This document shows, in pieces, positions 1 through 64,000 of a DNA stretch of 64,000 nt; position 1 is the first letter of the stretch; the number at the start of each line of letters is the position of its first letter. This DNA comes from Chryseobacterium sp. 6424. GTDB taxonomy: Bacteria > Bacteroidota > Bacteroidia > Flavobacteriales > Weeksellaceae. Made by a program: the position numbers and the translations under genes. Under the pieces are notes generated by a model. That model was not told the DNA's origin. It did no database searches and saw only the letters and a list, made by a program, of their open reading frames with translations. Location of the stretch: assembly GCF_003692615.1 (NCBI RefSeq), contig NZ_CP023540.1, positions 2,232,001 through 2,296,000 of the forward strand, read 5' to 3'.

Positions 1-1233
1 TTTGGCGTACAGAAAAACAAAGCCGAAAACAAAGCCTGGTACAGCGACAGCATGATTAAGGCTACATCAGAAGATGGCCTGAAGTTCTACCGAGACATGG
101 GTACGCTGAAAGACGGGTATGAGAAATATTACAAAGACAATTTCTTTATGACCGAGGTGATGAACCACCCCAATTATGATGAATTCTGGCAGAAAAGAAG
201 CCTGCTGCCACACCTTAAAAATGTAAGACACGCTGTGATGACCGTAGGCGGGTGGTATGATGCCGAAGACCTGTTCGGGCCTTTAAATATTTATAAAACC
301 ATTGAAAGAACCAGCCCAAAAGCCAAGAACACCATCGTGATGGGACCTTTCTCACATGGCGCGTGGGCACGCGAAACCGGAAAGCACTTCCACAACGAGG
401 TTTACTTTGGCGACAGCATCGCAACTTATTACCAGAAAAATTTGGAAACAAAATTCTTCAGTCATTATTTAAAAGGAAATCCCAAAGCCGACGCCGGTTT
501 ACCCGAAGCCATGATGTACGATACCGGAAAGAAAGAGTGGAAAGAATTTGATGTTTACCCTCCCATAAATGCCAAAAAAGTCAATTTTTTCTTAGCCGAC
601 GGCACACTGAAAGAAAGTGCAGGCAATTCAGTATCCGAATATTACAGCGATCCGCACAATCCGGTTCTGAGTTCAGATAAAATCAAAGACTTCAACGGTT
701 TCACGCCCCGGAATTACATGAGTGAAGACCAGCGGTTTGCTGTTGGGCGTCCGGACGTAATTACTTTTACAACCGATGTTTTAACAGAAGACATCACTTT
801 CGCGGGTGAAATTTTGGCTAAACTTAATATTGCTTCTTCTTCAGACGACGCGGATTTTGCCGTAAAACTTATCGATGTTTACCCAGAAGATTTTAAACCG
901 GCGGAAAAGAAAGACGGCGTCGTTTACGGAAACTACCATCAGATGGTACGCAGCGAAATAATGCCTGCAAGATTCCGCAACTCACGCGAAAAACCGGAAG
1001 CGCTTGTTCCGAACCAAAAAACTGCGGTGAACTTCCGTCTGCAGGACGTTGTGCACACATTTAAGAAAGGTCATAAAATCCAGATTCAGATTTCGAGCAC
1101 CTGGTTTCCGCTGTTTGCTGTAAACCCTCAGAAATTCATGGATAATCCAAATTTCGCCACCAAAGAAGATTACACAAAAGCGTTCATCAAAGTTTTCGGG
1201 GACAGTTCTTTGGAGGTGGATGTTTTAAAATAA
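1..1233 (+). CDS. CocE/NonD-family (S15-like) hydrolase, C-terminal part
   Basis: The reading frame is open from base 1, so the start lies upstream of the window. The family comprises serine hydrolases that cleave acyl, ester or peptide bonds (cocaine esterase, alpha-amino-acid ester hydrolase, glutaryl-7-ACA acylase). Visible family hallmarks are VGGWYDAEDLFG, which should carry the catalytic Asp, and GPFSHGAW, which should carry the catalytic His. The nucleophile Ser would be in the missing N-terminal part. The last third, from the VTFTTD-like stretch on, has the look of the beta-rich PepX C-terminal domain. The gene ends at a hairpin terminator shared with speB. Substrate unknown; secretion cannot be judged without the N-terminus. 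Confidence 0.85.
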   Translation, partial: FGVQKNKAENKAWYSDSMIKATSEDGLKFYRDMGTLKDGYEKYYKDNFFMTEVMNHPNYDEFWQKRSLLPHLKNVRHAVMTVGGWYDAEDLFGPLNIYKTIERTSPKAKNTIVMGPFSHGAWARETGKHFHNEVYFGDSIATYYQKNLETKFFSHYLKGNPKADAGLPEAMMYDTGKKEWKEFDVYPPINAKKVNFFLADGTLKESAGNSVSEYYSDPHNPVLSSDKIKDFNGFTPRNYMSEDQRFAVGRPDVITFTTDVLTEDITFAGEILAKLNIASSSDDADFAVKLIDVYPEDFKPAEKKDGVVYGNYHQMVRSEIMPARFRNSREKPEALVPNQKTAVNFRLQDVVHTFKKGHKIQIQISSTWFPLFAVNPQKFMDNPNFATKEDYTKAFIKVFGDSSLEVDVLK

Positions 1234-1280
1234 CTTGTAATCTCTATTTGCACTTCTAAAGTGTAAATTATAAGACCATA

Positions 1281-1312
1281 AAAAATGCTTTCCCTGACCG
1301 GAAAGCATTTTT
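1281..1312. terminator. Bidirectional terminator between hydrolase and speB
   Basis: Perfect 13-bp inverted repeat (AAAAATGCTTTCC and its complement) around a 6-nt loop, A-rich on one side and T-rich on the other. It sits between convergent genes, so it can end transcripts from both sides. Confidence 0.9.
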
Positions 1313-1341
1313 TATGGATGCTATCTTCGAGCTGGAGCAAG

Positions 1342-2196
1342 CTATCTTTTTGAGATATGATGGTAAGCCAACATTTTATAATAAAGTTTCGCCGCAAGGA
1401 AAGCACTTGGCTTGGCCATTGGCGAATCCATCAGTTCTACGATATCGAAGGCCACCACATTGCATTTTTCGAAAACTTTTTTCAGGAGTTCCAGCGTTGG
1501 ATACCATTGCAGGCCGCCCGGTTCCGGTGTTCCGGTGGATGGCGCGATTGATGGGTCGAACGCATCAAGATCGATGGTGATGTACACATTCCCAGACACT
1601 TTTGCCAGCACATCATCGATCCAGTTTGGGTTAGTCGCGATTTCATGCGCCCAAAAGCATTGCTCTTCATTCACATGTTCCATTTCCTCGGCATCCATAG
1701 AACGTATTCCGACCTGAACGAGATTGTGTTTTTTGCTGGCTTCATAAACCGCACAGGCATGATTTGAAGTTGATCCGTGGAATTCAGGTCTTAAATCGGT
1801 GTGAGCATCAAGCTGAAGAACAGTTAAGTTCTCATATTTTTCACCCACAGCACGAATCGAACCGATGGAAACTGAATGCTCACCACCGAAAAGCGTGAAA
1901 AGTTTGTCCTCATGCTTCAAAAGTTCTTTGGTTTTTTGGTAAACCGCTTCCGTCATCGCTTCCGGCGTGGAGTTTTCGGAAACTTCGCCTGCCAGATAAA
2001 CACCTTCCAGATAAGGTTCGGTACGGGTTTCGATGTCGAAAAGCTCCATATTCTCAGAAGCATCCAGGAAAAGTTCCGGGCCTTTATCGGCTCCTTTGCC
2101 CCAGGTCGAGGTTCCGTCATAAGGAACCGTCACGAGCATCACTTTTGAGTTTTCCAGGGTGGCGTTTTCTTCCGGAATTCCTGCGTATGTCTGCAT
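1342..2196 (-). CDS. speB: Agmatinase (ureohydrolase)
   Basis: Hydrolyses agmatine to putrescine and urea in the cytoplasm, the second step of the arginine decarboxylase route to polyamines. The 284 residues match the ureohydrolase fold. The binuclear Mn ligands are all visible: GGEHS (His107), DAHTD (Asp130, His132, Asp134) and DLDAFDP (Asp209, Asp211). The partner enzyme, arginine decarboxylase, is on the same strand 1.3 kb upstream, separated by two plus-strand genes, so the two are not one operon. A TATCTTTG -7 box lies 36 nt upstream of the start. Agmatinase is preferred over arginase because of the speA neighbour. Confidence 0.9.
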   Translation of the reverse strand: MQTYAGIPEENATLENSKVMLVTVPYDGTSTWGKGADKGPELFLDASENMELFDIETRTEPYLEGVYLAGEVSENSTPEAMTEAVYQKTKELLKHEDKLFTLFGGEHSVSIGSIRAVGEKYENLTVLQLDAHTDLRPEFHGSTSNHACAVYEASKKHNLVQVGIRSMDAEEMEHVNEEQCFWAHEIATNPNWIDDVLAKVSGNVYITIDLDAFDPSIAPSTGTPEPGGLQWYPTLELLKKVFEKCNVVAFDIVELMDSPMAKPSAFLAAKLYYKMLAYHHISKR

Positions 2197-2231
2197 TTTG
2201 ATTTTTAATTTAGATTGAAAATTTCAAAGCT

Positions 2232-2239
2232 CAAAGATA
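2232..2239 (-). promoter_or_regulatory. -7 box of speB
   Basis: TATCTTTG on the minus strand, a full match to the Bacteroidota TAnnTTTG element, upstream of the agmatinase start. No clear -33 element seen. Confidence 0.6.
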
Positions 2240-2319
2240 AAAAACAGATTGTAAATGAAAGCCATTTTCGCGGCTGGATAATTCCGGGAAAATTCTTAAC
2301 TTTAGTCAAACCTAAAAAG

Positions 2320-2529
2320 ATGGAAACGAATAACTTTAGTAACGATTCAACCAACTGGATTTGGGGCGTTTTCTACTACAACAAAAACGATAAGCGGATT
2401 TTTCCGCCTAAACGACAGCCCTGGATGGGTTGGACTGTGAATTTCGCCAATTGGAAATCCATACTTGCTTTGGTGGTGGCATTAGCTTTTTTCTTTGGTT
2501 TGATCTGGTTCATCGAAGCAAACCAATAA
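2320..2529 (+). CDS. Small DUF5808-like membrane protein
   Basis: About 69 residues starting at the ATG at 2320. A longer in-frame reading from 2215 would cover the upstream promoter-like region, so I prefer the shorter form. The N-terminal half has the W-G-[VI]-FYYN...D-R-IF-PK...GWT-NFAN pattern of DUF5808, a short domain of unknown role. It is followed by one hydrophobic segment (about residues 47-66) at the C-terminus. It is probably anchored in the inner membrane with the domain in the cytoplasm. Function unknown. It stands alone, followed by the HAD hydrolase with its own promoter. Confidence 0.75.
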   Translation: METNNFSNDSTNWIWGVFYYNKNDKRIFPPKRQPWMGWTVNFANWKSILALVVALAFFFGLIWFIEANQ

Positions 2530-2563
2530 AATTTTCATCTTAAAAATTTCAGAGCGCTTTTTC

Positions 2564-2571
2564 TACCTTTG
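2564..2571 (+). promoter_or_regulatory. -7 box of the HAD hydrolase gene
   Basis: TACCTTTG, a full TAnnTTTG match 14 nt before the ATG, implying a very short leader. Confidence 0.6.
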
Positions 2572-2585
2572 CGCAAATTCTGAAT

Positions 2586-3245
2586 ATGCCTTTAAAAGCG
2601 ATACTCTTCGACATGGACGGGGTGATTGTAGACACCGAACCGCTGCACCGCAAAGCCTATTTTAAAATGTTCGAGGACCTGAATATCTCGGTTTCTGAGA
2701 AACTTTACACCAGTTTCACGGGTGCTTCTACACAGAAAGTCTGCACGACACTTGTTGAGAAATTTAGTCTGAATTCTACACATGAAGAGTTAGCTTCGAT
2801 AAAACGCCGATATTTTAAGCATTACTTTGACCATGATGCGGATTTTGATCTTCTGCCGGGCGTTAAGGACCTTATCGAAAACTATTTCGACAACGGCCTG
2901 AAAGTTATCCTGGCTTCCTCCGCGCACATGAACACCATCAACTGGGTCTTTGAAAAGTTCAGGCTTGAGAAATATTTTTCGGGGAAAATCAGCGGTGCCG
3001 ACTTGAAGGAATCTAAACCTCATCCCGAGATTTTTCAGCTAGCCGCAGAAATGGCCGGCGAACCAACAGAAAACTGCCTGGTCATCGAAGATTCTACGAA
3101 CGGCATTATGGCGGCACACGCAGCCGGAATTTTTTGTGCTGCCTACAAAAGTCCACATTCTAAGGACCAAAACTATGAACTGGCCAATATCCTGGTGGAG
3201 GATTTTGCTCACCTGAAGTTACCGAAAATCCAAAGGTTTTTCTGA
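2586..3245 (+). CDS. HAD-superfamily hydrolase (beta-phosphoglucomutase-like)
   Basis: A 219-residue cytoplasmic HAD subclass IA phosphatase or phosphomutase. Motif I is DMDGVIVDTE near the N-terminus (nucleophile and acid/base Asp), motif II the SSAH stretch, motif III the Lys of KPHPEIF, and motif IV VIEDSTNGI (Mg-binding acidic residues). The four-helix cap lies between motifs I and II. Family members dephosphorylate sugar or small phosphoesters or isomerise beta-glucose-1-phosphate; the exact substrate cannot be read from sequence. Monocistronic with its own -7 box. Confidence 0.85.
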   Translation: MPLKAILFDMDGVIVDTEPLHRKAYFKMFEDLNISVSEKLYTSFTGASTQKVCTTLVEKFSLNSTHEELASIKRRYFKHYFDHDADFDLLPGVKDLIENYFDNGLKVILASSAHMNTINWVFEKFRLEKYFSGKISGADLKESKPHPEIFQLAAEMAGEPTENCLVIEDSTNGIMAAHAAGIFCAAYKSPHSKDQNYELANILVEDFAHLKLPKIQRFF

Positions 3246-3350
3246 GGCTGCAATGAAAGAAAGCTGTAAGGAGAGGTTGGGCGCGAGCGAAGCGAGCGCC
3301 GAAAAAGCTATTTTGTAAATCTTCGGAAGCAGAACCGCCTGAAATTCTAG

Positions 3351-3413
3351 CCCCGATCTTAACGGCATCCTTTTGCGGAATGCAGTGCAGTAAAAGATAC
3401 AGTGGAGAGCGGG
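3351..3413 (+). repeat. Intergenic element, copy 1 (GGCATCC...GATAnAG family)
   Basis: Holds CCCCGAT, then CGGCATCCTTTT, a short imperfect hairpin, then AAAAGATACAGTGGAGAGCGGG. The same blocks in the same order surround a perfect hairpin at 36399-36480, so the two copies define a dispersed element. It is non-coding and lies between the HAD gene and the speA terminator. I recall similar blocks in intergenic regions of other flavobacteria but could not check whether they match a named RNA family. Confidence 0.55.
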
Positions 3414-3425
3414 ACAAAAATTGAA

Positions 3426-3450
3426 AAGGAGCAACCCGCGGCTGCTCCTT
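3426..3450. terminator. Bidirectional terminator before speA 3' end
   Basis: AAGGAGCA and its exact complement TGCTCCTT around a 9-nt loop, flanked by A-rich and T-rich sequence, between convergent genes. Confidence 0.75.
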
Positions 3451-3454
3451 AATT

Positions 3455-4846
3455 TTAATATCCTAATAATTTCAGTACATCTTCCGGCCGCTGTTCCTCG
3501 CGGAAAACTTCATACGTAAAGTTGCCTTCTTCGTCTTTATTGATGAGAATATGCTTGGGCTGAGGCATCAGGCAGTGGTGAACGCCGCCGTAACCGCCGA
3601 TCGTTTCCTGATAGGCGCCGGTATGGAAAAATCCGATATAAAGCGGTTTGGTGTCACTGAAAACCGGTAGATAAATCGCGTTGGTATGCTGCTCGGAATT
3701 ATAATAATCATCTGAATCGCAGGTTAATCCACCCAGGAAGACACGTTCGTAGGTATCTTCCCAGCGGTTCAGCGGCAACATGATAAAGTGGCGCGAAATG
3801 GCCCACGTATCCGGCAGAGTGGTCATGAAAGACGAGTCGATCATATTCCATTTTTCCCGGTCGTTCTGGCGTTTTTGTGAGATGATTTTGTACAGGTTCC
3901 CGCCACTCTCCCCGACCGTAAAACTACCGAATTCGGTATAGATATGTGGTTCTTCAACGCCTTCTTCCTCACAGAACTTTTTGATCTGCGATACGATTTC
4001 GTTTACCATATACTGGTAATCGTAATCGAAATTCAGCGAGGTTTTGATTGGGAAACCACCACCAATATTGAGTGAATCTACTTCTGGCGCAATCTTTTTC
4101 AGCCTGGCGTAAACGCGAAGACATTTGTAAAGTTCGTTCCAGTAATACGCGGTATCTTTTATCCCGGTATTGATGAAGAAATGCAGCATCTTGAGGCGCG
4201 CATTGGGGTGGTCCGCGATTTTTTGGCTGTAATACGGGATAATATCTTTATACCCGATACCAAGCCGCGAGGTATAGAATTCAAATTTCGGTTCTTCTTC
4301 GGAAGCGATTCGGATGCCGATATTGAAAGTGGTATCAATGCTTTCGGTAAGCTTGTCAAGTTCCCGGTAATTGTCGAGTACCGGAATGATATTCTGGAAA
4401 CCACTGTTGATGAGTTCTGAAATTTTATGCAGATAATCATCAGTCTTGAATCCGTTGCAGATTACTTCGACATCTTTATCGTATTTTCCTTTGTCGTAGA
4501 GCGATTTTACGATATCCATATCGTACGCCGACGAAGTTTCTATCGAAATATCATTTTTCAAAGCCTCTTCAAGTACAAAGGCAAACTGGCTGGATTTTGT
4601 GCAGTAGCAGTAACGGTAACCTTTTTTATAATCATTCTTCTCGATGGCTTCTTTAAACCACGCTTTCGCACGCTGTATATTGGTAGAGATTTTCGGGAGA
4701 TAATTAAACTTCAAAGGGGTGCCAAACCGTTCTACCACATCCATCAGAGGTATATCGTGAAATTGCAGTGTATTCTCCGAAACATTAAATTCTTCTGTCG
4801 GGAAATACAAAGTCTGGTCGATAAGTTCTGAATATTTAATTTTCAT
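3455..4846 (-). CDS. speA: Arginine decarboxylase (PLP, alanine-racemase fold)
   Basis: Converts arginine to agmatine, feeding agmatinase. The 463 residues are shorter than the roughly 630-residue E. coli SpeA and fit the compact form found in Bacteroidota. The PLP lysine is probably the Lys of YCYCTKSSQ near residue 85. A Gly-rich phosphate-binding stretch (LNIGGGFPIK) and the C-terminal CDSDD element, which supplies active-site Cys and Asp residues in this fold, are present. Diaminopimelate or ornithine decarboxylase are alternatives of the same fold, but the length and the agmatinase neighbour favour SpeA. No clear promoter box was found. Confidence 0.85.
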   Translation of the reverse strand: MKIKYSELIDQTLYFPTEEFNVSENTLQFHDIPLMDVVERFGTPLKFNYLPKISTNIQRAKAWFKEAIEKNDYKKGYRYCYCTKSSQFAFVLEEALKNDISIETSSAYDMDIVKSLYDKGKYDKDVEVICNGFKTDDYLHKISELINSGFQNIIPVLDNYRELDKLTESIDTTFNIGIRIASEEEPKFEFYTSRLGIGYKDIIPYYSQKIADHPNARLKMLHFFINTGIKDTAYYWNELYKCLRVYARLKKIAPEVDSLNIGGGFPIKTSLNFDYDYQYMVNEIVSQIKKFCEEEGVEEPHIYTEFGSFTVGESGGNLYKIISQKRQNDREKWNMIDSSFMTTLPDTWAISRHFIMLPLNRWEDTYERVFLGGLTCDSDDYYNSEQHTNAIYLPVFSDTKPLYIGFFHTGAYQETIGGYGGVHHCLMPQPKHILINKDEEGNFTYEVFREEQRPEDVLKLLGY

Positions 4847-4946
4847 TCTAAAAAAGTTGTGGTATTTAAATGTTAAAAACAGTGTTGAAAAATAAACTGC
4901 AAAATTGGTGAAAAAAGTTGGTTTCTATAAGCTAATCTCGGAAAAA

Positions 4947-5579
4947 TTACCCCATCGGCTGATGACCGACAAATACAACGAGTTCTCCCCCCGAAAACTG
5001 CACGCTTACTTTGTCTTTCAACGCAAAATTTCGTGTACCAATCCTTTTATCCACCGATAAATCCTCCCCATTAAGTTCCCAGTTCAGCCCCTCCGTCTTG
5101 ATATTTGAAGCTACCGAAACCGGAAATAGCGATACCAACCGACCTTTCATCTCCGTTAAAACTAAATTTTTAGGCGCAAAGAAATAACGCGAAAATTCAT
5201 CATAGAATGTAATGTCTAATGCATCCTTGAAAGCCAGTGCCGTATGCAGATTCCCCAAAAAATGATCCATCTCGCCACCGCTTCCGCCATATACATCCAC
5301 GGTTTTATACCCACGATAGAGGATGATTTCGAGTGATTTATGAAAATCGGTCTTATCCTGGTCGGGCGTGTAAATAAATTTATCCTGAGCCAGTGACTCA
5401 TCGGTGCCGCTGTGTGAATCGAAATCCCCGGAAATAAACGCCAGCTTCTTCAGAGGGAAACCCAACTTCTTCAAATAATGAAATGCCCCGTCGGAACACG
5501 CGATCAAACCATATCCTTCAAAATTCGGGATCGTACTTGGTGGTACCCCATTAATGAAAAGCAGCGCTTTATCGTTCAT
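4947..5579 (-). CDS. thiN: Thiamine pyrophosphokinase
   Basis: Transfers pyrophosphate from ATP to thiamine, giving thiamine diphosphate. Characteristic motifs: SGDFDS, DQDKTDFHKSLE and the GGSGGEMDH loop in the N-terminal half, then the beta-rich thiamine-binding half. I start it at the ATG at 5579 (MNDKALLFING); an in-frame ATG ten codons earlier would lie deeper inside the upstream gene. The chosen ATG overlaps the last codons and stop of the cobalamin adenosyltransferase gene, which points to translational coupling in a two-gene cofactor operon. Confidence 0.88.
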   Translation of the reverse strand: MNDKALLFINGVPPSTIPNFEGYGLIACSDGAFHYLKKLGFPLKKLAFISGDFDSHSGTDESLAQDKFIYTPDQDKTDFHKSLEIILYRGYKTVDVYGGSGGEMDHFLGNLHTALAFKDALDITFYDEFSRYFFAPKNLVLTEMKGRLVSLFPVSVASNIKTEGLNWELNGEDLSVDKRIGTRNFALKDKVSVQFSGGELVVFVGHQPMG

Positions 5580-6138
5580 TCGGATTCCAGTATTCTTCTT
5601 TCTCGCCATATGTTTTAGAAACGTATCGGGCCAGCATGAACAGGTAATCTGAAAGGCGGTTGAGATATTTGATGAGTTCCGGGCGTACTGTTTCGGTTTC
5701 GTTCAGAAAAACAAGGCTGCGCTCGGCCCGGCGGCAAACCGTTCGGCAGATATGCAGCGAAGTGGCCGCTCTTCCGCCACCCGGCAGAATGAAAAACTGC
5801 AAAGGTGCCAGTTCCGATTCATACGCATCCATCCAGCTTTCTAGTTCTTCAATCTCTTTTTCAGAAATCATTAAAGCAAGTCTGGATTTTCCGTTCGCCA
5901 AAGTTAGCTTATCGGTTGGTGTAGCAGATTCTGAACCCAAAGTGAACAGATCAAACTGGATTTTTTTTAACTGACTGATGACTTTCTCATCTTTAATTTC
6001 AGCCTTTGCAAACCCTATGAATGAATTAAGTTCATCAATGTTTCCATAAGATTCTACTCTGGCAGAGGCTTTTGATACGCGCGTACCGCCATACAAAGCG
6101 GTTTCGCCCTTGTCACCGGTTTTGGTGTAAATTTTCAT
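5569..6138 (-). CDS. Cob(I)alamin adenosyltransferase, PduO type
   Basis: Transfers adenosyl from ATP to cob(I)alamin to make adenosylcobalamin, the cofactor of methylmalonyl-CoA mutase and others. 189 residues; the N-terminal KIYTKTGDKGETALYGG ATP-binding stretch, the ESYGNIDELNSFIG motif and the C-terminal CRTVCRRAERSL helix are diagnostic of the PduO (MMAB) class rather than CobA. First gene of a two-gene operon with thiN. No promoter box was recognised in the gap to the next gene. Confidence 0.9.
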   Translation of the reverse strand: MKIYTKTGDKGETALYGGTRVSKASARVESYGNIDELNSFIGFAKAEIKDEKVISQLKKIQFDLFTLGSESATPTDKLTLANGKSRLALMISEKEIEELESWMDAYESELAPLQFFILPGGGRAATSLHICRTVCRRAERSLVFLNETETVRPELIKYLNRLSDYLFMLARYVSKTYGEKEEYWNPNER

Positions 6139-6302
6139 CGGCTTTACTTTGATGTAAATTTAAGGATTTTAAAGATAGCTGTAAGGCTTGCATTAATGCG
6201 CATTTTGAAAAGTTTTGATCGTAAATTTGACTATTGCTGTCATATTTTTAGAAATTTCGGCCTCTCGAAATTTTTCGTAAATATTCAGGAAATTTTCTAG
6301 CT

Positions 6303-7145
6303 TTAGCTAAAAGCCTCTAGTACAATCGTCCAGAGGTCACGATTATAACTCCTGAAGAAATTTACATGCCCGATCTCTTTTTCTGGCGATTCGCTGACGC
6401 GGATTTTACGGTATTGCTTTTTAAGGTTCGGGTAACCTTTATTCATCAGGCTTTCCATCCCTTTCATGGTTACCCACGTATCATCTTCCGCATAAACGAC
6501 CAGGGTTTTCTGGTGCAGATCATCGGAATAATCGCCGGCACTTTTAGCAAAAAGTCGCCCCGTGGATTTGCGGTGAATAACCAAGGTTCGCCAATCAAGC
6601 GCTACCCCTTTTGGCAGAGATTCGCCTAAACCGAACCATTGTGCCGGAAAATATCCTAAGATTGCCGTAAGTACGGGCAGCAGCAAACCAAACCCGAACA
6701 ACCCGAGCATGGCTATCCGAAAATTAAGATTCCGGAAGTACGCATCTTGGGTGGCCACAAATACAAACTTATCAAACATCGTGGCGTCAGGATTCATACC
6801 CAGGATTAGGGCGCCAACAGAATGTCCCAAAAGATATTTCTGATGATTTTTGTAATGCACCGCCACATATTCCGTCATGGTTCTAAAATCCTGCGCGCCC
6901 CAAATCCGCATGGAAGCCTCAAAATTCTTGATATTAGCAGGTTTCGATTCGCTAATACCACGGTAATCGTAGGTGATGACTGTAAAGCCGTTCTCTGTCA
7001 AATATTTTGCGAAACCGAAATATAGTTGTTGCTTGACACCGGTAGCGGAATTTATAAGCAATAGTTTCCCGTGAGATTTTTCAGGCTCGAAAATCTTCAC
7101 GGAGATAGGTGCGCCACCAGCAGAAATAAGGACGAGTTCTTTCAT
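6303..7145 (-). CDS. Alpha/beta hydrolase (COG4757-like)
   Basis: 280 residues with the alpha/beta-hydrolase plan: YDYRGISES after strand 4, the nucleophile elbow GHSVG, Asp in YAEDD-W and His in the late GHVNFF stretch give a complete Ser-Asp-His triad. A hydrophobic stretch in the cap region (FRIAMLGLFGFGLLLPVLTAI) could contact a lipid substrate or membrane. No signal peptide, so probably cytoplasmic or peripheral. Substrate unknown. It lies downstream of rbsK, behind a hairpin terminator, so probably separately expressed. Confidence 0.75.
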   Translation of the reverse strand: MKELVLISAGGAPISVKIFEPEKSHGKLLLINSATGVKQQLYFGFAKYLTENGFTVITYDYRGISESKPANIKNFEASMRIWGAQDFRTMTEYVAVHYKNHQKYLLGHSVGALILGMNPDATMFDKFVFVATQDAYFRNLNFRIAMLGLFGFGLLLPVLTAILGYFPAQWFGLGESLPKGVALDWRTLVIHRKSTGRLFAKSAGDYSDDLHQKTLVVYAEDDTWVTMKGMESLMNKGYPNLKKQYRKIRVSESPEKEIGHVNFFRSYNRDLWTIVLEAFS

Positions 7146-7156
7146 TTTAAAATAAA

Positions 7157-7181
7157 AAATTCACTTCTGAAAAGTGAATTT
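7157..7181 (-). terminator. Terminator downstream of rbsK
   Basis: AAATTCACTT pairs with AAGTGAATTT around a 5-nt loop. On the minus strand it is followed by a T-rich tract that runs into the next gene's start region. Confidence 0.75.
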
Positions 7182-7242
7182 AAATATCATTAGACCATTA
7201 AGGGCATAAAAAAGTTTAAACTTTATGTTAGAAACAGTTTTT

Positions 7243-8136
7243 CTATTCTTCATCAAAATCTTTCAGGTAAGGCAAACCACTTTGCGACCCACGGTTCTTG
7301 GTCACTTTTAAAGAGACATCATTACCAAACTGCACACAATCATCAATGGTGTTGCCGTGGCACAGCGCAATCGCAAAACCTGCGGTAAAAGCGTCGCCCA
7401 TGCCCATCTTGTGAAGCACCGAATCGTGGTCGTTGCGCTGGTATTTCATCTCCGAGCCGTTATAGTAAGTGGTGGAATTAGAATCATCGCGCACGAAAAG
7501 CCGGTTCGGGAATTTTTTAAGGATTTCCTCTCGCTGTTCTTCCCCAAAAACAGTGGTTAACTCATTACTTTTGGCCACGATAAAGCTGCTGGCCTCAATC
7601 ACCTCTGTGGAGAGTTTCTTCGCCGGCGCGGCATAGATGCCTACTTTTACGTCGTACCGTTTTGCAAGACTTACCGCAAACTCCACTGTTTCCATCGGAA
7701 TCTCGAGTTGTATAAGCACCAAATCAGCGGATGCAAAATATTTTTCGGCTTCAGCGACATGTTTTGGCCGTAAAAAAGAGTTCGACGCGGGTACTACGAC
7801 GATGGAGTTCACACCTTCGGACGAAGTGACGTAAGCCGTACCTGTAGCGGCATCTTCTGTTTCTGCCACGAAGCCTACATTTACCCCTTCATCCACCAAA
7901 TTCCGGAGAATCTGCTGCCCAAAAGGATCCATACCTACAGACCCGATAAAATACACGCTGGCACCAAGGCGCGAGGCTGCCACTGCCTGGTTGGCCCCTT
8001 TGCCCCCAAAAAAACTTTCGGCTTTTTCTGCCATCACGGTTTCGTTGGGTTTGGGAATATGGTCTGTACTGAGGACCAAATCAATGGACGAACTGCCTAC
8101 GACTATAATTTTGGGTTGCTCGGTGGTGATTTTCAT
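7243..8136 (-). CDS. rbsK: Ribokinase (PfkB family)
   Basis: Phosphorylates D-ribose to ribose-5-phosphate in the cytoplasm. 297 residues; N-terminal GSSSIDLVL, the GGKGANQAVAASRLGA substrate-binding signature, and the C-terminal PfkB signature around GDAFTAGFA with the catalytic Asp. The usual GAGD anion-hole sequence reads GMGD here, with the catalytic Asp kept. Other PfkB sugar kinases cannot be fully excluded, but GGKGANQA is typical of ribokinase. No ribose transport genes nearby. A TAGTTTTG -7 box sits about 52 nt upstream. Confidence 0.8.
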   Translation of the reverse strand: MKITTEQPKIIVVGSSSIDLVLSTDHIPKPNETVMAEKAESFFGGKGANQAVAASRLGASVYFIGSVGMDPFGQQILRNLVDEGVNVGFVAETEDAATGTAYVTSSEGVNSIVVVPASNSFLRPKHVAEAEKYFASADLVLIQLEIPMETVEFAVSLAKRYDVKVGIYAAPAKKLSTEVIEASSFIVAKSNELTTVFGEEQREEILKKFPNRLFVRDDSNSTTYYNGSEMKYQRNDHDSVLHKMGMGDAFTAGFAIALCHGNTIDDCVQFGNDVSLKVTKNRGSQSGLPYLKDFDEE

Positions 8137-8187
8137 GTTGAACGGTTAATTAAAATAATCTGCCTGATAAAATGGGATGTGGCGTAA

Positions 8188-8195
8188 CAAAACTA
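8188..8195 (-). promoter_or_regulatory. -7 box of rbsK
   Basis: TAGTTTTG on the minus strand, matching TAnnTTTG, in the gap upstream of ribokinase. Confidence 0.45.
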
Positions 8196-8235
8196 TTCTT
8201 TTTCTAAGAGAAACAAAAATCTTCGCAAAAGCGCG

Positions 8236-8874
8236 TCAACTGCCGATTTCGATAAATTCGGTGATGATTTTTACAGGTTTCCCCTCAGCATCGTAGCCAA
8301 TATAGCTCCCGTAAAACCCTTCACCATACCCTGTCTCAAAAGCAAAAATGCTGCCTGGTTTTGTATCAGAAGGTTTTAAGACCGCAAACTGATCGATGGC
8401 ACCGTTCTCATCAAAAAAATGAGCATGGAAGAATTCTTCATAAATCCCCATAAAATCAGCCCCTTTTCTTTTGAAAATACGTTGTTCAAGCCGGCTCAGT
8501 TCATGTTGGGTATCGGCATCCATAAAACAGCCCATGCCGCTTTCTACGGGATAACCGAATATCTCGTCCTTACCAAGCTCAGCCACGCGCTGCCCTTCTG
8601 TAGTTGCCAGTTGCCAAGATTTTACCATATTGTTACTGAAAACAATTTCTATATAAGCGATGCAGTTGCTTTCGCGCTCTTTATGAACATGAAGCGGGTA
8701 GTCACCCACTGGGAATGGCTGCGTAAAAGCCGGCATATCATTGGTAAGCAACGGATCGCAGGCGACCAGATGACCGGTCGGAAGATGAATTTTGCCGCCA
8801 TCAAAAGTTTCGATCAGTGGGCTTTCGACAAAATCTTTGCTAAAAAGCTTCGCAATATTTTCGAGGTGAGTCAT
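8236..8874 (-). CDS. DUF4241 domain protein
   Basis: 212 residues resembling DUF4241, recognised from the HLPTGHLVACDPL opening block, the PVGDYPLHVH segment and the late GYGEGFYGSYIGYDAEG block. No signal peptide or membrane segment. The family has no established biochemical role; some members occur near toxin immunity genes, but nothing of that kind is next to this one. It starts 15 nt after the valS stop on the same strand and has no visible promoter, so it is probably co-transcribed with valS. Confidence 0.75.
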   Translation of the reverse strand: MTHLENIAKLFSKDFVESPLIETFDGGKIHLPTGHLVACDPLLTNDMPAFTQPFPVGDYPLHVHKERESNCIAYIEIVFSNNMVKSWQLATTEGQRVAELGKDEIFGYPVESGMGCFMDADTQHELSRLEQRIFKRKGADFMGIYEEFFHAHFFDENGAIDQFAVLKPSDTKPGSIFAFETGYGEGFYGSYIGYDAEGKPVKIITEFIEIGS

Positions 8875-8889
8875 GTTTTGTTTTAATTA

Positions 8890-11508
8890 TTATAAAGTCT
8901 TCAGTTTCGCCTCTAAAAGTGCAATTTTCTCCTGCGCATCGCGCTGTTTTTTGCGCTCAGCCTCTACGATTTCTGGTTTTGCATTAGCTACAAACTTTTC
9001 ATTGGAAAGCTTCTTATCCACCGAAATCAGGAAACCTTTGAGGTATTTTATCTCATCTTCAGTCTTTGTTTTTTCTTCTGAAAGATCGAGGTTTTCGCTG
9101 AGCGGGATGGAGATCTCACTGGAACCGATCAGGAAGGTAAAGCTCGGTTTATCCGTTTTCTGGGCGTAATGAATATCAGAAATATTGGCTAATTTTTTCA
9201 CTAAATCTTCATTCTCGAAATGTTCTGCGTTAGTGAAGATTTCAACAGATTCACGTGGAGAGATGCCTTTGCTCTGGCGATAATTCCGTACACCGGAAAT
9301 GATGTCTTTTGCAAGATCAAAATTATTCAGCACCTCCTTACTGAAATCGCCACCTTTGCTTTGTTGCGTGATTACCAATGCGTTATCCGCATTTCGGGGT
9401 GTGATGTTCTGCCAAAGTTCTTCTGACAAGAACGGCATGAAGGGATGCAGAAGTTTCATCAATTCCTCAAAATAAGCAATCGTCTGATCGTAAACTTCCT
9501 GCGAAACAGGCTGGCCAAACGCGGGCTTCACCGCTTCCAGATACCATGCGCAGAAATCGTCCCAAACCAGTTTGTAAACGAGATGCAGCGCATCAGAAAT
9601 CCGGAATTTTTCGAATTGGTCGGCAATTTCAGTGATGGTTTTATTCATTTGCTGGCCAAACCACTCGATCGCCTGTGCGTCCGATTTGTTTGGTTTCACG
9701 TTCTGATCTTTATTCCAACCCTGAATCAGGCGGTAAGCGTTCCAGATTTTCGTGGCGAAATTCCGGCCCTGAAGCATCAGTTCTTCATCAAAAAGAAGAT
9801 CGTTTCCAGCGGCGGAACTTAACAGAATACCCACACGAACACCATCCGCACCGTATTTTTCGATCAGTTCTATCGGGTCGGGCGAGTTACCCAGCGATTT
9901 CGACATTTTGCGTCTTTGCTTATCCCGAACTATTCCGGTGAAGTACACATTTTTGAACGGAACTTCTTTGCGGTATTCGATTCCGGCCATAATCATCCGG
10001 GCCACCCAGAAGAAAATAATATCGGGACCGGTTACCAAATCCGAGGTTGGATAGTAATAATTAATATCCTCATTTTCAGGATCAATAAGTCCGTCAAAAA
10101 CAGACATTGGCCACAGCCACGAAGAAAACCACGTATCAAGCGCATCCTGATCCTGTCTGAGATCGGACATGTTAAGATTCGGATTTTTAGATTTTTCTTT
10201 TGCAAGCTCCAGCGCTTCTTCAATGGTTTCAGCCACTACAAAATCGTTTTCGCCTTCCCCAAAAAAGTACGCCGGGATCTGCTGTCCCCACCAAAGCTGG
10301 CGCGAGATGTTCCAGTCACGGATGTTCTCCATCCAGTATTTATAGGTATTCTTGAATTTTTCAGGATGAAATTTTACTTCATCGTTAATCACTACATCAA
10401 GTGCGGGTTTAGCGATTTCCGACATTTTCAGGAACCACTGCACCGAAATTTTAGGTTCAATTATGGCACCGGTCCGCTCGGAAGTTCCTACTTTGTTGAT
10501 GTAATCTTCGGCTTTTAGCAGTAAACCATTTTCATCAAGTTCTTTTGCGATGAGTTTTCTTACTTGAAAACGGTTTTTGCCGGCGTAATGCAGGGCGTGG
10601 GCGTTCATGTTTCCGTCTTCATCAATAGAGTCGATAACCTGCAGTTGATATTTCTGCCCAATTTCATAGTCATTGATGTCGTGTGCCGGTGTAATTTTTA
10701 ATGCACCGGTACCAAACGCTATATCCACATATTCATCTTCAACAAGGGGAACAGCGCGGCCCACGATGGGTACGATAACGTTTTTCCCTTTTAAATGTGA
10801 ATAGCGCTCATCCTGTGGATTTATACATACAGCGGTATCGCCAAAGATGGTTTCGGGACGTGTGGTGGCTACTGAAATATACTCTTCCGAGCCTTCGACT
10901 TTATATTTTAAGTAATAAAGTTTGCCATTTTGCTCTTTGAAGATCACCTCTTCATCAGAAATATTTGTTTTTGCCTCGGGATCCCAGTTTACCATGCGGT
11001 AACCGCGGTAAATCAGACCTTTGTTGTATAGATCAACGAAAGATTTGATGACCTGCTGAGACATTTTCGGTTCCATCGTGAAGCGTGTACGCTGCCAGTC
11101 GCACGAGCAGCCCAGCTTTTTGAGCTGTTCCAGAATGGTTCCGCCGTAGGTATCGGTCCATTCCCATGCATGTTTCAGGAATTCTTCGCGGGAAATATCC
11201 GCTTTATTGATGCCTTCTTCCTTAAGTTTTGCTACTACTTTAGCTTCCGTGGCGATAGATGCGTGATCTGTGCCCGGCACCCAGCAGGCGTTGAAGCCCT
11301 GCATTCTGGCGCGTCTCACCAGTACATCCTGGATCGTATTGTTCAGCATGTGACCCATGTGCAGAATCCCGGTCACGTTCGGTGGCGGAATTACGATGGT
11401 ATAAGGAGGTTTCTCGTTGGGTTCGGAATGAAAGTAGTTATTTTCCAGCCAGTAAGCATACCATTTCTGTTCGGTTTCTTTGGGACTGTATTTTTCTGAA
11501 AGCTGCAT
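8890..11508 (-). CDS. valS: Valyl-tRNA synthetase
   Basis: Charges tRNA-Val. 872 residues, normal length for the bacterial enzyme. The class I signatures are clear: PPPNVTGILHMGHMLN (HIGH-type motif) near residue 45 and KMSKSLGNS near residue 520. The editing domain lies between them, then the anticodon-binding domain, and a C-terminal charged coiled-coil arm that contacts tRNA. The start (MQLSEKYSPKETE) matches the family N-terminus. A TATTTTTG -7 box is 27 nt upstream. DUF4241 follows in the same transcript. Confidence 0.98.
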   Translation of the reverse strand: MQLSEKYSPKETEQKWYAYWLENNYFHSEPNEKPPYTIVIPPPNVTGILHMGHMLNNTIQDVLVRRARMQGFNACWVPGTDHASIATEAKVVAKLKEEGINKADISREEFLKHAWEWTDTYGGTILEQLKKLGCSCDWQRTRFTMEPKMSQQVIKSFVDLYNKGLIYRGYRMVNWDPEAKTNISDEEVIFKEQNGKLYYLKYKVEGSEEYISVATTRPETIFGDTAVCINPQDERYSHLKGKNVIVPIVGRAVPLVEDEYVDIAFGTGALKITPAHDINDYEIGQKYQLQVIDSIDEDGNMNAHALHYAGKNRFQVRKLIAKELDENGLLLKAEDYINKVGTSERTGAIIEPKISVQWFLKMSEIAKPALDVVINDEVKFHPEKFKNTYKYWMENIRDWNISRQLWWGQQIPAYFFGEGENDFVVAETIEEALELAKEKSKNPNLNMSDLRQDQDALDTWFSSWLWPMSVFDGLIDPENEDINYYYPTSDLVTGPDIIFFWVARMIMAGIEYRKEVPFKNVYFTGIVRDKQRRKMSKSLGNSPDPIELIEKYGADGVRVGILLSSAAGNDLLFDEELMLQGRNFATKIWNAYRLIQGWNKDQNVKPNKSDAQAIEWFGQQMNKTITEIADQFEKFRISDALHLVYKLVWDDFCAWYLEAVKPAFGQPVSQEVYDQTIAYFEELMKLLHPFMPFLSEELWQNITPRNADNALVITQQSKGGDFSKEVLNNFDLAKDIISGVRNYRQSKGISPRESVEIFTNAEHFENEDLVKKLANISDIHYAQKTDKPSFTFLIGSSEISIPLSENLDLSEEKTKTEDEIKYLKGFLISVDKKLSNEKFVANAKPEIVEAERKKQRDAQEKIALLEAKLKTL

Positions 11509-11534
11509 AAAAATCTGTTCTTAGTCTATTCTTG

Positions 11535-11542
11535 CAAAAATA
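11535..11542 (-). promoter_or_regulatory. -7 box of valS
   Basis: TATTTTTG on the minus strand (TAnnTTTG), 27 nt before the valS start. Confidence 0.5.
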
Positions 11543-11579
11543 GGCAAATAAAAAAATATCCGGATGTAGAAATAATTTT

Positions 11580-11587
11580 TAACTTTG
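11580..11587 (+). promoter_or_regulatory. -7 box of the DUF1573 gene
   Basis: TAACTTTG, a full TAnnTTTG match, about 40 nt upstream of the ATG at 11628. Confidence 0.6.
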
Positions 11588-11627
11588 TCTTTCATAATTT
11601 GTCAAACCATCACTAAAACAAGTATAT

Positions 11628-12056
11628 ATGAAAAAGATTTTTGCAGTATTATCTTTAACTGCATCTTTTGTATTCGCAACAGCACAAACTATTTCTTTCG
11701 ATAAAACCACGTTAGATTACGGAACAGTAGCATATGGCTCTGAAGGACACAGGATCTTCACTGTAAAAAATACGGGCGAGAAACCCTTACTCATCTCCCG
11801 AGTACAGGCGTCTTGCGGCTGCACTACACCGGAATGGAGCCAAGATCCTATTATGCCAGGAAAGACCGCGCCACTGAAAGTAGGTTATAATACCACCATC
11901 GCGGGCCCTTTCACTAAGATCATCGAGGTATATTCCAACGATGCTGAAAACAGCCGCGCAATCATCAATATCAAAGGGACAGTAGAAAATCCGCCTGCTG
12001 CACCGGCCCAGGAAGTTGCTGCAACACCGGTAAGCAACCAAAAGAAAGCGAACTAA
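11628..12056 (+). CDS. Secreted DUF1573 domain protein
   Basis: 142 residues. A signal peptide (KKIFAVLSLTASFVFATAQT) precedes one DUF1573 domain, an immunoglobulin/ASPM-like beta sandwich common in Bacteroidota, with the block F-x-V-K-N-T-G-x-x-P-L and the conserved SCGCTTPEW cysteine pair. It ends in a Pro/Ala-rich tail with a terminal KKAN. Likely periplasmic or surface-exposed; the family's role is not established. Own promoter upstream and a strong hairpin terminator downstream, so monocistronic. Confidence 0.85.
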   Translation: MKKIFAVLSLTASFVFATAQTISFDKTTLDYGTVAYGSEGHRIFTVKNTGEKPLLISRVQASCGCTTPEWSQDPIMPGKTAPLKVGYNTTIAGPFTKIIEVYSNDAENSRAIINIKGTVENPPAAPAQEVAATPVSNQKKAN

Positions 12057-12075
12057 ACGTTTTTTCGCCTATAAA

Positions 12076-12105
12076 AAAATCACCTTTATCTACGAAGGTG
12101 ATTTT
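12076..12105 (+). terminator. Terminator of the DUF1573 gene
   Basis: AAAATCACCTT pairs exactly with AAGGTGATTTT around an 8-nt loop and is followed by T residues. It also lies just beyond the 3' end of minus-strand rnpB and may serve it. Confidence 0.85.
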
Positions 12106-12127
12106 TTATGGAAGTACCTGAAATAAA

Positions 12128-12459
12128 CCACAAGAAAAACTATAAGCCGGATTCTGTACCCCGAAGTTTCGGGGCGCCTGTTATTTATCTGCGCTTTACA
12201 TTACTGCAAAGCTTTAGCTGTTTACCCCTCGGTTTTTGGGGCGAGCCACCCCTATTCCCGGCGAACCGGGAAAATCCGATATACTTAACATTGCACCGCA
12301 AAGAGTTTACCTGATTTCACTATAACTTAATATACATCCTTTCTGTTGCACTGGTCCTGATCTTGCGACCGACGGGCGTTACCCGCTTTGCTGCTCTGTG
12401 GTGTCCGGACTTTCCTACCTCAAAAATGAATTGAGATCAACAGGCCGTTTTTCTTGTGG
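12128..12459 (-). ncRNA. rnpB: RNase P RNA
   Basis: The catalytic RNA of RNase P, which removes 5' leaders from pre-tRNA. On the minus strand the universal GAGGTAGGAAAGTCCGGAC block lies near the 5' end, with ACCAGTGCAACAGAAAG in the middle and the conserved ACAGAATCCGGCTTATAG close to the 3' end. The ends are set by helix P1: CCACAAGAAAAAC at the 5' end is perfectly complementary to GTTTTTCTTGTGG at the 3' end, giving 13 bp and about 332 nt. A TATCTTTG -7 box lies immediately upstream at the distance expected for transcription to begin at P1. Confidence 0.95.
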
Positions 12460-12463
12460 ACGG

Positions 12464-12471
12464 CAAAGATA
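12464..12471 (-). promoter_or_regulatory. -7 box of rnpB
   Basis: TATCTTTG on the minus strand, ending 5 nt before the P1 helix of RNase P RNA, a good spacing for a start at position 12459 or close to it. Confidence 0.7.
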
Positions 12472-12547
12472 CTATTTTTTCGGCATGGCTTTCAGTATGA
12501 TACTTCTCGACACTAATAAAACCAGACATTATTTATATTTTTGAAAT

Positions 12548-13412
12548 ATGGAATTAGATTTAATTAAGGTAAAATACATCGACATCGTGTACCGCGTACT
12601 TATGAGATGGTACGCAGAATTTGCAGAAAATACCCTAAACATCTTGGTAGGGATCCTGGTTTTCGTCTTGATTCTGAAAATGAGCCGTTTTCTGAGCAAA
12701 AATGCCGTAAGGCTTTTTTCATAAGCTTTTTCCGAATAAAGAGCAGAAAACATTTGCCAACCTCATCGGCCTCTTCCGGTTTTTAATTATACTGGCCGCC
12801 GCGTTTATCGCGTTCGAGATCATGGGGCTTGGCGGTTTCGTGATGAAGTTCTTGGGCAGCCTTGGGGTAGCGGGTGTAATCGCCGGGGTGGCATTGAAGG
12901 ATTTGGTTCCGTCTATATTTTCAGGGATGCTGATTGGGATCGACAAGGCTTTTTCAGTAGGAGATTATGTATCCATTAAAGGCGCCTCTGGCACTGTAGA
13001 GGATATTGGCTTTCTTACAACTAAACTGATTACCGATGAGGGCAAAAAGGTGTACATCCCAAATCAGCTTATTTTCAGCGCACCATTTATCAATTATTCC
13101 GCTTCCGCGCAGCGAAAGATTTTCATCGCACTTGAAATTCCCAATACCGAGGACCTGGAGAAAGCCAAAACAGTCATTATGGAGGAAATACGAACCTTCG
13201 ATTTTGTGGAAGATAAAGCGTCTGCAGAAGTTATTGTACTAAAGCAAAGTTTGGGCGTTTTCTATCTCGAGGCACGCTTCCAGATGAAAGCCGGTGAAAA
13301 AATCACCCATATCCGCAGTGAGGCTTTGATAAAGATTAAGAAAAAACTGGATGAAAGCGGCATTGAACTCGCCACTACCCCGGTAATCAATCCCACTACC
13401 GAAGGAGAATAA
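12548..13412 (+). pseudogene. MscS-family mechanosensitive channel, frameshifted
   Basis: The two frames together encode a small MscS-type channel of about 287 residues. The first frame (12548-12724) gives the N-terminal helix region and TM1, ending NAVRLFS-stop. The second (resuming HKLFPNKEQK and open to 13412) gives TM2, the pore helix TM3 (FLGSLGVAGVIAGVALKD), the beta domain (VGDYVSIKGASGTVEDIG...YIPNQ) and the C-terminal domain. Skipping one base in the T6 run at 12714-12719 joins them with the family sequence uninterrupted. MscS channels open under membrane tension to release osmolytes. It may be a sequencing error, a recent inactivation or a slippage-expressed gene; sequence alone does not decide. 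A bidirectional terminator follows. Confidence 0.8.
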
Positions 13413-13414
13413 AA

Positions 13415-13445
13415 AAATCTGTCCTACAAACAGCAGGACAGATTT
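13415..13445. terminator. Bidirectional terminator between mscS-like gene and sucC
   Basis: AAATCTGTCCT and AGGACAGATTT form a perfect 11-bp stem between convergent genes. Confidence 0.88.
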
Positions 13446-13474
13446 GTATCTATAAAATGAATGCTCTTGGATTC

Positions 13475-14671
13475 TTATTGCGCCAATACCTCTTTTACTT
13501 TGTTAGCCGCTTCCTCCAGCGTAATCGCGGAGTGTACCGGCAGCCCTGAGTTATCAATAAGTTGTTTTGCCTCTACAGCGTTGGTACCCTGAAGTCGCAC
13601 GATGAGCGGAACCGGAAGGCTTCCCATCGCTTTATAAGCATCAACCACGCCCTGTGCTACACGGTCGCAACGTACGATACCACCAAAGATATTGATGAGG
13701 ATGGCTTTTACGTTCGGATCTTTCAGGATGATACCGAAAGCTTTCTGAACGCGCTCTGCATCGGCAGTACCACCTACATCAAGGAAGTTGGCCGGGTTAC
13801 CACCAGAAAGTTTGATGATATCCATAGTTGCCATCGCAAGACCGGCGCCGTTTACCATACAGGCCACGTCACCATCCAGTTTTACGAAGTTCAGACCAGC
13901 ATCCCCAGCTTCTACGTCGGTCGGATCTTCTTCGCGGGTATCTCTTAGCGCTGCCAAATCTTTGTGACGGAAAAGCGCGTTACCATCCAAGGTAACTTTG
14001 GCATCTACAGCGATGATTTTGTCATCAGAGGTTTTCAGTACCGGATTGATTTCAAATAATGATGCATCAATACCTACATACGCATTATAAAGATTGCTTA
14101 TGAATTTGGTGAATTCTTTAAAAGCATTACCAGAAAGCCCTAGGTTGAATGCAATTTTCCTTGCCTGGAAGCCTTGCAGGCCTACCGTCGGATCAATGAT
14201 TTCTTTATGAATCAGGTGTGGGGTTACCTCAGCTACATGCTCAATATCCATACCACCTTCGGTAGAATATACCACGGTATTCTTGCCTAAAGCTCTGTCT
14301 AAAAGGATAGAAACATAAAACTCCTTCGTTTCTGTCTCACCAGGATAGTACACATCTTCTGCTACCAGTACGCTGTGTACTTTCTTACCTTCCGCAGAGG
14401 TTTGTGGCGTCACGAGTTGCATCCCGATAATGTTCTGTGCATTTTCTTTCAACTTGTCGATGTTTGGTGAAAATTTCACCCCGCCGCCTTTTCCGCGGCC
14501 ACCTGCATGTACCTGGGCTTTTACTACCCAGCCTTCTGCACCACCGGTTAATTCCTTCAGTTTATGGGCTGCCTCTACGGCCTCATCTACATTGTTTGCC
14601 ACAAAACCACGTTGGATGTTAACGCCGTATTTTGCTAAAATCTCTTTGGACTGATACTCGTGAAGATTCAT
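13475..14671 (-). CDS. sucC: Succinyl-CoA ligase (ADP/GDP-forming), beta subunit
   Basis: TCA-cycle enzyme making succinate and a nucleoside triphosphate from succinyl-CoA. 398 residues with the ATP-grasp domain at the N-terminus (MNLHEYQSKEILAKYGV, then VKAQVHAGGRGKGGGVK) and the CoA-ligase domain at the C-terminus (FLDVGGTADAERVQKAF, NIFGGIVRCD). The alpha subunit sucD is not adjacent in this window; in Bacteroidota the two are often apart. A TAAATTTG -7 box lies 38 nt upstream. Confidence 0.97.
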   Translation of the reverse strand: MNLHEYQSKEILAKYGVNIQRGFVANNVDEAVEAAHKLKELTGGAEGWVVKAQVHAGGRGKGGGVKFSPNIDKLKENAQNIIGMQLVTPQTSAEGKKVHSVLVAEDVYYPGETETKEFYVSILLDRALGKNTVVYSTEGGMDIEHVAEVTPHLIHKEIIDPTVGLQGFQARKIAFNLGLSGNAFKEFTKFISNLYNAYVGIDASLFEINPVLKTSDDKIIAVDAKVTLDGNALFRHKDLAALRDTREEDPTDVEAGDAGLNFVKLDGDVACMVNGAGLAMATMDIIKLSGGNPANFLDVGGTADAERVQKAFGIILKDPNVKAILINIFGGIVRCDRVAQGVVDAYKAMGSLPVPLIVRLQGTNAVEAKQLIDNSGLPVHSAITLEEAANKVKEVLAQ

Positions 14672-14709
14672 AATATTGGATTAGATTTATTATTTTTTTT
14701 AAAGATTGA

Positions 14710-14717
14710 CAAATTTA
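14710..14717 (-). promoter_or_regulatory. -7 box of sucC
   Basis: TAAATTTG on the minus strand, matching TAnnTTTG, upstream of the sucC start. Confidence 0.5.
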
Positions 14718-14959
14718 AGAAAAAAGGACTAAGTACAGCGCCTTATACAGTTAAGTTTTTTAGCTGGCAAAACTTCCTTCGGGCAGAGGTGTGAAACGCC
14801 TCGTATGATAGATATTTTGATGGATAGACATTTGGGCGCCAACTCCGGCTTTCACTACTCGCTTTTTTGCGCCCGCGCTTCGCCATAGCCTGCAAAAAGA
14901 GCTCAGACATGCCGTTCAATCCGGGGCGCGGCATTAGCCAATCATTAAGTACTTGGCAT

Positions 14960-15217
14960 TTAATACAAACGTCCCACCTCTTTGCAGACCTGCATATATT
15001 CAGCCGGGATTTGGGTACGGAAACCCTGCTCATAATACTCATCACTATGCGGAATATAGATGCTGTATCTTTTCCCGAGTGGGATGAGCGGGATGAAGAA
15101 CAGTTCGATGTACATTTTATAAACAGTGATAACCGCCTTCACCTCAAAGCCGTTTTTACGGACGCTTCGGGTTTCCTTGCCTATCGGCTTTTTATTATAG
15201 CCAAAGATGAAGAACAT
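14960..15217 (-). CDS. Small zinc-ribbon-family-like protein lacking the cysteines
   Basis: 85 residues opening MFFIFGYN and containing the block MYIELFFIPLIPLGKRYSIYIP, which resembles small Bacteroidota zinc-ribbon proteins (MFFIFG...FFIP-IP...KY) whose role is unknown. The paired cysteines that bind zinc in that group are absent; the only Cys is near the C-terminus. It probably has one membrane-associated stretch around residues 33-50. Downstream, 14672-14959 holds no convincing gene: only GC-rich non-coding sequence after the sucC promoter. Real-gene confidence is moderate; the function is unknown. Confidence 0.55.
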   Translation of the reverse strand: MFFIFGYNKKPIGKETRSVRKNGFEVKAVITVYKMYIELFFIPLIPLGKRYSIYIPHSDEYYEQGFRTQIPAEYMQVCKEVGRLY

Positions 15218-15221
15218 TTTA

Positions 15222-15318
15222 GTTAGAAGTTAGAGGTTAGAAATGAGATGTTAGAAGTTAGAAGTTAGATTTTAGATGTTAAAAATTCATCTTGGATTAT
15301 CTAACATCTAACTTCTAA
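15222..15318. repeat. Tandem TTAGA(A/G)GTTAGA repeats with an inverted copy
   Basis: Between 15222 and 15280 the heptad-like unit TTAGAAG/TTAGATG repeats several times on the plus strand. At 15297-15317 the complement TCTAACATCTAACTTCT appears, so the RNA can fold into a long A/U-rich hairpin. It sits between the DUF423 3' end and the small zinc-ribbon-like gene and may act as a terminator or be a degenerate repeat element. Confidence 0.65.
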
Positions 15319-15322
15319 TATC

Positions 15323-15709
15323 TTAAATCTTGTTTTTCAGGAAATAGAAAACCAACATTGCCCAAGAAATAATCATCATCAATCCACCGATAGGTGTGAT
15401 GGGTCCCAGAAATTTAAAATTCATGTTCCAGGCATCACTCATGCTCAGTAAATAAATGCTGAAGGAGAAAATGAAGGTTCCAGCAATCATCAGAATAGAA
15501 ATCCACTTTTCTGAAGAGGTTTCAAACTTTAAGATATAACCTACAATCAGCAGGAAAAGGGCGGCGTACATTTGATACCTCACACCTGTCTCGAAACTGA
15601 TGAGTTTCTCTGCAGAAATAATTTTTTTCAACGCGTGCGCACCAAACGCGCCTAAGATTACAGACAGCAACCCGTAAACGGCACCAATAACTAACGTAAA
15701 TGTCTTCAT
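15323..15709 (-). CDS. DUF423 membrane protein (YgdD-like)
   Basis: 128 residues, four predicted membrane helices, with the family opening VIGAVYGLLSVILGAFGAHALKK and the FETGVRYQMYAALFLL block. DUF423 proteins are small inner-membrane proteins of unknown function found across bacteria. The ATG overlaps the stop of the 58-residue membrane protein upstream (ATGA arrangement), so it is translationally coupled to it. Last gene of the mvaA operon. Confidence 0.88.
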   Translation of the reverse strand: MKTFTLVIGAVYGLLSVILGAFGAHALKKIISAEKLISFETGVRYQMYAALFLLIVGYILKFETSSEKWISILMIAGTFIFSFSIYLLSMSDAWNMNFKFLGPITPIGGLMMIISWAMLVFYFLKNKI

Positions 15710-15882
15710 AGTAATAATTCTCCGGTTTGATACATAATAATTAATTTCCCGAGCAGCGATAGCGCGCCGATGGCGATAAACATCCAGGCGAACCTTCTGG
15801 ATTTCGCAAACCCGGGATCGTTGGTAACCTTCAGGAAAATCCCAAAGACCAGCAACAAAAGTCCTAAAAAAAGCTGAAACAT
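15706..15882 (-). CDS. 58-residue two-helix membrane protein
   Basis: A short ORF whose start lies 2 nt after the mvaA stop and whose TGA overlaps the ATG of the DUF423 gene, so it fills the gap exactly. The product begins MFQLFLGLLLLVFGIFLKV, has a short charged loop (NDPGFAKSRRF), then a second hydrophobic segment (AWMFIAIGALSLLGKLIIMY). The tight spacing on both sides and the clean two-helix profile are good evidence of a real gene. The function is unknown; I recognise no family. Confidence 0.72.
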   Translation of the reverse strand: MFQLFLGLLLLVFGIFLKVTNDPGFAKSRRFAWMFIAIGALSLLGKLIIMYQTGELLL

Positions 15883-15884
15883 GT

Positions 15885-17213
15885 TTATTTGTTTCTTAAT
15901 TGATTAAATTCGGTAATGACCTCGTGGTGTGTGACTGTTTTATTCTTAAAGTAATCCACGAAGTAATTTTTCTCCTCCTCGGTGGCGCCCAACTGATTCA
16001 GAATATTCAGCAGGTGCATTTTCATGTGCCCTTTCTGGATTCCGGTGGTCACTAATGAGCGCAAGGCTGCAAAGTTTTGGGCCAGACCGGAAACCGCTAA
16101 GATGCTCATCAGTTCCTGCGCGGAAGGTTTCCCTAAAAGCGCGAGCGAAAATTTCACCAGCGGGTGAAGATTCGTCAAACCACCGACAACACCTACGGAA
16201 ATCGGTAAATCGATCCAGAAACGAAAGATCCCGTTATCAATGGTGCAATGTGTTAGACTCGAATATTTGCCGTCTTTTGCGGCGTAGGCATGCGCACAGG
16301 CTTCAGTGGCGCGGAAGTCATTGCCGGTAGCGATCACCACCGCGTCAACACCGTTCATGATGCCTTTATTGTGCGTGGTTGCACGGTACGGCTCAATCTC
16401 AGCGATCGTTACCGCACGCTTGAATTTGGTAGCGAATTCCTCGTTTGAAATACCGCTGTCGTCTTTTAAATCTTCGATTTTACACGAAACTTCTGCCCGT
16501 ACGATACAGTCGGGCGTGAAATTAGACAGAATGTTCATCACAATCTGAAGCGAATCTTTTTCTTCCTGCGTGAAATCTTTTTCCCTTGCAATTTCTTCCT
16601 TCAAAGTCTTGCCAAACTGCTCTAGACAAGAGTTGATGAAGTTGGCACCCATAGAATCCACGGTATCAAAACTGGCTTTGAGCTGGAAATAATTCTCCAT
16701 ATCAGCCGTGTTGTCAATCAATCGGATATTCAAAATTCCACCGCCTCGGTTGCGCATGTTTCTGGTAATATCTTCGGTAGCTTCGAAGAGCCTCTTCTTT
16801 AATTTAAAATTAAAAAAGTGCTGCAACTTGTGCGGCTCCACATTCAGGATAAAATGTGTGTGACCTAATTTTTTAGTATTGATGATGGTGGTTTTGAAGC
16901 CACCTTTATCAAGCCAGAATTTTGCCGATTTCGAGGCTGCCGCGACTACCGAGGACTCCTCAACCGCCATTGGCAAAGCCAAAATTTTCCCGTCGATAAG
17001 AAAATTTGGCGCAATGCCGTAGGGCATATAAAAATTAGAAATGGTATTTTCAGAAAACTCTTCGTGCAGTTTCTGCAGCGCGGGATCTGAGTTCCAGTAT
17101 TGTTTCAATATTTTTTCGTAGCTGGCATCTCCCTCAAGATATTCATTAACAATCCAATCGATTTTTCCCTGTTTTGAAAGTTTAGAGAAACCTTCTACTG
17201 GCTGATGAGTCAT
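15885..17213 (-). CDS. mvaA: Hydroxymethylglutaryl-CoA reductase, class II
   Basis: Converts HMG-CoA to mevalonate, the committed step of the mevalonate route to isoprenoids, or runs in reverse in degradative organisms. 442 residues, the class II length, without membrane segments. Visible elements are PMAVEESSVVAAASKSAK (catalytic Glu), the ATGNDFRATEACAHAYA cofactor-binding region and the C-terminal GHMKMHLLNI block. Flavobacteria use the mevalonate pathway, and a GYDIA GHMP kinase that may belong to it lies at 55205-56116. First gene of a tight operon with two small membrane proteins. A TATATTTG -7 box is about 20 nt upstream. Confidence 0.93.
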   Translation of the reverse strand: MTHQPVEGFSKLSKQGKIDWIVNEYLEGDASYEKILKQYWNSDPALQKLHEEFSENTISNFYMPYGIAPNFLIDGKILALPMAVEESSVVAAASKSAKFWLDKGGFKTTIINTKKLGHTHFILNVEPHKLQHFFNFKLKKRLFEATEDITRNMRNRGGGILNIRLIDNTADMENYFQLKASFDTVDSMGANFINSCLEQFGKTLKEEIAREKDFTQEEKDSLQIVMNILSNFTPDCIVRAEVSCKIEDLKDDSGISNEEFATKFKRAVTIAEIEPYRATTHNKGIMNGVDAVVIATGNDFRATEACAHAYAAKDGKYSSLTHCTIDNGIFRFWIDLPISVGVVGGLTNLHPLVKFSLALLGKPSAQELMSILAVSGLAQNFAALRSLVTTGIQKGHMKMHLLNILNQLGATEEEKNYFVDYFKNKTVTHHEVITEFNQLRNK

Positions 17214-17232
17214 AACAAAATTGATTAAGCAT

Positions 17233-17240
17233 CAAATATA
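17233..17240 (-). promoter_or_regulatory. -7 box of the mvaA operon
   Basis: TATATTTG on the minus strand, 20 nt before the mvaA start. Confidence 0.6.
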
Positions 17241-17309
17241 GGGAATTTGGCCGTAAATCATGAAACCTTGGCCCTTTTGAAGTTAGCAAACCCAAGTGCT
17301 CAAAATGAA

Positions 17310-17342
17310 AACCGTGTCATGGTTTAACACCTTGACACGGTT
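17310..17342 (-). terminator. Terminator of the ABC-F gene
   Basis: AACCGTGTCA pairs exactly with TGACACGGTT around a 13-nt loop. On the minus strand it is followed by TTTTCATTTT, 24 nt beyond the ABC-F stop. Confidence 0.7.
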
Positions 17343-17365
17343 AGTTCTTTAAACATTCAATTTCG

Positions 17366-19291
17366 TTACCCTTCCAACTGCGTTCCTAAAAATTCCCACT
17401 CCTGGAGCGCTAGATCGAGCTCTTCTTTTTTAGAATTGTAAATTTCCAGCGTTTCGGCGGATGGATTTTCGGTGGTGAATTTAGCTTCCATTTCCTCGAT
17501 TTTCAGCTCAAGTTCAGAGATTTTCTCCTCTACTTTTTTTATTTTATTCTGAATTACTTTCTGATCTTTAGTAATGATCGCCGGCTTATTTTCGATCGGT
17601 TTTTCAACCAGTTTTTCCTGAACCGGCTCGTTGCGCATTTCCTGCAGTTTCGATTTCTCCGCTGAAACTTCGCGGATGCTTTCTTTCTGGCGGAACTCGA
17701 GATACTCGTTAATATCACCTAAAAATTCCTTCATCCTACCGTCACGGAATTCGAAGATTTTATCACTTAATCCTTGCAAAAATTCACGGTCGTGAGAAAT
17801 CACGATCAGCGTCCCTTCGAACTTCTGCAACGCCAGTTTGATGATCTCTTTTGACTGAATATCAAGGTGGTTGGTCGGCTCATCCATAATCAATGTATTG
17901 AACGGACGAAGCAGTAATTTACACAAAGCCAGACGGTTACGCTCGCCCCCGGAAAGCACCTTTGTCTTTTTCTGCACGTCCTCACCCTGGAACAAGAAGC
18001 TTCCTAAAAGGTCGCGGACGCGTGGACGGGTTTCTTCGGTCGCCGCGTCTTCGGCTTCTTCCAAAACGGTTTTGTTTGGTGTAAGAACTTCCTCCTGGTT
18101 TTGCGCGAAATAACCGATGTTCACGTTGTGACCAAGATTCCATTCGCCGGAATAATCTTTAATTTCGCCTGCCAGAATTTTAGCCAAAGTCGTTTTACCC
18201 TGTCCGTTCTGGCCAAGCAAAGCGATTCTGTCGCCACGCTCCACAAAGAAATCTACCTTATCGAAAACCTGTTTGTTACCGTAAGCTTTTCCTAAATTTT
18301 TAGCTTCAAATATCACTTTTCCCGGAACTACAGACTGCACAAAACGGATATTGAATTTCGAAACATCCTCATTATCAATCTCGATCCGGTCGATCTTTTC
18401 GAGTTTTTTAATCAAAGACTGCGCGAACGAAGCTTTCGTAGCGCTGGCGCGGAAACGGTTGATGTTGTCCTCCATCTGCTTGATTTCAGCATCCTGGTTT
18501 TTCTTCGCCTGCGTGAGCTTCTCCTTGCGCTCCTTGCTCAGTTCCAGATATTTTGTGTAGTTGGCTTTATAATCGTCAACTTTTTTATTATTGATGTCGA
18601 AAGTCCGGTTACAGACCGAGGTCATGAACTGTTTGTCGTGGCTTACCAGCACAATTGCGCCGGGATAGTCTTTTAAAAATGCTTCAAGCCAAATGATCGA
18701 TTCCATATCAAGGTGGTTCGTGGGTTCATCCAATAGCATCAAATCGTTTTTCTGAAGAAGAAGCTTGGCCAGTTCAATCCGCATTCGCCAGCCGCCCGAA
18801 AATTCGTCGGTGATCTTGTGAAAATCATCGGCCTTGAAACCAAGACCAAGCAAAACTTTTTCCACATCACCTTCCAGATTGTAGGCATCGTGATGCATTA
18901 AAAGATCATTGAGTTCCGTCATTTTGTGAATCAGATTCTCATACGCGTCGCTTTCATAATCGGTTCGGGTTACAAGTTGGTGGTTCACCTCATCCAACTC
19001 GTTTTTCATCGCGTTGATCTGCTCAAAGGCCTGCAAAGTCTCATTCCAGACGGTGCGGCCTTTCACGAAATCAAGGTCCTGCTTTAGAAAGCCGATCGTG
19101 ATGTTTCCTTCAGGAACGATGTTTCCTTCGTAAAAATTGATTTCGCCGGTGAGCATCTTCAGCAAAGTAGATTTTCCTGCGCCATTTTTACCTACGAGCC
19201 CGATTTTATCATCTTTTTTGATGGTAAAATTTACATTTTGAAAAAGATAATTCCCCGAATGATGGAGGCCTAAACCCTGAACTGATAACAT
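17366..19291 (-). CDS. ABC-F family ATPase (ribosome-associated)
   Basis: 641 residues with two ATP-binding cassettes and no membrane domain. First cassette: GKNGAGKSTL (Walker A, near residue 37), FSGGWRMRIELAKLLL (signature) and LLLDEPTNHLD. Second: GQNGQGKTTL, LSGGERNRLALCKLL and LIMDEPTNHLD. A charged linker rich in K/E/R joins them, and a C-terminal coiled coil (about 560-641) follows, as in Uup/YheS-type proteins. ABC-F proteins act at the ribosomal E site in translation or antibiotic protection; this general form looks housekeeping rather than a dedicated resistance determinant. A TACTTTTG -7 box lies upstream. Confidence 0.93.
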   Translation of the reverse strand: MLSVQGLGLHHSGNYLFQNVNFTIKKDDKIGLVGKNGAGKSTLLKMLTGEINFYEGNIVPEGNITIGFLKQDLDFVKGRTVWNETLQAFEQINAMKNELDEVNHQLVTRTDYESDAYENLIHKMTELNDLLMHHDAYNLEGDVEKVLLGLGFKADDFHKITDEFSGGWRMRIELAKLLLQKNDLMLLDEPTNHLDMESIIWLEAFLKDYPGAIVLVSHDKQFMTSVCNRTFDINNKKVDDYKANYTKYLELSKERKEKLTQAKKNQDAEIKQMEDNINRFRASATKASFAQSLIKKLEKIDRIEIDNEDVSKFNIRFVQSVVPGKVIFEAKNLGKAYGNKQVFDKVDFFVERGDRIALLGQNGQGKTTLAKILAGEIKDYSGEWNLGHNVNIGYFAQNQEEVLTPNKTVLEEAEDAATEETRPRVRDLLGSFLFQGEDVQKKTKVLSGGERNRLALCKLLLRPFNTLIMDEPTNHLDIQSKEIIKLALQKFEGTLIVISHDREFLQGLSDKIFEFRDGRMKEFLGDINEYLEFRQKESIREVSAEKSKLQEMRNEPVQEKLVEKPIENKPAIITKDQKVIQNKIKKVEEKISELELKIEEMEAKFTTENPSAETLEIYNSKKEELDLALQEWEFLGTQLEG

Positions 19292-19328
19292 ATTGATAAA
19301 CGATTATAAGCGAATAATTTTCGAGGTG

Positions 19329-19336
19329 CAAAAGTA
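19329..19336 (-). promoter_or_regulatory. -7 box of the ABC-F gene
   Basis: TACTTTTG on the minus strand, 38 nt before the start. Confidence 0.5.
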
Positions 19337-19403
19337 CACAAACAAATTGAATTGCCGGCGCAACCCAAATCCTTGCTAAATATAACTGAATAAGCAAAAG
19401 CAG

Positions 19404-19411
19404 TATCTTTG
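19404..19411 (+). promoter_or_regulatory. -7 box of the EEP-family gene
   Basis: TATCTTTG. It overlaps an in-frame TTG at 19409, so that codon cannot be the start; the ATG at 19430 is supported instead. Confidence 0.65.
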
Positions 19412-19429
19412 ATAATAAAATTTATCGAA

Positions 19430-20260
19430 ATGAAAAAACTGATTTCCCTGCTTGCTGCCCTTATGTTTTTGCCACTTGCGGCGCAGGAATTATCTGTAAT
19501 GTCATTCAACATCCGGCTTGCACTGGACTCTGACGGAGAAAACGCCTGGGCACACCGCCGACCTGATGTTCTTGAATTACTGAATTATTATGAGCCTGAT
19601 GTGCTGGGTGTGCAGGAAGCGTTGCCCGTGCAAATGCGGCATCTTCGGGACGGTCTCAAAAACCATTCTGCTATCGGTGTAGGCCGCGATGACGGTGCCG
19701 ATGCCGGTGAATATTCCGCGATATTCTATAACCACAGGAAGTTCCGTATGATGGCGTCTGGCACCTTCTGGCTCAGCGAAACCCCGGACAAACCCTCAAA
19801 AGGTTGGGATGCGGCTTATAACAGGGTATGTTCTTACGTTTTATTGAAGGATAAAAAAAGTGGAAAAAAATTCTGGGCCTTTAATCTTCATCTTGATCAT
19901 GTAGGGAATGTGGCGCGCGAAGAATCCGCCCGGTTGGTGCTGCAAAAAATACAAGCTCTAAATACGAAAAACCACCCGGTAATCTTAACCGGCGATTTCA
20001 ACCTGACGGACGATACGCCACCGATAAAACTGCTGTCTGAAAACCTGAAAGATACTTACCGACACTGTGCGAAACCACCTTATGGCCCGAGCGGAACCTT
20101 CACTGCTTTCAACACGCAAAAGCCTGCAAAGGAACGTATTGATTATATTTTCACTAAAGGTTTCGGCTGCAAAAGCCACCGCATCATCAATGACAGACGC
20201 GAGAACCTGCTGTACCCATCCGACCATTTCCCGGTGTTCGCAACACTTAAATTTGAATAA
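19430..20260 (+). CDS. Secreted endonuclease/exonuclease/phosphatase-family hydrolase
   Basis: About 276 residues with a signal peptide (KKLISLLAALMFLPLAAQ). Metal-dependent EEP-fold hydrolase: MSFNIRLALDSDGENAW (Asn), VLGVQEAL (catalytic Glu), FNLHLDHVGN, ILTGDFNLT (Asp-Asn) and the C-terminal YPSDHFPVFATL (Asp-His) are all in order. The family cleaves phosphodiesters or phosphomonoesters in DNA, sphingomyelin, phosphoinositides or small molecules; export suggests use in the periplasm or outside the cell. Substrate not identifiable from sequence. The start is fixed by the promoter box just upstream. Confidence 0.9.
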   Translation: MKKLISLLAALMFLPLAAQELSVMSFNIRLALDSDGENAWAHRRPDVLELLNYYEPDVLGVQEALPVQMRHLRDGLKNHSAIGVGRDDGADAGEYSAIFYNHRKFRMMASGTFWLSETPDKPSKGWDAAYNRVCSYVLLKDKKSGKKFWAFNLHLDHVGNVAREESARLVLQKIQALNTKNHPVILTGDFNLTDDTPPIKLLSENLKDTYRHCAKPPYGPSGTFTAFNTQKPAKERIDYIFTKGFGCKSHRIINDRRENLLYPSDHFPVFATLKFE

Positions 20261-20275
20261 AAAAAGCATAAAAAA

Positions 20276-20301
20276 ATCCACCGGTGATGAAGCCGGTGGA
20301 T
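20276..20301 (-). terminator. Terminator downstream of clpB
   Basis: ATCCACCGG pairs exactly with CCGGTGGAT around an 8-nt loop. On the minus strand a run of seven residues complementary to A7 (T7) follows, so it serves clpB transcripts coming from the right, about 150 nt after the stop. Confidence 0.75.
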
Positions 20302-20449
20302 AAACACAAATGATGAAAAAAAATTTATTCCTTAGCTGATGAAGGCCTTAGAACAACACAAAGAAATACATTAAAAGCCATATTTCCAAATTAATTTTCG
20401 GGTTAATGGGCTGTAATTAGGCATCAGCACTGTTTATCAGCGATATAAA

Positions 20450-23041
20450 TTACGCCACTGGACGAAAAATAAGTCCGCTTTCCTCAAAATAATCGAGTGT
20501 GATACGGTCACCATCGTTCACATGACCAGCCAGGATTTCCTTAGAAAGTTTATTAAGCACTTCCTGCTGCAATACACGCTTCAGCGGTCTCGCACCGAAG
20601 CTTGGGTTATAGCCTTTGTTCATCAGATAATTGATGGCATCTTCTGTCGCTGTAAGAATAATACCACGTTTTTCGAGCATCTTATTGAAGCCACGGAGTT
20701 GATACTGCACGATTTTCCCGATTTCTTTGCGGCTAAGCGGTTGGAAGAGCACCAGTTCATCAATGCGGTTCAGGAACTCTGGCCTTAAAGTTTGTTTAAG
20801 CAAGGCAAAAACCTCTTCTTTGGTACGTTCCACCACCTCGTGTACGTTATCATCGGTCATATTCTCGAAATTTTCCTGAATTATAGGAGACCCAAGGTTG
20901 GAGGTCATGATGATAATGGAATTTTTAAAATTCACCACACGCCCCTTGTTATCGGTAAGTCTGCCATCATCCAAAACCTGGAGCAACGTATTAAATACAT
21001 CAGGATGCGCTTTCTCAACCTCATCCAGCAACACGACTGAATATGGCCTTCTTCGCACCGCTTCGGTAAGTTGCCCGCCTTCATCGTAGCCCACATATCC
21101 CGGAGGCGCACCCACCAAACGCGACACCGAATGTCTTTCCTGATACTCACTCATATCGATCCGCGTCATATTGTTTTCATCATCGAAAAGATACTCTGCG
21201 AGGGCTTTTGCGAGTTCGGTTTTCCCCACACCTGTCGTCCCGAGGAAAAGGAAAGAGCCGATGGGTTTTTTCTCATCATTAAGACCGGCGCGGTTTCGAC
21301 GGATGGCATCGGCAATGGATTCGATGGCTTCATTTTGCCCGACCACTCTTTTGTGGAGTTCATCTTCAAGATGCAAAAGCTTCTCCCGTTCACTCTGAAG
21401 CAGCTTCGTCACAGGGATTCCGGTCCATTTGGCGATGACTTCAGAGATGTTTTCAGCGGTGACTTCTTCGGTGATCAGTTCGTTTTGGTTATTCTGCATT
21501 TCGAGTTCCAGTTTCTGCAAATCATTTTCTTTTTCTTTGATTTTACCGTACTGTATCTCTGCGACTTTGGCATAATCACCGGCTCGTGACGCGCGTTCGG
21601 CCTCCAGTTTCAGTGCTTCTATGTCTTTCTTGATGGTTGTAAGATCTTCGGATTTTTGTTTTTCTTTCAGCCATTTCGCATTGATTTCGTTGCGTTCTTC
21701 CGAAATCTTCGAAATATCTTCCTTCAGATGATTGATCTTCATATCATTACCTTCACGGGAAATGGCAGCCAGCTCAATTTCGAGTTGCATAAGTTTTCGG
21801 TCGAGCACATCGAGTTCTTCTGGCTTGGAGTTGATTTCCATCCTTAGTTTTGCGGAAGCTTCATCTATCAGGTCAATGGCTTTATCGGGCAGAAAACGGT
21901 CGGAAATATATCTTTGTGACTGTTCTACGGCAGCGATAATCGCTTCATCTTTAATTCTGACTTTATGATGCGCTTCATACTTATCTTTAATTCCCCTCAA
22001 AATGGAAATCGCTGACTCCGTATCGGGTTCTTCCACCATCACCTTCTGGAATCGTCTTTCCAGTGCTTTATCTTTCTCGAAATACTTCTGATATTCATTA
22101 AGCGTAGTCGCTCCTACCGCACGAAGTTCGCCTCTTGCGAGCGCAGGCTTCAGGATATTGGCCGCATCCATCGCACCTTCGCCACCACCGGCACCTACCA
22201 GGGTATGGATTTCGTCGATGAAAAGAATGATTTGGCCATCAGATTTAATGACTTCATTAATGACAGATTTCAGGCGCTCTTCAAATTCGCCTTTATATTT
22301 TGCACCTGCTATCAGCGCGCCCATATCCAGCGAGTAAAGCGTTTTGTCCATCAGGTTTTCCGGAATATCACCCGACACGATCCTGTGTGCGATTCCTTCT
22401 GCGATCGCAGTTTTTCCCACGCCGGGTTCACCGATAAGGATCGGGTTGTTTTTGGTTCTTCGGGAAAGGATCTGCAGTACACGGCGGATCTCTTCATCAC
22501 GTCCAATGACAGGATCTAGTTTTCCTTCGGCAGCGAGTTCATTGAAATTCTTAGCGTATTTATTGAGGCTTTGATAGGTTTCTTCAGAACTTGCAGAAGT
22601 CGCTTTCGATCCTTTTCGAAGTTCCTGAATCGCAGTTTCAAGGCCTTTCTTGGTCACACCCATGTCTTTCAGCATCTTCGAAACTTCCGCGCCGGAATCG
22701 AAAAGCGACAGCCAAAGATGCTCGATGGTGACGTATTCATCACCCATTTTTTTGGCGATATTGGGCGCATCTAACAACACTTTATTGGAGGCTTGGGACA
22801 GATAGATGTTTCCGCCTTCCACTTTAGGCAGTTTTTCGATATTCGTGCGGTTACGCTCGCGCACGAGACTCATTTCGGCCTCAGACTTTTTGAGCAGGAA
22901 GTCTGAAATGTTTTCATCTATCTGAAAAACTCCTTCAAGCAAATGCTGCGGCTCGATGATTTGATGGCCAAACTCCATAGCGATTTGTTGCGCTTTCTGG
23001 ATGGCTTCCTGAGATTTTACAGTATATTGGTTAAGATTCAT
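20450..23041 (-). CDS. clpB: ATP-dependent chaperone ClpB
   Basis: Hexameric disaggregase working with DnaK to rescue aggregated proteins after heat stress. 863 residues, normal length. N-terminal Clp repeat domain (to about residue 145), AAA domain 1 with GEPGVGKTA (near 206), the coiled-coil middle domain (about 405-525) that separates ClpB from ClpA and ClpC, AAA domain 2 with [17 protein letters not shown], and a C-terminal D2-small domain. No promoter box was recognised in the 236-nt gap to paaE. Confidence 0.97.
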
Positions 23042-23234
23042 ATTATATTTTTTAGTGTGATAGTGTTTATTTTCCGTGTGTTACACAAAAATTATTCTTT
23101 AGCAGTAGAATTGATATTTTTAAGACAAAATTTCTGACAATACAGCTAAAACACTGATTTATAAGTCATTTTTTCCGATTTCTAAAAGAATTATTTACAG
23201 ATGAAGCGCCTGTTTGTCTTTCTTAAATTTAATT

Positions 23235-23242
23235 TATATTTG
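23235..23242 (+). promoter_or_regulatory. -7 box of the paaE operon
   Basis: TATATTTG, a full TAnnTTTG match, 35 nt before the paaE ATG. Confidence 0.55.
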
Positions 23243-23277
23243 TTGAATACACTTTTTTAAGGAGTCTTTATTATATT

Positions 23278-24366
23278 ATGCATCATTTTCATTTGTTAAA
23301 AACAGTAAAAGTTAAGAAGGAAACTAATGATTCCGTACATATCGCTTTTGAGATCCCAGCTGATTTGCGCCATGCGTTTACCTTTAAACAAGGCCAATAC
23401 CTGAACGTAAGACTAATGCTGAACGGCGAAGACCTGCGCCGGTCTTATTCGATCGTCAATGCGCCAAGCGAAGGAAATACCCAACTGGAAATCTTGGTAA
23501 AACACTTGCCAGAGGGCAAAGTATCTACCTTTTTTAACGAAGTGCTTAAAGAAGGAGATTCGGTAGAAGTACAGGCACCCATGGGCCACTTTTACACCCA
23601 CCACCATCCCTCCAATGAGAAGACATATGTAGGGCTGGCGGCCGGCAGCGGCATTTCACCTGTACTTTCAAACCTGAAAGAAGCTCTTCTGCAAGAACCA
23701 AAAAGCATTGCCTACCTGTTCTTCAGCAACAAAACAGTGCACGACATTATCTTCCGTAAAGAAATTGACGCGCTGGCTGAGAAATTCGCGGGCAGACTGC
23801 ATATTATTTACCTCCTTTCACGAGAAAAACATACTGATGACGTACTTTTTGAAGGCCGCATCTGTGCGGATAAACTTCATCAACTTCTTAGCAGATATAC
23901 CGAAATACCGGTGCAACAGGCCACGTATTTCATTTGTGGTCCTTCGGAAATGATAAAAGATGTTTCAGGCTATTTTAAAAACACCTGCAAAGTACCTTCG
24001 TTACAGATTATGTACGAATACTACGCGGCACCCGATGATGATGAAAACGCCGAAATGAGCGACGAATTCAAGGCGATCCCTAACATTGAAAGCATGGTAA
24101 CGCTGATTATTGATGACGATGAGTATTCCTTTCACCTCAACTCCAAAAAGAAAAGCATTCTGGATCAGGCATTGCACGACAAGCTACCGGTGCCGTTTGC
24201 CTGCAAAGGCGGGGTTTGCTGCACCTGCAAAGCCCAGGTAATGGAGGGCGAAGTATTTATGGAAAAAAATTTCGCGCTTACCGAAGAAGAAGTGGCGCGT
24301 GGTTTTGTACTCACCTGCCAATGTCATCCCACTACTAATGTAGTAATGCTGAATTATGATGTTTAA
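23278..24366 (+). CDS. paaE: Phenylacetyl-CoA epoxidase reductase subunit
   Basis: Passes electrons from NADPH to the di-iron epoxidase that activates phenylacetyl-CoA. 362 residues in three domains: an FAD-binding domain (LRRSYSIVN), an NAD(P)-binding domain (AAGSGISPVLSNL, then FICGPSEMI), and a C-terminal plant-type [2Fe-2S] ferredoxin domain with Cys-x4-Cys-x2-Cys in ACKGGVCCTC and a fourth Cys in LTCQCHP. The next gene is paaA, but the usual paaB, paaC and paaD do not follow, which leaves the physiological partner complex uncertain. Confidence 0.88.
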   Translation: MHHFHLLKTVKVKKETNDSVHIAFEIPADLRHAFTFKQGQYLNVRLMLNGEDLRRSYSIVNAPSEGNTQLEILVKHLPEGKVSTFFNEVLKEGDSVEVQAPMGHFYTHHHPSNEKTYVGLAAGSGISPVLSNLKEALLQEPKSIAYLFFSNKTVHDIIFRKEIDALAEKFAGRLHIIYLLSREKHTDDVLFEGRICADKLHQLLSRYTEIPVQQATYFICGPSEMIKDVSGYFKNTCKVPSLQIMYEYYAAPDDDENAEMSDEFKAIPNIESMVTLIIDDDEYSFHLNSKKKSILDQALHDKLPVPFACKGGVCCTCKAQVMEGEVFMEKNFALTEEEVARGFVLTCQCHPTTNVVMLNYDV

Positions 24367-24456
24367 TACATAAGGGAAGCCCTAACTATTTTTTAAGAAA
24401 AAGTTTTCTGGCAAAATTTATAGCATCCGGCAACGTTTTATTTAAAATCACAAGAA

Positions 24457-25404
24457 ATGAATCACGAAAAATTTATAGAATACGTACAGGCTGACCATAA
24501 AGTCGAACCAAAAGATGTAATGCCAGAAGATTACCGCAAACTCCTGGTAAGACAAATCTCGCAGCACGCCCATTCTGAAGTGGTAGGCATGCTTCCCGAA
24601 GCCAACTGGATTACCCGTGCGCCCTCGCTGCGCCGCAAAATGGCGCTGATGGCAAAAATTCAGGATGAAGCCGGCCACGGACTTTATCTTTACGCCGCCA
24701 CCGAAACCTTAAATAATGGTGAAATTGCCGCCGACCGAGATTCCACTTATAATGATATGCTCTCCGGGAAAGCCAAATACTCCAGTATCTTTAACTATCC
24801 AGCGCTCTCATGGGCCGACATTGGCGCCATTGGCTGGCTTGTGGACGGTGCTGCCATCATGAATCAGGTAATGCTGATGGGAAATTCCTACGGACCATAT
24901 TCACGCGCAATGGTAAGAATTTGCAAAGAAGAATCCTTCCACCAGCGACAGGGCTACGAAATCCTTATGACGCTTTGTCGCGGAACAAAAGAACAGAAAG
25001 AACTTGCCCAGGAAGCACTGAACCGTTTCTGGTGGCCAGCCTTAATGATGTTTGGTCCAAATGATGACGCCTCACCAAACTCGCAAAAATCAATGAATTA
25101 CCGCGTAAAACGCGAAAGCAATGATGCTTTAAGACAAAGATTCATTGATGTGACTGTGCCACAGGCAGAGTTTCTTGGCCTTACAATCCCAGACGATAAA
25201 CTCAGATGGAATGAAGAAACGCAACACTATGAATTTGGCGAACTGCCTTGGGATGAATTTGCTGAAGTATTGAAAGGAAACGGGCCTTGCAATAAAAAGC
25301 GCCTCGAAACCAAACGAAAGGCCCAACGCGAACATGCCTGGGTAAAAGAAGCCGCGATAGCCTACGCGAAAAAAGCAAACCTAACCGAAACCGCCACGAA
25401 TTAA
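24457..25404 (+). CDS. paaA: Phenylacetyl-CoA 1,2-epoxidase subunit A
   Basis: Catalytic di-iron subunit of ring-1,2-phenylacetyl-CoA epoxidase. 315 residues, normal length. Both ExxH iron motifs are intact: Glu71-His74 in [12 protein letters not shown] and Glu159-His162 in [15 protein letters not shown] phenylacetate operon normally continues with paaB, paaC and paaD; here hutG begins 1 nt after the paaA stop. PaaA normally needs PaaC as structural partner, so either the remaining subunits lie elsewhere or this pair is a relic or serves another use. Confidence 0.9.
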
Positions 25405-25405
25405 T

Positions 25406-26317
25406 ATGATTTGGCAAGGCCGTCATGATGGCGATGATCCGCTGTATCACAGATTATTCCAGAGGGTTTCTTTGGAAACCGATTACGAGGCTATCTTACC
25501 GAAAGATTTCGTCTTACATGGTTTTGCGGTGGATGAAGGGGTACAGCGCAACAAAGGCCGTGTTGGCGCGAAACACGCACCCGACGTACTCCGCAGAAAT
25601 CTTTCAAATTTCCCAGTGGTAAGCCCGGATTTTGTTCTGAGAGATTTCGGGGACATTAGTGACAAGAAGGGATTAGAGCCAACCCAACGCGATTTTGCAG
25701 ACAAAGTAACCAAGGTAATACAACAGAAAGGAAAGTCCCTGGTGCTTGGTGGCGGCCATGAGGTGACTTTCGCACATTATTCAGGGATTAGAAATGCTTG
25801 CCCTGGCCAAAACATTGCCATCATTAATATAGATGCCCATTTCGACAACCGGGAAATCGATCCGCACGTGGGGTCAACCTCCGGAACCGGTTTCTGGCAA
25901 ATCGCCCAGCAAGGCAATATCAATTCGTTACATATAGGGATACAAAGAAACTCAAACACGCTGAAACTTTTCGATACCGCTCATGAATTTGGCATGAAGT
26001 ACATTCTTGCCGACGAGATTTTTTTCGAAAACTTACCCTCTGTCTATCAAAAAATTGATGAAACCATCGCCTCTGCTGACGTACTCTACCTTACGATCTG
26101 TATGGATGTATTTAACGCAGCCATTGCGCCGGGCGTTTCCGCTCCTTCCTATAACGGTATTTTAGCAGACGCCGCATTCATGCATCTTTACCGACATATT
26201 TTAAAATCCCAAAAACTTATAGCGCTGGATGTTGCAGAGGTAAATCCGTCCTTGGACATCCAAGAGCGTACTGCAAGACTGGCCGCTAGCTTGGTAAACG
26301 AATGGTTTATGGTGTAA
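25406..26317 (+). CDS. hutG: Formimidoylglutamase (arginase family)
   Basis: Hydrolyses N-formimidoyl-glutamate to glutamate and formamide at the end of one histidine degradation route. 303 residues with the ureohydrolase plan: GGGHEVTFAH, NIDAHFDNRE, and a late ICMDVFNAAIAPGVSAPSYNG. The APGVSAP block is typical of HutG rather than agmatinase. The first Asp of the usual D-x-D metal pair is Cys here (T-I-C-M-D against T-I-D-L-D in the agmatinase of this same window). The start is 1 nt after the paaA stop, so it must be translated from the paa transcript, an unexpected pairing of pathways. Confidence 0.82.
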   Translation: MIWQGRHDGDDPLYHRLFQRVSLETDYEAILPKDFVLHGFAVDEGVQRNKGRVGAKHAPDVLRRNLSNFPVVSPDFVLRDFGDISDKKGLEPTQRDFADKVTKVIQQKGKSLVLGGGHEVTFAHYSGIRNACPGQNIAIINIDAHFDNREIDPHVGSTSGTGFWQIAQQGNINSLHIGIQRNSNTLKLFDTAHEFGMKYILADEIFFENLPSVYQKIDETIASADVLYLTICMDVFNAAIAPGVSAPSYNGILADAAFMHLYRHILKSQKLIALDVAEVNPSLDIQERTARLAASLVNEWFMV

Positions 26318-26509
26318 AAACATTTTTTGTTGTAGCATAAGGATGATAAAATTCTGCTAAAATTACAGTTAAAGCCACTTAAAGGAACATTTCTTGATGC
26401 CGAAAAAAAGTTATCCCCAAGAGGCTTCAGGCTCAGGCAATTCGGGCAGAGGGCGAAGTTTATTAAAGTTTTAATAATTTTAAAATATTTCTATTGATAA
26501 AGAATTTTA

Positions 26510-26517
26510 TATATTTG
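26510..26517 (+). promoter_or_regulatory. -7 box of the acpP-fabF-rnc operon
   Basis: TATATTTG in an A/T-rich tract 34 nt before acpP. The gap 26318-26509 holds nothing else I can identify. Confidence 0.65.
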
Positions 26518-26550
26518 CACCTATTAACAACTAATTAAAAATAAATTACT

Positions 26551-26790
26551 ATGTCAGACATTGCATCAAGAGTAAAAGCTATTATTGCTGATAAACTAGA
26601 CGTTGAGGAAACAGAAGTAACTCCAGAAGCTAGCTTCACCAACGATTTAGGAGCAGATTCTTTAGATACTGTAGAATTAATTATGGAATTCGAGAAAGAA
26701 TTCAACATCCAGATCCCAGATGACCAAGCTGAGAAAATTACTACAGTAGGACACGCCATTACTTATATTGAAGAAGTAGTAAACAAATAA
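26551..26790 (+). CDS. acpP: Acyl carrier protein
   Basis: 79-residue acidic carrier that holds growing fatty acids on a 4'-phosphopantetheine arm. The arm attaches to Ser37 in [16 protein letters not shown], the canonical DSL motif. Length, acidity and position directly before fabF match the conserved acpP-fabF pair. It sits behind a strong -7 box and, being highly expressed in most bacteria, probably drives the operon. Confidence 0.98.
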
Positions 26791-26812
26791 TAGCACATAC
26801 AAATTAAAATTT

Positions 26813-28057
26813 ATGGAATTAAAAAGAGTAGTTGTTACCGGTTTCGGAGCTGTTACGCCAATTGGAAATAATGCCAAAGATTACTGGGAAAACCTTGTAA
26901 AAGGTGTGAGCGGTGCCGCTCCAATTACTCTTTTTGATGCCTCTAATTTTAAAACCAAATTCGCCTGCGAGGTAAAAGACTTCAACCCACTCGACCATTT
27001 CGATAAGAAGGAAGCCAAGAAAATGGACCGCAATACCCAACTGGGCATTGTGGCAGCACGCGAGGCCGTGGAACATTCAGGCATCATGTCGAATGATATC
27101 GATAAAAATCGGGTAGGCGTTATCTGGGGATCCGGTATCGGGGGGCTTGAAACTTTCGAAAACGAAGTCCTAGGCTGGGCCAATACAGAAATCCCACGTT
27201 TCAACCCGTTTTTTATCCCTAAAATGATTGCCGACATCACTGGCGGTCAGATCTCTATTGAATACGGATTCCACGGACCTAATTACACCACCGTTTCGGC
27301 ATGCGCATCATCCGCTAATGCACTGATTGACAGTAAGATGCTCATCCAACTCGGCAAAGCTGATGTTATTGTTTGTGGTGGGTCCGAAGCTGCTGTTACC
27401 GCAAGCGGCGTAGGTGGATTTAACGCCATGATGGCACTATCTACCCGAAACGATGATCCTACAACAGCTTCCCGTCCTTTTGATAAAGACCGTGATGGTT
27501 TCGTGCTAGGTGAAGGCGCCGGATGTATCATCCTGGAAGAATATGAACACGCTAAAAAACGTGGCGCAACCATTTATGCGGAACTTAAAGGTGGCGGAAT
27601 GAGCGCGGATGCTCATCACATGACAGCACCACATCCGGAAGGGCTTGGCGCTTATCTGGTAATGAAGAATTGCCTTGAGGACGCTGGCGTTACCGCAGAT
27701 GAGGTAGATCACATCAACATGCACGGTACATCTACCCCACTTGGTGATATTGCAGAATCCAATGCCATCTCAAGACTTTTAGGCGAGCATGCCTACGATA
27801 TCCAAATCAATTCCACCAAATCCATGACCGGTCACCTGTTGGGTGCTGCCGGCGTGATAGAGGCCATTGCTGCCGTACACACCATCATGCACGATGTGGT
27901 ACCACCAACCATCAACCATTTTACTGACGATGAAAAGATCGACAGCCGCCTGAATTTCACTTTCCATAATGCGGTACAGAAAACGGTAAATGTGGCCATG
28001 AGTAACACTTTTGGCTTTGGCGGACATAATGCATGCGTACTTTTCGCAAAAATCTAA
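26813..28057 (+). CDS. fabF: Beta-ketoacyl-ACP synthase II
   Basis: Condenses malonyl-ACP with acyl-ACP in fatty acid elongation. 414 residues with the Cys-His-His triad: Cys in TTVSACASSANALID, His in MHGTSTPLGD, His in KSMTGHLLGAAG. GFGGHNA near the C-terminus closes the KS signature. It follows acpP by 22 nt and is followed by rnc 10 nt on. Confidence 0.98.
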   Translation: MELKRVVVTGFGAVTPIGNNAKDYWENLVKGVSGAAPITLFDASNFKTKFACEVKDFNPLDHFDKKEAKKMDRNTQLGIVAAREAVEHSGIMSNDIDKNRVGVIWGSGIGGLETFENEVLGWANTEIPRFNPFFIPKMIADITGGQISIEYGFHGPNYTTVSACASSANALIDSKMLIQLGKADVIVCGGSEAAVTASGVGGFNAMMALSTRNDDPTTASRPFDKDRDGFVLGEGAGCIILEEYEHAKKRGATIYAELKGGGMSADAHHMTAPHPEGLGAYLVMKNCLEDAGVTADEVDHINMHGTSTPLGDIAESNAISRLLGEHAYDIQINSTKSMTGHLLGAAGVIEAIAAVHTIMHDVVPPTINHFTDDEKIDSRLNFTFHNAVQKTVNVAMSNTFGFGGHNACVLFAKI

Positions 28058-28067
28058 GCAATTCCCG

Positions 28068-28829
28068 ATGGAGTTAAAGAAATATTTTCCTAAATTCCTG
28101 ACTGCCAGAAAAAATAACCTTTCGGAAAAAGATTACCTTTTAAGCATTGAAATCAGTAAAATTACGGGTTGTAATGTGCAGAACATCAATCTTTACCGCG
28201 AGGCATTTTCTTTGAAGACAGCCTCTAAAACTCCCACTCACAACTATGAACGGCTAGAGTTCCTTGGCGATTCGGTATTGGGAGCCATCATTTCTTGTCA
28301 TCTTTTCTCTACGTATCCGCAAGCCAATGAAGGGTATCTTACCCAGATGAAATCGAAAATCGTTAACCGGAAAAACCTGAACAAACTAGGGGAAGAACTC
28401 AGACTGACCGATTTTATTCAGAATGATTCCTCTTGCACCCTCAGCGAAAACATCTCCGGTAATTTGTTTGAGGCATTAATCGGCGCACTCTATCTGGATG
28501 TAGATTACGAAACGTGCAAAAAAGTAGTGCTTGAGCGGCTTCTTACCCCTTCAGAAATCAATAAACTGGAGAATAAGATTGTAAGTTATAAAAGCCTGCT
28601 GTTGGAGTGGAGCCAGAAAAAGAAAGTACAGATCCGCTACGATACCTATGAAGAAATACAGCCGGGCAGAAACTTGGTTTTCCGCAGTGTTGTTTGGCTG
28701 GATGATCAAAAGGTGGCCAACGCTACCGAAACCTCTAAGAAAAAAGCAGAAGAAAAAGCAGCACAACGCGCCTTCTATATGCTGAACAAAAAACAAAGCA
28801 TCATTGAAAACTCAAAAGATCCTGCTTGA
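28068..28829 (+). CDS. rnc: Ribonuclease III
   Basis: Cleaves double-stranded RNA in rRNA maturation and regulation. I start it at the ATG at 28068 (MELKKYFPKFL); the longer in-frame reading runs back into fabF. 253 residues: the catalytic domain carries YERLEFLGDSVLGAI and a later NLFEALIGALYLD with the second metal-binding Glu; the C-terminal double-stranded RNA-binding domain covers about 175-245. Placement behind acpP-fabF is the usual flavobacterial order. Confidence 0.96.
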   Translation: MELKKYFPKFLTARKNNLSEKDYLLSIEISKITGCNVQNINLYREAFSLKTASKTPTHNYERLEFLGDSVLGAIISCHLFSTYPQANEGYLTQMKSKIVNRKNLNKLGEELRLTDFIQNDSSCTLSENISGNLFEALIGALYLDVDYETCKKVVLERLLTPSEINKLENKIVSYKSLLLEWSQKKKVQIRYDTYEEIQPGRNLVFRSVVWLDDQKVANATETSKKKAEEKAAQRAFYMLNKKQSIIENSKDPA

Positions 28830-29277
28830 TATTGATGATGAAGACGAAGAAATCACCCTCGGCTTGGTACGCCTCGTGAAAGAAATTCCGGCACACGAAC
28901 TTTTTTTTCACCTCAATTCTCTCAATACTTTTAATTTTGCCCGCATTAGTGATTTTGTATATCGCGGCCATTATTACGACCATCATTTCCCTCGGTTCGA
29001 AACCTTCCACTGCGATTCGAAAATATGCATTCACATGATTGCCAACAAATCCTGCGGTTATGAACAGAAACGCGTGCCTGATGAACTATTTACTGGCGAG
29101 CAAGAGAGCCGCTTTCTGTTGAGTAATTCGCCTGATGTGGATTATATCATCAAAACATCTGAGCCATTTAGCGATTTTTCCTTAATTTTGCATCCTGAAA
29201 ATCTGATGTTTAAAATACAGGATTTTCGACTCAGCCCTTTCGAGGAGCTTTATCAAACCATTCAATATTATGAATAA
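28804..29277 (+). CDS. IPExxxVDY-family protein
   Basis: 157 residues, uncharacterised, matching the family by position between rnc and pyk and by the pattern ILLDIDDED...L-V-EIP-HELFF-LN. The motif that names the family is only half kept: it reads LSNSPDVDY, so the VDY remains while IPE is replaced. The best start I can find is a TTG at 28804 inside the end of rnc (26-nt overlap), implying coupling to rnc. It overlaps the pyk start by 8 nt. Function unknown; no signal peptide. Confidence 0.75.
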   Translation: MKTQKILLDIDDEDEEITLGLVRLVKEIPAHELFFHLNSLNTFNFARISDFVYRGHYYDHHFPRFETFHCDSKICIHMIANKSCGYEQKRVPDELFTGEQESRFLLSNSPDVDYIIKTSEPFSDFSLILHPENLMFKIQDFRLSPFEELYQTIQYYE

Positions 29278-30715
29278 ATATCTAAAAAAAACCAAAATCA
29301 TCGCTACACTGGGCCCGGCTTCTTCCAGCAAAGAAACCATGCTGCAACTTATTCAAGCCGGTACCGATGTGTTCAGAATAAATTTCTCTCATGCGGATTA
29401 TGAACTTGTAAGGAAAAATGTAGAGACCATCCGTCAGCTTAATCAGGAATATGGATATTCGGTAGGAATCTTGGGTGACCTGCAGGGGCCGAAACTCCGC
29501 ATCGGCGTTGTAAAAGAAGGCTCTTATCTGAACCCGGGCGACATCCTTACCTTCACCAATGAAAAAATAGAGGGAGATTCTGAAAGAGTGTACATGACAT
29601 ATCAACAGTTTCCGCAGGATGTAAAAGTTGGTGAAAGAATCCTAATTGACGATGGTAAGCTGGTACTTGAAGTTATTGAGACCAACAATGTAGATACCGT
29701 ACGTGCAAGAACCATCCAAGGAGGGCCATTAAGCTCTAAGAAAGGAGTGAACCTGCCAAATACCAACGTTTCGCTGCCCGCACTTACTGAAAAGGACATT
29801 GAGGATGCCAATTTCATGCTTGATCTTGAGCTTGACTGGATCGCGCTTTCCTTCGTGCGACACGCACAAGATATCATTGACCTCAAAAAACTGATAAAGA
29901 ATCACCCGACCAACAAGTACAAAACTCCGATCATCGCGAAAATCGAAAAGCCAGAAGGCGTCCGCAACATCGAAGAGATATTGATGGAATGCGACGGCTT
30001 GATGGTTGCACGTGGTGACCTGGGTGTAGAAGTTCCGATGGAAGAAGTACCGGCGATACAGAAAAATCTGGTGGCTATCGCGAGAAAACATTCCAAACCT
30101 GTCATTATCGCTACCCAAATGATGGAAACCATGATCAATAGCCTTACACCAACCCGTGCAGAGGTTAACGACGTAGCCAACTCGGTACTGGATGGTGCTG
30201 ATGCAGTGATGCTATCAGGTGAAACATCCGTGGGAAAATATCCGGTTGACGTGGTGAAAAACATGGCTAAAATCGTAAAGAAAATCGAGCGTACGCACTT
30301 TTATCAAACCAAAAATTCCCCGATTGAACGCGAATTCAACTGTGTTGACGAACGCTTCATTACCAATAGAATATGCCTTGCAGCGGTAAGAATCGCCAAA
30401 TCTGCCAATGTGGAAGCTATTGTTACGCTGACATATTCAGGTTATACGGCTTTCCAGATTTCCGCTCACCGCCCGAACTCGAACATCATTGTATTCAGTT
30501 CAAACAGGCGGGTGCTTACGATGCTGAATTTACTTTGGGGCGTACGCGCTTTCCATTATGATATGCAGAAATCTACCGATGAAACGATTATTCAGGTAAA
30601 TATGCTGGCACATACACACGGCTTTGTAGAACAGGGCGACTTCGTCATCAACATTAATGCAACACCGGCTTACGAAGGTGGCAAAACAAATACCCTACGC
30701 CTTACAACCATATAA
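29270..30715 (+). CDS. pyk: Pyruvate kinase
   Basis: Last step of glycolysis, phosphoenolpyruvate plus ADP to pyruvate plus ATP. 481 residues. Visible: TKIIATLGPASS at the N-terminus, GDLQGPKLRIG, the active-site signature IIAKIEKPEGVRNIEEI with the catalytic Lys, MVARGDLGVEVP, and MLSGETSVGKYP, then the C-terminal allosteric domain. It ends the acpP-fabF-rnc-IPExxxVDY-pyk operon, with a strong hairpin terminator after it. Confidence 0.98.
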   Translation: MNKYLKKTKIIATLGPASSSKETMLQLIQAGTDVFRINFSHADYELVRKNVETIRQLNQEYGYSVGILGDLQGPKLRIGVVKEGSYLNPGDILTFTNEKIEGDSERVYMTYQQFPQDVKVGERILIDDGKLVLEVIETNNVDTVRARTIQGGPLSSKKGVNLPNTNVSLPALTEKDIEDANFMLDLELDWIALSFVRHAQDIIDLKKLIKNHPTNKYKTPIIAKIEKPEGVRNIEEILMECDGLMVARGDLGVEVPMEEVPAIQKNLVAIARKHSKPVIIATQMMETMINSLTPTRAEVNDVANSVLDGADAVMLSGETSVGKYPVDVVKNMAKIVKKIERTHFYQTKNSPIEREFNCVDERFITNRICLAAVRIAKSANVEAIVTLTYSGYTAFQISAHRPNSNIIVFSSNRRVLTMLNLLWGVRAFHYDMQKSTDETIIQVNMLAHTHGFVEQGDFVININATPAYEGGKTNTLRLTTI

Positions 30716-30736
30716 TATTTGTATTTAGCAATAATT

Positions 30737-30764
30737 AAATCCGCTTTTTCTGAAAGGCGGATTT
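30737..30764 (+). terminator. Terminator of pyk
   Basis: AAATCCGC pairs with GCGGATTT; inner T residues pair with AAAG, giving about 12 bp around a TCTG loop, followed by T residues. Confidence 0.9.
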
Positions 30765-30856
30765 TTTATTGGTCGCTGTAATTTTTAATGAAGCTGAAAA
30801 TATCTGCCCGTCAAGTGACTTTTTTAATCCTGAAATTTTTCTATATTTAACAGATA

Positions 30857-32467
30857 ATGACAAAAATTATGGATAAAAGAGAGCTACGCAGTTCAATTTT
30901 CCGGCATTTGGATGGAATCGCCACCGCACCCGTTGTTGCAGCGCTTCACAACAAAGGAATATTAAAGGAAATTTTAAATGAAAACACTGATTTACTGGCA
31001 ATCTCATCAAAATTCAAAGCGAATGAAGGCTATCTAAATGTAGCACTCCGTACTTTAGCATCACAAGGATTTATTGATTATCAGGTACATCATTTAGAAG
31101 ACCGCATCACTATAAAAGCCAATCGAAACACCCTTTTTCTGCTGGGTCTCGCGCCGTTATACAGCAAGATCATCCCTTTTCTTCAGGAAGCTACCAGCGA
31201 CGGCTTTCAACAACTGGAACCTGAATCCTTTAACTCCGCAGTACAACTTTTCAGTGAGTTTAAAAACAGTTTTGGCCTTTCAATCTCTGATGTTCCCGAA
31301 GAAAGAGCCATTCAACAGCAAGTACTTAAACATCTCGAAGGCTGCTTGGTAGGACCTATAATTGTAAGACTGGGCATGAACGGGATGTTCCATAAATATT
31401 TCATGGAAACCTCCTTCCAGGCAGCAGAATTCCATAAAGATCCCGAAAATTTTGAAAAAGTGCTGGATTTTTTAGCAGATCTTGGCTGGTTTACCAAACA
31501 CAACGGAAATTTCAGGTTTACAGAAAGTGGGCTGTACTTTGCCCGTCGGGCAACATCGTATGGCGTTACCGTTTCTTACCTGCCCATGTTTAACCGAATA
31601 GATGATCTTTTATTTGGCAACCCCAAACAAATACGCGATACCAGTGAGAACGGGGACGAAATCCACGTTGACCGAAAAATGAATGTATGGGGAAGCGGCG
31701 GTGCACACACTACATATTTCAAGGTGGTTACCGACTTTATCATCAATATTTTCAATCAGCCGATACATCTTCAGCCAACGGGAATTTTAGATATGGGCTG
31801 CGGCAATGGCGCGTTCATCCAACATATTTTTGAGATAATCGAACGTCATACTTTACGTGGAAAGATGCTCGAAGATCATCCGCTGTTCTTGGTAGGCGCA
31901 GATTATAATCAGGCCGCACTCAGCGTTACGCGCGCCAACCTTATCAACAGCGATATTTGGGCAAAGGTCATCTGGGGCGATATTGGCGATCCGGATCTTT
32001 TGGCCAAAGATTTGCGCGAAAACTATGAAATTGATCTTGGTGATTTACTGAACATCAGAACTTTTTTAGATCATAATAGAATCTGGAAAAGACCAACTAA
32101 CATCACGACTGAAAGAACATCTACCTCCACAGGCGCCTTTGCGTACCGTGGTGAGAGACTGGCCAATCATCTGGTAGAAGAAAACCTCCGCGAACATCTG
32201 GAGCTTTGGCTACCGTACATCCACAAAAACGGTTTATTGGTTATTGAGTTGCATACGCTAAAGCCAGAAATCACCGCACAGAATTTGGGCAGAACGGCCG
32301 CTACGGCCTACGATGCTACACATGGCTTTTCAGATCAGTATATTGTGGAGGTTGAAGTATTCCACAAAATTTGTGGTGAAGTGGGTTTAAAGGTAGATAA
32401 AGATTTATTTAAGAAGTTTCCAGATTCCGAACTTGCGACGGTTTCCATCAATTTTCTGAGGGCTTAA
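30857..32467 (+). CDS. AprA-MT2-like SAM-dependent methyltransferase
   Basis: 536 residues, no signal peptide. The C-terminal half is a Rossmann methyltransferase with motif I LDMGCGNGAFI (about 312-322) and LVGADYNQAAL after it. The N-terminal half contains two winged-helix-like blocks in tandem (about 10-75 and 155-225: HLDGIATAPVVAALHNKG and HLEGCLVGPIIVRLGMNG are alike), which looks like an internal duplication. The overall plan resembles the AprA methyltransferase 2 group known from polyketide assembly lines, but here it is free-standing with no biosynthetic neighbours. Acceptor unknown. The next ATG in frame is at 30869. Confidence 0.7.
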   Translation: MTKIMDKRELRSSIFRHLDGIATAPVVAALHNKGILKEILNENTDLLAISSKFKANEGYLNVALRTLASQGFIDYQVHHLEDRITIKANRNTLFLLGLAPLYSKIIPFLQEATSDGFQQLEPESFNSAVQLFSEFKNSFGLSISDVPEERAIQQQVLKHLEGCLVGPIIVRLGMNGMFHKYFMETSFQAAEFHKDPENFEKVLDFLADLGWFTKHNGNFRFTESGLYFARRATSYGVTVSYLPMFNRIDDLLFGNPKQIRDTSENGDEIHVDRKMNVWGSGGAHTTYFKVVTDFIINIFNQPIHLQPTGILDMGCGNGAFIQHIFEIIERHTLRGKMLEDHPLFLVGADYNQAALSVTRANLINSDIWAKVIWGDIGDPDLLAKDLRENYEIDLGDLLNIRTFLDHNRIWKRPTNITTERTSTSTGAFAYRGERLANHLVEENLREHLELWLPYIHKNGLLVIELHTLKPEITAQNLGRTAATAYDATHGFSDQYIVEVEVFHKICGEVGLKVDKDLFKKFPDSELATVSINFLRA

Positions 32468-32486
32468 GATTTTCTTCTCCACTAAA

Positions 32487-32690
32487 ATTTGGATAATGGC
32501 ATCAGCACGATTACCAGCGGGCTGAACGCGCTCACCTGCCACGCGGTGGTGGAGGATGAGATGACGGTCGCTGAAAGTGAAACTCCTCCGAAAGATTGAT
32601 CAGGAGCTGAAACATCTCAACATTCATCACGCTACCATATAGTAAGAGACAACGGCACATACACATGGTGGTTGCATTTTATGCAGCACC
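32487..32690 (+). pseudogene. Decayed C-terminus of a cation diffusion facilitator (CzcD-like)
   Basis: Translating in two frames recovers CDF C-terminal sequence: ITSGLNALTCHAVVEDEM then TVAESE in one frame, then LLRKIDQELKHLNIHHATI in the next. After that come two stop codons in the place of the usual Q-x, and in the same frame ETTAHTHGGCILCS, which resembles the His/Cys tail of Zn/Cd/Co exporters. Together they show one frameshift, at about 32580, and nonsense mutations. No membrane part of the gene is left upstream, because the methyltransferase stop lies 20 nt before. The rest of the gap to 32827 shows nothing identifiable. Confidence 0.7.
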
Positions 32691-32827
32691 CAAATTAATG
32701 CTGTAGGGCACCAGCATCCTCATAAGTCAGTACACACGCGATACTGGGAGATGTTTGGTTCACCATATCTTTTAAATCACAGAAAATTCAGTTTTAATGA
32801 CTAATTTTACAAAAAGTATTTAGACAG

Positions 32828-33049
32828 ATGTTTAAGAATATAAGACACACGATGGAGAAACAGTGGTTTGGCGTTCTCACACGAATGGGCACCAAATTGG
32901 GCATTCCAGTTTCTAAACTGCGCGTTTTCTTTATCTATTCTACATTTGCGACTGCCGGGATCTTCTTTTTAATTTACCTAGGACTCGCCTTTACATTGTG
33001 GGTTAAGGATATTTTTATCACGCGCCGGCCTGGTGTTTTTGATCTTTAG
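32828..33049 (+). CDS. Small PspC-domain protein
   Basis: 73 residues with the PspC pattern: R-x-G-T-K-L-GIPVSKLRVFFIYSTFATAGIFFLIYLGLAFTLW, one long hydrophobic segment (about 33-57), ending GVFDL. PspC in enterobacteria takes part in envelope-stress response; stand-alone short forms are common in flavobacteria and their role is not established. It follows the CDF remnant and precedes a GNAT gene by 57 nt. Confidence 0.75.
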   Translation: MFKNIRHTMEKQWFGVLTRMGTKLGIPVSKLRVFFIYSTFATAGIFFLIYLGLAFTLWVKDIFITRRPGVFDL

Positions 33050-33106
33050 AAATCTCACGGCGCAAATCTTGCAACGGTTTTTTCACGATCAATCTCTAAA
33101 TAAAAT

Positions 33107-33622
33107 ATGATGGAGTATTTAAGAATCCCTAGTTTTGATGACTTCCGTGCGCAACAAATTTTTAAGTCTTATTCCGACACCTTTCCGGTGGATGAAAGAC
33201 GCAGTGAGGCACAGTTTCGTGCGCTCTTCCAGCATCCTAAGGTAAAAGTGCTTTCGGTGCTTAAAGATTTAGATTATATTGGCTATCTAATCGTTTGGGA
33301 ACTCACGCATTTCGTTTTCATAGAGCATTTTGAGATTTTCTCTGACTTCCGAAGCATGAAATACGGCTCTGAAATCATCGGTGACCTTTTTAAACAATAT
33401 TCCCACATTGTTTTGGAAGCCGAGCCTGCCGACCTAGATGACACAGCACAACGGCGCATCTTATTTTATGAACGAAATGGGTTTAAGGTCATTGACCAAA
33501 ACTATGTGCAACCCTGTTATGAAGTAGGCAAGCAACCACTCAACCTGTGGCTGATGGCGAACTGGCAGCCTACAAACATAGAATGGATAAAAGAAGAAAT
33601 ATACGACATCGTCTATTGTTAA
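33107..33622 (+). CDS. GNAT-family N-acetyltransferase
   Basis: 171 residues with the GNAT plan: FEIFSDFRSMKYGSEIIGDLF is the acetyl-CoA-binding loop and helix, and RRILFYERNGFKVID is the C-terminal strand-turn element typical of the fold. No signal peptide. Acceptor (protein, amine or small molecule) cannot be predicted. Two adjacent ATG codons open the frame; I use the first. The 197-nt gap after it holds no gene I can support. Confidence 0.8.
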   Translation: MMEYLRIPSFDDFRAQQIFKSYSDTFPVDERRSEAQFRALFQHPKVKVLSVLKDLDYIGYLIVWELTHFVFIEHFEIFSDFRSMKYGSEIIGDLFKQYSHIVLEAEPADLDDTAQRRILFYERNGFKVIDQNYVQPCYEVGKQPLNLWLMANWQPTNIEWIKEEIYDIVYC

Positions 33623-33819
33623 TAGACGAAAAGTCGGAAGCGTACTTAAAACACCAAAAGTGGATATGAGGCATAAAATGGATTCTGTTAAACGCATGAA
33701 GGCAACCCCTGCATAAAGTCGTAGCGGCGACCTATAAATACGCTGCCGAACCACCTCATTACGTGCTATATCTATATAAGCGTATCGTATTGAAAGCTAA
33801 CAACGCAGCGCCAAACCAT

Positions 33820-34551
33820 CTAATCCACCTGATATTCAAGCTTTATCGTAATACTCGCTTCTTTGTCTTTAGATGAGGTATTGAAGGTCCCGCCATACGA
33901 ATATTCTTCGGTAGAGTTTGGAGCGGTGATCTGTGTGACACCCATCGTAGCTTTCTTGAGGTTCCCGAGTGAACTTCCCGCATTTTCCGCGATTTTTTCG
34001 GCGCGCTGTTTGGCATCTTTGGTGGCATCAGCGATCATCTGTTGCTTCACATCTGCCAGTTTTGTGTAGAAATAATTGGGCGGTGAAGAGGTAAACTCAA
34101 TACCAAGGTTGATGATTTCGGTGATGTTGCGGGAAAGGTTTTCAATCTTTGCCACATCTTTACTATCGATTGAAACAGTCTGAGAAAGCTGGTAACCCGC
34201 AAAACTCTGCTGGCTGCGGCCCATGTTATCGGTGGAATAATTGAACTGTTTCTGGATATCAACCGCTGAAAAAACGATTTCGTTTTTCGGAATTCCTTTT
34301 GAAATTAAATAGTTTTCGATAACTTTTTTGTCATTCGCCAGTTCATCGTAGGCAGATTTAAGTTCAAAGCTGTTGCGGGAAAAGTTGCCGCTCCATGTAA
34401 TCAGATCTGAAGTGAATTTCTTTGTTCCCAAGCCCGTCACCGAAATGGTGTTTTCTGATTGATTTCTGTTTTTAATGGCATTTGCGAGAAAAGCTAATCC
34501 AATAATAAAGCCTGCGGCGGCGATGGCGATGGCGATGATGTTTCTGTTCAT
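33820..34551 (-). CDS. SIMPL-domain protein
   Basis: 243 residues. N-terminal membrane anchor (NIIAIAIAAAGFIIGLAFLANAI), then a SIMPL domain (DUF541): ISVTGLG, the block AYDELANDKKVIENYLISKGIP, SAVDIQKQ, the YQLSQTVSI segment and the late ADATKDAKQRAEKIAENAG helix. Members act in envelope or oxidative stress in other bacteria; function here is inferred only at family level. It is exported to the periplasm and tethered. The gene stands alone, with 37 nt to its upstream neighbour on the same strand. Confidence 0.85.
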   Translation of the reverse strand: MNRNIIAIAIAAAGFIIGLAFLANAIKNRNQSENTISVTGLGTKKFTSDLITWSGNFSRNSFELKSAYDELANDKKVIENYLISKGIPKNEIVFSAVDIQKQFNYSTDNMGRSQQSFAGYQLSQTVSIDSKDVAKIENLSRNITEIINLGIEFTSSPPNYFYTKLADVKQQMIADATKDAKQRAEKIAENAGSSLGNLKKATMGVTQITAPNSTEEYSYGGTFNTSSKDKEASITIKLEYQVD

Positions 34552-34588
34552 TTCGAAAAATTTGATTTTATTAAAGATACTAAAAAAA

Positions 34589-35488
34589 TTAACGGGTCCC
34601 GTTTAGTTTTTTTCGCTGCAAAAAATTGTCTGCGTTTTGTTCTATATTAAAAAGCAATTTTGCTAAATTCCGCTGCTTCACCGCCTCTGCTGCTGCGGGA
34701 CTTTCATGGAGAGAACTTTGCAGAAACGGAATAATATCTTCAGCGGGAATCCCTAAATCTGAAAAATAATAATCGTGGACGTGCGCTCGAATCCAGGCAA
34801 TATCTTCCTGAAGATTAAAATATCTGTATTCTGCCTTCATGCGCCGCGCATCACCGCTAATGACATCGTAAACGGCCTGTGGGCTGATTCGCAGAGCTAA
34901 CAAAGGTTTCAGTACATCTTTTTTCAGGTCAGCGGCTTTCTCGCGCGGCTTTTCAGGTGGTGCGGGAACGCCGACTTCCCGGCGGAGTTGTTCCGTTTTA
35001 TCAACTTTACTTAAATTTTTAGAATCTTTCGCAAGATTGCCGGAAAGTTTGACCGGATCGATTTTCACTTCCTCGATAGCAACGGCACTGCGGCTAAGTT
35101 CTAAGCTGATATACTTTTGTGCAGCCGCGTCGAAGAAAACGGATTTTCGGTCAAAATGTTCGCGGACAAAGCGAATTTCATCGCCTTTGTTGCCTTGAAT
35201 TTCAAATAATCCCTGGTCATCAGAAGCTATCCGAACACCGCTCTTCATGTTAATTATCAAAACTGCACTTAATGGATTTTGGTCTTCGTCAGCAATACGA
35301 CCATAAAGCATCTGTTGAGCGCATGTAAATCCAGCCAGATGAAACATGAGCATAACAATAATTTTTTTATAAAAAGGTAAATCGCAACTCCTCTGAAATT
35401 CCGCCAAAATGCAAAGATGCTTTTCGATTAAAAAATAATATCGACCTAATATTTTAGGCACCGACCGGATGTGTTTTAATATATTCAT
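34589..35488 (-). CDS. Carboxypeptidase-like regulatory domain protein (paralog 2)
   Basis: Up to 299 residues. A CarboxypepD_reg-like beta sandwich (MLYGRIADEDQNPLSAVLIINMKSG... EIRFVREHFDRKS) sits after a hydrophobic stretch IIVMLMFHLAGFTCAQ, which is probably the signal peptide. That puts the real start near Met46 (ATG at 35353) or at an unusual codon before it; the longer ATG at 35488 overlaps the upstream gene by 35 nt. The C-terminal part has a DLGIPAEDIIPFL segment similar to GFKEEDIDRFL in the upstream neighbour, so the two are tandem paralogs. Probably envelope-located; function unknown. Confidence 0.65.
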   Translation of the reverse strand: MNILKHIRSVPKILGRYYFLIEKHLCILAEFQRSCDLPFYKKIIVMLMFHLAGFTCAQQMLYGRIADEDQNPLSAVLIINMKSGVRIASDDQGLFEIQGNKGDEIRFVREHFDRKSVFFDAAAQKYISLELSRSAVAIEEVKIDPVKLSGNLAKDSKNLSKVDKTEQLRREVGVPAPPEKPREKAADLKKDVLKPLLALRISPQAVYDVISGDARRMKAEYRYFNLQEDIAWIRAHVHDYYFSDLGIPAEDIIPFLQSSLHESPAAAEAVKQRNLAKLLFNIEQNADNFLQRKKLNGTR

Positions 35489-36248
35489 GATCTGCCATCT
35501 TCAGGGCAGATGAGATAGAAGCTACATCAAAAGATTTACGGTATTTTTTTGCCAACGAATAATTTCGGTCAGCATAGATTAGGAAACGGTCAATATCTTC
35601 TTCTTTGAAGCCCCGAGACGTGTAGAAGGACAAATCTATCTCAGTTTTGATGCGGCGGTAGAAAACCTGTGTTTCGGTGTAATTTGGGGTCGTAAGAGGT
35701 GGTTCCGTTGCTTTATTAAAAAGTTTATTCACTGCGGATGCCAAACCTAAAAGATTTACCTGCCCAGCGCTGTAATTAGGCGGTGCAAAAGCGCTTGGCA
35801 TTGATAGTTTGGGTTGAGCCTTTGCGAAAGGTTTGTACATATAGGCATTCATGTCATTGTTCAGCGCTACTACTTTTTTCGGTGGATCTAGAAGTTTAAC
35901 ATCTTTCTTAAGATTACCGCTCGGTGAAAAAGCCAGTTCAATCTCCTCAATGAGATATGGCGACTTATCCAGCAAAATGTTGAGTGGCGCGGTAAAGTTC
36001 TCTGGTATGATTTTTTTATGACTTCGTTCGAACCCAGTTTTTACGAATCGGAGTTCATCCGACACCTCAGCGGCAATCATAAAATGACCGTCTTTGTCAG
36101 TGAGTACTTTTTGGTCTGTCCGCATGTTGATGACAACGGTATTCGCAATCTCCACACCTTCTTCAGTAATGGTTTTGCCGAATATGTACTTCTGCGAGAA
36201 CCCAGTGGCGGAGATGAGTATGAAGAGCAACAGTAGTTTTGTTTTCAC
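35454..36248 (-). CDS. Carboxypeptidase-like regulatory domain protein (paralog 1)
   Basis: 264 residues with a clear signal peptide (KTKLLLLFILISATGFSQ). Then comes one CarboxypepD_reg-like domain (YIFGKTITEEGVEIANTV, DKDGHFMI, ELRFVKTGFE) and a region with no known domain containing SMPSAFAPPNYSAGQVNLLGLAS and a helical C-terminus. The regulatory domain is common as the N-terminal plug of TonB-dependent receptors, but no barrel follows. Its stop overlaps the start of paralog 2. Role unknown, envelope location inferred. Confidence 0.72.
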   Translation of the reverse strand: MKTKLLLLFILISATGFSQKYIFGKTITEEGVEIANTVVINMRTDQKVLTDKDGHFMIAAEVSDELRFVKTGFERSHKKIIPENFTAPLNILLDKSPYLIEEIELAFSPSGNLKKDVKLLDPPKKVVALNNDMNAYMYKPFAKAQPKLSMPSAFAPPNYSAGQVNLLGLASAVNKLFNKATEPPLTTPNYTETQVFYRRIKTEIDLSFYTSRGFKEEDIDRFLIYADRNYSLAKKYRKSFDVASISSALKMADHEYIKTHPVGA

Positions 36249-36398
36249 GGCTTTAATTTTTGGATAAATGTAGAATTATTCTGTAATGGTTTATAAAGTT
36301 TAACCGCTATTAACGCTTTTAAGATATTTTTGTGACAAACCTTTGATGCGTACTGTTCCGAAGATTTTTTGAACAAACCTTCAACCTAGTTGCGTGAG

Positions 36399-36480
36399 GG
36401 ATAGAAGCGGCATCCTTTCTTGTTTACTGGCGGCGGCTTTGCCGCCGCCAGTAAACAAGAAAGATATAGCGGATAGCCCG
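36399..36480 (+). repeat. Intergenic element, copy 2, with perfect 22-bp hairpin
   Basis: AGGGATAGAAGCGGCATCC, then a perfect 22-bp stem (arms 36416-36437 and 36441-36462, loop TTT, GC-rich core GGCGGCGGC), then GATATAGCGGATAGCCCGG. The flanking blocks match the element at 3351-3413. The flanks are themselves similar to one another (GATAGAAGCGG against GATATAGCGG). Non-coding; an open frame across it is an accident of the palindrome. Confidence 0.65.
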
Positions 36481-36532
36481 GTTTTCCTTTCCATTGGCGC
36501 GCGCTTTAGCGCGCGCCAATGGAAAGGAAAAC
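36481..36532. repeat. Perfect 24-bp hairpin upstream of ssrA
   Basis: Arms 36481-36504 and 36509-36532 are exactly complementary with a TTTA loop; the core is GGCGCGCGC. It follows directly on the hairpin of the repeat element and ends 43 nt before the ssrA -7 box. It could be a transcription terminator from the left or a protein-binding or processing site. Confidence 0.8.
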
Positions 36533-36574
36533 ACGCCCAAATACGATTATATATCGAAAGGAATATTTTTTGTT

Positions 36575-36582
36575 TATCTTTG
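36575..36582 (+). promoter_or_regulatory. -7 box of ssrA
   Basis: TATCTTTG, full TAnnTTTG match, 14 nt before the mature 5' end of tmRNA. Confidence 0.7.
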
Positions 36583-36596
36583 CATTCTTAAACATC

Positions 36597-36993
36597 GGGG
36601 TTGACTGGTTTCGACAGCAAGACCAATGGGTAAGTAAGCATGCAGAGAACCGTAGCGCGATCTCTTAAATCCCTTGCTACAACATTTTAACTGGCGACCA
36701 AGAGTTTGCTCTTGCAGCATAATCTGAATTATAGTAGGATTCTGCGTTCTCCCGAAGTATAGTAAGGAGGCAAGATGTCTCACAAACGCTCTGTTCTGCG
36801 GCGTTTGAGTTTGAGGCATAGGAATGCGGAAATAAGTCTCGTTTCGCTTCGCAACGAGATCGAAAATTTTAGAAGTTAAGCTGTAAATTGGGTGTCTGTG
36901 CTCTGTCTACAGTCGAAAATCAAACACAGAATAAGCATGTAGAAAGCTTATGTATTGCTTGTTTGGACGAGGGTTCGAATCCCTCCAACTCCA
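36597..36993 (+). ncRNA. ssrA: tmRNA (intact)
   Basis: Rescues stalled ribosomes and tags the nascent chain for degradation. The 5' end GGGGTTGACTGGTTTCGACAG is the canonical tmRNA start. The 3' end GGTTCGAATCCCTCCAACTCCA gives the T arm and an acceptor strand (CAACTCC) that pairs with GGGGTTG; CCA is not encoded. The tag frame at 36693-36722 (GGC GAC CAA ... GCA GCA TAA) encodes GDQEFALAA with a stop, a typical Bacteroidota tag ending. About 397 nt. Its last 136 nt are repeated in diverged form at 52851-52985, and the stretch between the copies is a nitrate-reduction island. Confidence 0.96.
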
Positions 36994-37001
36994 CTTTTTA
37001 C

Positions 37002-37035
37002 AAATACAACTCGCTTCAATAAGCGAGTTGTATTT
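37002..37035 (+). terminator. Terminator of ssrA
   Basis: Perfect 15-bp stem (AAATACAACTCGCTT and its complement), loop CAAT, followed by a T tract; starts 9 nt after the tmRNA 3' end. Also convergent with the Rrf2 gene. Confidence 0.93.
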
Positions 37036-37064
37036 TTTTGACTGAAATCGTTTAAGGTATTGCT

Positions 37065-37481
37065 CTATGAAAATTTGATGCAGCCAATATCTTTGACTTC
37101 GCTTATTTTTAAGGTGTAGATTTGCTTGATCCGTTCTTTTATCTCGACACCTATCTCGTGTACGGGACAAGGTTTTTTACTGTTACATTCGGCAAGGCCT
37201 AAAATACACATCACTATTTGGTTTCCTGTCTCAAATATGTTGCAGATCTCTTTTACTGTAAGATTCTGATATTGTTCATTATTCAAATAAAAACCTCCGC
37301 TTCTTCCTTTAACAGATGAAATAATGTTTCCTTTTACTAATTTTTGTAAAATCTTCGATGTGAAATGTGCTGGCGAATTAATGTATGCCGCAATTTCTAC
37401 AACATCGGTTTTACTGCCGTTTTTCCGGGCAAGGTATATGCACGATTTTATGGCATACTGGCATGAATGAGAGAATATCAT
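37065..37481 (-). CDS. Rrf2-family Fe-S transcriptional regulator (NsrR/IscR-like)
   Basis: 138 residues. N-terminal winged helix (SHSCQYAIKSCIYLAR... TSKILQKLVKGNIISSVKGRSGGFYL) followed by a three-cysteine cluster motif: Cys92, Cys99 and Cys105 in MCILGLAECNSKKPCPVH. Rrf2 proteins with three such cysteines hold [2Fe-2S] or [4Fe-4S] clusters and sense nitric oxide (NsrR) or cluster status (IscR). Its position next to nitrate reduction genes favours sensing of NO or redox state. It is the last gene of the minus-strand unit, 7 nt after the porin stop. Confidence 0.88.
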   Translation of the reverse strand: MIFSHSCQYAIKSCIYLARKNGSKTDVVEIAAYINSPAHFTSKILQKLVKGNIISSVKGRSGGFYLNNEQYQNLTVKEICNIFETGNQIVMCILGLAECNSKKPCPVHEIGVEIKERIKQIYTLKISEVKDIGCIKFS

Positions 37482-37488
37482 TTGTTTA

Positions 37489-38760
37489 TTATTTTACTCG
37501 GAACGATGGTGTGAAGTTGAGTTGCACCCAACTCCAGGTCTGTATATCCTTAGGGACATTTACCGCCTTTAGGACTTCCATGGAACTGCTTCCGAACATA
37601 AACGAATGTCCTACATTCATCACAAACATTTTATTGAATTTATGAACATAAGCGAGATCGGCCTCAGTTCCTAAATAAGATGATTGGCTGTTTGCCAATT
37701 TCCCGTTGGTGGTGAATGCATGAAGGTTTACGATCAGTGAAGATTTCGGGTTAAATTTGGTAGTCATTTTCAGGTAGTAATCATTTAATCCAAATGAATT
37801 GAAATGGTTTCCTACATAAAAATAGTCCATATGTCCATTAAATTTATGGTTGGTCCCATAGAATGGACTGAACGACCTGTTTTCAGTAGCCTGCGTATCA
37901 TAATCCCGCCCGGAAAGCCACTCTGTCCCCAAAATTGCATTGAATTTTTGAGTGATGATGAAATCCGCGTTAAGGGAGAACTGATAAGCAGACTTGCTTT
38001 GTGCATTGGTGTTTTTCCCTGTCTGATAATATGCTGATCCAAAAACTCCGAAATTTTCAAAATATTTCTTCACATTTAGTCCTAATGTAAGCATATCATA
38101 GTGCATCCCAGAAGCTGTGTTCTGCACTACTGAATTAAGCGCGATACCTGATAACTGGAACTTGTTACTGTTTTGATATTGATAATGCAGTAGCTGTAAT
38201 GATTTTGTTTTTTCACCAGCATCGGCAATATCATAAATTTCATGTTCTGGAGTATCATTGGCATCATTGTCATCATTATTGTAGGTGACTACCGCTTCTA
38301 ATCTTGAGTTTTTACTGAGACTGAAAATCCCTTTCACCGCATCGAAACTCCTGCCTTGCATCGCCCAATCCATACCGCCAACTAATCTTTCATCATCATA
38401 AGAAAGCATCTGTCGACCGATCTTCAGGGCGGCTTTAGGCGTAAACTGATACTTAGCCCAGGCTTCATTTAGGATAAAATTCTGGTTTTTACTTGCTGCG
38501 GAGGCATTTTCTCCCCAAGTCCTAACGTCTTGTATGGAGAGATAGAGTTGCAGATTTTGGTAATAATAATCCATATTCAATCTGGCTCTGGATACTATGG
38601 TGGTTTCGGCAGACTTGCCTTCTGGGATTAATGTCTTTTGCCCGTTGTCCAACTCTGCACGTGTACGGAAATCCATCCCCATTTTCAGACTATCAACTTG
38701 TGCATTCACATTTGCAGAAATCAAGAACAGAGCGGTAGTAGTCACTAATTTTCTTATCAT
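37489..38760 (-). CDS. Outer-membrane porin (alginate-export-family-like barrel)
   Basis: About 423 residues from the ATG at 38760 (MIRKLVTTTALF, signal peptide ending VNAQ); an in-frame ATG 14 codons earlier is less likely. The rest is beta-strand rich with alternating hydrophobic residues and recognisable blocks of the alginate export barrel family: RTRAELDNGQ, SRARLNMDYYYQNLQLYLSIQDVRTWGE, KIGRQMLSYDDERLVGGMDWAMQGRSFDAVKG. It ends TPSFRVK. Given its place between a NarK transporter and the regulator, an outer-membrane pore for nitrate or nitrite is a reasonable inference, not shown by sequence. Confidence 0.8.
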   Translation of the reverse strand: MIRKLVTTTALFLISANVNAQVDSLKMGMDFRTRAELDNGQKTLIPEGKSAETTIVSRARLNMDYYYQNLQLYLSIQDVRTWGENASAASKNQNFILNEAWAKYQFTPKAALKIGRQMLSYDDERLVGGMDWAMQGRSFDAVKGIFSLSKNSRLEAVVTYNNDDNDANDTPEHEIYDIADAGEKTKSLQLLHYQYQNSNKFQLSGIALNSVVQNTASGMHYDMLTLGLNVKKYFENFGVFGSAYYQTGKNTNAQSKSAYQFSLNADFIITQKFNAILGTEWLSGRDYDTQATENRSFSPFYGTNHKFNGHMDYFYVGNHFNSFGLNDYYLKMTTKFNPKSSLIVNLHAFTTNGKLANSQSSYLGTEADLAYVHKFNKMFVMNVGHSFMFGSSSMEVLKAVNVPKDIQTWSWVQLNFTPSFRVK

Positions 38761-38840
38761 AACGATTTTTTCAACTGAATATAAAGGGTTGTATGATTGC
38801 AAACCTGTTAGATGATTTTATATTTTTAAATTTTAAAATG

Positions 38841-40172
38841 TTAAGAAGGTCTTTCACAGCCCTTTCTTGTGTAGAAATACCAATTGACCGCAACTGCCAT
38901 TACGCAACCTACCACCAGAAACCAGAAGAACAATCTTGCATCCCCAGTAAGTGCGCGGGACTGAGTAATCAATACATTAAATACAAATGGCCCAAATGCC
39001 GCAACCGCAGAGGTAAACCCAATAACACCTGCCGCTTTTCTCGGAGATTCTGAAAAAATGGTTGGGTATTGTTTAAAAGTGGCTGCATTACCGATACCAG
39101 TAAAGAAGAAAATCATTAAGACGATTATTAAAAACCCTTGAAACTGATCCGCCGACGTTGGTGTTAGGTAGCCTCCCAAGATTAATGTGGAAATTAAGAT
39201 TATTAAGGCGATACCGGTGATATGTGTAAGAATTGCGCCACCTGTTTTATCGGCAACTTTCCCAAAGATAATCCTTGAGGCTGAACCGATTAGCGGCCCG
39301 TAGAATGCGAACTGTAAAGGATCGATACCTTTATCTAATGGTGCGTATAGATTCTTGATCATCAACGGAAATGATGCGGACATACCTGCGAAAATACCAA
39401 ACGTCATAATGTAGGTCATCGTGCAATAAAGGGTGTGGCGATCTTTGAAAATATCCAACTGTTCCTTGAATGAAGCTTTTACCGGAATACTTTTCAGTGA
39501 AAACCATGCCCATATCCCAACGGCCAATAGTGGCAAAATATAAATGAATGCGATATTTTCGAGATAAATAGTTTTACCGGTCTCTACCACGATTTGTCCA
39601 CCTCCCATAAATGAAAAGATGCTTAAACCTATAATCAAAGGTGACAGGAGTTGTACTAAACTTACCCCAAAATTTCCTATACCAGCTTGGATTCCGAGTG
39701 CAGTCCCGGCTTCTTTTTTCGGGAAAAACAAGGAGGTGGAAGGCATATAAGAAGAAAAATCTCCGCCTCCGATCCCGAGTAAGAACCCGATTATCATAAA
39801 ATAGGTAAAGGAAGTCTCAGGATTCATCACTGCGAAACCTAGCATCACCAAGGGGATGATTTTGATGAAAGAACTGATAGAGATAATCTTTCGGGTGCCA
39901 TAGATGGGTATCAGAAAGGTATTTACGACTCTAAGAATCCCCCCCGCAAGTCCTGGCATCGCGGCCATCCAGAAGAGTTGATCGTCGGTAAATTGAAAAC
40001 CGATTTGTGGAAGTTTGATGACCACCACGCTGTAGAGAAACCAGGTGGCAAAGGAAATAATAAGTGCGGTGGTGGTAATAGTTAAAGTCTTCCAGGCTAT
40101 TTTTTTACCTTTCTTGTTCCAAAATTCTTCGTTGGATGGGTCGTAGTCTGTTAACCAATGGGTATTGCTCAT
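38841..40172 (-). CDS. narK: NarK-type nitrate/nitrite transporter (MFS, 443 aa)
   Basis: Twelve hydrophobic segments; nitrate/nitrite porter family. The signature regions are GIGGGDFSSYMPSTSLFFPKKEAGTALG and AGIGNFGVSLVQLLSP in the fifth segment, and a matching AGVIGFTSAVAAFGPFVF in the second half. It imports nitrate, exports nitrite, or exchanges them across the inner membrane. Together with the next gene it makes a NarK pair, an arrangement also known in denitrifiers where one is a proton symporter and the other an antiporter; which is which cannot be assigned here. Confidence 0.88.
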   Translation of the reverse strand: MSNTHWLTDYDPSNEEFWNKKGKKIAWKTLTITTTALIISFATWFLYSVVVIKLPQIGFQFTDDQLFWMAAMPGLAGGILRVVNTFLIPIYGTRKIISISSFIKIIPLVMLGFAVMNPETSFTYFMIIGFLLGIGGGDFSSYMPSTSLFFPKKEAGTALGIQAGIGNFGVSLVQLLSPLIIGLSIFSFMGGGQIVVETGKTIYLENIAFIYILPLLAVGIWAWFSLKSIPVKASFKEQLDIFKDRHTLYCTMTYIMTFGIFAGMSASFPLMIKNLYAPLDKGIDPLQFAFYGPLIGSASRIIFGKVADKTGGAILTHITGIALIILISTLILGGYLTPTSADQFQGFLIIVLMIFFFTGIGNAATFKQYPTIFSESPRKAAGVIGFTSAVAAFGPFVFNVLITQSRALTGDARLFFWFLVVGCVMAVAVNWYFYTRKGCERPS

Positions 40173-40215
40173 TTTCAGTAAGTTTATCTTTTAAATTATT
40201 CTTTTTGCTGCTGCG

Positions 40216-41697
40216 TTAGTGCTCAATTTTATCTTTGAGGTGTGGTGCCTCGTTGCGCATCATCTTTTTTATAACAGTATTCATCCAGAAAAGGGCGATA
40301 GCAGATACGATGAACACAAAGATCCAGGAACTTGTCCATAATCCGGAAAAAGTAAGCAGATAGCCGAATAAGATGGGGCCTATAAATCCGCCAAGTCCAC
40401 CAATAAGGCCTACCATACCGCCAACTACCCCCACTTCATTAGGGAAATATTCTGGTATATGTTTATAAACTGCCGCTTTGCCAATGCCCCACATGATCCC
40501 AATGAGAATGACCAATATGGAGAAAACCGTGATATGCGCCTCAAACTTGATCAGTGTGTTGCCTTTGGCCAACAGTTCTTTCTTATTCACAGCTTGATTT
40601 TGCTGTACCACCACTTCCTGCCAGGAAAAAGATTTCGGCAAAGCGGATACACTTTCAGGGATCTCCGGTTTTGTGATGACAGGAATTTCTTCGTTGTTCA
40701 AACTTATTTTTTCATTGGAGACCGAAGTTATCTTTCCGGATTTGCTGGCAATAATCCCTTTCCCTGGAGTTAGAATTTCCATTTTCGGAAGCATCAGCAA
40801 TCCACTGATGATTAATGAAGAGTATAAAACCCAATACATCACTCTTCTCGCCCCAAATTTATCGGAAAGATAGCCACCCAACGCCCGTACTACGCCACTT
40901 GGCAAACTAAAGGCCGATGCCAAAAGACCACCTAAAACCAATGAAGTTTTATATACATTCACATAATAAGGTAACAGCCATTGGGAAAAAGCCACAAACA
41001 AGCCGAACACGAGAAAATAATACAATCCGAAACGCCAAACACGTACTTGTTTTAAAGGTTTTAACAGGGAGCCAATGGTTTTCCCCTGAGCCTCTGGCCG
41101 TTTATTTTTAATAAAAAACATAAAAACAAAACCTATGACCAGAAGGGCAATACCGTAGAAAACAGGCAACATCCTCCACCCATTCTCCGGATTGTTTTCG
41201 GAGAGATAATTCAGTAAAGTGGGGGCCAATAGCGTTGTAATTGCGGCGCCCGCATTTCCCATCCCGAAAATACCCAACGCGCGGCCTTGCCAGTTTTTCG
41301 GGTACCAAACTGAAGTGAAGGCGATCCCGACCGCAAAGCTGGTTCCTACCATCCCGAATAAAGCGCTCAGTAAAAAATACAACCAGTAAGAATCTACATA
41401 ATACAATAGAAAAAAAGGAATACTACAAAGGAGTAATAAAAAGGTAAACACCTTTTGACCACCAAATTTATCAGTAAGCAAGCCCAATGGCAAGCGCATT
41501 AAAGAACCCGACAAAATGGGGATCCCTAGCAACCAACCTGTTTCTACCACACTCCAATTATAAATACCGTTGTCGGTAAGATAGGTTACCAAAACACCAT
41601 TCATCGTCCAAGCTGCAAAGCAAATTGTAAATGCAAGTGTGTTTAAAAATAATACGCGATGTGAGGATTTTAAGGATGTTGTTATGTCTGCACTCAT
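40216..41697 (-). CDS. narK: NarK-type nitrate/nitrite transporter with an extra soluble insert
   Basis: 493 residues, NNP-type MFS. Signature stretch FGMGNAGAAITTLLAP in the fifth segment and GVVGGMVGLIGGLGGFIGP in the second half. Unlike its neighbour it has an insert of about 80 residues (roughly 305-388) between segments, with short beta-like units (GKITSVSNEKISLNNEEIPV) and a helix (VVVQQNQAVNKKELLAKG). First gene of the minus-strand unit; two TAnnTTTG boxes lie upstream. Role as for NarK above; the insert may be regulatory or bind a partner. Confidence 0.88.
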   Translation of the reverse strand: MSADITTSLKSSHRVLFLNTLAFTICFAAWTMNGVLVTYLTDNGIYNWSVVETGWLLGIPILSGSLMRLPLGLLTDKFGGQKVFTFLLLLCSIPFFLLYYVDSYWLYFLLSALFGMVGTSFAVGIAFTSVWYPKNWQGRALGIFGMGNAGAAITTLLAPTLLNYLSENNPENGWRMLPVFYGIALLVIGFVFMFFIKNKRPEAQGKTIGSLLKPLKQVRVWRFGLYYFLVFGLFVAFSQWLLPYYVNVYKTSLVLGGLLASAFSLPSGVVRALGGYLSDKFGARRVMYWVLYSSLIISGLLMLPKMEILTPGKGIIASKSGKITSVSNEKISLNNEEIPVITKPEIPESVSALPKSFSWQEVVVQQNQAVNKKELLAKGNTLIKFEAHITVFSILVILIGIMWGIGKAAVYKHIPEYFPNEVGVVGGMVGLIGGLGGFIGPILFGYLLTFSGLWTSSWIFVFIVSAIALFWMNTVIKKMMRNEAPHLKDKIEH

Positions 41698-41759
41698 TTT
41701 TTATACAATTAAAAAGATTTCTTTTACGTAATAAAAATTGTTTTCCCAAAATTACAATG

Positions 41760-41767
41760 CAAAACTA
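41760..41767 (-). promoter_or_regulatory. -7 box candidate of the narK unit
   Basis: TAGTTTTG on the minus strand; a second candidate, TAATTTTG, lies at 41747-41754. Either would drive the minus-strand transporter-regulator unit. Confidence 0.45.
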
Positions 41768-41802
41768 AATAAATTATTAGGGCATACGGGTCTTATTTTA
41801 AG

Positions 41803-41814
41803 TGATTATTATCA
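41803..41814. promoter_or_regulatory. FNR/CRP-like palindrome between divergent promoters
   Basis: TGATTATTATCA: half sites TGAT and ATCA separated by 4 nt, matching the core of the FNR consensus TTGAT-N4-ATCAA. It lies between the two divergent units, roughly equidistant (about 45 nt) from the -7 boxes on either side. A CRP/FNR-family activator is a plausible reader; none is encoded in the island. Confidence 0.5.
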
Positions 41815-41848
41815 GACATCCTCCTCCTATTAAAATATTATTTTTTTG

Positions 41849-41856
41849 TACTTTTG
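41849..41856 (+). promoter_or_regulatory. -7 box of the nitrate reductase unit
   Basis: TACTTTTG, full TAnnTTTG match, 23 nt before the cytochrome b ATG. Confidence 0.55.
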
Positions 41857-41879
41857 TATCATAGAAATTATATTTAATA

Positions 41880-42941
41880 ATGAAATCAATTGATATAAAA
41901 GCTTTTGCAGTAGCCAATGTAGTGACAATGGTTACACTGGTGCTTATTATGATTGGCTCCCGAAATTTACAAAATTTTGATGCGGCATTGATAGCATATA
42001 TGTTTGGGACTTTATTCGCAATCTTCGGTATTGTTTACCGATATACGGTTTGGATACAAAGACCACCGACAAAAATCTACTTCAAGAGAAGTATCAAGAC
42101 TTTGTTTTCGAAAGAGTTTTTACACTTCTTTTGGTTTACAGTAAAAGACTTTTTTAGGAATATTGTCTTTCAAAGTTTCATCATCAAACGTGGCAATAAG
42201 AAAGGCATTGCCCATCTATTGATGGCAATTGGCTGTATGATGGCGTTTGCGATAACCATACCCCTTACTTTTGGTTGGGTGCATTTCACCTTGGTTCCCC
42301 ACACTGGGTTAGATCCTAATGCGATAGATATATACACTGCGCATTTTTTCGGATTTGAGATATATTCTTTCCCCGTCAAATCAATTATAGGATCGTTAAC
42401 TTTTGGTGCGCTTAACTGGTCTTCCCTTTTGGTAACACTTGGCGCAACCTATTTCCTGCAAAAGAGGTTGAAGGATCCGGGATTCATTGCAACACAAACA
42501 TTTGAAGGTGACATTTTACCCCTACTTTTATTGATATTGGTTTCTATCACAGGGGTCGGCATAACATTGGATTATACCTATATGGGCGGAAAAGCTTTTG
42601 AATTCATAGCCGTTACACACGCTTTCTTTGTGATTGTCTTTCTCATCTGGATGCCTTTCGGTAAATTTTTTCACATCATCCAGAGACCCGCGCAGATCGG
42701 TGCTCATATATATAAGGAAGTAGGCAAAAAGAGAGGCATGCAAGTTTGTAAACATACTGGGGCCGAATTTACCACTAAATTGCATGTGGCAGATTTGAAA
42801 GACATTACCAAAGCTGTGGGGTTCAATCTTCAGGACGAACACGGCAATTCCTTATTAGACTATAGCCCAGAAGGGAAAAGGGATTTACTCGCCATGGCCC
42901 ATCTCAGAGCCCGTAAGGAATCCGGACAGTTCTTTGGATAA
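41880..42941 (+). CDS. Membrane cytochrome b, NarI-like quinol-oxidising subunit
   Basis: 353 residues with about six membrane helices (near 9-27, 37-58, 112-133, 168-192, 212-231, 246-264) and a soluble C-terminal tail of about 85 residues. Histidines in or next to helices are candidates for heme b ligands: His112, His155, and His247 with His265, which are 18 residues apart in one helix as in NarI of respiratory nitrate reductase. As first gene of the unit it most likely oxidises menaquinol and passes electrons to the ferredoxin and molybdenum subunits. Family assignment is by histidine pattern and context, not by a recognised domain match. Confidence 0.68.
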   Translation: MKSIDIKAFAVANVVTMVTLVLIMIGSRNLQNFDAALIAYMFGTLFAIFGIVYRYTVWIQRPPTKIYFKRSIKTLFSKEFLHFFWFTVKDFFRNIVFQSFIIKRGNKKGIAHLLMAIGCMMAFAITIPLTFGWVHFTLVPHTGLDPNAIDIYTAHFFGFEIYSFPVKSIIGSLTFGALNWSSLLVTLGATYFLQKRLKDPGFIATQTFEGDILPLLLLILVSITGVGITLDYTYMGGKAFEFIAVTHAFFVIVFLIWMPFGKFFHIIQRPAQIGAHIYKEVGKKRGMQVCKHTGAEFTTKLHVADLKDITKAVGFNLQDEHGNSLLDYSPEGKRDLLAMAHLRARKESGQFFG

Positions 42942-42975
42942 AGACTTTATATTTTTTTAAAAATTAGAATATACT

Positions 42976-45192
42976 ATGGCAAAATTACCTATAGAAGCAG
43001 AAAAAATTATCGAAAAATACGGCCCATCACTTCAAATGCCCAATAAAGAAGCCGTTCCGGGCAGAGACGAACCGGATAGAGTGGTGGAGACCCATTGCTG
43101 CTTCTGCGGTATGCAGTGTGGCATCAAACTTTTAGCAAAAAATAATAAAGTAGTAGGTTTTGAACCTTGGATGGAGTTTCCTTTCAACGAGGGGAGATTA
43201 TGCCCAAAGGGGGTGCTGCGTTACATGCAGAACAACCATGATGACCGTTTGACATCACCCATCGTTAATAAGCCTGGTGTTGGATTTGTACCAGTTTCCT
43301 GGGATGAAGCGATGGATACTACTGTTTCAGAGATCAAAAGAATACAGGAACAATACGGCAATGATGCCTTTGCCATGCTTTCTGGCGTTTCATTGACCAA
43401 CGAAAAATCCTATATGGTAGGCAAGTTTGCCAGAACCGCGCTTAAAACCAAAAACTTAGATTACAACGGCCGTCTTTGTATGGTTTCAGCCGGTGCTGGG
43501 AACAAAAAAGCATTTGGCTTAGATAGGACATCCAATAATTATCAGGATTTAGAGAAAGCAGAAGTCATCATCGTTACAGGAGCTAATGTATCCGAAACCT
43601 TCCCTACGCTAACACACTGGATTTGGAAAGCAAGGGATCTTGGGGCAAAACTCATCGTTGTGGACCCCCGTATGATTCCTTTAGCAAGGACCGCTGATAT
43701 TCATTTAGACATTCGGCCAGGGACTGATTCGGCACTTTTTGGGGCGATTCTTAACTATATGGTTCAGCATGACATGTTGGATCATGATTTTATAGACAAC
43801 CACACCTCCGGTTTCGAAGAAGCCATAGAAGCCGTAAAAGATTATACCCTAGAATGGGCAGAAGAAATCACAGGCGCTAAAAAGGAAAAAATTGAAGAAG
43901 CGGCAAAGCTTTGGGGAAAAGCCTCTACATCATTTCTCTTACATGCCCGAGGAATAGAGCATCATACCAAGGGTGTGGAGAATGTCCTTAGCTGCATAAA
44001 CATCGTTCTAGCTTCTGGTAGAATTGGCAAACCATACTGTGGCTACGGAACCATTACCGGACAAGGAAATGGGCAGGGCGGTAGAGAGCATGGCCATAAA
44101 TGCGACCAATTACCTGGAAACCGCGATATAGAGAACCCTGACCACCGGAAATACATATCGGAAGTCTGGGGAATCGACGAAAAAGATATGCCCGGAAAAG
44201 GACTTTCCGCCTACGAAATCATAGACGCCATACATCGTGGGGAAATTCGGGGACTCATTTCTATTTGTTTCAACCCCCTTGTGTCACTTCCTAACAGTAA
44301 ATATGTAAGAGAAGCCCTAGAAAAGTTAGAATTTTACGTAGGGATTGATTTCTTTTTAAGTGAAACCTTAAGACACGCAAATATTGTATTGCCAGGCAGT
44401 CTACACGAAGAAGAAGACGGTACGGTTACTACCGCGGAAGGCAGAGTGGTACGCATCAGAAAAGCGGTAGATCCGCCAAAAGGCGCAAGAACGGATTCCC
44501 AAATCATTATAGACCTTGCCAACAGATTAGGAGCGGGAGACAAATTCCCCTACCAAAAAAGCGAAGATGTTTTCAATGAACTGCGCGTAGCTTCTAAAGG
44601 AGGAACAGCAGACTACTACGGAATTACGTACGAAAAAATTGAAAAAAACATGGGCGTATTCTGGCCGTGCCCAGACCTGGATCATCCCGGGACGCCACGA
44701 CTATGGGAAGACAAGAAGTTCAAGACACCAGACGGCAAGGCGCATTTCAATCCTGTAAGATACCACGAAAGCGGCGACCCGGTTGATGCGGAATATCCAA
44801 TTATATTAACCACAGGACGGGTAGTCTCTCAATACCTAAGTGGCTCACAAACCCGTAGAATAGGTAAATTAGTAGAGCAGTTTGCACAACCATTATTGGA
44901 GGTTCACCCAACATTAGCCGCACAGTATGGCATCAAGCAAAATGAAGAAGTCATCGTAAAAACCAAAAGAGGCGAAGCCACCTTCCCTGCCAATATTGTA
45001 GAAACCATTAGGGAAGACACCGTTTTTCTCCCTTATCACTGGCCGGGTAGAAAATCCGCCAATCAATTAACAAGCGGCCATCTTGACCCAATTTCTAAGA
45101 TTCCAGAATTTAAAGTGAGTGCTTGTGCATTACAACCCACAGGAAAGATCGTAGAAATTAATAAAAATTCAGAAGCCTATAAAAGTTCATAA
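42976..45192 (+). CDS. Molybdopterin nitrate reductase, NasA/NasC type catalytic subunit
   Basis: 738 residues of the DMSO reductase superfamily, using bis-MGD molybdenum. The N-terminal [4Fe-4S] motif [10 protein letters not shown]...RLCPKG supplies Cys41, Cys44, Cys48 and Cys76; the [10 protein letters not shown] wording is typical of assimilatory-type enzymes. The probable molybdenum ligand is Cys168 in [11 protein letters not shown], as in Nas and Nap. [22 protein letters not shown] follows in mid-protein, and the MGD-binding C-terminal domain ([18 protein letters not shown]) closes it. There is no twin-arginine signal, so it works in the cytoplasm. Assimilatory-like catalytic subunit but respiratory-like neighbours, so the role may be respiratory or dual. 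Reduction of another oxyanion cannot be excluded. Confidence 0.87.
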
Positions 45193-45196
45193 AAAT

Positions 45197-45763
45197 ATGT
45201 CTCAATATTATAAATTACAAGAAGAGTTTTTTGTGGATATGCAGCGCTGTATCGGTTGCAAATCTTGCGAAGCTGCCTGTGCAGAGTGCGAAACCAATGG
45301 CGAGGAACCTATGATCCATGTGAACTATGTGAACAGAGCCGAAACCATACAGACTACGGTTCAGGTATGCATGCACTGCGAGGATCCGGTCTGTGCCAAC
45401 GTGTGCCCAGCGGATGCCATTACCAAAGACGAATTTGGGATCGTACATACCGCGAACACTTCCCGTTGCATCGGTTGTTCTAACTGTGTGATGGCTTGCC
45501 CGTTTGGGGTTCCCAAAAAAGTAGAACAATACGACCTGATGATGAAGTGCAATATGTGCTACGACAGAACAAGTGTAGGGAAAAAACCAATGTGTGCGAC
45601 AGTTTGCCCTAGTGGCGCCCTATACTATGGCACCAGAGAAGAAATGGCTAAAATGAGACCTAACTCCACCCCTGTAAATCGCTTTATTTTCGGTATGGAA
45701 ACTGTAAAAACAAAAGTGAACATTATGATGCCAAAAGGAAGTACAGAACTGAAAATCTTTTAA
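45197..45763 (+). CDS. Four-cluster [4Fe-4S] ferredoxin subunit
   Basis: 188 residues with sixteen suitably placed cysteines in four groups: [48 protein letters not shown] and CNMCYDR with CATVCPSG. This is the electron-transfer subunit plan of DmsB, NrfC and HycB-type proteins. It starts 4 nt after the molybdenum subunit stop. No signal peptide, so cytoplasmic face. It probably carries electrons from cytochrome b (or the Rieske protein) to the catalytic subunit. Confidence 0.93.
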
Positions 45764-45799
45764 AATTTTATACAATCATAATTAAGCATACCGAAAAAT

Positions 45800-46300
45800 A
45801 TGAGCAACGAAGATAAACACTGGAAGCAAGATTTCCCTATAAACAGAGGAGAAGCAAACCAAGTGAGCCGAAGAGATTTCGCAAAATTATTGGCAGTAGT
45901 ATCCGGAGGAATGGTTTTAGGGAACGGACTTATTGCAGCAAATGCCTTTTTCACTGATAAAAGAGAAGGAGGCGAGAAACACAAAATATGCTCAAAAAGT
46001 GATATCCCAGTTGGTGGGACCAAATCCTTTGTTTTAGAAAACGAAACGATCCCCTATATTCTAATCCATACCGAAGAAGGCGAGTTTTATGCATACGAAC
46101 AAAAATGCACCCATCTTTCCTGTGCTGTCTATTATAAACCTGGTACATTAAAAATCGAATGCCCGTGCCATAACGGCTGGTTTGATGTGAAGACTGGGGC
46201 AGTATTGCAAGGCCCGCCACCACGTCCGCTGAAAAAACTGGTGGTAACCCTGGAAGGTGAAGAAATCTTTGTAGAACATCCTAAAACCGAAAAAGCATGA
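45800..46300 (+). CDS. Tat-exported Rieske [2Fe-2S] protein
   Basis: 166 residues. Twin-arginine signal VSRRDFAKLLAVVSGGMVLGNGL at about residues 22-44 that may remain as an anchor, then a Rieske domain with Cys103-x-His105 (CTHLSCAVYY) and Cys121-x2-His124 (CPCHNGWFDV) as the cluster ligands. A twin-arginine export signal places it in the periplasm, whereas the catalytic and ferredoxin subunits lack signals. That suggests a quinol-oxidising Rieske/cytochrome b arrangement, as in bc-type complexes, rather than a direct donor to the cytoplasmic enzyme. Confidence 0.88.
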   Translation: MSNEDKHWKQDFPINRGEANQVSRRDFAKLLAVVSGGMVLGNGLIAANAFFTDKREGGEKHKICSKSDIPVGGTKSFVLENETIPYILIHTEEGEFYAYEQKCTHLSCAVYYKPGTLKIECPCHNGWFDVKTGAVLQGPPPRPLKKLVVTLEGEEIFVEHPKTEKA

Positions 46301-46536
46301 GTAACTTCAGAACTGGACAAGAAAGCGCCCATCCACAGAAAAAAAGCATGATCATGTCCACCCTTATCGTCGTGCTTTTAACAAATCTCCTCATTCAGAT
46401 TTGGCTGCTGTACACCGCACTGAACAATGCCTTAGATGGTCATGAAGAAGTGGCCTATAGTACCTTTATCGCCTCTTTAGTATTATTTTTGGCAAGTACT
46501 ATCTGGCTGTACTTCTTACCAAAAAATGTAAAATAA
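46297..46536 (+). CDS. Small two-helix membrane protein (DUF6755-like)
   Basis: 79 residues with two hydrophobic segments (STLIVVLLTNLLIQIWLLYTAL and TFIASLVLFLASTIWLYFL) joined by a short acidic loop. Its ATG overlaps the Rieske stop (ATGA), so it is translationally coupled and likely a subunit of the same membrane complex. The resemblance to DUF6755 is from memory and only tentative. No catalytic residues are evident. Confidence 0.72.
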   Translation: MSNFRTGQESAHPQKKSMIMSTLIVVLLTNLLIQIWLLYTALNNALDGHEEVAYSTFIASLVLFLASTIWLYFLPKNVK

Positions 46537-46539
46537 TTG

Positions 46540-47517
46540 ATGCTGAAAGACAAACACAATAGAATACACGATTACCTGCGGATATCCATCACCGATAACT
46601 GCAACTTTCGCTGCACCTATTGTATGCCGGACGAGAAAATTACTTTTTTAAAGAAGCAATTCCTAATGTCACCCGATGAGATCTTCCAACTCTCAAAAAC
46701 CTTTGTGGGATTAGGCGTTAATAAGATAAGATTAACGGGTGGCGAACCATTGGTCAGAAAAGATTTTGGCGAAATTATTTCAAGATTATCCCTACTATCC
46801 GTCAAAATTGGCATCTCAACCAATGGCTTACTCTTGGATCGGTATTTAGACGACATCAAGAAAGCCGACATCTCGTCCATCAATATTAGTTTGGACACCT
46901 TGAATCCGGAAAAATTCAAAAACATAACGCAACGCAATAACTTCAGGCAGGTGTGGGATAACATCCTGTTATGCATCAAAGAAAACATTCACGTAAAAGT
47001 GAACATGGTCGTGATAAAAGGTGTGAATGATGAGGAGATTGCTGATTTTGTCTCCCTCACCAAAACGCTTCCGATACACGTACGACTGATCGAATTCATG
47101 CCTTTCGACCAGAACAACTGGAACCAGGAGAAAGTATACAGTAATAAAGCTGCACTAGAAAAGATCAGCGAGCAATTTCCGCTGTTCAAACTGAAAGACG
47201 GCAAAAGCGATACCGATAAAAAATTCGGGATTTTTGGGCATACCGGGACCATCAGTTTCATTTCTACCCTTACCGATTCCTTTTGCAGCACCTGCAACCG
47301 AATGCGGGTTACAGCGGATGGGAAAATGAAAAACTGCCTCTTCGGAAAAGATGAATTGGATCTTATATCTGCCATCAGAAAAGGAGAAAGCATTATCCCG
47401 ATCATCGAAAAATCGATTTTCTTGAAACATCAAAAATTAGGCGGACAGTTTGATGATTATAAAAACATAGAGCCCCATATTTTAGAAAATCGTAGTATGA
47501 TAAAAATTGGTGGGTGA
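46540..47517 (+). CDS. moaA: GTP 3',8-cyclase (molybdenum cofactor step 1)
   Basis: Radical SAM enzyme making cyclic 3',8-dihydro-GTP from GTP. Starts at the ATG 46540 (a TTG just before is less likely), 3 nt after the previous stop. 325 residues: radical SAM motif Cys21-x3-Cys25-x2-Cys28 in DNCNFRCTYC, SAM-binding RLTGGEP, and the second [4Fe-4S] cluster at the C-terminus (FCSTCNRMRVTADGKMKNCLFG). It ends in the Gly-Gly tail that completes MoaA's active site. It opens the cofactor block of the island. Confidence 0.96.
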   Translation: MLKDKHNRIHDYLRISITDNCNFRCTYCMPDEKITFLKKQFLMSPDEIFQLSKTFVGLGVNKIRLTGGEPLVRKDFGEIISRLSLLSVKIGISTNGLLLDRYLDDIKKADISSINISLDTLNPEKFKNITQRNNFRQVWDNILLCIKENIHVKVNMVVIKGVNDEEIADFVSLTKTLPIHVRLIEFMPFDQNNWNQEKVYSNKAALEKISEQFPLFKLKDGKSDTDKKFGIFGHTGTISFISTLTDSFCSTCNRMRVTADGKMKNCLFGKDELDLISAIRKGESIIPIIEKSIFLKHQKLGGQFDDYKNIEPHILENRSMIKIGG

Positions 47518-47558
47518 AAATAATTTAGTCAAACACACTAAAAAACATCCGAAAACCC

Positions 47559-48734
47559 ATGATAAGCTATCCATCTGCAATAGAAATTCTAAAAAACAGA
47601 AGTAAAGATCATAAGGAAGTAACTTTACCTTTAGCAAAGTGTCTTCATCTACAGGCGGCAGAAGATGTTTTTGCCCCTATCAATGTCCCTACATTCGATA
47701 ATTCAGCGATGGATGGATATGCCTTTCGGTATGAAGATTATCAAAATGGCACATCGCTTAGAACAATCAGCGAAATCCAGGCAGGAACAAACCTGCTTCT
47801 ATCCATTGGGAAAGGAGAAGCCGCCAGAATTTTTACAGGTGCTCCTATTCCCGAAAATGCGGATACGGTGATTCCCCAGGAAAATGTGTCAGTGGAAAAT
47901 GGAATGCTGAAGTTTCAAAAACCCATTAAAAAAAACGCCAACATTAGACGGAAAGGAACGCAGACACAGCGGGGAGCTTTAATCCTGAAATCCAACGCAA
48001 GGATAACAGCAGAATACATCGGCTTCTTAGCCACTTTTGGGATATCTGAACTAAAGGTATATTCGCCACCCAAAATAGGGATCATTGTTACTGGCAAGGA
48101 ACTGGTAAAGGCGGGCACCCCACTACAAGCCCATCAAATATACGAGAGTAATGCTGTTTTTCTAACTGCCGCGTTACTGGGATTGGGCATAGAACCTGCG
48201 TTTTCGGTTTGGGTGGATGATGACGAAAATGAACTAAGGAAAACAATTCAGGAAGGTATTGAAAAAGTTGATATCCTGGTACTAACAGGAGGCATTTCTG
48301 TTGGTGATTATGATTTTGCAAAACCAGTTTTAGAGGAATTAGGCGTACAGGAATCCTTTTACAAAGTAAAGCAGAAACCCGGGAAACCTCTTTTTTTCGG
48401 CACCTTGAAAAATACAGAAATCTTCGCGCTTCCCGGAAACCCCAGTGCAGTAGTGACATGCTATCATGCTTATCTTAAACCCTTTATAAACGCAAAAATG
48501 GGTGATGAGCGTTTTGACAAAAAAGAAGCCGGCATCCTATTGACTGATTACACGAAAAAAACAGGGCTCACCCATTTTGTAAAAGCTTTTGTAGAAAACA
48601 ATAAGGTAGAGATCCTGCCAAACCAATTATCGTATCAAATGGATGCTTATGCCAGAGCCAACGCGTTTGCCATCCTTCCGGAAAACCGAGACCATTTTCA
48701 GATAGGTGAAAAAGTGCACATAATCAAGTTTTGA
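47559..48734 (+). CDS. moeA: Molybdopterin molybdenumtransferase
   Basis: Inserts molybdenum into adenylated molybdopterin. 391 residues with the family core: NVPTFDNSAMDGYAF, EIQAGT, ARIFTGAPIPENADTVIPQENV, GIIVTGKELV, and TGGISVGDYDF with FALPGNPSAVVTCYH. Domains run in the MoeA order with the C-terminal domain at about 330-391. It is within the cofactor run, 41 nt after moaA. Confidence 0.95.
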   Translation: MISYPSAIEILKNRSKDHKEVTLPLAKCLHLQAAEDVFAPINVPTFDNSAMDGYAFRYEDYQNGTSLRTISEIQAGTNLLLSIGKGEAARIFTGAPIPENADTVIPQENVSVENGMLKFQKPIKKNANIRRKGTQTQRGALILKSNARITAEYIGFLATFGISELKVYSPPKIGIIVTGKELVKAGTPLQAHQIYESNAVFLTAALLGLGIEPAFSVWVDDDENELRKTIQEGIEKVDILVLTGGISVGDYDFAKPVLEELGVQESFYKVKQKPGKPLFFGTLKNTEIFALPGNPSAVVTCYHAYLKPFINAKMGDERFDKKEAGILLTDYTKKTGLTHFVKAFVENNKVEILPNQLSYQMDAYARANAFAILPENRDHFQIGEKVHIIKF

Positions 48735-48741
48735 AATTGGT

Positions 48742-49467
48742 ATGGATACTTATCTAATCTTAGTCCTTTTCTCGGTAGTGGCGTTTCTGTACGCTTCAGT
48801 TGGCCACGGTGGAGCTAGCGGCTACATTGCTCTGATGGCCATTTTTGCATTCCCTCAAAATGAAATAAAAACAAATGCGCTTTTTTTAAACCTGTTTGTT
48901 TCTTTTGTTTCATTCACGCAGTTTTTCAAGAAAGACGATTTCCCTTATAAACTGTTTTTCATCCTGGTCGCATTTTCTATTCCTATGGCCTTCTTAGGTG
49001 GCATTTGGACATTGCACGACCGTATCTACAAGGTGATCCTGGGACTTATATTATTGATACCGATAGCCAAATTTTTGGGGATTTTCCCGAAAACACAATT
49101 TTCTGTCAAACAAAATCTGCCTATACTGATCATTTTGGGCTTGGGCATCGGCTTACTCTCAGGTCTATTGGGCATCGGTGGCGGAATTATTTTAAGCCCA
49201 ATCTTAATTCTTTTAGGTTGGTGTACTGTAAAACAAACTGCGGCAGTAAGTGCTATTTTCATCTTTGTAAATTCATTGGCAGGATTATTGGGTAAAAGTT
49301 TCTCTACCATACAGTTTTCCGAAAACATTACACAGATCCTTATCTTCACCGTCATTGGCGGTATCTTAGGCGGCTTTTTCGGGGCCAAAAAATTCAAAGT
49401 GCAGTGGATTCAGTATACACTTGCGCTGGTGCTTATCATCGCTTGCTTTAAACTTTTCACCACATAA
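48742..49467 (+). CDS. TSUP/TauE-SafE family membrane transporter
   Basis: 241 residues, about seven to eight hydrophobic segments, with the duplicated TSUP half pattern: GHGGASGYIALMAIFAFPQNEIKTNAL in the first half and LGLGIGLLSGLLGIGGGIILSPILILLGW in the second. The family carries sulfite, sulfonates or other oxyanions. It sits in the middle of the cofactor operon, between moeA and mobA, 7 nt after the moeA stop. No modABC molybdate transporter is visible, so molybdate or nitrite are speculative cargoes. Confidence 0.82.
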   Translation: MDTYLILVLFSVVAFLYASVGHGGASGYIALMAIFAFPQNEIKTNALFLNLFVSFVSFTQFFKKDDFPYKLFFILVAFSIPMAFLGGIWTLHDRIYKVILGLILLIPIAKFLGIFPKTQFSVKQNLPILIILGLGIGLLSGLLGIGGGIILSPILILLGWCTVKQTAAVSAIFIFVNSLAGLLGKSFSTIQFSENITQILIFTVIGGILGGFFGAKKFKVQWIQYTLALVLIIACFKLFTT

Positions 49468-49474
49468 TCAAAAA

Positions 49475-50038
49475 ATGAAAACCTATATTCTTTCGGGCGG
49501 GAAAAGTTCACGGATGGGTACCGACAAAGGACTGGTGCTTCTTCATCAAAAACCTTTGGTTTCTTATTTAATAGAGACGCTGCAAAACATTGCTCAAGAA
49601 ATAAAGATCATAGCGCACGAGCCTGGATATTTGAACTTTAACCTGCCGGTGATCCAAGATTACTATCCTGAAAAAGGACCGCTGGGGGGTATCTTTACCG
49701 CTTTGAGAGATGCGAAATCCGATTGCCTGGTCATCAGTGTAGATACGCCTTTTATTTCTGCAAACCATTTTATTAAAATGATGGAAGCTCATCAGGAAAA
49801 CCAACTTACACTGGCGTTTTCAGACACCAAGATGTATCCGCTATTCGGCATTTATCCTCATCAGATTATTACACAGGTTGAAAAAAGCATACAGCAGAAC
49901 AAGTTGAAATTGATGGACTTTTTAGATGGAAACAGCTATCAAAAGGTTGACTTCAACTTTTCGATGTTAGAGAAAATGAATATCAATACCTTTGAAGAAT
50001 TAAAAACGGCAGAAAAAATACTTGAAAATGGAAATTAA
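49475..50038 (+). CDS. mobA: Molybdenum cofactor guanylyltransferase
   Basis: Adds GMP to Mo-molybdopterin, giving the MGD form that NasA/NapA-type enzymes need. The start at 49475 gives MKTYILSGGKSSRMGTDKG, with the nucleotide-binding signature LxGGxSxRMGxDK. 187 residues; PLGGIFTALRDA and VDTPFISANHF match the family. It overlaps moaD by 17 nt. Its presence fits a bis-MGD enzyme such as the nitrate reductase of the island. Confidence 0.93.
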   Translation: MKTYILSGGKSSRMGTDKGLVLLHQKPLVSYLIETLQNIAQEIKIIAHEPGYLNFNLPVIQDYYPEKGPLGGIFTALRDAKSDCLVISVDTPFISANHFIKMMEAHQENQLTLAFSDTKMYPLFGIYPHQIITQVEKSIQQNKLKLMDFLDGNSYQKVDFNFSMLEKMNINTFEELKTAEKILENGN

Positions 50039-50255
50039 AACTTTCGGCAAAATTTCAGAGATTGTAAATAAAAAACTGGAACTGGTATTTCCTATAAGCT
50101 TTACAGAACTTAAAACAGCAATAGAAGAGCAGTTCCCAGCGCTGAAAACGCTGCATTACAAAATAGCCATCAACGACGAACTGATTTCTGAAGAAGATCA
50201 CATCATCACACAACCGCAATCTATCGTAATAATGCCCCCATTCTCTGGCGGATAA
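50022..50255 (+). CDS. moaD: Molybdopterin synthase sulfur carrier subunit
   Basis: 77-residue ubiquitin-fold protein whose C-terminal Gly-Gly (MPPFSGG) is activated by MoeB, loaded with sulfur and used by MoaE. Start either ATG 50022 or 50028; both lie inside the mobA end. The N-terminal MEIKTFGKISEIV and TQPQSIVIMPPFSGG resemble MoaD. 11 nt before moeB. Confidence 0.9.
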   Translation: MKMEIKTFGKISEIVNKKLELVFPISFTELKTAIEEQFPALKTLHYKIAINDELISEEDHIITQPQSIVIMPPFSGG

Positions 50256-50266
50256 AACCTTAAAAA

Positions 50267-51349
50267 ATGCAAAGATATTCCAGACAGATTATTCTGCCAA
50301 ACTTCGGTGCTGAAGCTCAAAGTCACTTGTTAAACAGCAAAGTGCTGGTGGTGGGAGCAGGGGGGTTGGGCATTCCTGTATTACAATACCTTGCAGCTGC
50401 AGGCGTCGGGAAATTGGGAATTGCGGATGGCGATGTAATAGAAATCAGCAATTTGCAAAGACAAGTACTTTATAATGAAACTGAAATAGGTAAAAATAAA
50501 GCTCGTACAGCCGGGGAGAAAATTGCAAAATTAAATTCCGCGATCAAACTGGAGGTTTATGATTATTTCATAGATCAAGCTTCTGTTTTCACCCTCATTG
50601 AAGGCTATGATGTGGTAGTAGATTGTACGGATCATTTTTCAATCCGGTATCTGCTGAATGATGCATGCTCTCTACTAAAAAAACCATTGGTGTATGCTTC
50701 TATCTTTCAATTCGAAGCACAGGTCTCCGTATTTCATTACGGCGACGTTCCTTATAATCTTCGCGATGTTTTTCCGGAAATCCCTGATGACAAATCAGTC
50801 CCTAACTGTAACGAAGCCGGTGTTATCGGTACCTTAGCAGGGATTACAGGAAGTTTGCAAGCAAGTGAAGTCATCAAAATAATCACCAAAATCGGGATAG
50901 TCAATAGCGGAAGAATGCTGTTATTCAACAGTTTGAGCAATCAAATCACCCAACTTTCCATTTCGAAGAACAGCAAGATTTTTCTGCCAAATTCTAAAGA
51001 CGAAATCCTTCAAAAAAACTATGGATTTTTTTGTACCAACGCCATCTCTTTGAAAAAACTAAGCGATCTGGAAGCCGCTTTAAGGCAAGAAAGTGCTGTT
51101 TTGATTGATGTTCGGGAGAAGAACGAATTACCGAAAATATCTACCCTTTCAACACTAGAGATTCCATTATCTGAACTATCCGATAAAATTGACGTATTAC
51201 AGCAATTTGACACTTTGGTGTTTATTTGTAAAAGCGGGGTGAGGAGCAGGAAAGCACTTGATGAAATATCAGGAATCCTTCCACTGAAGCAACTTTACCA
51301 TTGCGAAAATGGTATAAATATATTTGAAGATGAAAAAAAGTTTTGTTAA
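50267..51349 (+). CDS. moeB: MoeB-like adenylyltransferase with C-terminal rhodanese domain
   Basis: Adenylates the MoaD C-terminus and, through the rhodanese part, can pass on sulfur. 360 residues: the E1-like Rossmann domain has VLVVGAGGLGIPVLQYL, the ISNLQRQVLY arginine finger and VPNCNEAGVIG with Cys181. The cysteine pair that holds zinc in E. coli MoeB is missing (the segment reads PYNLRDVFPEI). The rhodanese domain (about 260-360) contains LIDVREKNELP and active-site Cys in ICKSGVRSRKA. The fusion matches other MoeBR proteins. Overlaps moaE. Confidence 0.9.
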   Translation: MQRYSRQIILPNFGAEAQSHLLNSKVLVVGAGGLGIPVLQYLAAAGVGKLGIADGDVIEISNLQRQVLYNETEIGKNKARTAGEKIAKLNSAIKLEVYDYFIDQASVFTLIEGYDVVVDCTDHFSIRYLLNDACSLLKKPLVYASIFQFEAQVSVFHYGDVPYNLRDVFPEIPDDKSVPNCNEAGVIGTLAGITGSLQASEVIKIITKIGIVNSGRMLLFNSLSNQITQLSISKNSKIFLPNSKDEILQKNYGFFCTNAISLKKLSDLEAALRQESAVLIDVREKNELPKISTLSTLEIPLSELSDKIDVLQQFDTLVFICKSGVRSRKALDEISGILPLKQLYHCENGINIFEDEKKFC

Positions 51350-51758
51350 CGGAGCCATCTCTCCGGAAAAAATCGCGACCAGTATCGCGAATCATCAGCA
51401 TAAAACCAATATCGGTGGACACGCCATTTTTTTAGGCCAGGTACGGGCAGACGAAATAGAAGGGAGGGTTGTAAAAGCTATAGAATTTACTGCTTATGAA
51501 GCACTTGCCGAGCATAAATTTGAGGTAATTCGGGAAGATATTTTCGCAAAATACCCATTGGTCTGTATGCACATGTATCACAGTTTAGGCAGAATCGGGA
51601 CAGGTGAAATCTGTCTTTTCGTATTTACTTCTTCCAAACACCGAAAGGCGGCCCAACAGGCCTGTGACGAACTGGTAGAGAGGATAAAAGCCGAAGTCCC
51701 GATCTGGGGAAAGGAAATCTTTGAAGATGAAACCCATCAATGGAAAGAGAATAACTAA
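51330..51758 (+). CDS. moaE: Molybdopterin synthase catalytic subunit
   Basis: Converts cyclic pyranopterin monophosphate to molybdopterin using MoaD thiocarboxylate. 142 residues from the ATG 51330, which overlaps the moeB stop by 20 nt; a TTG start 6 nt before is possible. Family blocks: HAIFLGQVRADE, VKAIEFTAYEALAE, MYHSLGRIGTGEI and the AACDELV-like HRKAAQQACDELVERIKAEVPIWGKEIFED with the active-site Lys. Confidence 0.94.
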   Translation: MKKSFVNGAISPEKIATSIANHQHKTNIGGHAIFLGQVRADEIEGRVVKAIEFTAYEALAEHKFEVIREDIFAKYPLVCMHMYHSLGRIGTGEICLFVFTSSKHRKAAQQACDELVERIKAEVPIWGKEIFEDETHQWKENN

Positions 51759-51775
51759 TAAATACAGCAAGTTAG

Positions 51776-52684
51776 ATGGTAGATATAACGCATAAAAATA
51801 ATTCATTAAGAATCGCTGTGGCAAAAGCAGTCGTAGCTGTAAGCAAGCCAGAAACGATTTTGGCACTGGAAAACAAGACCGTTCCGAAAGGTGATGTATT
51901 CGAAATGGCAAAAACTGCCGGTCTTTTTGCCGCTAAAAGAACTTCGGATATGATACCCGACTGCCATCCGCTACCTATTGAATATACCAAGATCAGTTAT
52001 GAGATTTCGGGTTTGGAGGTTTCCATTTTTGTGGAAATAAAAACCATCTACAAAACTGGTGTAGAAGTGGAGGCGATGCACGCCGCATCTGTAGTGGCAC
52101 TTACGTTCTATGATATGCTAAAACCCATTGATAAAGAGATTGAAATTAAAAACATCAGGCTATTAGAAAAAAAAGGTGGCAAATCGGATAAAAAAGAGCA
52201 CTTCGAGCAACCTATAAAAACCTCAGTGCTGGTTTGTTCAGACAGCATTTCAGAAGGTAAGAAAGAAGACTTTTCCGGAAAAATCATTTTGGAGAAACTG
52301 AAATCCGAGCCAGTAGAAATCTGCAGTTATGATATTATACCAGATGGTGTAGAAAATATCCAAACCCAAATTGCGAAATACATTTCAAATAAGGTAGAAT
52401 TGATTTTGATTACCGGTGGCACAGGGCTTTCTAAAAGAGATTTTACACCTGAAGCCATCAAACCTATCCTGAACACAGAAATCCCGGGAATTGGCGAACA
52501 TTTAAGACAATACGGGCAAAACCGGATGCCCTATTCTATCTTGTCACGAAGCATCGGTGGGCTCATTGGTGACACATTGGTCATCGCCTTACCCGGTTCT
52601 ACAAATGGTGCAAAAGAATCTATGGAAGCGCTCTTTCCGTCAGTTCTACATATTTTCAAAATGATACATTCAGGAAAACATTAG
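51776..52684 (+). CDS. moaC: MoaC-MoaB fusion (cyclic pyranopterin synthase + molybdopterin adenylyltransferase)
   Basis: 302 residues in two domains. MoaC (about 1-155): GDVFEMAKTAGLFAAKRTSDMIPDCHPLP and VEVEAMHAASVVALTFYDM carry its active-site residues and complete pyranopterin formation after MoaA. MoaB/MogA-type domain (about 160-302): CSDSISEGKKED, LITGGTGLSKRDFTPEAI, and ALPGSTNGAKE, which adenylates molybdopterin before MoeA. Fused MoaCB is known in Bacteroidota. It ends the cofactor run, and the island boundary lies 167 nt further. Confidence 0.94.
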   Translation: MVDITHKNNSLRIAVAKAVVAVSKPETILALENKTVPKGDVFEMAKTAGLFAAKRTSDMIPDCHPLPIEYTKISYEISGLEVSIFVEIKTIYKTGVEVEAMHAASVVALTFYDMLKPIDKEIEIKNIRLLEKKGGKSDKKEHFEQPIKTSVLVCSDSISEGKKEDFSGKIILEKLKSEPVEICSYDIIPDGVENIQTQIAKYISNKVELILITGGTGLSKRDFTPEAIKPILNTEIPGIGEHLRQYGQNRMPYSILSRSIGGLIGDTLVIALPGSTNGAKESMEALFPSVLHIFKMIHSGKH

Positions 52685-52850
52685 TATTAACTTTATATAT
52701 AGTAAAAATATCCTCTCACACAATTTCGGCGATTTTCAACTCTATTGAAGCGTTGATTACTGCGGTTGGGTGTAGAAATAAAATTAACTCAGTCTGTTTT
52801 TAAGACATTTTGCGTTAATTTCAGATTGGTCCGGTAAAACTTCGGTTCGG

Positions 52851-52985
52851 GATCGAAAATTTAGAAGTTAAGCTGTAAATTGGATATCTATGCTCTGTTT
52901 GCAGTCGAAAATGAAACACAGAATAAGCATATAGAAAGCTTATGTATTGCTTGTTGGGACGAGGGTCCGAATCCCTCCAACTCCA
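52851..52985 (+). pseudogene. Diverged duplicate of the ssrA 3' end (island right boundary)
   Basis: 135 nt matching 36858-36993 of tmRNA with 9 substitutions and one deletion by hand comparison (about 93% identity). Conserved: GATCGAAAAT, AGAAGTTAAGCTGTAAATTGG, ACACAGAATAAGC, and the acceptor end TCCCTCCAACTCCA. Changed: the T loop reads GGTCCGAATCC instead of GGTTCGAATCC. No tmRNA 5' half exists nearby, so it cannot make tmRNA. It keeps its own hairpin terminator. It is either the displaced original 3' end or a decayed attachment copy. The preceding gap, 52685-52850, holds nothing else I can identify. Confidence 0.93.
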
Positions 52986-52994
52986 CTTTTAACC

Positions 52995-53023
52995 AATAAC
53001 CCACTGCACATCAGTGGGTTATT
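52995..53023 (+). terminator. Terminator after the ssrA remnant
   Basis: AATAACCCACTG pairs exactly with CAGTGGGTTATT around CACAT, followed by T residues; position after the tmRNA-like 3' end mirrors the terminator of intact ssrA, though the sequence differs. Confidence 0.88.
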
Positions 53024-53167
53024 TTTCATTTATAAAAGATATGCTGTTCATAAATTTGGGCATTTTTTGGTAATAACTATCTGTAAGAAACTTGTATTTT
53101 CGCAGAAACAAACACATGATGATTTTAAATTTATTCCGCAAGAAAAATGCGCTGTTCTTTAAGACTG

Positions 53168-53377
53168 ATGACTGGAAAATTGACGAAAAAAAATGGTAAT
53201 TATTACCTGAAATTTTATCTTAGAAAAATTAAGCTTACCCCCAGTACGAAGGTATACATCTATAAACGACAAGGTGACCGATATATCTTTATGTCAGAAG
53301 GTTTCAAGCATTTGGATGGAAATGAACTGCTATATTACGCACACCTACCCTTTAGTGGGATAGTCCGTGTAAAATGA
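53168..53377 (+). CDS. Small unknown basic protein
   Basis: About 69 residues from the ATG at 53168: MTGKLTKKNGNYYLKFYLRK, then a KVYIYKR segment and a FMSEGFKHLDGNELLYYAH stretch. Rich in Lys, Tyr and aromatic residues and beta-strand-like. No family recognised and no signal peptide. A second open frame starting at 53117 (MMILNLFRKKNALFF) runs into a run of A and stops at about 53200, so a frameshift in an A8 tract is possible. Just outside the island boundary. Confidence 0.4.
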   Translation: MTGKLTKKNGNYYLKFYLRKIKLTPSTKVYIYKRQGDRYIFMSEGFKHLDGNELLYYAHLPFSGIVRVK

Positions 53378-53430
53378 TTTGTGAAAGCACATTTACATAC
53401 CTGTTTAAAATTAAAATATCATATAAAGAA

Positions 53431-53459
53431 AATTCCCACAGCCTAAAACTGTGGGAATT
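53431..53459. terminator. Bidirectional terminator before pckA 3' end
   Basis: AATTCCCACAG pairs exactly with CTGTGGGAATT around a 7-nt loop, between convergent genes. Confidence 0.9.
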
Positions 53460-53481
53460 TTGTACAAAAAAATTAATATAT

Positions 53482-55086
53482 CTAAAGTTGTGGCCCTGCC
53501 GCAACAAGACGTTTTGCTTCATCGTTGTCGCAATACTGCTCGAAATTCTGGATATAGCGTGCAGCCAAATCGCGCGCCTTTTCTTCCCATTCTGCAACAT
53601 CCTTGTAGGTATCACGTGGGTCTAAAATCCCTTCTGATACATTAGGAAGCGCGGTAGGAATTTCAAGATTCATGATAGGCACTGTAATTTTCTCTGCCTT
53701 ATCGATGGAACCATCAATAATCGCATCAATTATCGCACGGGTATCTTTCAGTGAAATTCGTTTTCCGGTACCATTCCAGCCAGTGTTTACCAAATAGGCT
53801 TTTGCACCATGTTCTTTCATCTTACCAATTAATGTTTTTGAATACATCGTTGGATGAAGTGTAAGGAAAGCTTCCCCGAATGCTGGTGAGAAGGAAGGCT
53901 CTGGCGCCGTGATGCCGCGCTCTGTACCGGCCAGTTTAGAAGTATAACCGCAAAGGAAATGGTATTGTGCCTGGTCATCGTTCAGTACAGAAACCGGTGG
54001 CAATACGCCGAAAGCATCTGCTGATAAGTAAACAATTTTCTTCGCATGGCCGGCTTTAGATGGCAATACGATTTTGCTGATGTGATAAATCGGATAAGAT
54101 ACCCTAGTATTCTCGGTAATTGAATTATCAGTATAGTCTGCTTCGCCAGCTTCGTTTACAACCACATTTTCGAGTAACGAATCGCGTCTGATCGCTTTAT
54201 AAATATCCGGTTCTTTTTCTTCGGTTAGGTCAATCACTTTCGCGTAACAACCACCTTCATAATTAAATACGCCGTTATTATCCCAGCCATGCTCGTCATC
54301 ACCGATCAGGTAACGTTTCGGGTCGGCAGAAAGGGTGGTTTTACCGGTTCCGGACAGTCCGAAGAATAAGGCTACATCCCCATCGTCACCTACGTTAGCA
54401 GAACAGTGCATAGAGGCCATACCTTTCAGTGGGAGGAAGTAGTTCATCATCGCGAACATCCCTTTCTTCATTTCCCCTCCGTACCATGTACCGCCAATGA
54501 TTTGGATTTTCTCGGTAAGGTTGAACATCACGAAGTTCTCTGAATTCAAACCTTGTTCTTTCCAATCTGGGTTGGTTGTTTTAGAACCGTTCATCACGAT
54601 GAAATCGGGCTCGCCAAAATTTTCAAGTTCATAATTTGAAGGACGGATGAACATATTGGTTACGAAATGTGCCTGCCAAGCCACTTCCATAATAAAACGC
54701 ACTTTAAGCCTTGTATCCGGATTGGTACCGCAAAATGCGTCTACTACATATAATTTTTTAGAGGTAGAAAGCTGTTTGAGTACTAACTGTTTGCAACTTT
54801 CAAAAACTTCAGCAGTAGTCGGTAAGTTTACTTTGCCATCCCAGTAAATGGTGTCTTTGGTGACATCATCCTTTACAATGAAACGGTCTTTTGGCGAACG
54901 TCCTGTGAAAATACCGGTCTTTACCGCCACAGCGCCCGATTCTGTTACCACCCCTTGCTCGAAACCTTTGTTTTCCGGAGAAACTTCAGCTTTGTAAAGC
55001 TCTTCGTAGGTAGGGTTGTACATGACTTCTTGGTAACCAGTGATTCCCAGATTGTGTAATTGCTGAATGATTTTGATGTTCTTCAT
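53482..55086 (-). CDS. pckA: Phosphoenolpyruvate carboxykinase (ATP)
   Basis: Gluconeogenic conversion of oxaloacetate to phosphoenolpyruvate with ATP. 534 residues with the ATP-type signatures: [16 protein letters not shown] (kinase-1a), [21 protein letters not shown] and RVSYPIYHI. It is cytoplasmic. A TAAATTTG -7 box is about 33 nt upstream. Its function opposes the pyruvate kinase at 29270-30715. Confidence 0.98.
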
Positions 55087-55118
55087 GACTACTCTTATTT
55101 CTGATTTATTTTGAGTAA

Positions 55119-55126
55119 CAAATTTA
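55119..55126 (-). promoter_or_regulatory. -7 box of pckA
   Basis: TAAATTTG on the minus strand, matching TAnnTTTG, 33 nt before the pckA start. Confidence 0.5.
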
Positions 55127-55204
55127 GTAATACTTAAGGATTTTCCTTGTTCTAAAAGTACTGATATTCATCAGAAAATAAAAATGATTGTATTCAGCTG
55201 ATTA

Positions 55205-56116
55205 TCAATTAATTATATCATCCCATCCAAAAATATTACTGAAGCCAAGTTCCTTGAAGTATGCCTCGTAATCCTGGAATTTTCTGGTCATGATAAAGTC
55301 GCCGCCCCACGCCCCGAGGCTTTTCACGAAAACAGGGCAATCTTGAAAGAATTTTTCACGGATGGTTTTTATTAAAAGATGGTTTGACAATTTTTGCTCA
55401 TGAAGTGTCATCATTTCAGAAAAAGCATCCAAATCTTCACACAGAATCACTTCTTTTGTCAGTGCTGAAAACCACTCGATCAATGCGTTTGATTTTTCGC
55501 GGGAACGATACATCTTGATGCCTTCGCGACTGTCTTGCTTTTGATTTAAATGCACAAAAACCAATTGATTTTTAAAAGATGGTGCATACCTCACGCGCTG
55601 CACTATTCTTTCATTTCCGGAGGTCTGATAGAGTACCGCAGACCGCTCTTTTGCCACAGCGATATCGTAACCACTGCCACCGAGGCTTTCCTGGTTCAGC
55701 AAAAAGGCGTCGATACCAGCCCATTCTGCAAGATTATTCATCAATGTGGAACTGCTGCCCAAGCCATAATCTGCGGGAAACTGTAGGTTTGTCCGTAGTT
55801 TATAACAAATATCAACCGATTGTAATTTCTGATCAGACAGCCGCTGTATGTTCTTCAACACTTTTACAATGAAAAGAGCGGCTTCGGGAAGGTTGGTCTC
55901 TTCAATTTCCCAGGTCTGGTAATTAATGCGTGCTTTTAACCATGGCTGGTTTTGATGATACGCTTCCCAAATAATGAGGCTGTCATTGCCAAGAATTTCT
56001 TCAAAAAAAAACTCTTGCCCCCATTTTGTAGGTACGGCAAGAGCCAAAGCACCGTCAAGCACGGTATATTCTGAAGTAAGCAAGAGTTTCCCCGGAGAGA
56101 AAATTTTACCCGTCAT
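55205..56116 (-). CDS. GYDIA-family GHMP kinase
   Basis: 303 residues with the GHMP fold: N-terminal FSPGKLLLTSEYTVLDGALALAVPT, the ATP loop LGSSSTL, and the family-naming GSGYDIA. GHMP kinases phosphorylate mevalonate, phosphomevalonate, homoserine or sugars; this Bacteroidota group is commonly taken as a mevalonate-pathway kinase, consistent with mvaA in the window, but the substrate is not shown here. It begins 5 nt after the fabD stop, so they form a two-gene unit. Confidence 0.85.
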   Translation of the reverse strand: MTGKIFSPGKLLLTSEYTVLDGALALAVPTKWGQEFFFEEILGNDSLIIWEAYHQNQPWLKARINYQTWEIEETNLPEAALFIVKVLKNIQRLSDQKLQSVDICYKLRTNLQFPADYGLGSSSTLMNNLAEWAGIDAFLLNQESLGGSGYDIAVAKERSAVLYQTSGNERIVQRVRYAPSFKNQLVFVHLNQKQDSREGIKMYRSREKSNALIEWFSALTKEVILCEDLDAFSEMMTLHEQKLSNHLLIKTIREKFFQDCPVFVKSLGAWGGDFIMTRKFQDYEAYFKELGFSNIFGWDDIIN

Positions 56117-56121
56117 GTTTA

Positions 56122-56997
56122 TTAAATAGCGGTAGAAACATCTACGTCGCTGTTGATTTTTTTAATTAATCCCTGAAGCGTTTTACCCGGGCCTACTTCT
56201 ATAAAGGTGGAGGCTCCGTCCTTAATCATATTCTGTACAGATTGTGTCCATTTTACAGGGCCTGTAAGCTGTTTGATGAGGTTTTGTTTGATTTCCTCAG
56301 GATCGGTGATGGCTGTGGTTGTAATATTCTGATACACAGGGATGGTCGCTTTCCGGAAACGCGTGTTTTCAATAGCAGAAGCCAGTTTCTCCTGTGCAGG
56401 CTGCATCAGCGGAGAATGGAAAGCACCGTTAACCGGTAATAACAAAGCGCGCTTGGCACCTGCCTCCTTCATTTTTTCACACGCACGCTCAACCGCGGAT
56501 GTCTCCCCAGAAATTACTAATTGCCCCGGACAATTATAATTGGCCGGCACTACAATGCCTTCAACAGCGGCGCAAATTTGTTCTACTTTATCATCCGCAA
56601 GGCCTAAAATTGCGGCCATGGAGCTTGGGTTGGCATCACACGCCTCCTGCATGGCTTTGGCGCGTGCAGAAACCAGTTTCAATCCGTCTTCGAAGGAAAG
56701 AACGCCGTTTGCCACCAAGGCAGAAAATTCGCCAAGAGAATGGCCGGCAACCATGGCGGCACCCTGTCCGTTCACCGCTTTCAGCGCGGCTACGGAATGA
56801 ATGAAGATAGAAGGTTGAGTGACTTCTGTTTTTTTAAGATCATCGTCTGTCCCACGGAACATGAGAGAAATTATGTCGAAACCTAAAATTTCATTGGCAG
56901 AATCCATCAAATCTTTGATGTCTTTCCGGGAATCATATAACTCCTTTCCCATCCCTACAAACTGTGATCCCTGCCCAGGAAATACAAGTGCTTTCAT
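56122..56997 (-). CDS. fabD: Malonyl-CoA:ACP transacylase
   Basis: Loads malonyl groups onto ACP for fatty acid synthesis. 291 residues with GQGSQ at the N-terminus, the active-site Ser in GHSLGEFSAL, and VNGAFHSPLM carrying the catalytic His. Normal length. Its acceptor ACP and a condensing enzyme are at 26551-28057. It is followed by the GYDIA kinase on the same transcript. Confidence 0.97.
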   Translation of the reverse strand: MKALVFPGQGSQFVGMGKELYDSRKDIKDLMDSANEILGFDIISLMFRGTDDDLKKTEVTQPSIFIHSVAALKAVNGQGAAMVAGHSLGEFSALVANGVLSFEDGLKLVSARAKAMQEACDANPSSMAAILGLADDKVEQICAAVEGIVVPANYNCPGQLVISGETSAVERACEKMKEAGAKRALLLPVNGAFHSPLMQPAQEKLASAIENTRFRKATIPVYQNITTTAITDPEEIKQNLIKQLTGPVKWTQSVQNMIKDGASTFIEVGPGKTLQGLIKKINSDVDVSTAI

Positions 56998-57033
56998 ATA
57001 TTTTTTTTGAACGGTATAATTTATTTTATGCTG

Positions 57034-58896
57034 TTAGTTCGGTACCAGACGTACCACGCGGTAACCCTTGTTGACGTAAGCGCCATTGCGGGTTTTCTCA
57101 AACTCGAATTTAGTAGCGAGTTGTGTCTGAACTTTATTGATTTGTTTAAAAATTTCTCCTTTTTTATTTTCGCGGCTCAGCATATCATTCACGATATCGA
57201 AACCAATGATGGCATATTTTGGTGGTGTTTTGCAGTATTTCTGTTTGTATTCGGCAAGTATTTCCTTCTCGAAGCTGCCTTCTGCATCAATTTTTCTGTC
57301 CATCAGGTACACCAGATTGGCTTGGCTGAGCTCATCTACTTTTCTCTCAAAAACCGGGGAATAATACATACTGAACGCGCGGATGTTATTTGCTTCCTTT
57401 GAGAGAGCCATCATCCTGTTTGCAAACGCCTCGCCGTCCGCATCTTCTTCACTGGCAAGTATAGCGATTACCGGGACTGCCTGCCCCGTCATCATATTCT
57501 GATCGAGTTTGATGTCCGCAGCCGAATTTACCACAATAACGCTGGCGTTCCTTAAGGTTTTATCCAATTGGGTCTTAAGATAGTTCGCATTGGATTTATC
57601 GGAATCTGACATTATGTAAATCTTCTGGTCAGAATACACGTCTTTTACCTCTTTTACGATTCTCTCCGCATAAACTAATTTATTCGTTTCAACTAAAATA
57701 AGATTATCAAACTTCAGTAAATCATCAGAATTTGCAAACGGCGCTACGACAGGGATCTTCTGCGTTTTCACATAATCCAGTACCTGCAGCACGCTTGATT
57801 TGAAAAATGGCCCAATGATCAAATCGGTATTTCCAGCATTTATCTGGGTAAGGGAGTTTTTGAAACTTGCTTCATTACCCGCATCAATCACTTTAATATC
57901 AAGTTTCTGGCCTTTTGAAGCATTGCGTTCGATGGCCAGTTTGGCTCCGGTAAGGAAGTCCAGCGAAAGTGTACGGAACTTGGCATCCCCGGTATCAAAC
58001 CCGAAAGGCAGCATAAGCACCACATTCAGTGCGTCGCCAGATTTTTTCACATATCCGGCTTCGAGTTTCTTGATTTTAAGTATCATACCAGCCTTCAATC
58101 CTTGGGAAAGCTGAGGATTAAGGGAAAGCAACTCATCAAGCGCAACCCCGAATCTGTTCAGGATACCAAAAACAGTATCCCCACTCTGTACGGTATAAGT
58201 GACGTACTCATCAGAAACACTGGTAGTCGTATAAGTATTTGTTTCCGCCGTTTTAGGTGCGGAAGTTTCTGCTACTGATCCTTTAATGATGATAAATTCG
58301 CCTGGTTTCAATCCTTTTTCCTCAAGGCCTGGATTAAGTGCGAAAAGTTGCTTCTGTGTAAGATTAAACTTGCGTGTAAGTTTGTAATAATTGTCTTTTT
58401 CCTGTATTTGATAGGTATTTTCATCAATACTTATATCAGCAGGGCTTTGTGAGATTACTGCAGGATTGGCTTCCACTGGTACAGGAGCAGTCGCATCGCC
58501 GTATTTGGCAATATTGGCTTGGGGCAATATTACTTCATCACCAATTTTCATACGCGAATCTAATTCGGGATTCAACCGGCGGAGTTCAGCCTCCGAAATC
58601 TGGTATTGCTTGGTGATCCCATAGATGGTTTGCTTGGGCTTCAGCACAATTTTACCGAGTGCTGGCTGGGCAGTGCCCGATGTTTTGGCAGTAGATTTAT
58701 TTACAACCAGCGATTCGCCGATAGAGATTTTTCCGTCCTGCACTTTTGGGTTTAACTGGTACAACTCATTTACAGAAATACCGTATTTCTTAGAAATATT
58801 ATACGGTGTATCACCCTTTACCACCGTGTGGATGGCCTGGGCATTCATAGCGGCAAATGCAATTAAACCGGAGGTGATGAAAATCTTTTTCGTCAT
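57034..58896 (-). CDS. LysM-repeat protein with a periplasmic-binding-like C-terminus
   Basis: 620 residues. Signal peptide (KKIFITSGLIAFAAMNAQA), then four LysM domains (about 23-66, 83-126, 160-205, 231-277; e.g. KGDTPYNISKKYGI, SGDTVFGILNRFGV) that bind peptidoglycan or related glycans. A type I periplasmic binding-like domain (about 285-620: LNVVLMLPFG, IKVIDAGNEASFKNSL, DLIIGPFFKSSVLQVLDYV, KIPVVAPFANS) completes it. Such LysM plus receptor-like fusions occur in Bacteroidota; exact role unknown. A TATTTTTG -7 box lies 19 nt upstream of the start. Confidence 0.85.
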   Translation of the reverse strand: MTKKIFITSGLIAFAAMNAQAIHTVVKGDTPYNISKKYGISVNELYQLNPKVQDGKISIGESLVVNKSTAKTSGTAQPALGKIVLKPKQTIYGITKQYQISEAELRRLNPELDSRMKIGDEVILPQANIAKYGDATAPVPVEANPAVISQSPADISIDENTYQIQEKDNYYKLTRKFNLTQKQLFALNPGLEEKGLKPGEFIIIKGSVAETSAPKTAETNTYTTTSVSDEYVTYTVQSGDTVFGILNRFGVALDELLSLNPQLSQGLKAGMILKIKKLEAGYVKKSGDALNVVLMLPFGFDTGDAKFRTLSLDFLTGAKLAIERNASKGQKLDIKVIDAGNEASFKNSLTQINAGNTDLIIGPFFKSSVLQVLDYVKTQKIPVVAPFANSDDLLKFDNLILVETNKLVYAERIVKEVKDVYSDQKIYIMSDSDKSNANYLKTQLDKTLRNASVIVVNSAADIKLDQNMMTGQAVPVIAILASEEDADGEAFANRMMALSKEANNIRAFSMYYSPVFERKVDELSQANLVYLMDRKIDAEGSFEKEILAEYKQKYCKTPPKYAIIGFDIVNDMLSRENKKGEIFKQINKVQTQLATKFEFEKTRNGAYVNKGYRVVRLVPN

Positions 58897-58914
58897 TTTT
58901 AAAGGAAATATCTA

Positions 58915-58922
58915 CAAAAATA
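58915..58922 (-). promoter_or_regulatory. -7 box of the LysM gene
   Basis: TATTTTTG on the minus strand (TAnnTTTG), between bshC and the LysM gene, so the LysM-fabD-kinase run has its own promoter candidate. Confidence 0.45.
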
Positions 58923-58933
58923 GTGCATTAAAA

Positions 58934-60520
58934 TTAAATGGAAACAATAATAAGTTCAGGGGTTGTAGTGGCCGATTGCTGATAACAAGTCTGAAGCCAA
59001 TCCCTGCCATGATCCGCATAGAAGACCGAGAAATTATACACCCGCTCTTGCCAGGTTTTACCCGGATGTATCGTAAGGAAAAGGTTTTCGAGCCTTTGAA
59101 GTTTCTCCTGCTGCTTGATTTTTTCGGCACGCAAAAGCCTTTTCCGCATTCGGTGGAACGATTTCAACTGACGGGTTTTTTCCGCGTCAACCAAAGTACC
59201 GAATGACGGGTCTGTGGTCGCCGCTTTATCCATAATCTCCTGGAATTGGGCATCTATCACCTCCTCACTCTTTTGAAGCAGCGCTAAGATTTCATTATCT
59301 TTAAGCAGCAAATTTTTGGTCACCAAGGCAAAGTTCTTGAAGAAATCTTCTATCTGAAGTCCCAGTTTATTCACTTTTGAAAGTGTTTTATCCGTTACAA
59401 ATAGCAGCGAGCTCCGTGGGACCAGCACGGGAAACGGTAACGCCAAAGTATCAAAATAAGGTTTCAGTTGCAGCCAATACATCATTTCTGCATTACCACC
59501 GATATAGGCCAGATTCGGTAATACTGTTTCCTGAAAAACAGGGCGCATCAATGCATTTGGACTGAATTTTTCGGGATGCTCGTGTAATTCTTGCAGGATT
59601 TCTTCTTCGGTAAAAGAAAACGGTTGGTCAACAATGCTGTATTTCCCATCGTTGCATTCAATTCTGTTTCGTTCCTCATTTAGGTAAAAAAGGTTAATGT
59701 CGCGTGGGTTTACCTGCACTTTACCATATTGCTCGATTAGCGATTCTACTGTGGATTTGGTGGTTTTTGCCAGCTTCTGATGAAGCAACTCGTCTCTAAA
59801 TGTCGGGATCAACTGTTTTTTAAGCCTTGCATCATTCCCGTCGATCATTAACAGGCCATAATCTCCGAAAAGTTCCTGCACCAAAATACGGGTAGCAACG
59901 GCCAGCGAATGACCTTTTTTATAGGCTTTTTTCATCAGCATGACCAGTTCAGTCCCAAAAACGGTATCACTGAATTCTTGTCCGAACGCTGATATAAAGA
60001 AATCATCTCCCACTATAATTTCGCCAACCGCACCACCAGATTTTGCCTTGGTTTCATAATAGCCATTTTCGGTCTTAAAATGGTTTATTTCCTCGAAATC
60101 ATGATCTTCCGAAGCCATCCAAAAAACCGGAACGACTTTCTTATCCGGGAAATCACGCGATAAATCATCAGCCAAACGAATGGTCTGTAGAATTTTATAG
60201 ATGAAAAAAACCGGGCCTGTAAATAGGTTGAGCTGGTGCCCAGTAGTGACGGTAAAAGTATCCGGAGAGCGTAAACCCTCTAAGTTTGCGTGCTGTTTTT
60301 CAGAAATTTCCACATGCGCGTGTTGTGTCGCAAGTACTTCGTACAGCAATTGCCGCTGCGGTTGCAAGAAAGTTTTCTCCTTGGCTGAAAGCTGTTTCCG
60401 CAGGTTATCGGCCGAAAGAATATGATCTTCATAGCCCTGCACTTTCTTCATGAGGAAATCCTTAATGAGTAGCGGGATGCTCTCTAGCTCTAAGAACGGT
60501 ATGGAAGTATGTTTTTTCAA
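58934..60520 (-). CDS. bshC: Putative cysteine ligase of bacillithiol synthesis
   Basis: Adds cysteine to glucosaminyl-malate in bacillithiol synthesis. 528 residues, family length. Characteristic blocks are VTTGHQLNLFTGPVFFIYKI near residue 95, VPVFWMASEDHDFEEINHF with the HxGH-like nucleotidyl transferase core, and a long helical C-terminal half with KLQRLENLFLTIHPG near the end. bshA and bshB are not in the window. The start lies 4 nt after the stop of the porin gene, so they are co-transcribed. Confidence 0.92.
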   Translation of the reverse strand: MKKHTSIPFLELESIPLLIKDFLMKKVQGYEDHILSADNLRKQLSAKEKTFLQPQRQLLYEVLATQHAHVEISEKQHANLEGLRSPDTFTVTTGHQLNLFTGPVFFIYKILQTIRLADDLSRDFPDKKVVPVFWMASEDHDFEEINHFKTENGYYETKAKSGGAVGEIIVGDDFFISAFGQEFSDTVFGTELVMLMKKAYKKGHSLAVATRILVQELFGDYGLLMIDGNDARLKKQLIPTFRDELLHQKLAKTTKSTVESLIEQYGKVQVNPRDINLFYLNEERNRIECNDGKYSIVDQPFSFTEEEILQELHEHPEKFSPNALMRPVFQETVLPNLAYIGGNAEMMYWLQLKPYFDTLALPFPVLVPRSSLLFVTDKTLSKVNKLGLQIEDFFKNFALVTKNLLLKDNEILALLQKSEEVIDAQFQEIMDKAATTDPSFGTLVDAEKTRQLKSFHRMRKRLLRAEKIKQQEKLQRLENLFLTIHPGKTWQERVYNFSVFYADHGRDWLQTCYQQSATTTPELIIVSI

Positions 60521-60524
60521 AATT

Positions 60525-62453
60525 TTAACTGAAAAGATACCATACGATTCCCAGATTCAGGCGGAAATCATATATCGGGTAGTTCGGGACGGTAAACGAT
60601 TTATTTTGTGAAAGAACAGTGTTCAGGTGTTGTGCCTCAATGAAGAAGAACATGCGCTTCACCTTCAGATTAAAATAGGCATCTGCCACCGGTTGCCCAC
60701 CAATGGAGTGCGCATTGTTCCCCGGCAGCATAAACTCATTAAGCACCGGAAAATATTCGCGCGAAGCAAATTTCGAGAAGTAGTACACTTTAAGCCCGGC
60801 CTGGATCTCTGCCGCATCTTTAAATACTTTTGATTGCCAGTAAAGGTTGGCGCGTCCGATGAAATTAGGCATCGGTAACAGCCCTGTATCGCCAATCGCA
60901 CTTTGGAAGAGCAACTGCGGACTGAGGTGAAACTTCTTTAACGAAAACGTAGCCTGCCCGCCAATCTGTGAAATATTCAAAGAAGAACTGCTTTGCTGCG
61001 CAACACCTTCGGCATTCACGAAAGTGTAATTCTGTACCCTGAAATAATTGGCATATACCGAGCTTTTAAACCATTTTAAATTTACCGAGCCGCCGATTTC
61101 AGTGATGGCCTCGTTGGCCGGATCATTGAGGTAATAGTTGAAACGGCGGTAAACCGAAGGGTTAATCAACAGATGAAAAGTAGGCGCGGAAGTCTGGAAA
61201 TTAACTTTTGCATTTACAAAATATTCTGGGAAGGGCTCGAACCTTAGGATATTTTCAGAACGTAGAAAACTCCCGAACGCGTTTCCACCAGAAATCTCAA
61301 GATCAGCATCAAGCGCCACTTTATCCCAAAGCCTTATCTGCAAACGGCCCACAGCACCAAGTCGGTTCTCAGACAATTCCTGCGGGATGGCCAGTGCGGA
61401 AGGCAAAGCTTCCCCAATACCCAATATAATGTGCTGGTGACGAACCCCCGCATCGAGCTTGAATTTTTCTTTATCGAAAAGCACACTTACCGTATTACTG
61501 AGGTTTTTCGAGTATTTCTTTGAGGACAGCGGATAATCAATCAAGTCATTATTGGTTTCAAAATAAAACGCTTCCGGCGCTCCCTGGATATAATAATATT
61601 TATTTCCCTGATGAAACAATGTATGCCGGATTTTAAACGGAAACTTCTCTAAGGCAAATGGCCGAAATTCGTGACTGAAATAATAACGCCGGTAAGAGAA
61701 GCGTGAATTGGTATTTTGCAGGTTTACCGGAAGGTTCAGGCGGTTATCGAAATTGCTGTTGCCATTCAGAAAGAGGTCGATATCCTCGATGCCACCGTTT
61801 TCTTCATTGTTGACATTTTGATGGGTAAAATGCGCGAAGGCGCGATATTTTTCGTCTTTTGATGTATAGTGCCCGGAAAAAGTAAGGTTGTTATTCGCCG
61901 CCAAAGACCTTTGATATAACCCCAGCGAACGCAGCCCCATATATTCTATGGCAAAATTGAAATTCTTACCGATATTCTGGGTATAAGTAGACTGTAAGGC
62001 GGCACCGCTGCTCACTGAATTATGATAAATGAAGGCGGTGGTCGGGGTTTTTACATCGTAATATTTAATATCGTTAATTCCCTGGATGAAGAAAGATTTA
62101 TTGGTAGGCAGTAGCGAGAGATTACGCTCTGGGTTCACTTCGTAGATTAACGGCTGAAAGCCCGCGCCTATATTGGCAAACTGGATGCGACCAAAATTAT
62201 CGCGGTTATTATACTGTGAAAAAACAAACGTTTTGTCGGGGGTAAAAGCGGTATCGAAAATCTTTTTCTCGCCGAAGCGTGTTTGAAAAGTATAATCGTA
62301 GATGGTAGGTTTAAAGATTTCGAGGGAGTCTCTTGTACCGGAATCGATTACGAGCGTATCCTGTGGTTTCACGCGGTTGGAATCGGTTTTATTGATGACC
62401 TGTGCCTGGAGCGTACACCCGAAAAATAAGATACAGAACAGAAGATATTTCAT
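60525..62453 (-). CDS. Putative outer-membrane porin (Porin_10-like)
   Basis: 642 residues. Signal peptide (KYLLFCILFFGCTLQAQ), a short disordered Thr/Asp-rich stretch, then beta-barrel-like sequence rich in aromatic alternation (FSQYNNRDNFGRIQFANIGAGFQPLIYEVN, HFTHQNVNNEENGGIEDIDLFLNGNSNFDNRLNLPVNL), ending in an aromatic strand IVWYLFS as outer-membrane barrels do. Matches the Bacteroidota putative porin group (PF14121) by recalled pattern. A TACATTTG -7 box is 18 nt upstream. Confidence 0.85.
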   Translation of the reverse strand: MKYLLFCILFFGCTLQAQVINKTDSNRVKPQDTLVIDSGTRDSLEIFKPTIYDYTFQTRFGEKKIFDTAFTPDKTFVFSQYNNRDNFGRIQFANIGAGFQPLIYEVNPERNLSLLPTNKSFFIQGINDIKYYDVKTPTTAFIYHNSVSSGAALQSTYTQNIGKNFNFAIEYMGLRSLGLYQRSLAANNNLTFSGHYTSKDEKYRAFAHFTHQNVNNEENGGIEDIDLFLNGNSNFDNRLNLPVNLQNTNSRFSYRRYYFSHEFRPFALEKFPFKIRHTLFHQGNKYYYIQGAPEAFYFETNNDLIDYPLSSKKYSKNLSNTVSVLFDKEKFKLDAGVRHQHIILGIGEALPSALAIPQELSENRLGAVGRLQIRLWDKVALDADLEISGGNAFGSFLRSENILRFEPFPEYFVNAKVNFQTSAPTFHLLINPSVYRRFNYYLNDPANEAITEIGGSVNLKWFKSSVYANYFRVQNYTFVNAEGVAQQSSSSLNISQIGGQATFSLKKFHLSPQLLFQSAIGDTGLLPMPNFIGRANLYWQSKVFKDAAEIQAGLKVYYFSKFASREYFPVLNEFMLPGNNAHSIGGQPVADAYFNLKVKRMFFFIEAQHLNTVLSQNKSFTVPNYPIYDFRLNLGIVWYLFS

Positions 62454-62470
62454 TTGTTTTGTTTGGTGTA

Positions 62471-62478
62471 CAAATGTA
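62471..62478 (-). promoter_or_regulatory. -7 box of the porin-bshC unit
   Basis: TACATTTG on the minus strand, full TAnnTTTG match, 18 nt before the porin start. Confidence 0.55.
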
Positions 62479-62650
62479 AGAAATATGGGGGAATGAAAAA
62501 CCCCCGCTGAACTGTCCGCACAGTGGCTAAATATTTATGTAAATATCGGTAGTATGAACTACTGATTGCCTGTTCTCTTGTATTAGTATATAATGATTTA
62601 ATACTAGAGTTTATGAAGAAAACTGTTTAAATTCTTCGAAAATAAGAATA

Positions 62651-63325
62651 TTAATTATTTATATACTCCATCATTTCGATAATGTCTTCTTCTCTACTAA
62701 AACTCAACTTATTTGTTTCTAAAAAATTTTCGAATGAAGATTTATCAACCGATAATATTTTAACGAAGTCTCTGCCGTTTTTAGGGAATTTAAAATACGT
62801 TGTACCTTTTCTAATTATATATACATCGCGTTGTTGGGCATAATAATCATTTGCATCTTTGCCAAAGGCACTAGGGCTTTTTTCACCTTTTAGCAGTTCG
62901 ACCTTTTCTCGTTTAAATAAAGAAATATTAGGATGTTCATAAAGTAGAACCAGATATCCAAATTTATGTTTGTTATCAAGCGAATAATTAAGAATCTGAT
63001 AAGTTTTTTTATTGTCAGTAAATACAATTTTTAATCCTTCCTGCTTATTAGCGTAATAAATCTCACTAGCATCTTCAAATTCCATTTCATCTTCATATGC
63101 ATTATACCTTAACTTTTGGACATTTAGACTGTAACCATCAATTAAAACCTGCTTAAAATCTTTACTATTAATATATGGATTACCTTCAACTACATGATCT
63201 ATTGTAGTTGGCCTGTTAGCTTTCATAAAGAAAGTGCCCGAGGAAAAAGAAATATTTTCATTACCAACCTGTGAAAATGCCAGACCTTCAAAAAGTATGA
63301 ATATGGATACCAATAAAGACTTCAT
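62651..63325 (-). CDS. Secreted protein of unknown function
   Basis: 224 residues beginning with a signal peptide (KSLLVSIFILFEGLAFSQ). The mature part is mostly beta, with FMKANRPTTIDHVVEGNPYIN, a mid region RYNAYEDEMEFEDASEIYY and a late KGTTYFKFPKNGRDFVKIL, and a helical acidic C-terminus. I recognise no family. Its coding sequence is noticeably A/T-rich compared with its porin neighbour. It lies between the putative porin and a susD-like gene, without visible coupling to either. Confidence 0.7.
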   Translation of the reverse strand: MKSLLVSIFILFEGLAFSQVGNENISFSSGTFFMKANRPTTIDHVVEGNPYINSKDFKQVLIDGYSLNVQKLRYNAYEDEMEFEDASEIYYANKQEGLKIVFTDNKKTYQILNYSLDNKHKFGYLVLLYEHPNISLFKREKVELLKGEKSPSAFGKDANDYYAQQRDVYIIRKGTTYFKFPKNGRDFVKILSVDKSSFENFLETNKLSFSREEDIIEMMEYINN

Positions 63326-63368
63326 ATACTTAGATTAAAAACAAATATACAAATTAAAGATTAAAAAA

Positions 63369-63391
63369 AGAGCTGCATATTATGCAACTCT
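63369..63391 (-). terminator. Terminator downstream of the susD-like gene
   Basis: On the minus strand AGAGTTGCAT pairs with ATGCAGCTCT (one G-T pair), followed by seven T residues. Confidence 0.8.
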
Positions 63392-63424
63392 TCTAATCTA
63401 TTATTATACTTTCGGTATTAAATA

Positions 63425-64000
63425 TTAATTGTCATATCCTGGATTTGCAACAATTGGGCTGTTAGCCAAATCTGTTTCGCTTCTTGGAATTGGGAATGCG
63501 TTAAGATTAACGTCTGTACTAGCCCCTGCCGGTCTTGGAACAGCATCACCCCATCTTCTTAAATCCCACTGACGTAGACCTTCACCTAAAAGTTCTTTCA
63601 TTCTTTCAGCTTTCAACATAGTCATATCAACACTTGTTGCTGCAGGAAGCCCACGGTTTGTTACGATCATGTTGTAGTAAGTTAAGGCTTTTGCTGGATC
63701 ACCTCCGTTCAATTCAGCCTCAACACCGTTTAGAAGAATTTCTTCATAACGTAACATCTTGATATTATCTGCACCAACACCTTGGGTATATTTACCAATA
63801 CCGTTCGCGTTAGAGTTGAAAGATAGATATCTTTGACCACCTGAAGTTGTAATGAAAGTTCTTCTCACATCTGTCGGAGCATAAGCAGCCAAAGTACTTG
63901 CGTTCACTACAATATTCCCATAACCGTTAGGATTAAGTCTCTGTCTGTAAGAGTTCGTAGATAATGAGGCGTTGATCCCTACTGCCAATTCGAAAATTGA
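63425..64000 (-). CDS. RagB/SusD-family nutrient-uptake lipoprotein, C-terminal part
   Basis: The frame is open to the window edge, so only the last 190 or so residues are present. SusD C-terminal hallmarks: IKMLRYEEILLNGVEAELNGGDPAKALTYYN, MKAERMKELLGEGLRQWDLRRWG, and the closing FPIPRSETDLANSPIVANPGYDN. SusD proteins are surface lipoproteins that cover a TonB-dependent SusC channel and bind glycans or other oligomers. The partner susC would be expected upstream, outside the window. The substrate is unknown. Confidence 0.93.
   Translation of the reverse strand, partial: SIFELAVGINASLSTNSYRQRLNPNGYGNIVVNASTLAAYAPTDVRRTFITTSGGQRYLSFNSNANGIGKYTQGVGADNIKMLRYEEILLNGVEAELNGGDPAKALTYYNMIVTNRGLPAATSVDMTMLKAERMKELLGEGLRQWDLRRWGDAVPRPAGASTDVNLNAFPIPRSETDLANSPIVANPGYDN

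Follow-up and report, generated by a model that had tools for sequence, protein, structure and literature searches.

Introduction

tmRNA-gene traffic is said to be the subject of Williams 2003, and Riemerella belongs to the same family as the present host. According to the available text of PMC3146451, islands for vinyl chloride respiration (vcrABC) lie at ssrA in Dehalococcoides, and sixteen islands hold an integration module, which is present 'in many cases', not all. In the tDNA islands of the Islander type, as the accessible part of PMC4383910 presents them, a regenerated tmRNA gene at one end is paired with a displaced fragment at the other; this is the arrangement found here, but an integrase is expected in such islands and is missing from the present one. 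The 10K island of Riemerella anatipestifer has a tested integrase and direct repeats, as given in the available portion of PMC6764341.

Here, we analyzed a 64-kb stretch of DNA (the window), in which an island of ~16 kb with 17 genes lies between an intact ssrA and a fragment of it. A literature search by title and abstract, covering few subscription journals, found nothing on this nitrate/molybdenum cofactor (Moco) island, on islands at ssrA in Kaistella or on a role of TauE in molybdate import.

Boundaries of the island

The features at the two ends are as follows, where G001 is the nearest sister genome.

36597..36994, plus strand: ssrA, intact tmRNA gene, left end of the island (ARAGORN; Rfam RF00023 36597-36996, 154 bits)
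37002..37035, plus strand: terminator-like hairpin after intact ssrA, unlike the genus-common AATAACC..GGTTATT type
52840..52986, plus strand: second ssrA 3' end, displaced or decayed; marks the right end of the island (alignment, repeat search)
52995..53023, plus strand: terminator-like hairpin after the fragment, AATAACC..GGTTATT type, as after ssrA at empty sites of the genus
53117..53376, plus strand: small ORF, frame apparently interrupted; in G001 and G032, whose sites are empty, it precedes pckA (by-eye alignment)
53482..55086, minus strand: pckA, core gene past the right end (TIGR00224 over cut-off; in 36/36 genus genomes)

The CCA of the mature tmRNA, read from the sequence, ends at 36993, as the first-pass annotation had stated. 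That annotation had also described a diverged 135-nt copy of the 3' end at 52851-52985. The second copy is real, but its span is slightly longer, since 52840-52988 aligns with ssrA positions 251-400 over ~149 nt at 91% identity (local score 228). The best other place in the window scores at most 29 against ssrA (500-nt pieces, both strands, 64-kb window), and a direct-repeat search of 36300-53700 returned this ssrA repeat as the longest (143 nt, 92%). The changes of the copy in or near the T-arm are shared with none of the 33 other aligned sequences. From these changes the copy looks decayed; thus, the insertion is probably not very recent. In intact ssrA, positions 1-240 and 271-340 are closest to those of G001, but the hairpin at 241-270 matches G032 and G025; the fragment, by contrast, has a half-hairpin of the G001/G002 type.

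The empty-site type of terminator follows the fragment and a different one follows intact ssrA, which fits an old 3' end pushed rightward. To the right of the fragment, the terminator, the small ORF and pckA are syntenic with G001 and G032. The island genes fill the interval closely, leaving 70 nt on the ssrA side and 155 nt on the side of the fragment.

Nitrate genes

The genes beside ssrA, for an Rrf2 regulator, a porin and two NarK-type porters, are on the minus strand, and the remaining genes are on the plus strand. The nitrate genes are listed first.

37065..37481, minus strand: Rrf2-family regulator (PF02082 E 2.3e-17; slightly below the TIGR00738 cut-off)
37489..38802, minus strand: outer-membrane porin, Alginate_exp family (PF13372 E 1.6e-12)
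38841..40172, minus strand: NarK/NarU-type nitrate/nitrite porter (NF011608 E 5.8e-85, below cut-off; PF07690)
40216..41697, minus strand: second NarK-type porter (TIGR00886 E 7.3e-52, below cut-off)
41880..42941, plus strand: membrane protein, 353 aa, putative quinol-side subunit (no Pfam match)
42976..45192, plus strand: NasC-like molybdopterin nitrate reductase, 738 aa (NF047855 E 3.3e-250)
45197..45763, plus strand: 4Fe-4S electron-transfer subunit (PF13247 E 2.5e-21)
45800..46300, plus strand: Rieske protein with twin-arginine-like N-terminus SRRDFAKLL (PF00355 E 1.1e-13)
46297..46536, plus strand: 79-aa protein, DUF6755 (PF20540 E 3.4e-10)

The NasC-like protein may work as a nitrate reductase, but its score of 832 bits lies below the cut-off of 1100 for the NasC equivalog NF047855. 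By profile scores, the enzyme does not fall into the NarGHI class: the 4Fe-4S protein scores 36.6 bits, compared with 524 for narH, and no NarG model is among the best 25 of the 27 families matching the large subunit. No twin-arginine motif was seen in the first 41 residues of the NasC-like subunit, which is therefore probably cytoplasmic. The Rieske protein, whereas the reductase probably stays in the cytoplasm, has an export-type N-terminus. In the 353-aa membrane protein, His 112, 247, 265, 276, 302 and 341 are invariant in 77/77 aligned sequences including the query (2/78 matches were removed for length or identity), as would be expected if this protein carried haem and oxidized quinol.

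Cofactor genes and molybdate uptake

The second part of the island consists of genes for Moco synthesis and a permease.

46537..47517, plus strand: moaA (TIGR02666 339.5 bits, cut-off of 284 passed)
47559..48734, plus strand: moeA (NF007960 E 5.5e-96, below cut-off; TIGR00177 domain over cut-off)
48742..49467, plus strand: TauE/SafE (TSUP) permease, candidate molybdate importer (PF01925 E 2.4e-27; gene context)
49421..50038, plus strand: mobA, true start probably within the ORF (NF001457 E 4.2e-35, below cut-off)
50022..50255, plus strand: moaD, 77 aa, C-terminal Gly-Gly (ThiS family PF02597 E 5.8e-7, over cut-off)
50267..51349, plus strand: moeB/moeZ-type adenylyltransferase (NF006444 E 1.1e-90, below cut-off)
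51324..51758, plus strand: moaE (PF02391 E 5.4e-25, over cut-off)
51776..52684, plus strand: moaC-moaB fusion (NF002947 406 bits, cut-off of 285 passed)

The pathway to the bis-MGD form of Moco is complete, with MoaA, MoaC, MoaB, MoaD, MoaE, MoeB, MoeA and MobA all encoded, where moeA, mobA and moeB are assigned by best match and lie below the NCBIfam equivalog cut-offs. All 17 genes of the island have, or plausibly have, a role in nitrate or Moco metabolism, as expected from the first-pass view of a cargo with a single function. The same view held that the cargo is neither phage nor defence, and indeed no integrase, phage or defence family is among the best Pfam and NCBIfam matches.

The TauE-type gene is a candidate for an unassigned molybdate importer. 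No PF13531 (ModA) match was found in the host genome or in the nearest sister. Among the 42 fetched loci that hold both moeA and mobA, tauE lies between them in 38, none of which has a ModA-like ORF; the four loci lacking tauE also have no ModA-like ORF in the fetched stretch. Four genomes combine tauE in the cluster with no PF13531 match genome-wide, namely the host, G292, G219 and G367 (the last three being the genomes of loci L050, L098 and L074, with tauE in L098 and L074 deduced because neither is among the four loci that lack it). In the clusters of three Weeksellaceae (G364, G400 and G155) tauE was not found, and ModA adjoins moaCB in G364 and G400 and is ~9 kb off in G155. Thus, tauE and ModA are complementary in 7/7 genomes readable for both, a small sample of four against three. 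Outside this comparison, ModA is carried by the Flavobacteriales G178 and G159, which may count against the importer reading, and PF13531 has no match in G038, G243, G389 and G409 and weaker matches in G321 and G363. The diversity of TSUP proteins, as described in the accessible text of PMC5840216, also counts against this reading. The TauE-type gene of the island may nevertheless be a molybdate importer. It is conceivable, though we lean against it, that a Moco-free nitrite-reducing lineage gained the whole of nitrate respiration in one step, including a TauE/TSUP molybdate importer in place of ModABC.

Proposed function

A role of the island in nitrate respiration is suggested by its predicted proteins. 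The NarK porters would exchange nitrate inward for nitrite outward, and the membrane, Fe-S and Rieske proteins would pass electrons from quinol to the NasC-like enzyme, for which MoaA, MoaC-B, MoaD, MoaE, MoeB, MoeA and MobA would build the cofactor. The nitrite produced could feed the host's own NirK, so that an acquired nitrate module can join a resident nitrite reductase. In Flavobacterium columnare ATCC 49512, nitrate improved anaerobic growth, according to the available text of PMC5395568. This growth result and the NirK of the host are indirect pointers to dissimilatory nitrate use.

Distribution in Kaistella

We compared 36 Kaistella genomes, the host included. The NasC-like reductase is found in the host only (1/36), so the search for the module in relatives, which the first-pass annotation had proposed, gave absence of the reductase from 35/35 other genomes of the genus. 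In the wider order, 15 of the 395 genomes drawn, host included, have this reductase. MoaE is likewise found in 1/36 genus genomes, and MoaA gives at least weak matches in 36/36, over the cut-off only in the host. NirK is over the cut-off in 32/36 genomes, host included, and therefore the island appears to supply the missing first step of denitrification; NrfA was found in 0/36. So, judging by these profile matches, one species of a mostly nitrite-reducing genus that otherwise lacks both MoaA and MoaE would have gained nitrate reduction.

In 27/36 genomes, ssrA and pckA are convergent and at most 75 kb apart (in G035, ssrA is cut by a contig end); they lie on separate contigs in eight and far apart in G007. 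The 27 gaps fall into eight of 62-953 nt, five of 1.4-2.8 kb and 14, host included, of 6.5-74 kb. The site of the nearest sister G001 (94% pckA) is empty, with 572 nt from ssrA to pckA. Some relatives thus read directly from ssrA into pckA (8/27 gaps are below 1 kb), as had been anticipated for an empty site, and the clean site of the nearest sister lets the effect of one acquisition be tested directly.

Composition and ancestry

The G+C content is 0.407 for 15 island genes and 0.439 for 27 flank ORFs hand-picked from the ORF list (Mann-Whitney p 1e-4), and the corresponding GC3 values are 0.416 and 0.460 (p 9e-4). The suggested compositional difference between island and flanks therefore exists, but the shift is modest.

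The relatives of NasC point outside the family. The identity is 92-93% to two 5.4-kb metagenome contigs, one of which is binned as Flavobacterium, 88% to a Bacteroidetes bin and, within Sphingobacterium, 86% (Sphingobacterium sp. xlx-96) and 83%; a wider protein search gave further relatives at 80-92%. Other Flavobacterium records reach at most 79% (80 loci kept of 204), including 77% for the homologue of F. columnare NBRC 100251 (L107), and three Weeksellaceae, the host's own family, show 72-74%. In a NasC tree built from 28 rows selected among the sequences at hand, the host sequence groups with the Sphingobacterium type in a six-member clade (100/100 support), and the three Weeksellaceae rows, of which one has a long branch, are placed in a clade of their own (100/98).

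The nitrate-reductase/Moco clusters of Flavobacterium and Sphingobacterium have the same gene set as the island. The locus of Sphingobacterium sp. xlx-96 (L035) is the only one of 80 that keeps the gene order of the island for the 15 larger genes, whose orientation is also the same, a count in which many loci were too short or had Moco genes elsewhere. Unlike the island, its cluster has two extra ORFs between moaA and moeA. Gene-for-gene identity to L035 ranges from 45% (mobA) to 90% (4Fe-4S protein); thus, L035 is not the direct donor. A scan of six flank ORFs of L035 assigned all to ordinary families except one, which is without a match. A donor island at ssrA was sought in the 80 fetched Bacteroidota nitrate/Moco (nasC) loci and not found, where ssrA appeared nearby only as one marginal 21-nt blastn match, and ARAGORN found no tmRNA in the 29 of them that it scanned. 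A plasmid or phage origin was also rejected: the stretch 36597-53480 has no near DNA match in 72,556 plasmid and 50,697 phage records. Relatives of the reductase occur on 52 plasmid records, the best being ~60% identical, from Deinococcus.

The ssrA-pckA slot

Recombinase ORFs lie downstream of ssrA in 14/35 relatives, in six clusters at 45% identity, by a profile built from six slot proteins picked by eye, with several slots only partly fetched. In a Pfam check of ten slot proteins covering the six clusters, an integrase domain passes the cut-off in eight, falls short of it in one and is absent from one. Pfam thus confirms recombinases in five clusters and 12 genomes; the G005/G023 cluster is unconfirmed (no match for G005, under the cut-off for G023). 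In 11/29 relatives' regions, at least the last 11 nt of ssrA recur at the far end. Alongside the 413-aa integrases, ~11-15 nt of ssrA are repeated exactly; the repeat in G035 is 23 nt with two mismatches. Longer ssrA fragments are also found, of 298 nt in G027, with the start of an integrase gene ~210 nt beyond it, and of 221 and 134 nt in G035. At least 23 of 320 family genomes show two matches to the ssrA 3' end; the count is a minimum, since only two candidates were scored per genome. By the genes and repeats at this site, ssrA-pckA is an integration hotspot in Kaistella, which is thereby documented.

In the host, no integrase lies in the 64-kb window, all nine PF00589 matches of the genome being outside, and the island ends (36997-37070 and 52685-52845) give only short weak matches to element remnants. 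An integrase of the same genome acting in trans was also considered: eight of the nine PF00589 matches, in seven stretches, were examined, none clusters with the slot recombinases, and such an integrase is therefore without support.

Origin of the island

The sister site is empty, the reductase occurs in one genome of 36, the NasC tree is incongruent with the family and an ssrA 3' end is displaced; because of these observations, we regard the island as horizontally acquired. The explanation that we consider likely is a genomic island that entered ssrA by site-specific recombination and later lost its integrase. The carrier would have been an integrase element of the type common at this site, either bearing or accompanying the module, and loss of the integrase would have fixed the cargo. 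Three features count against this explanation: the window has no integrase, the island ends have no recognizable remnant, and the repeat is ~149 nt compared with ~11-15 nt. Further points against it are the mixed affinities of the two ssrA copies, the small composition shift, the lack of a donor island at ssrA among the 80 loci and, for the function, the reductase score below the NasC cut-off. The locus had been described as the footprint of integration at ssrA. Horizontal acquisition at ssrA stands, given the empty site, the 35/35 absence, the tree and the native-type terminator, small ORF and pckA after the fragment, but the missing integrase, the ends without a remnant and the long repeat leave integration as such not fully supported.

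Since there is no integrase and the repeat is long, homologous (Campbell-type) recombination has to be weighed as an entry route, in which a circle or transformed fragment would have brought the module together with the ssrA 3' half of another Kaistella. The two copies differ at hairpin 241-270, which looks like the import of a foreign ssrA segment and is consistent with this route. However, integrase elements strike the same site repeatedly, and long fragments are also seen in G027 and G035, the former with an integrase nearby, so we judge homologous entry to be rather unlikely. Two separate events, with an earlier element leaving the ssrA fragment behind on its loss and the module arriving later between the two ends by unrelated means, would suit the serial fragments of G035 and the decay of the fragment here, but are quite improbable, as the module nearly fills the space (margins of 70 and 155 nt) and the margins hold only short weak matches to slot elements. 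Finally, a module ancestral in the genus and lost from all other members would agree with the small composition shift, but we reject it as scarcely credible given the 1/36 presence, the empty G001 site and the incongruent NasC tree, in which the host lies outside the three Weeksellaceae sequences. We retain site-specific entry at ssrA with later loss of the integrase as the likely explanation.

Comparison with known systems

Among the features of a tDNA island, the locus has an intact tmRNA gene, a displaced fragment on the same strand and an empty site in relatives, and has no integrase gene inside the island. In R. anatipestifer 10K, unlike here, the repeat is 53 bp and an integrase is present, and the available part of PMC6764341 does not name ssrA as the site. 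The vcrABC islands of Dehalococcoides resemble the present island in that a respiratory reductase module lies downstream of a single-copy ssrA with a direct repeat of ssrA; however, their repeat is 20 bp and their recombinase is a serine recombinase, whereas here the repeat is ~149 nt, no integrase is present and the cargo is a nitrate reductase with Moco genes (PMC3146451, available text). The first-pass statement that the island is unusual because its cargo is metabolic was thus too strong, as vinyl chloride respiration islands at ssrA are described for Dehalococcoides in the accessible text of the same source. In summary, a whole trait, comprising transport, enzyme and cofactor, has moved as one block into a genus whose other sampled genomes are without MoaA and MoaE, and the locus clearly exemplifies a known type of genomic island, here with an unusual cargo.

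Integrases and ssrA pieces in relatives

In the Kaistella relative G035 (C7:637844–689707, L132–L134), where ssrA is truncated by the contig end, the stretch from ssrA to pckA holds one short ssrA-end repeat and two long ssrA 3′ pieces; a profile search of the DNA separating these long pieces detected no recombinase. Integrase elements lie in tandem at ssrA in a further relative, G027 (C1:25330–101453, L135–L138), and a 298-nt ssrA piece, almost identical to the intact gene, is located upstream of the second integrase. In the host genome, outside the window, a Phage_integrase match with an internal stop is found at C1:277879–278421.

Flanks of the island

The small ORF preceding pckA (53117–53376) is also present at the empty sites of G001, the nearest sister, and G032; its reading frame is apparently interrupted in the window. 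Flavo-1 RNA is matched at two positions:
3345–3420, Flavo-1 RNA match
36384–36487, Flavo-1 RNA match, just upstream of ssrA

Reductase and permease

Among the genome contigs searched, the nearest relatives of the NasC-like reductase (L032 and L033, 92–93% identity) lie on contigs of 5.4 kb whose bins carry the labels Clostridia and Flavobacterium; these contigs are possibly misbinned or mobile DNA. The Rieske protein (45800–46300) carries an export-type signal, which is absent from the neighbouring reductase. The Moco cluster includes a TauE/TSUP permease gene (48742–49467), as do loci L035–L111 and L181–L190. ModA and the Moco-cluster permease show complementary occurrence (seven genomes with both read), and the permease is a candidate molybdate importer.
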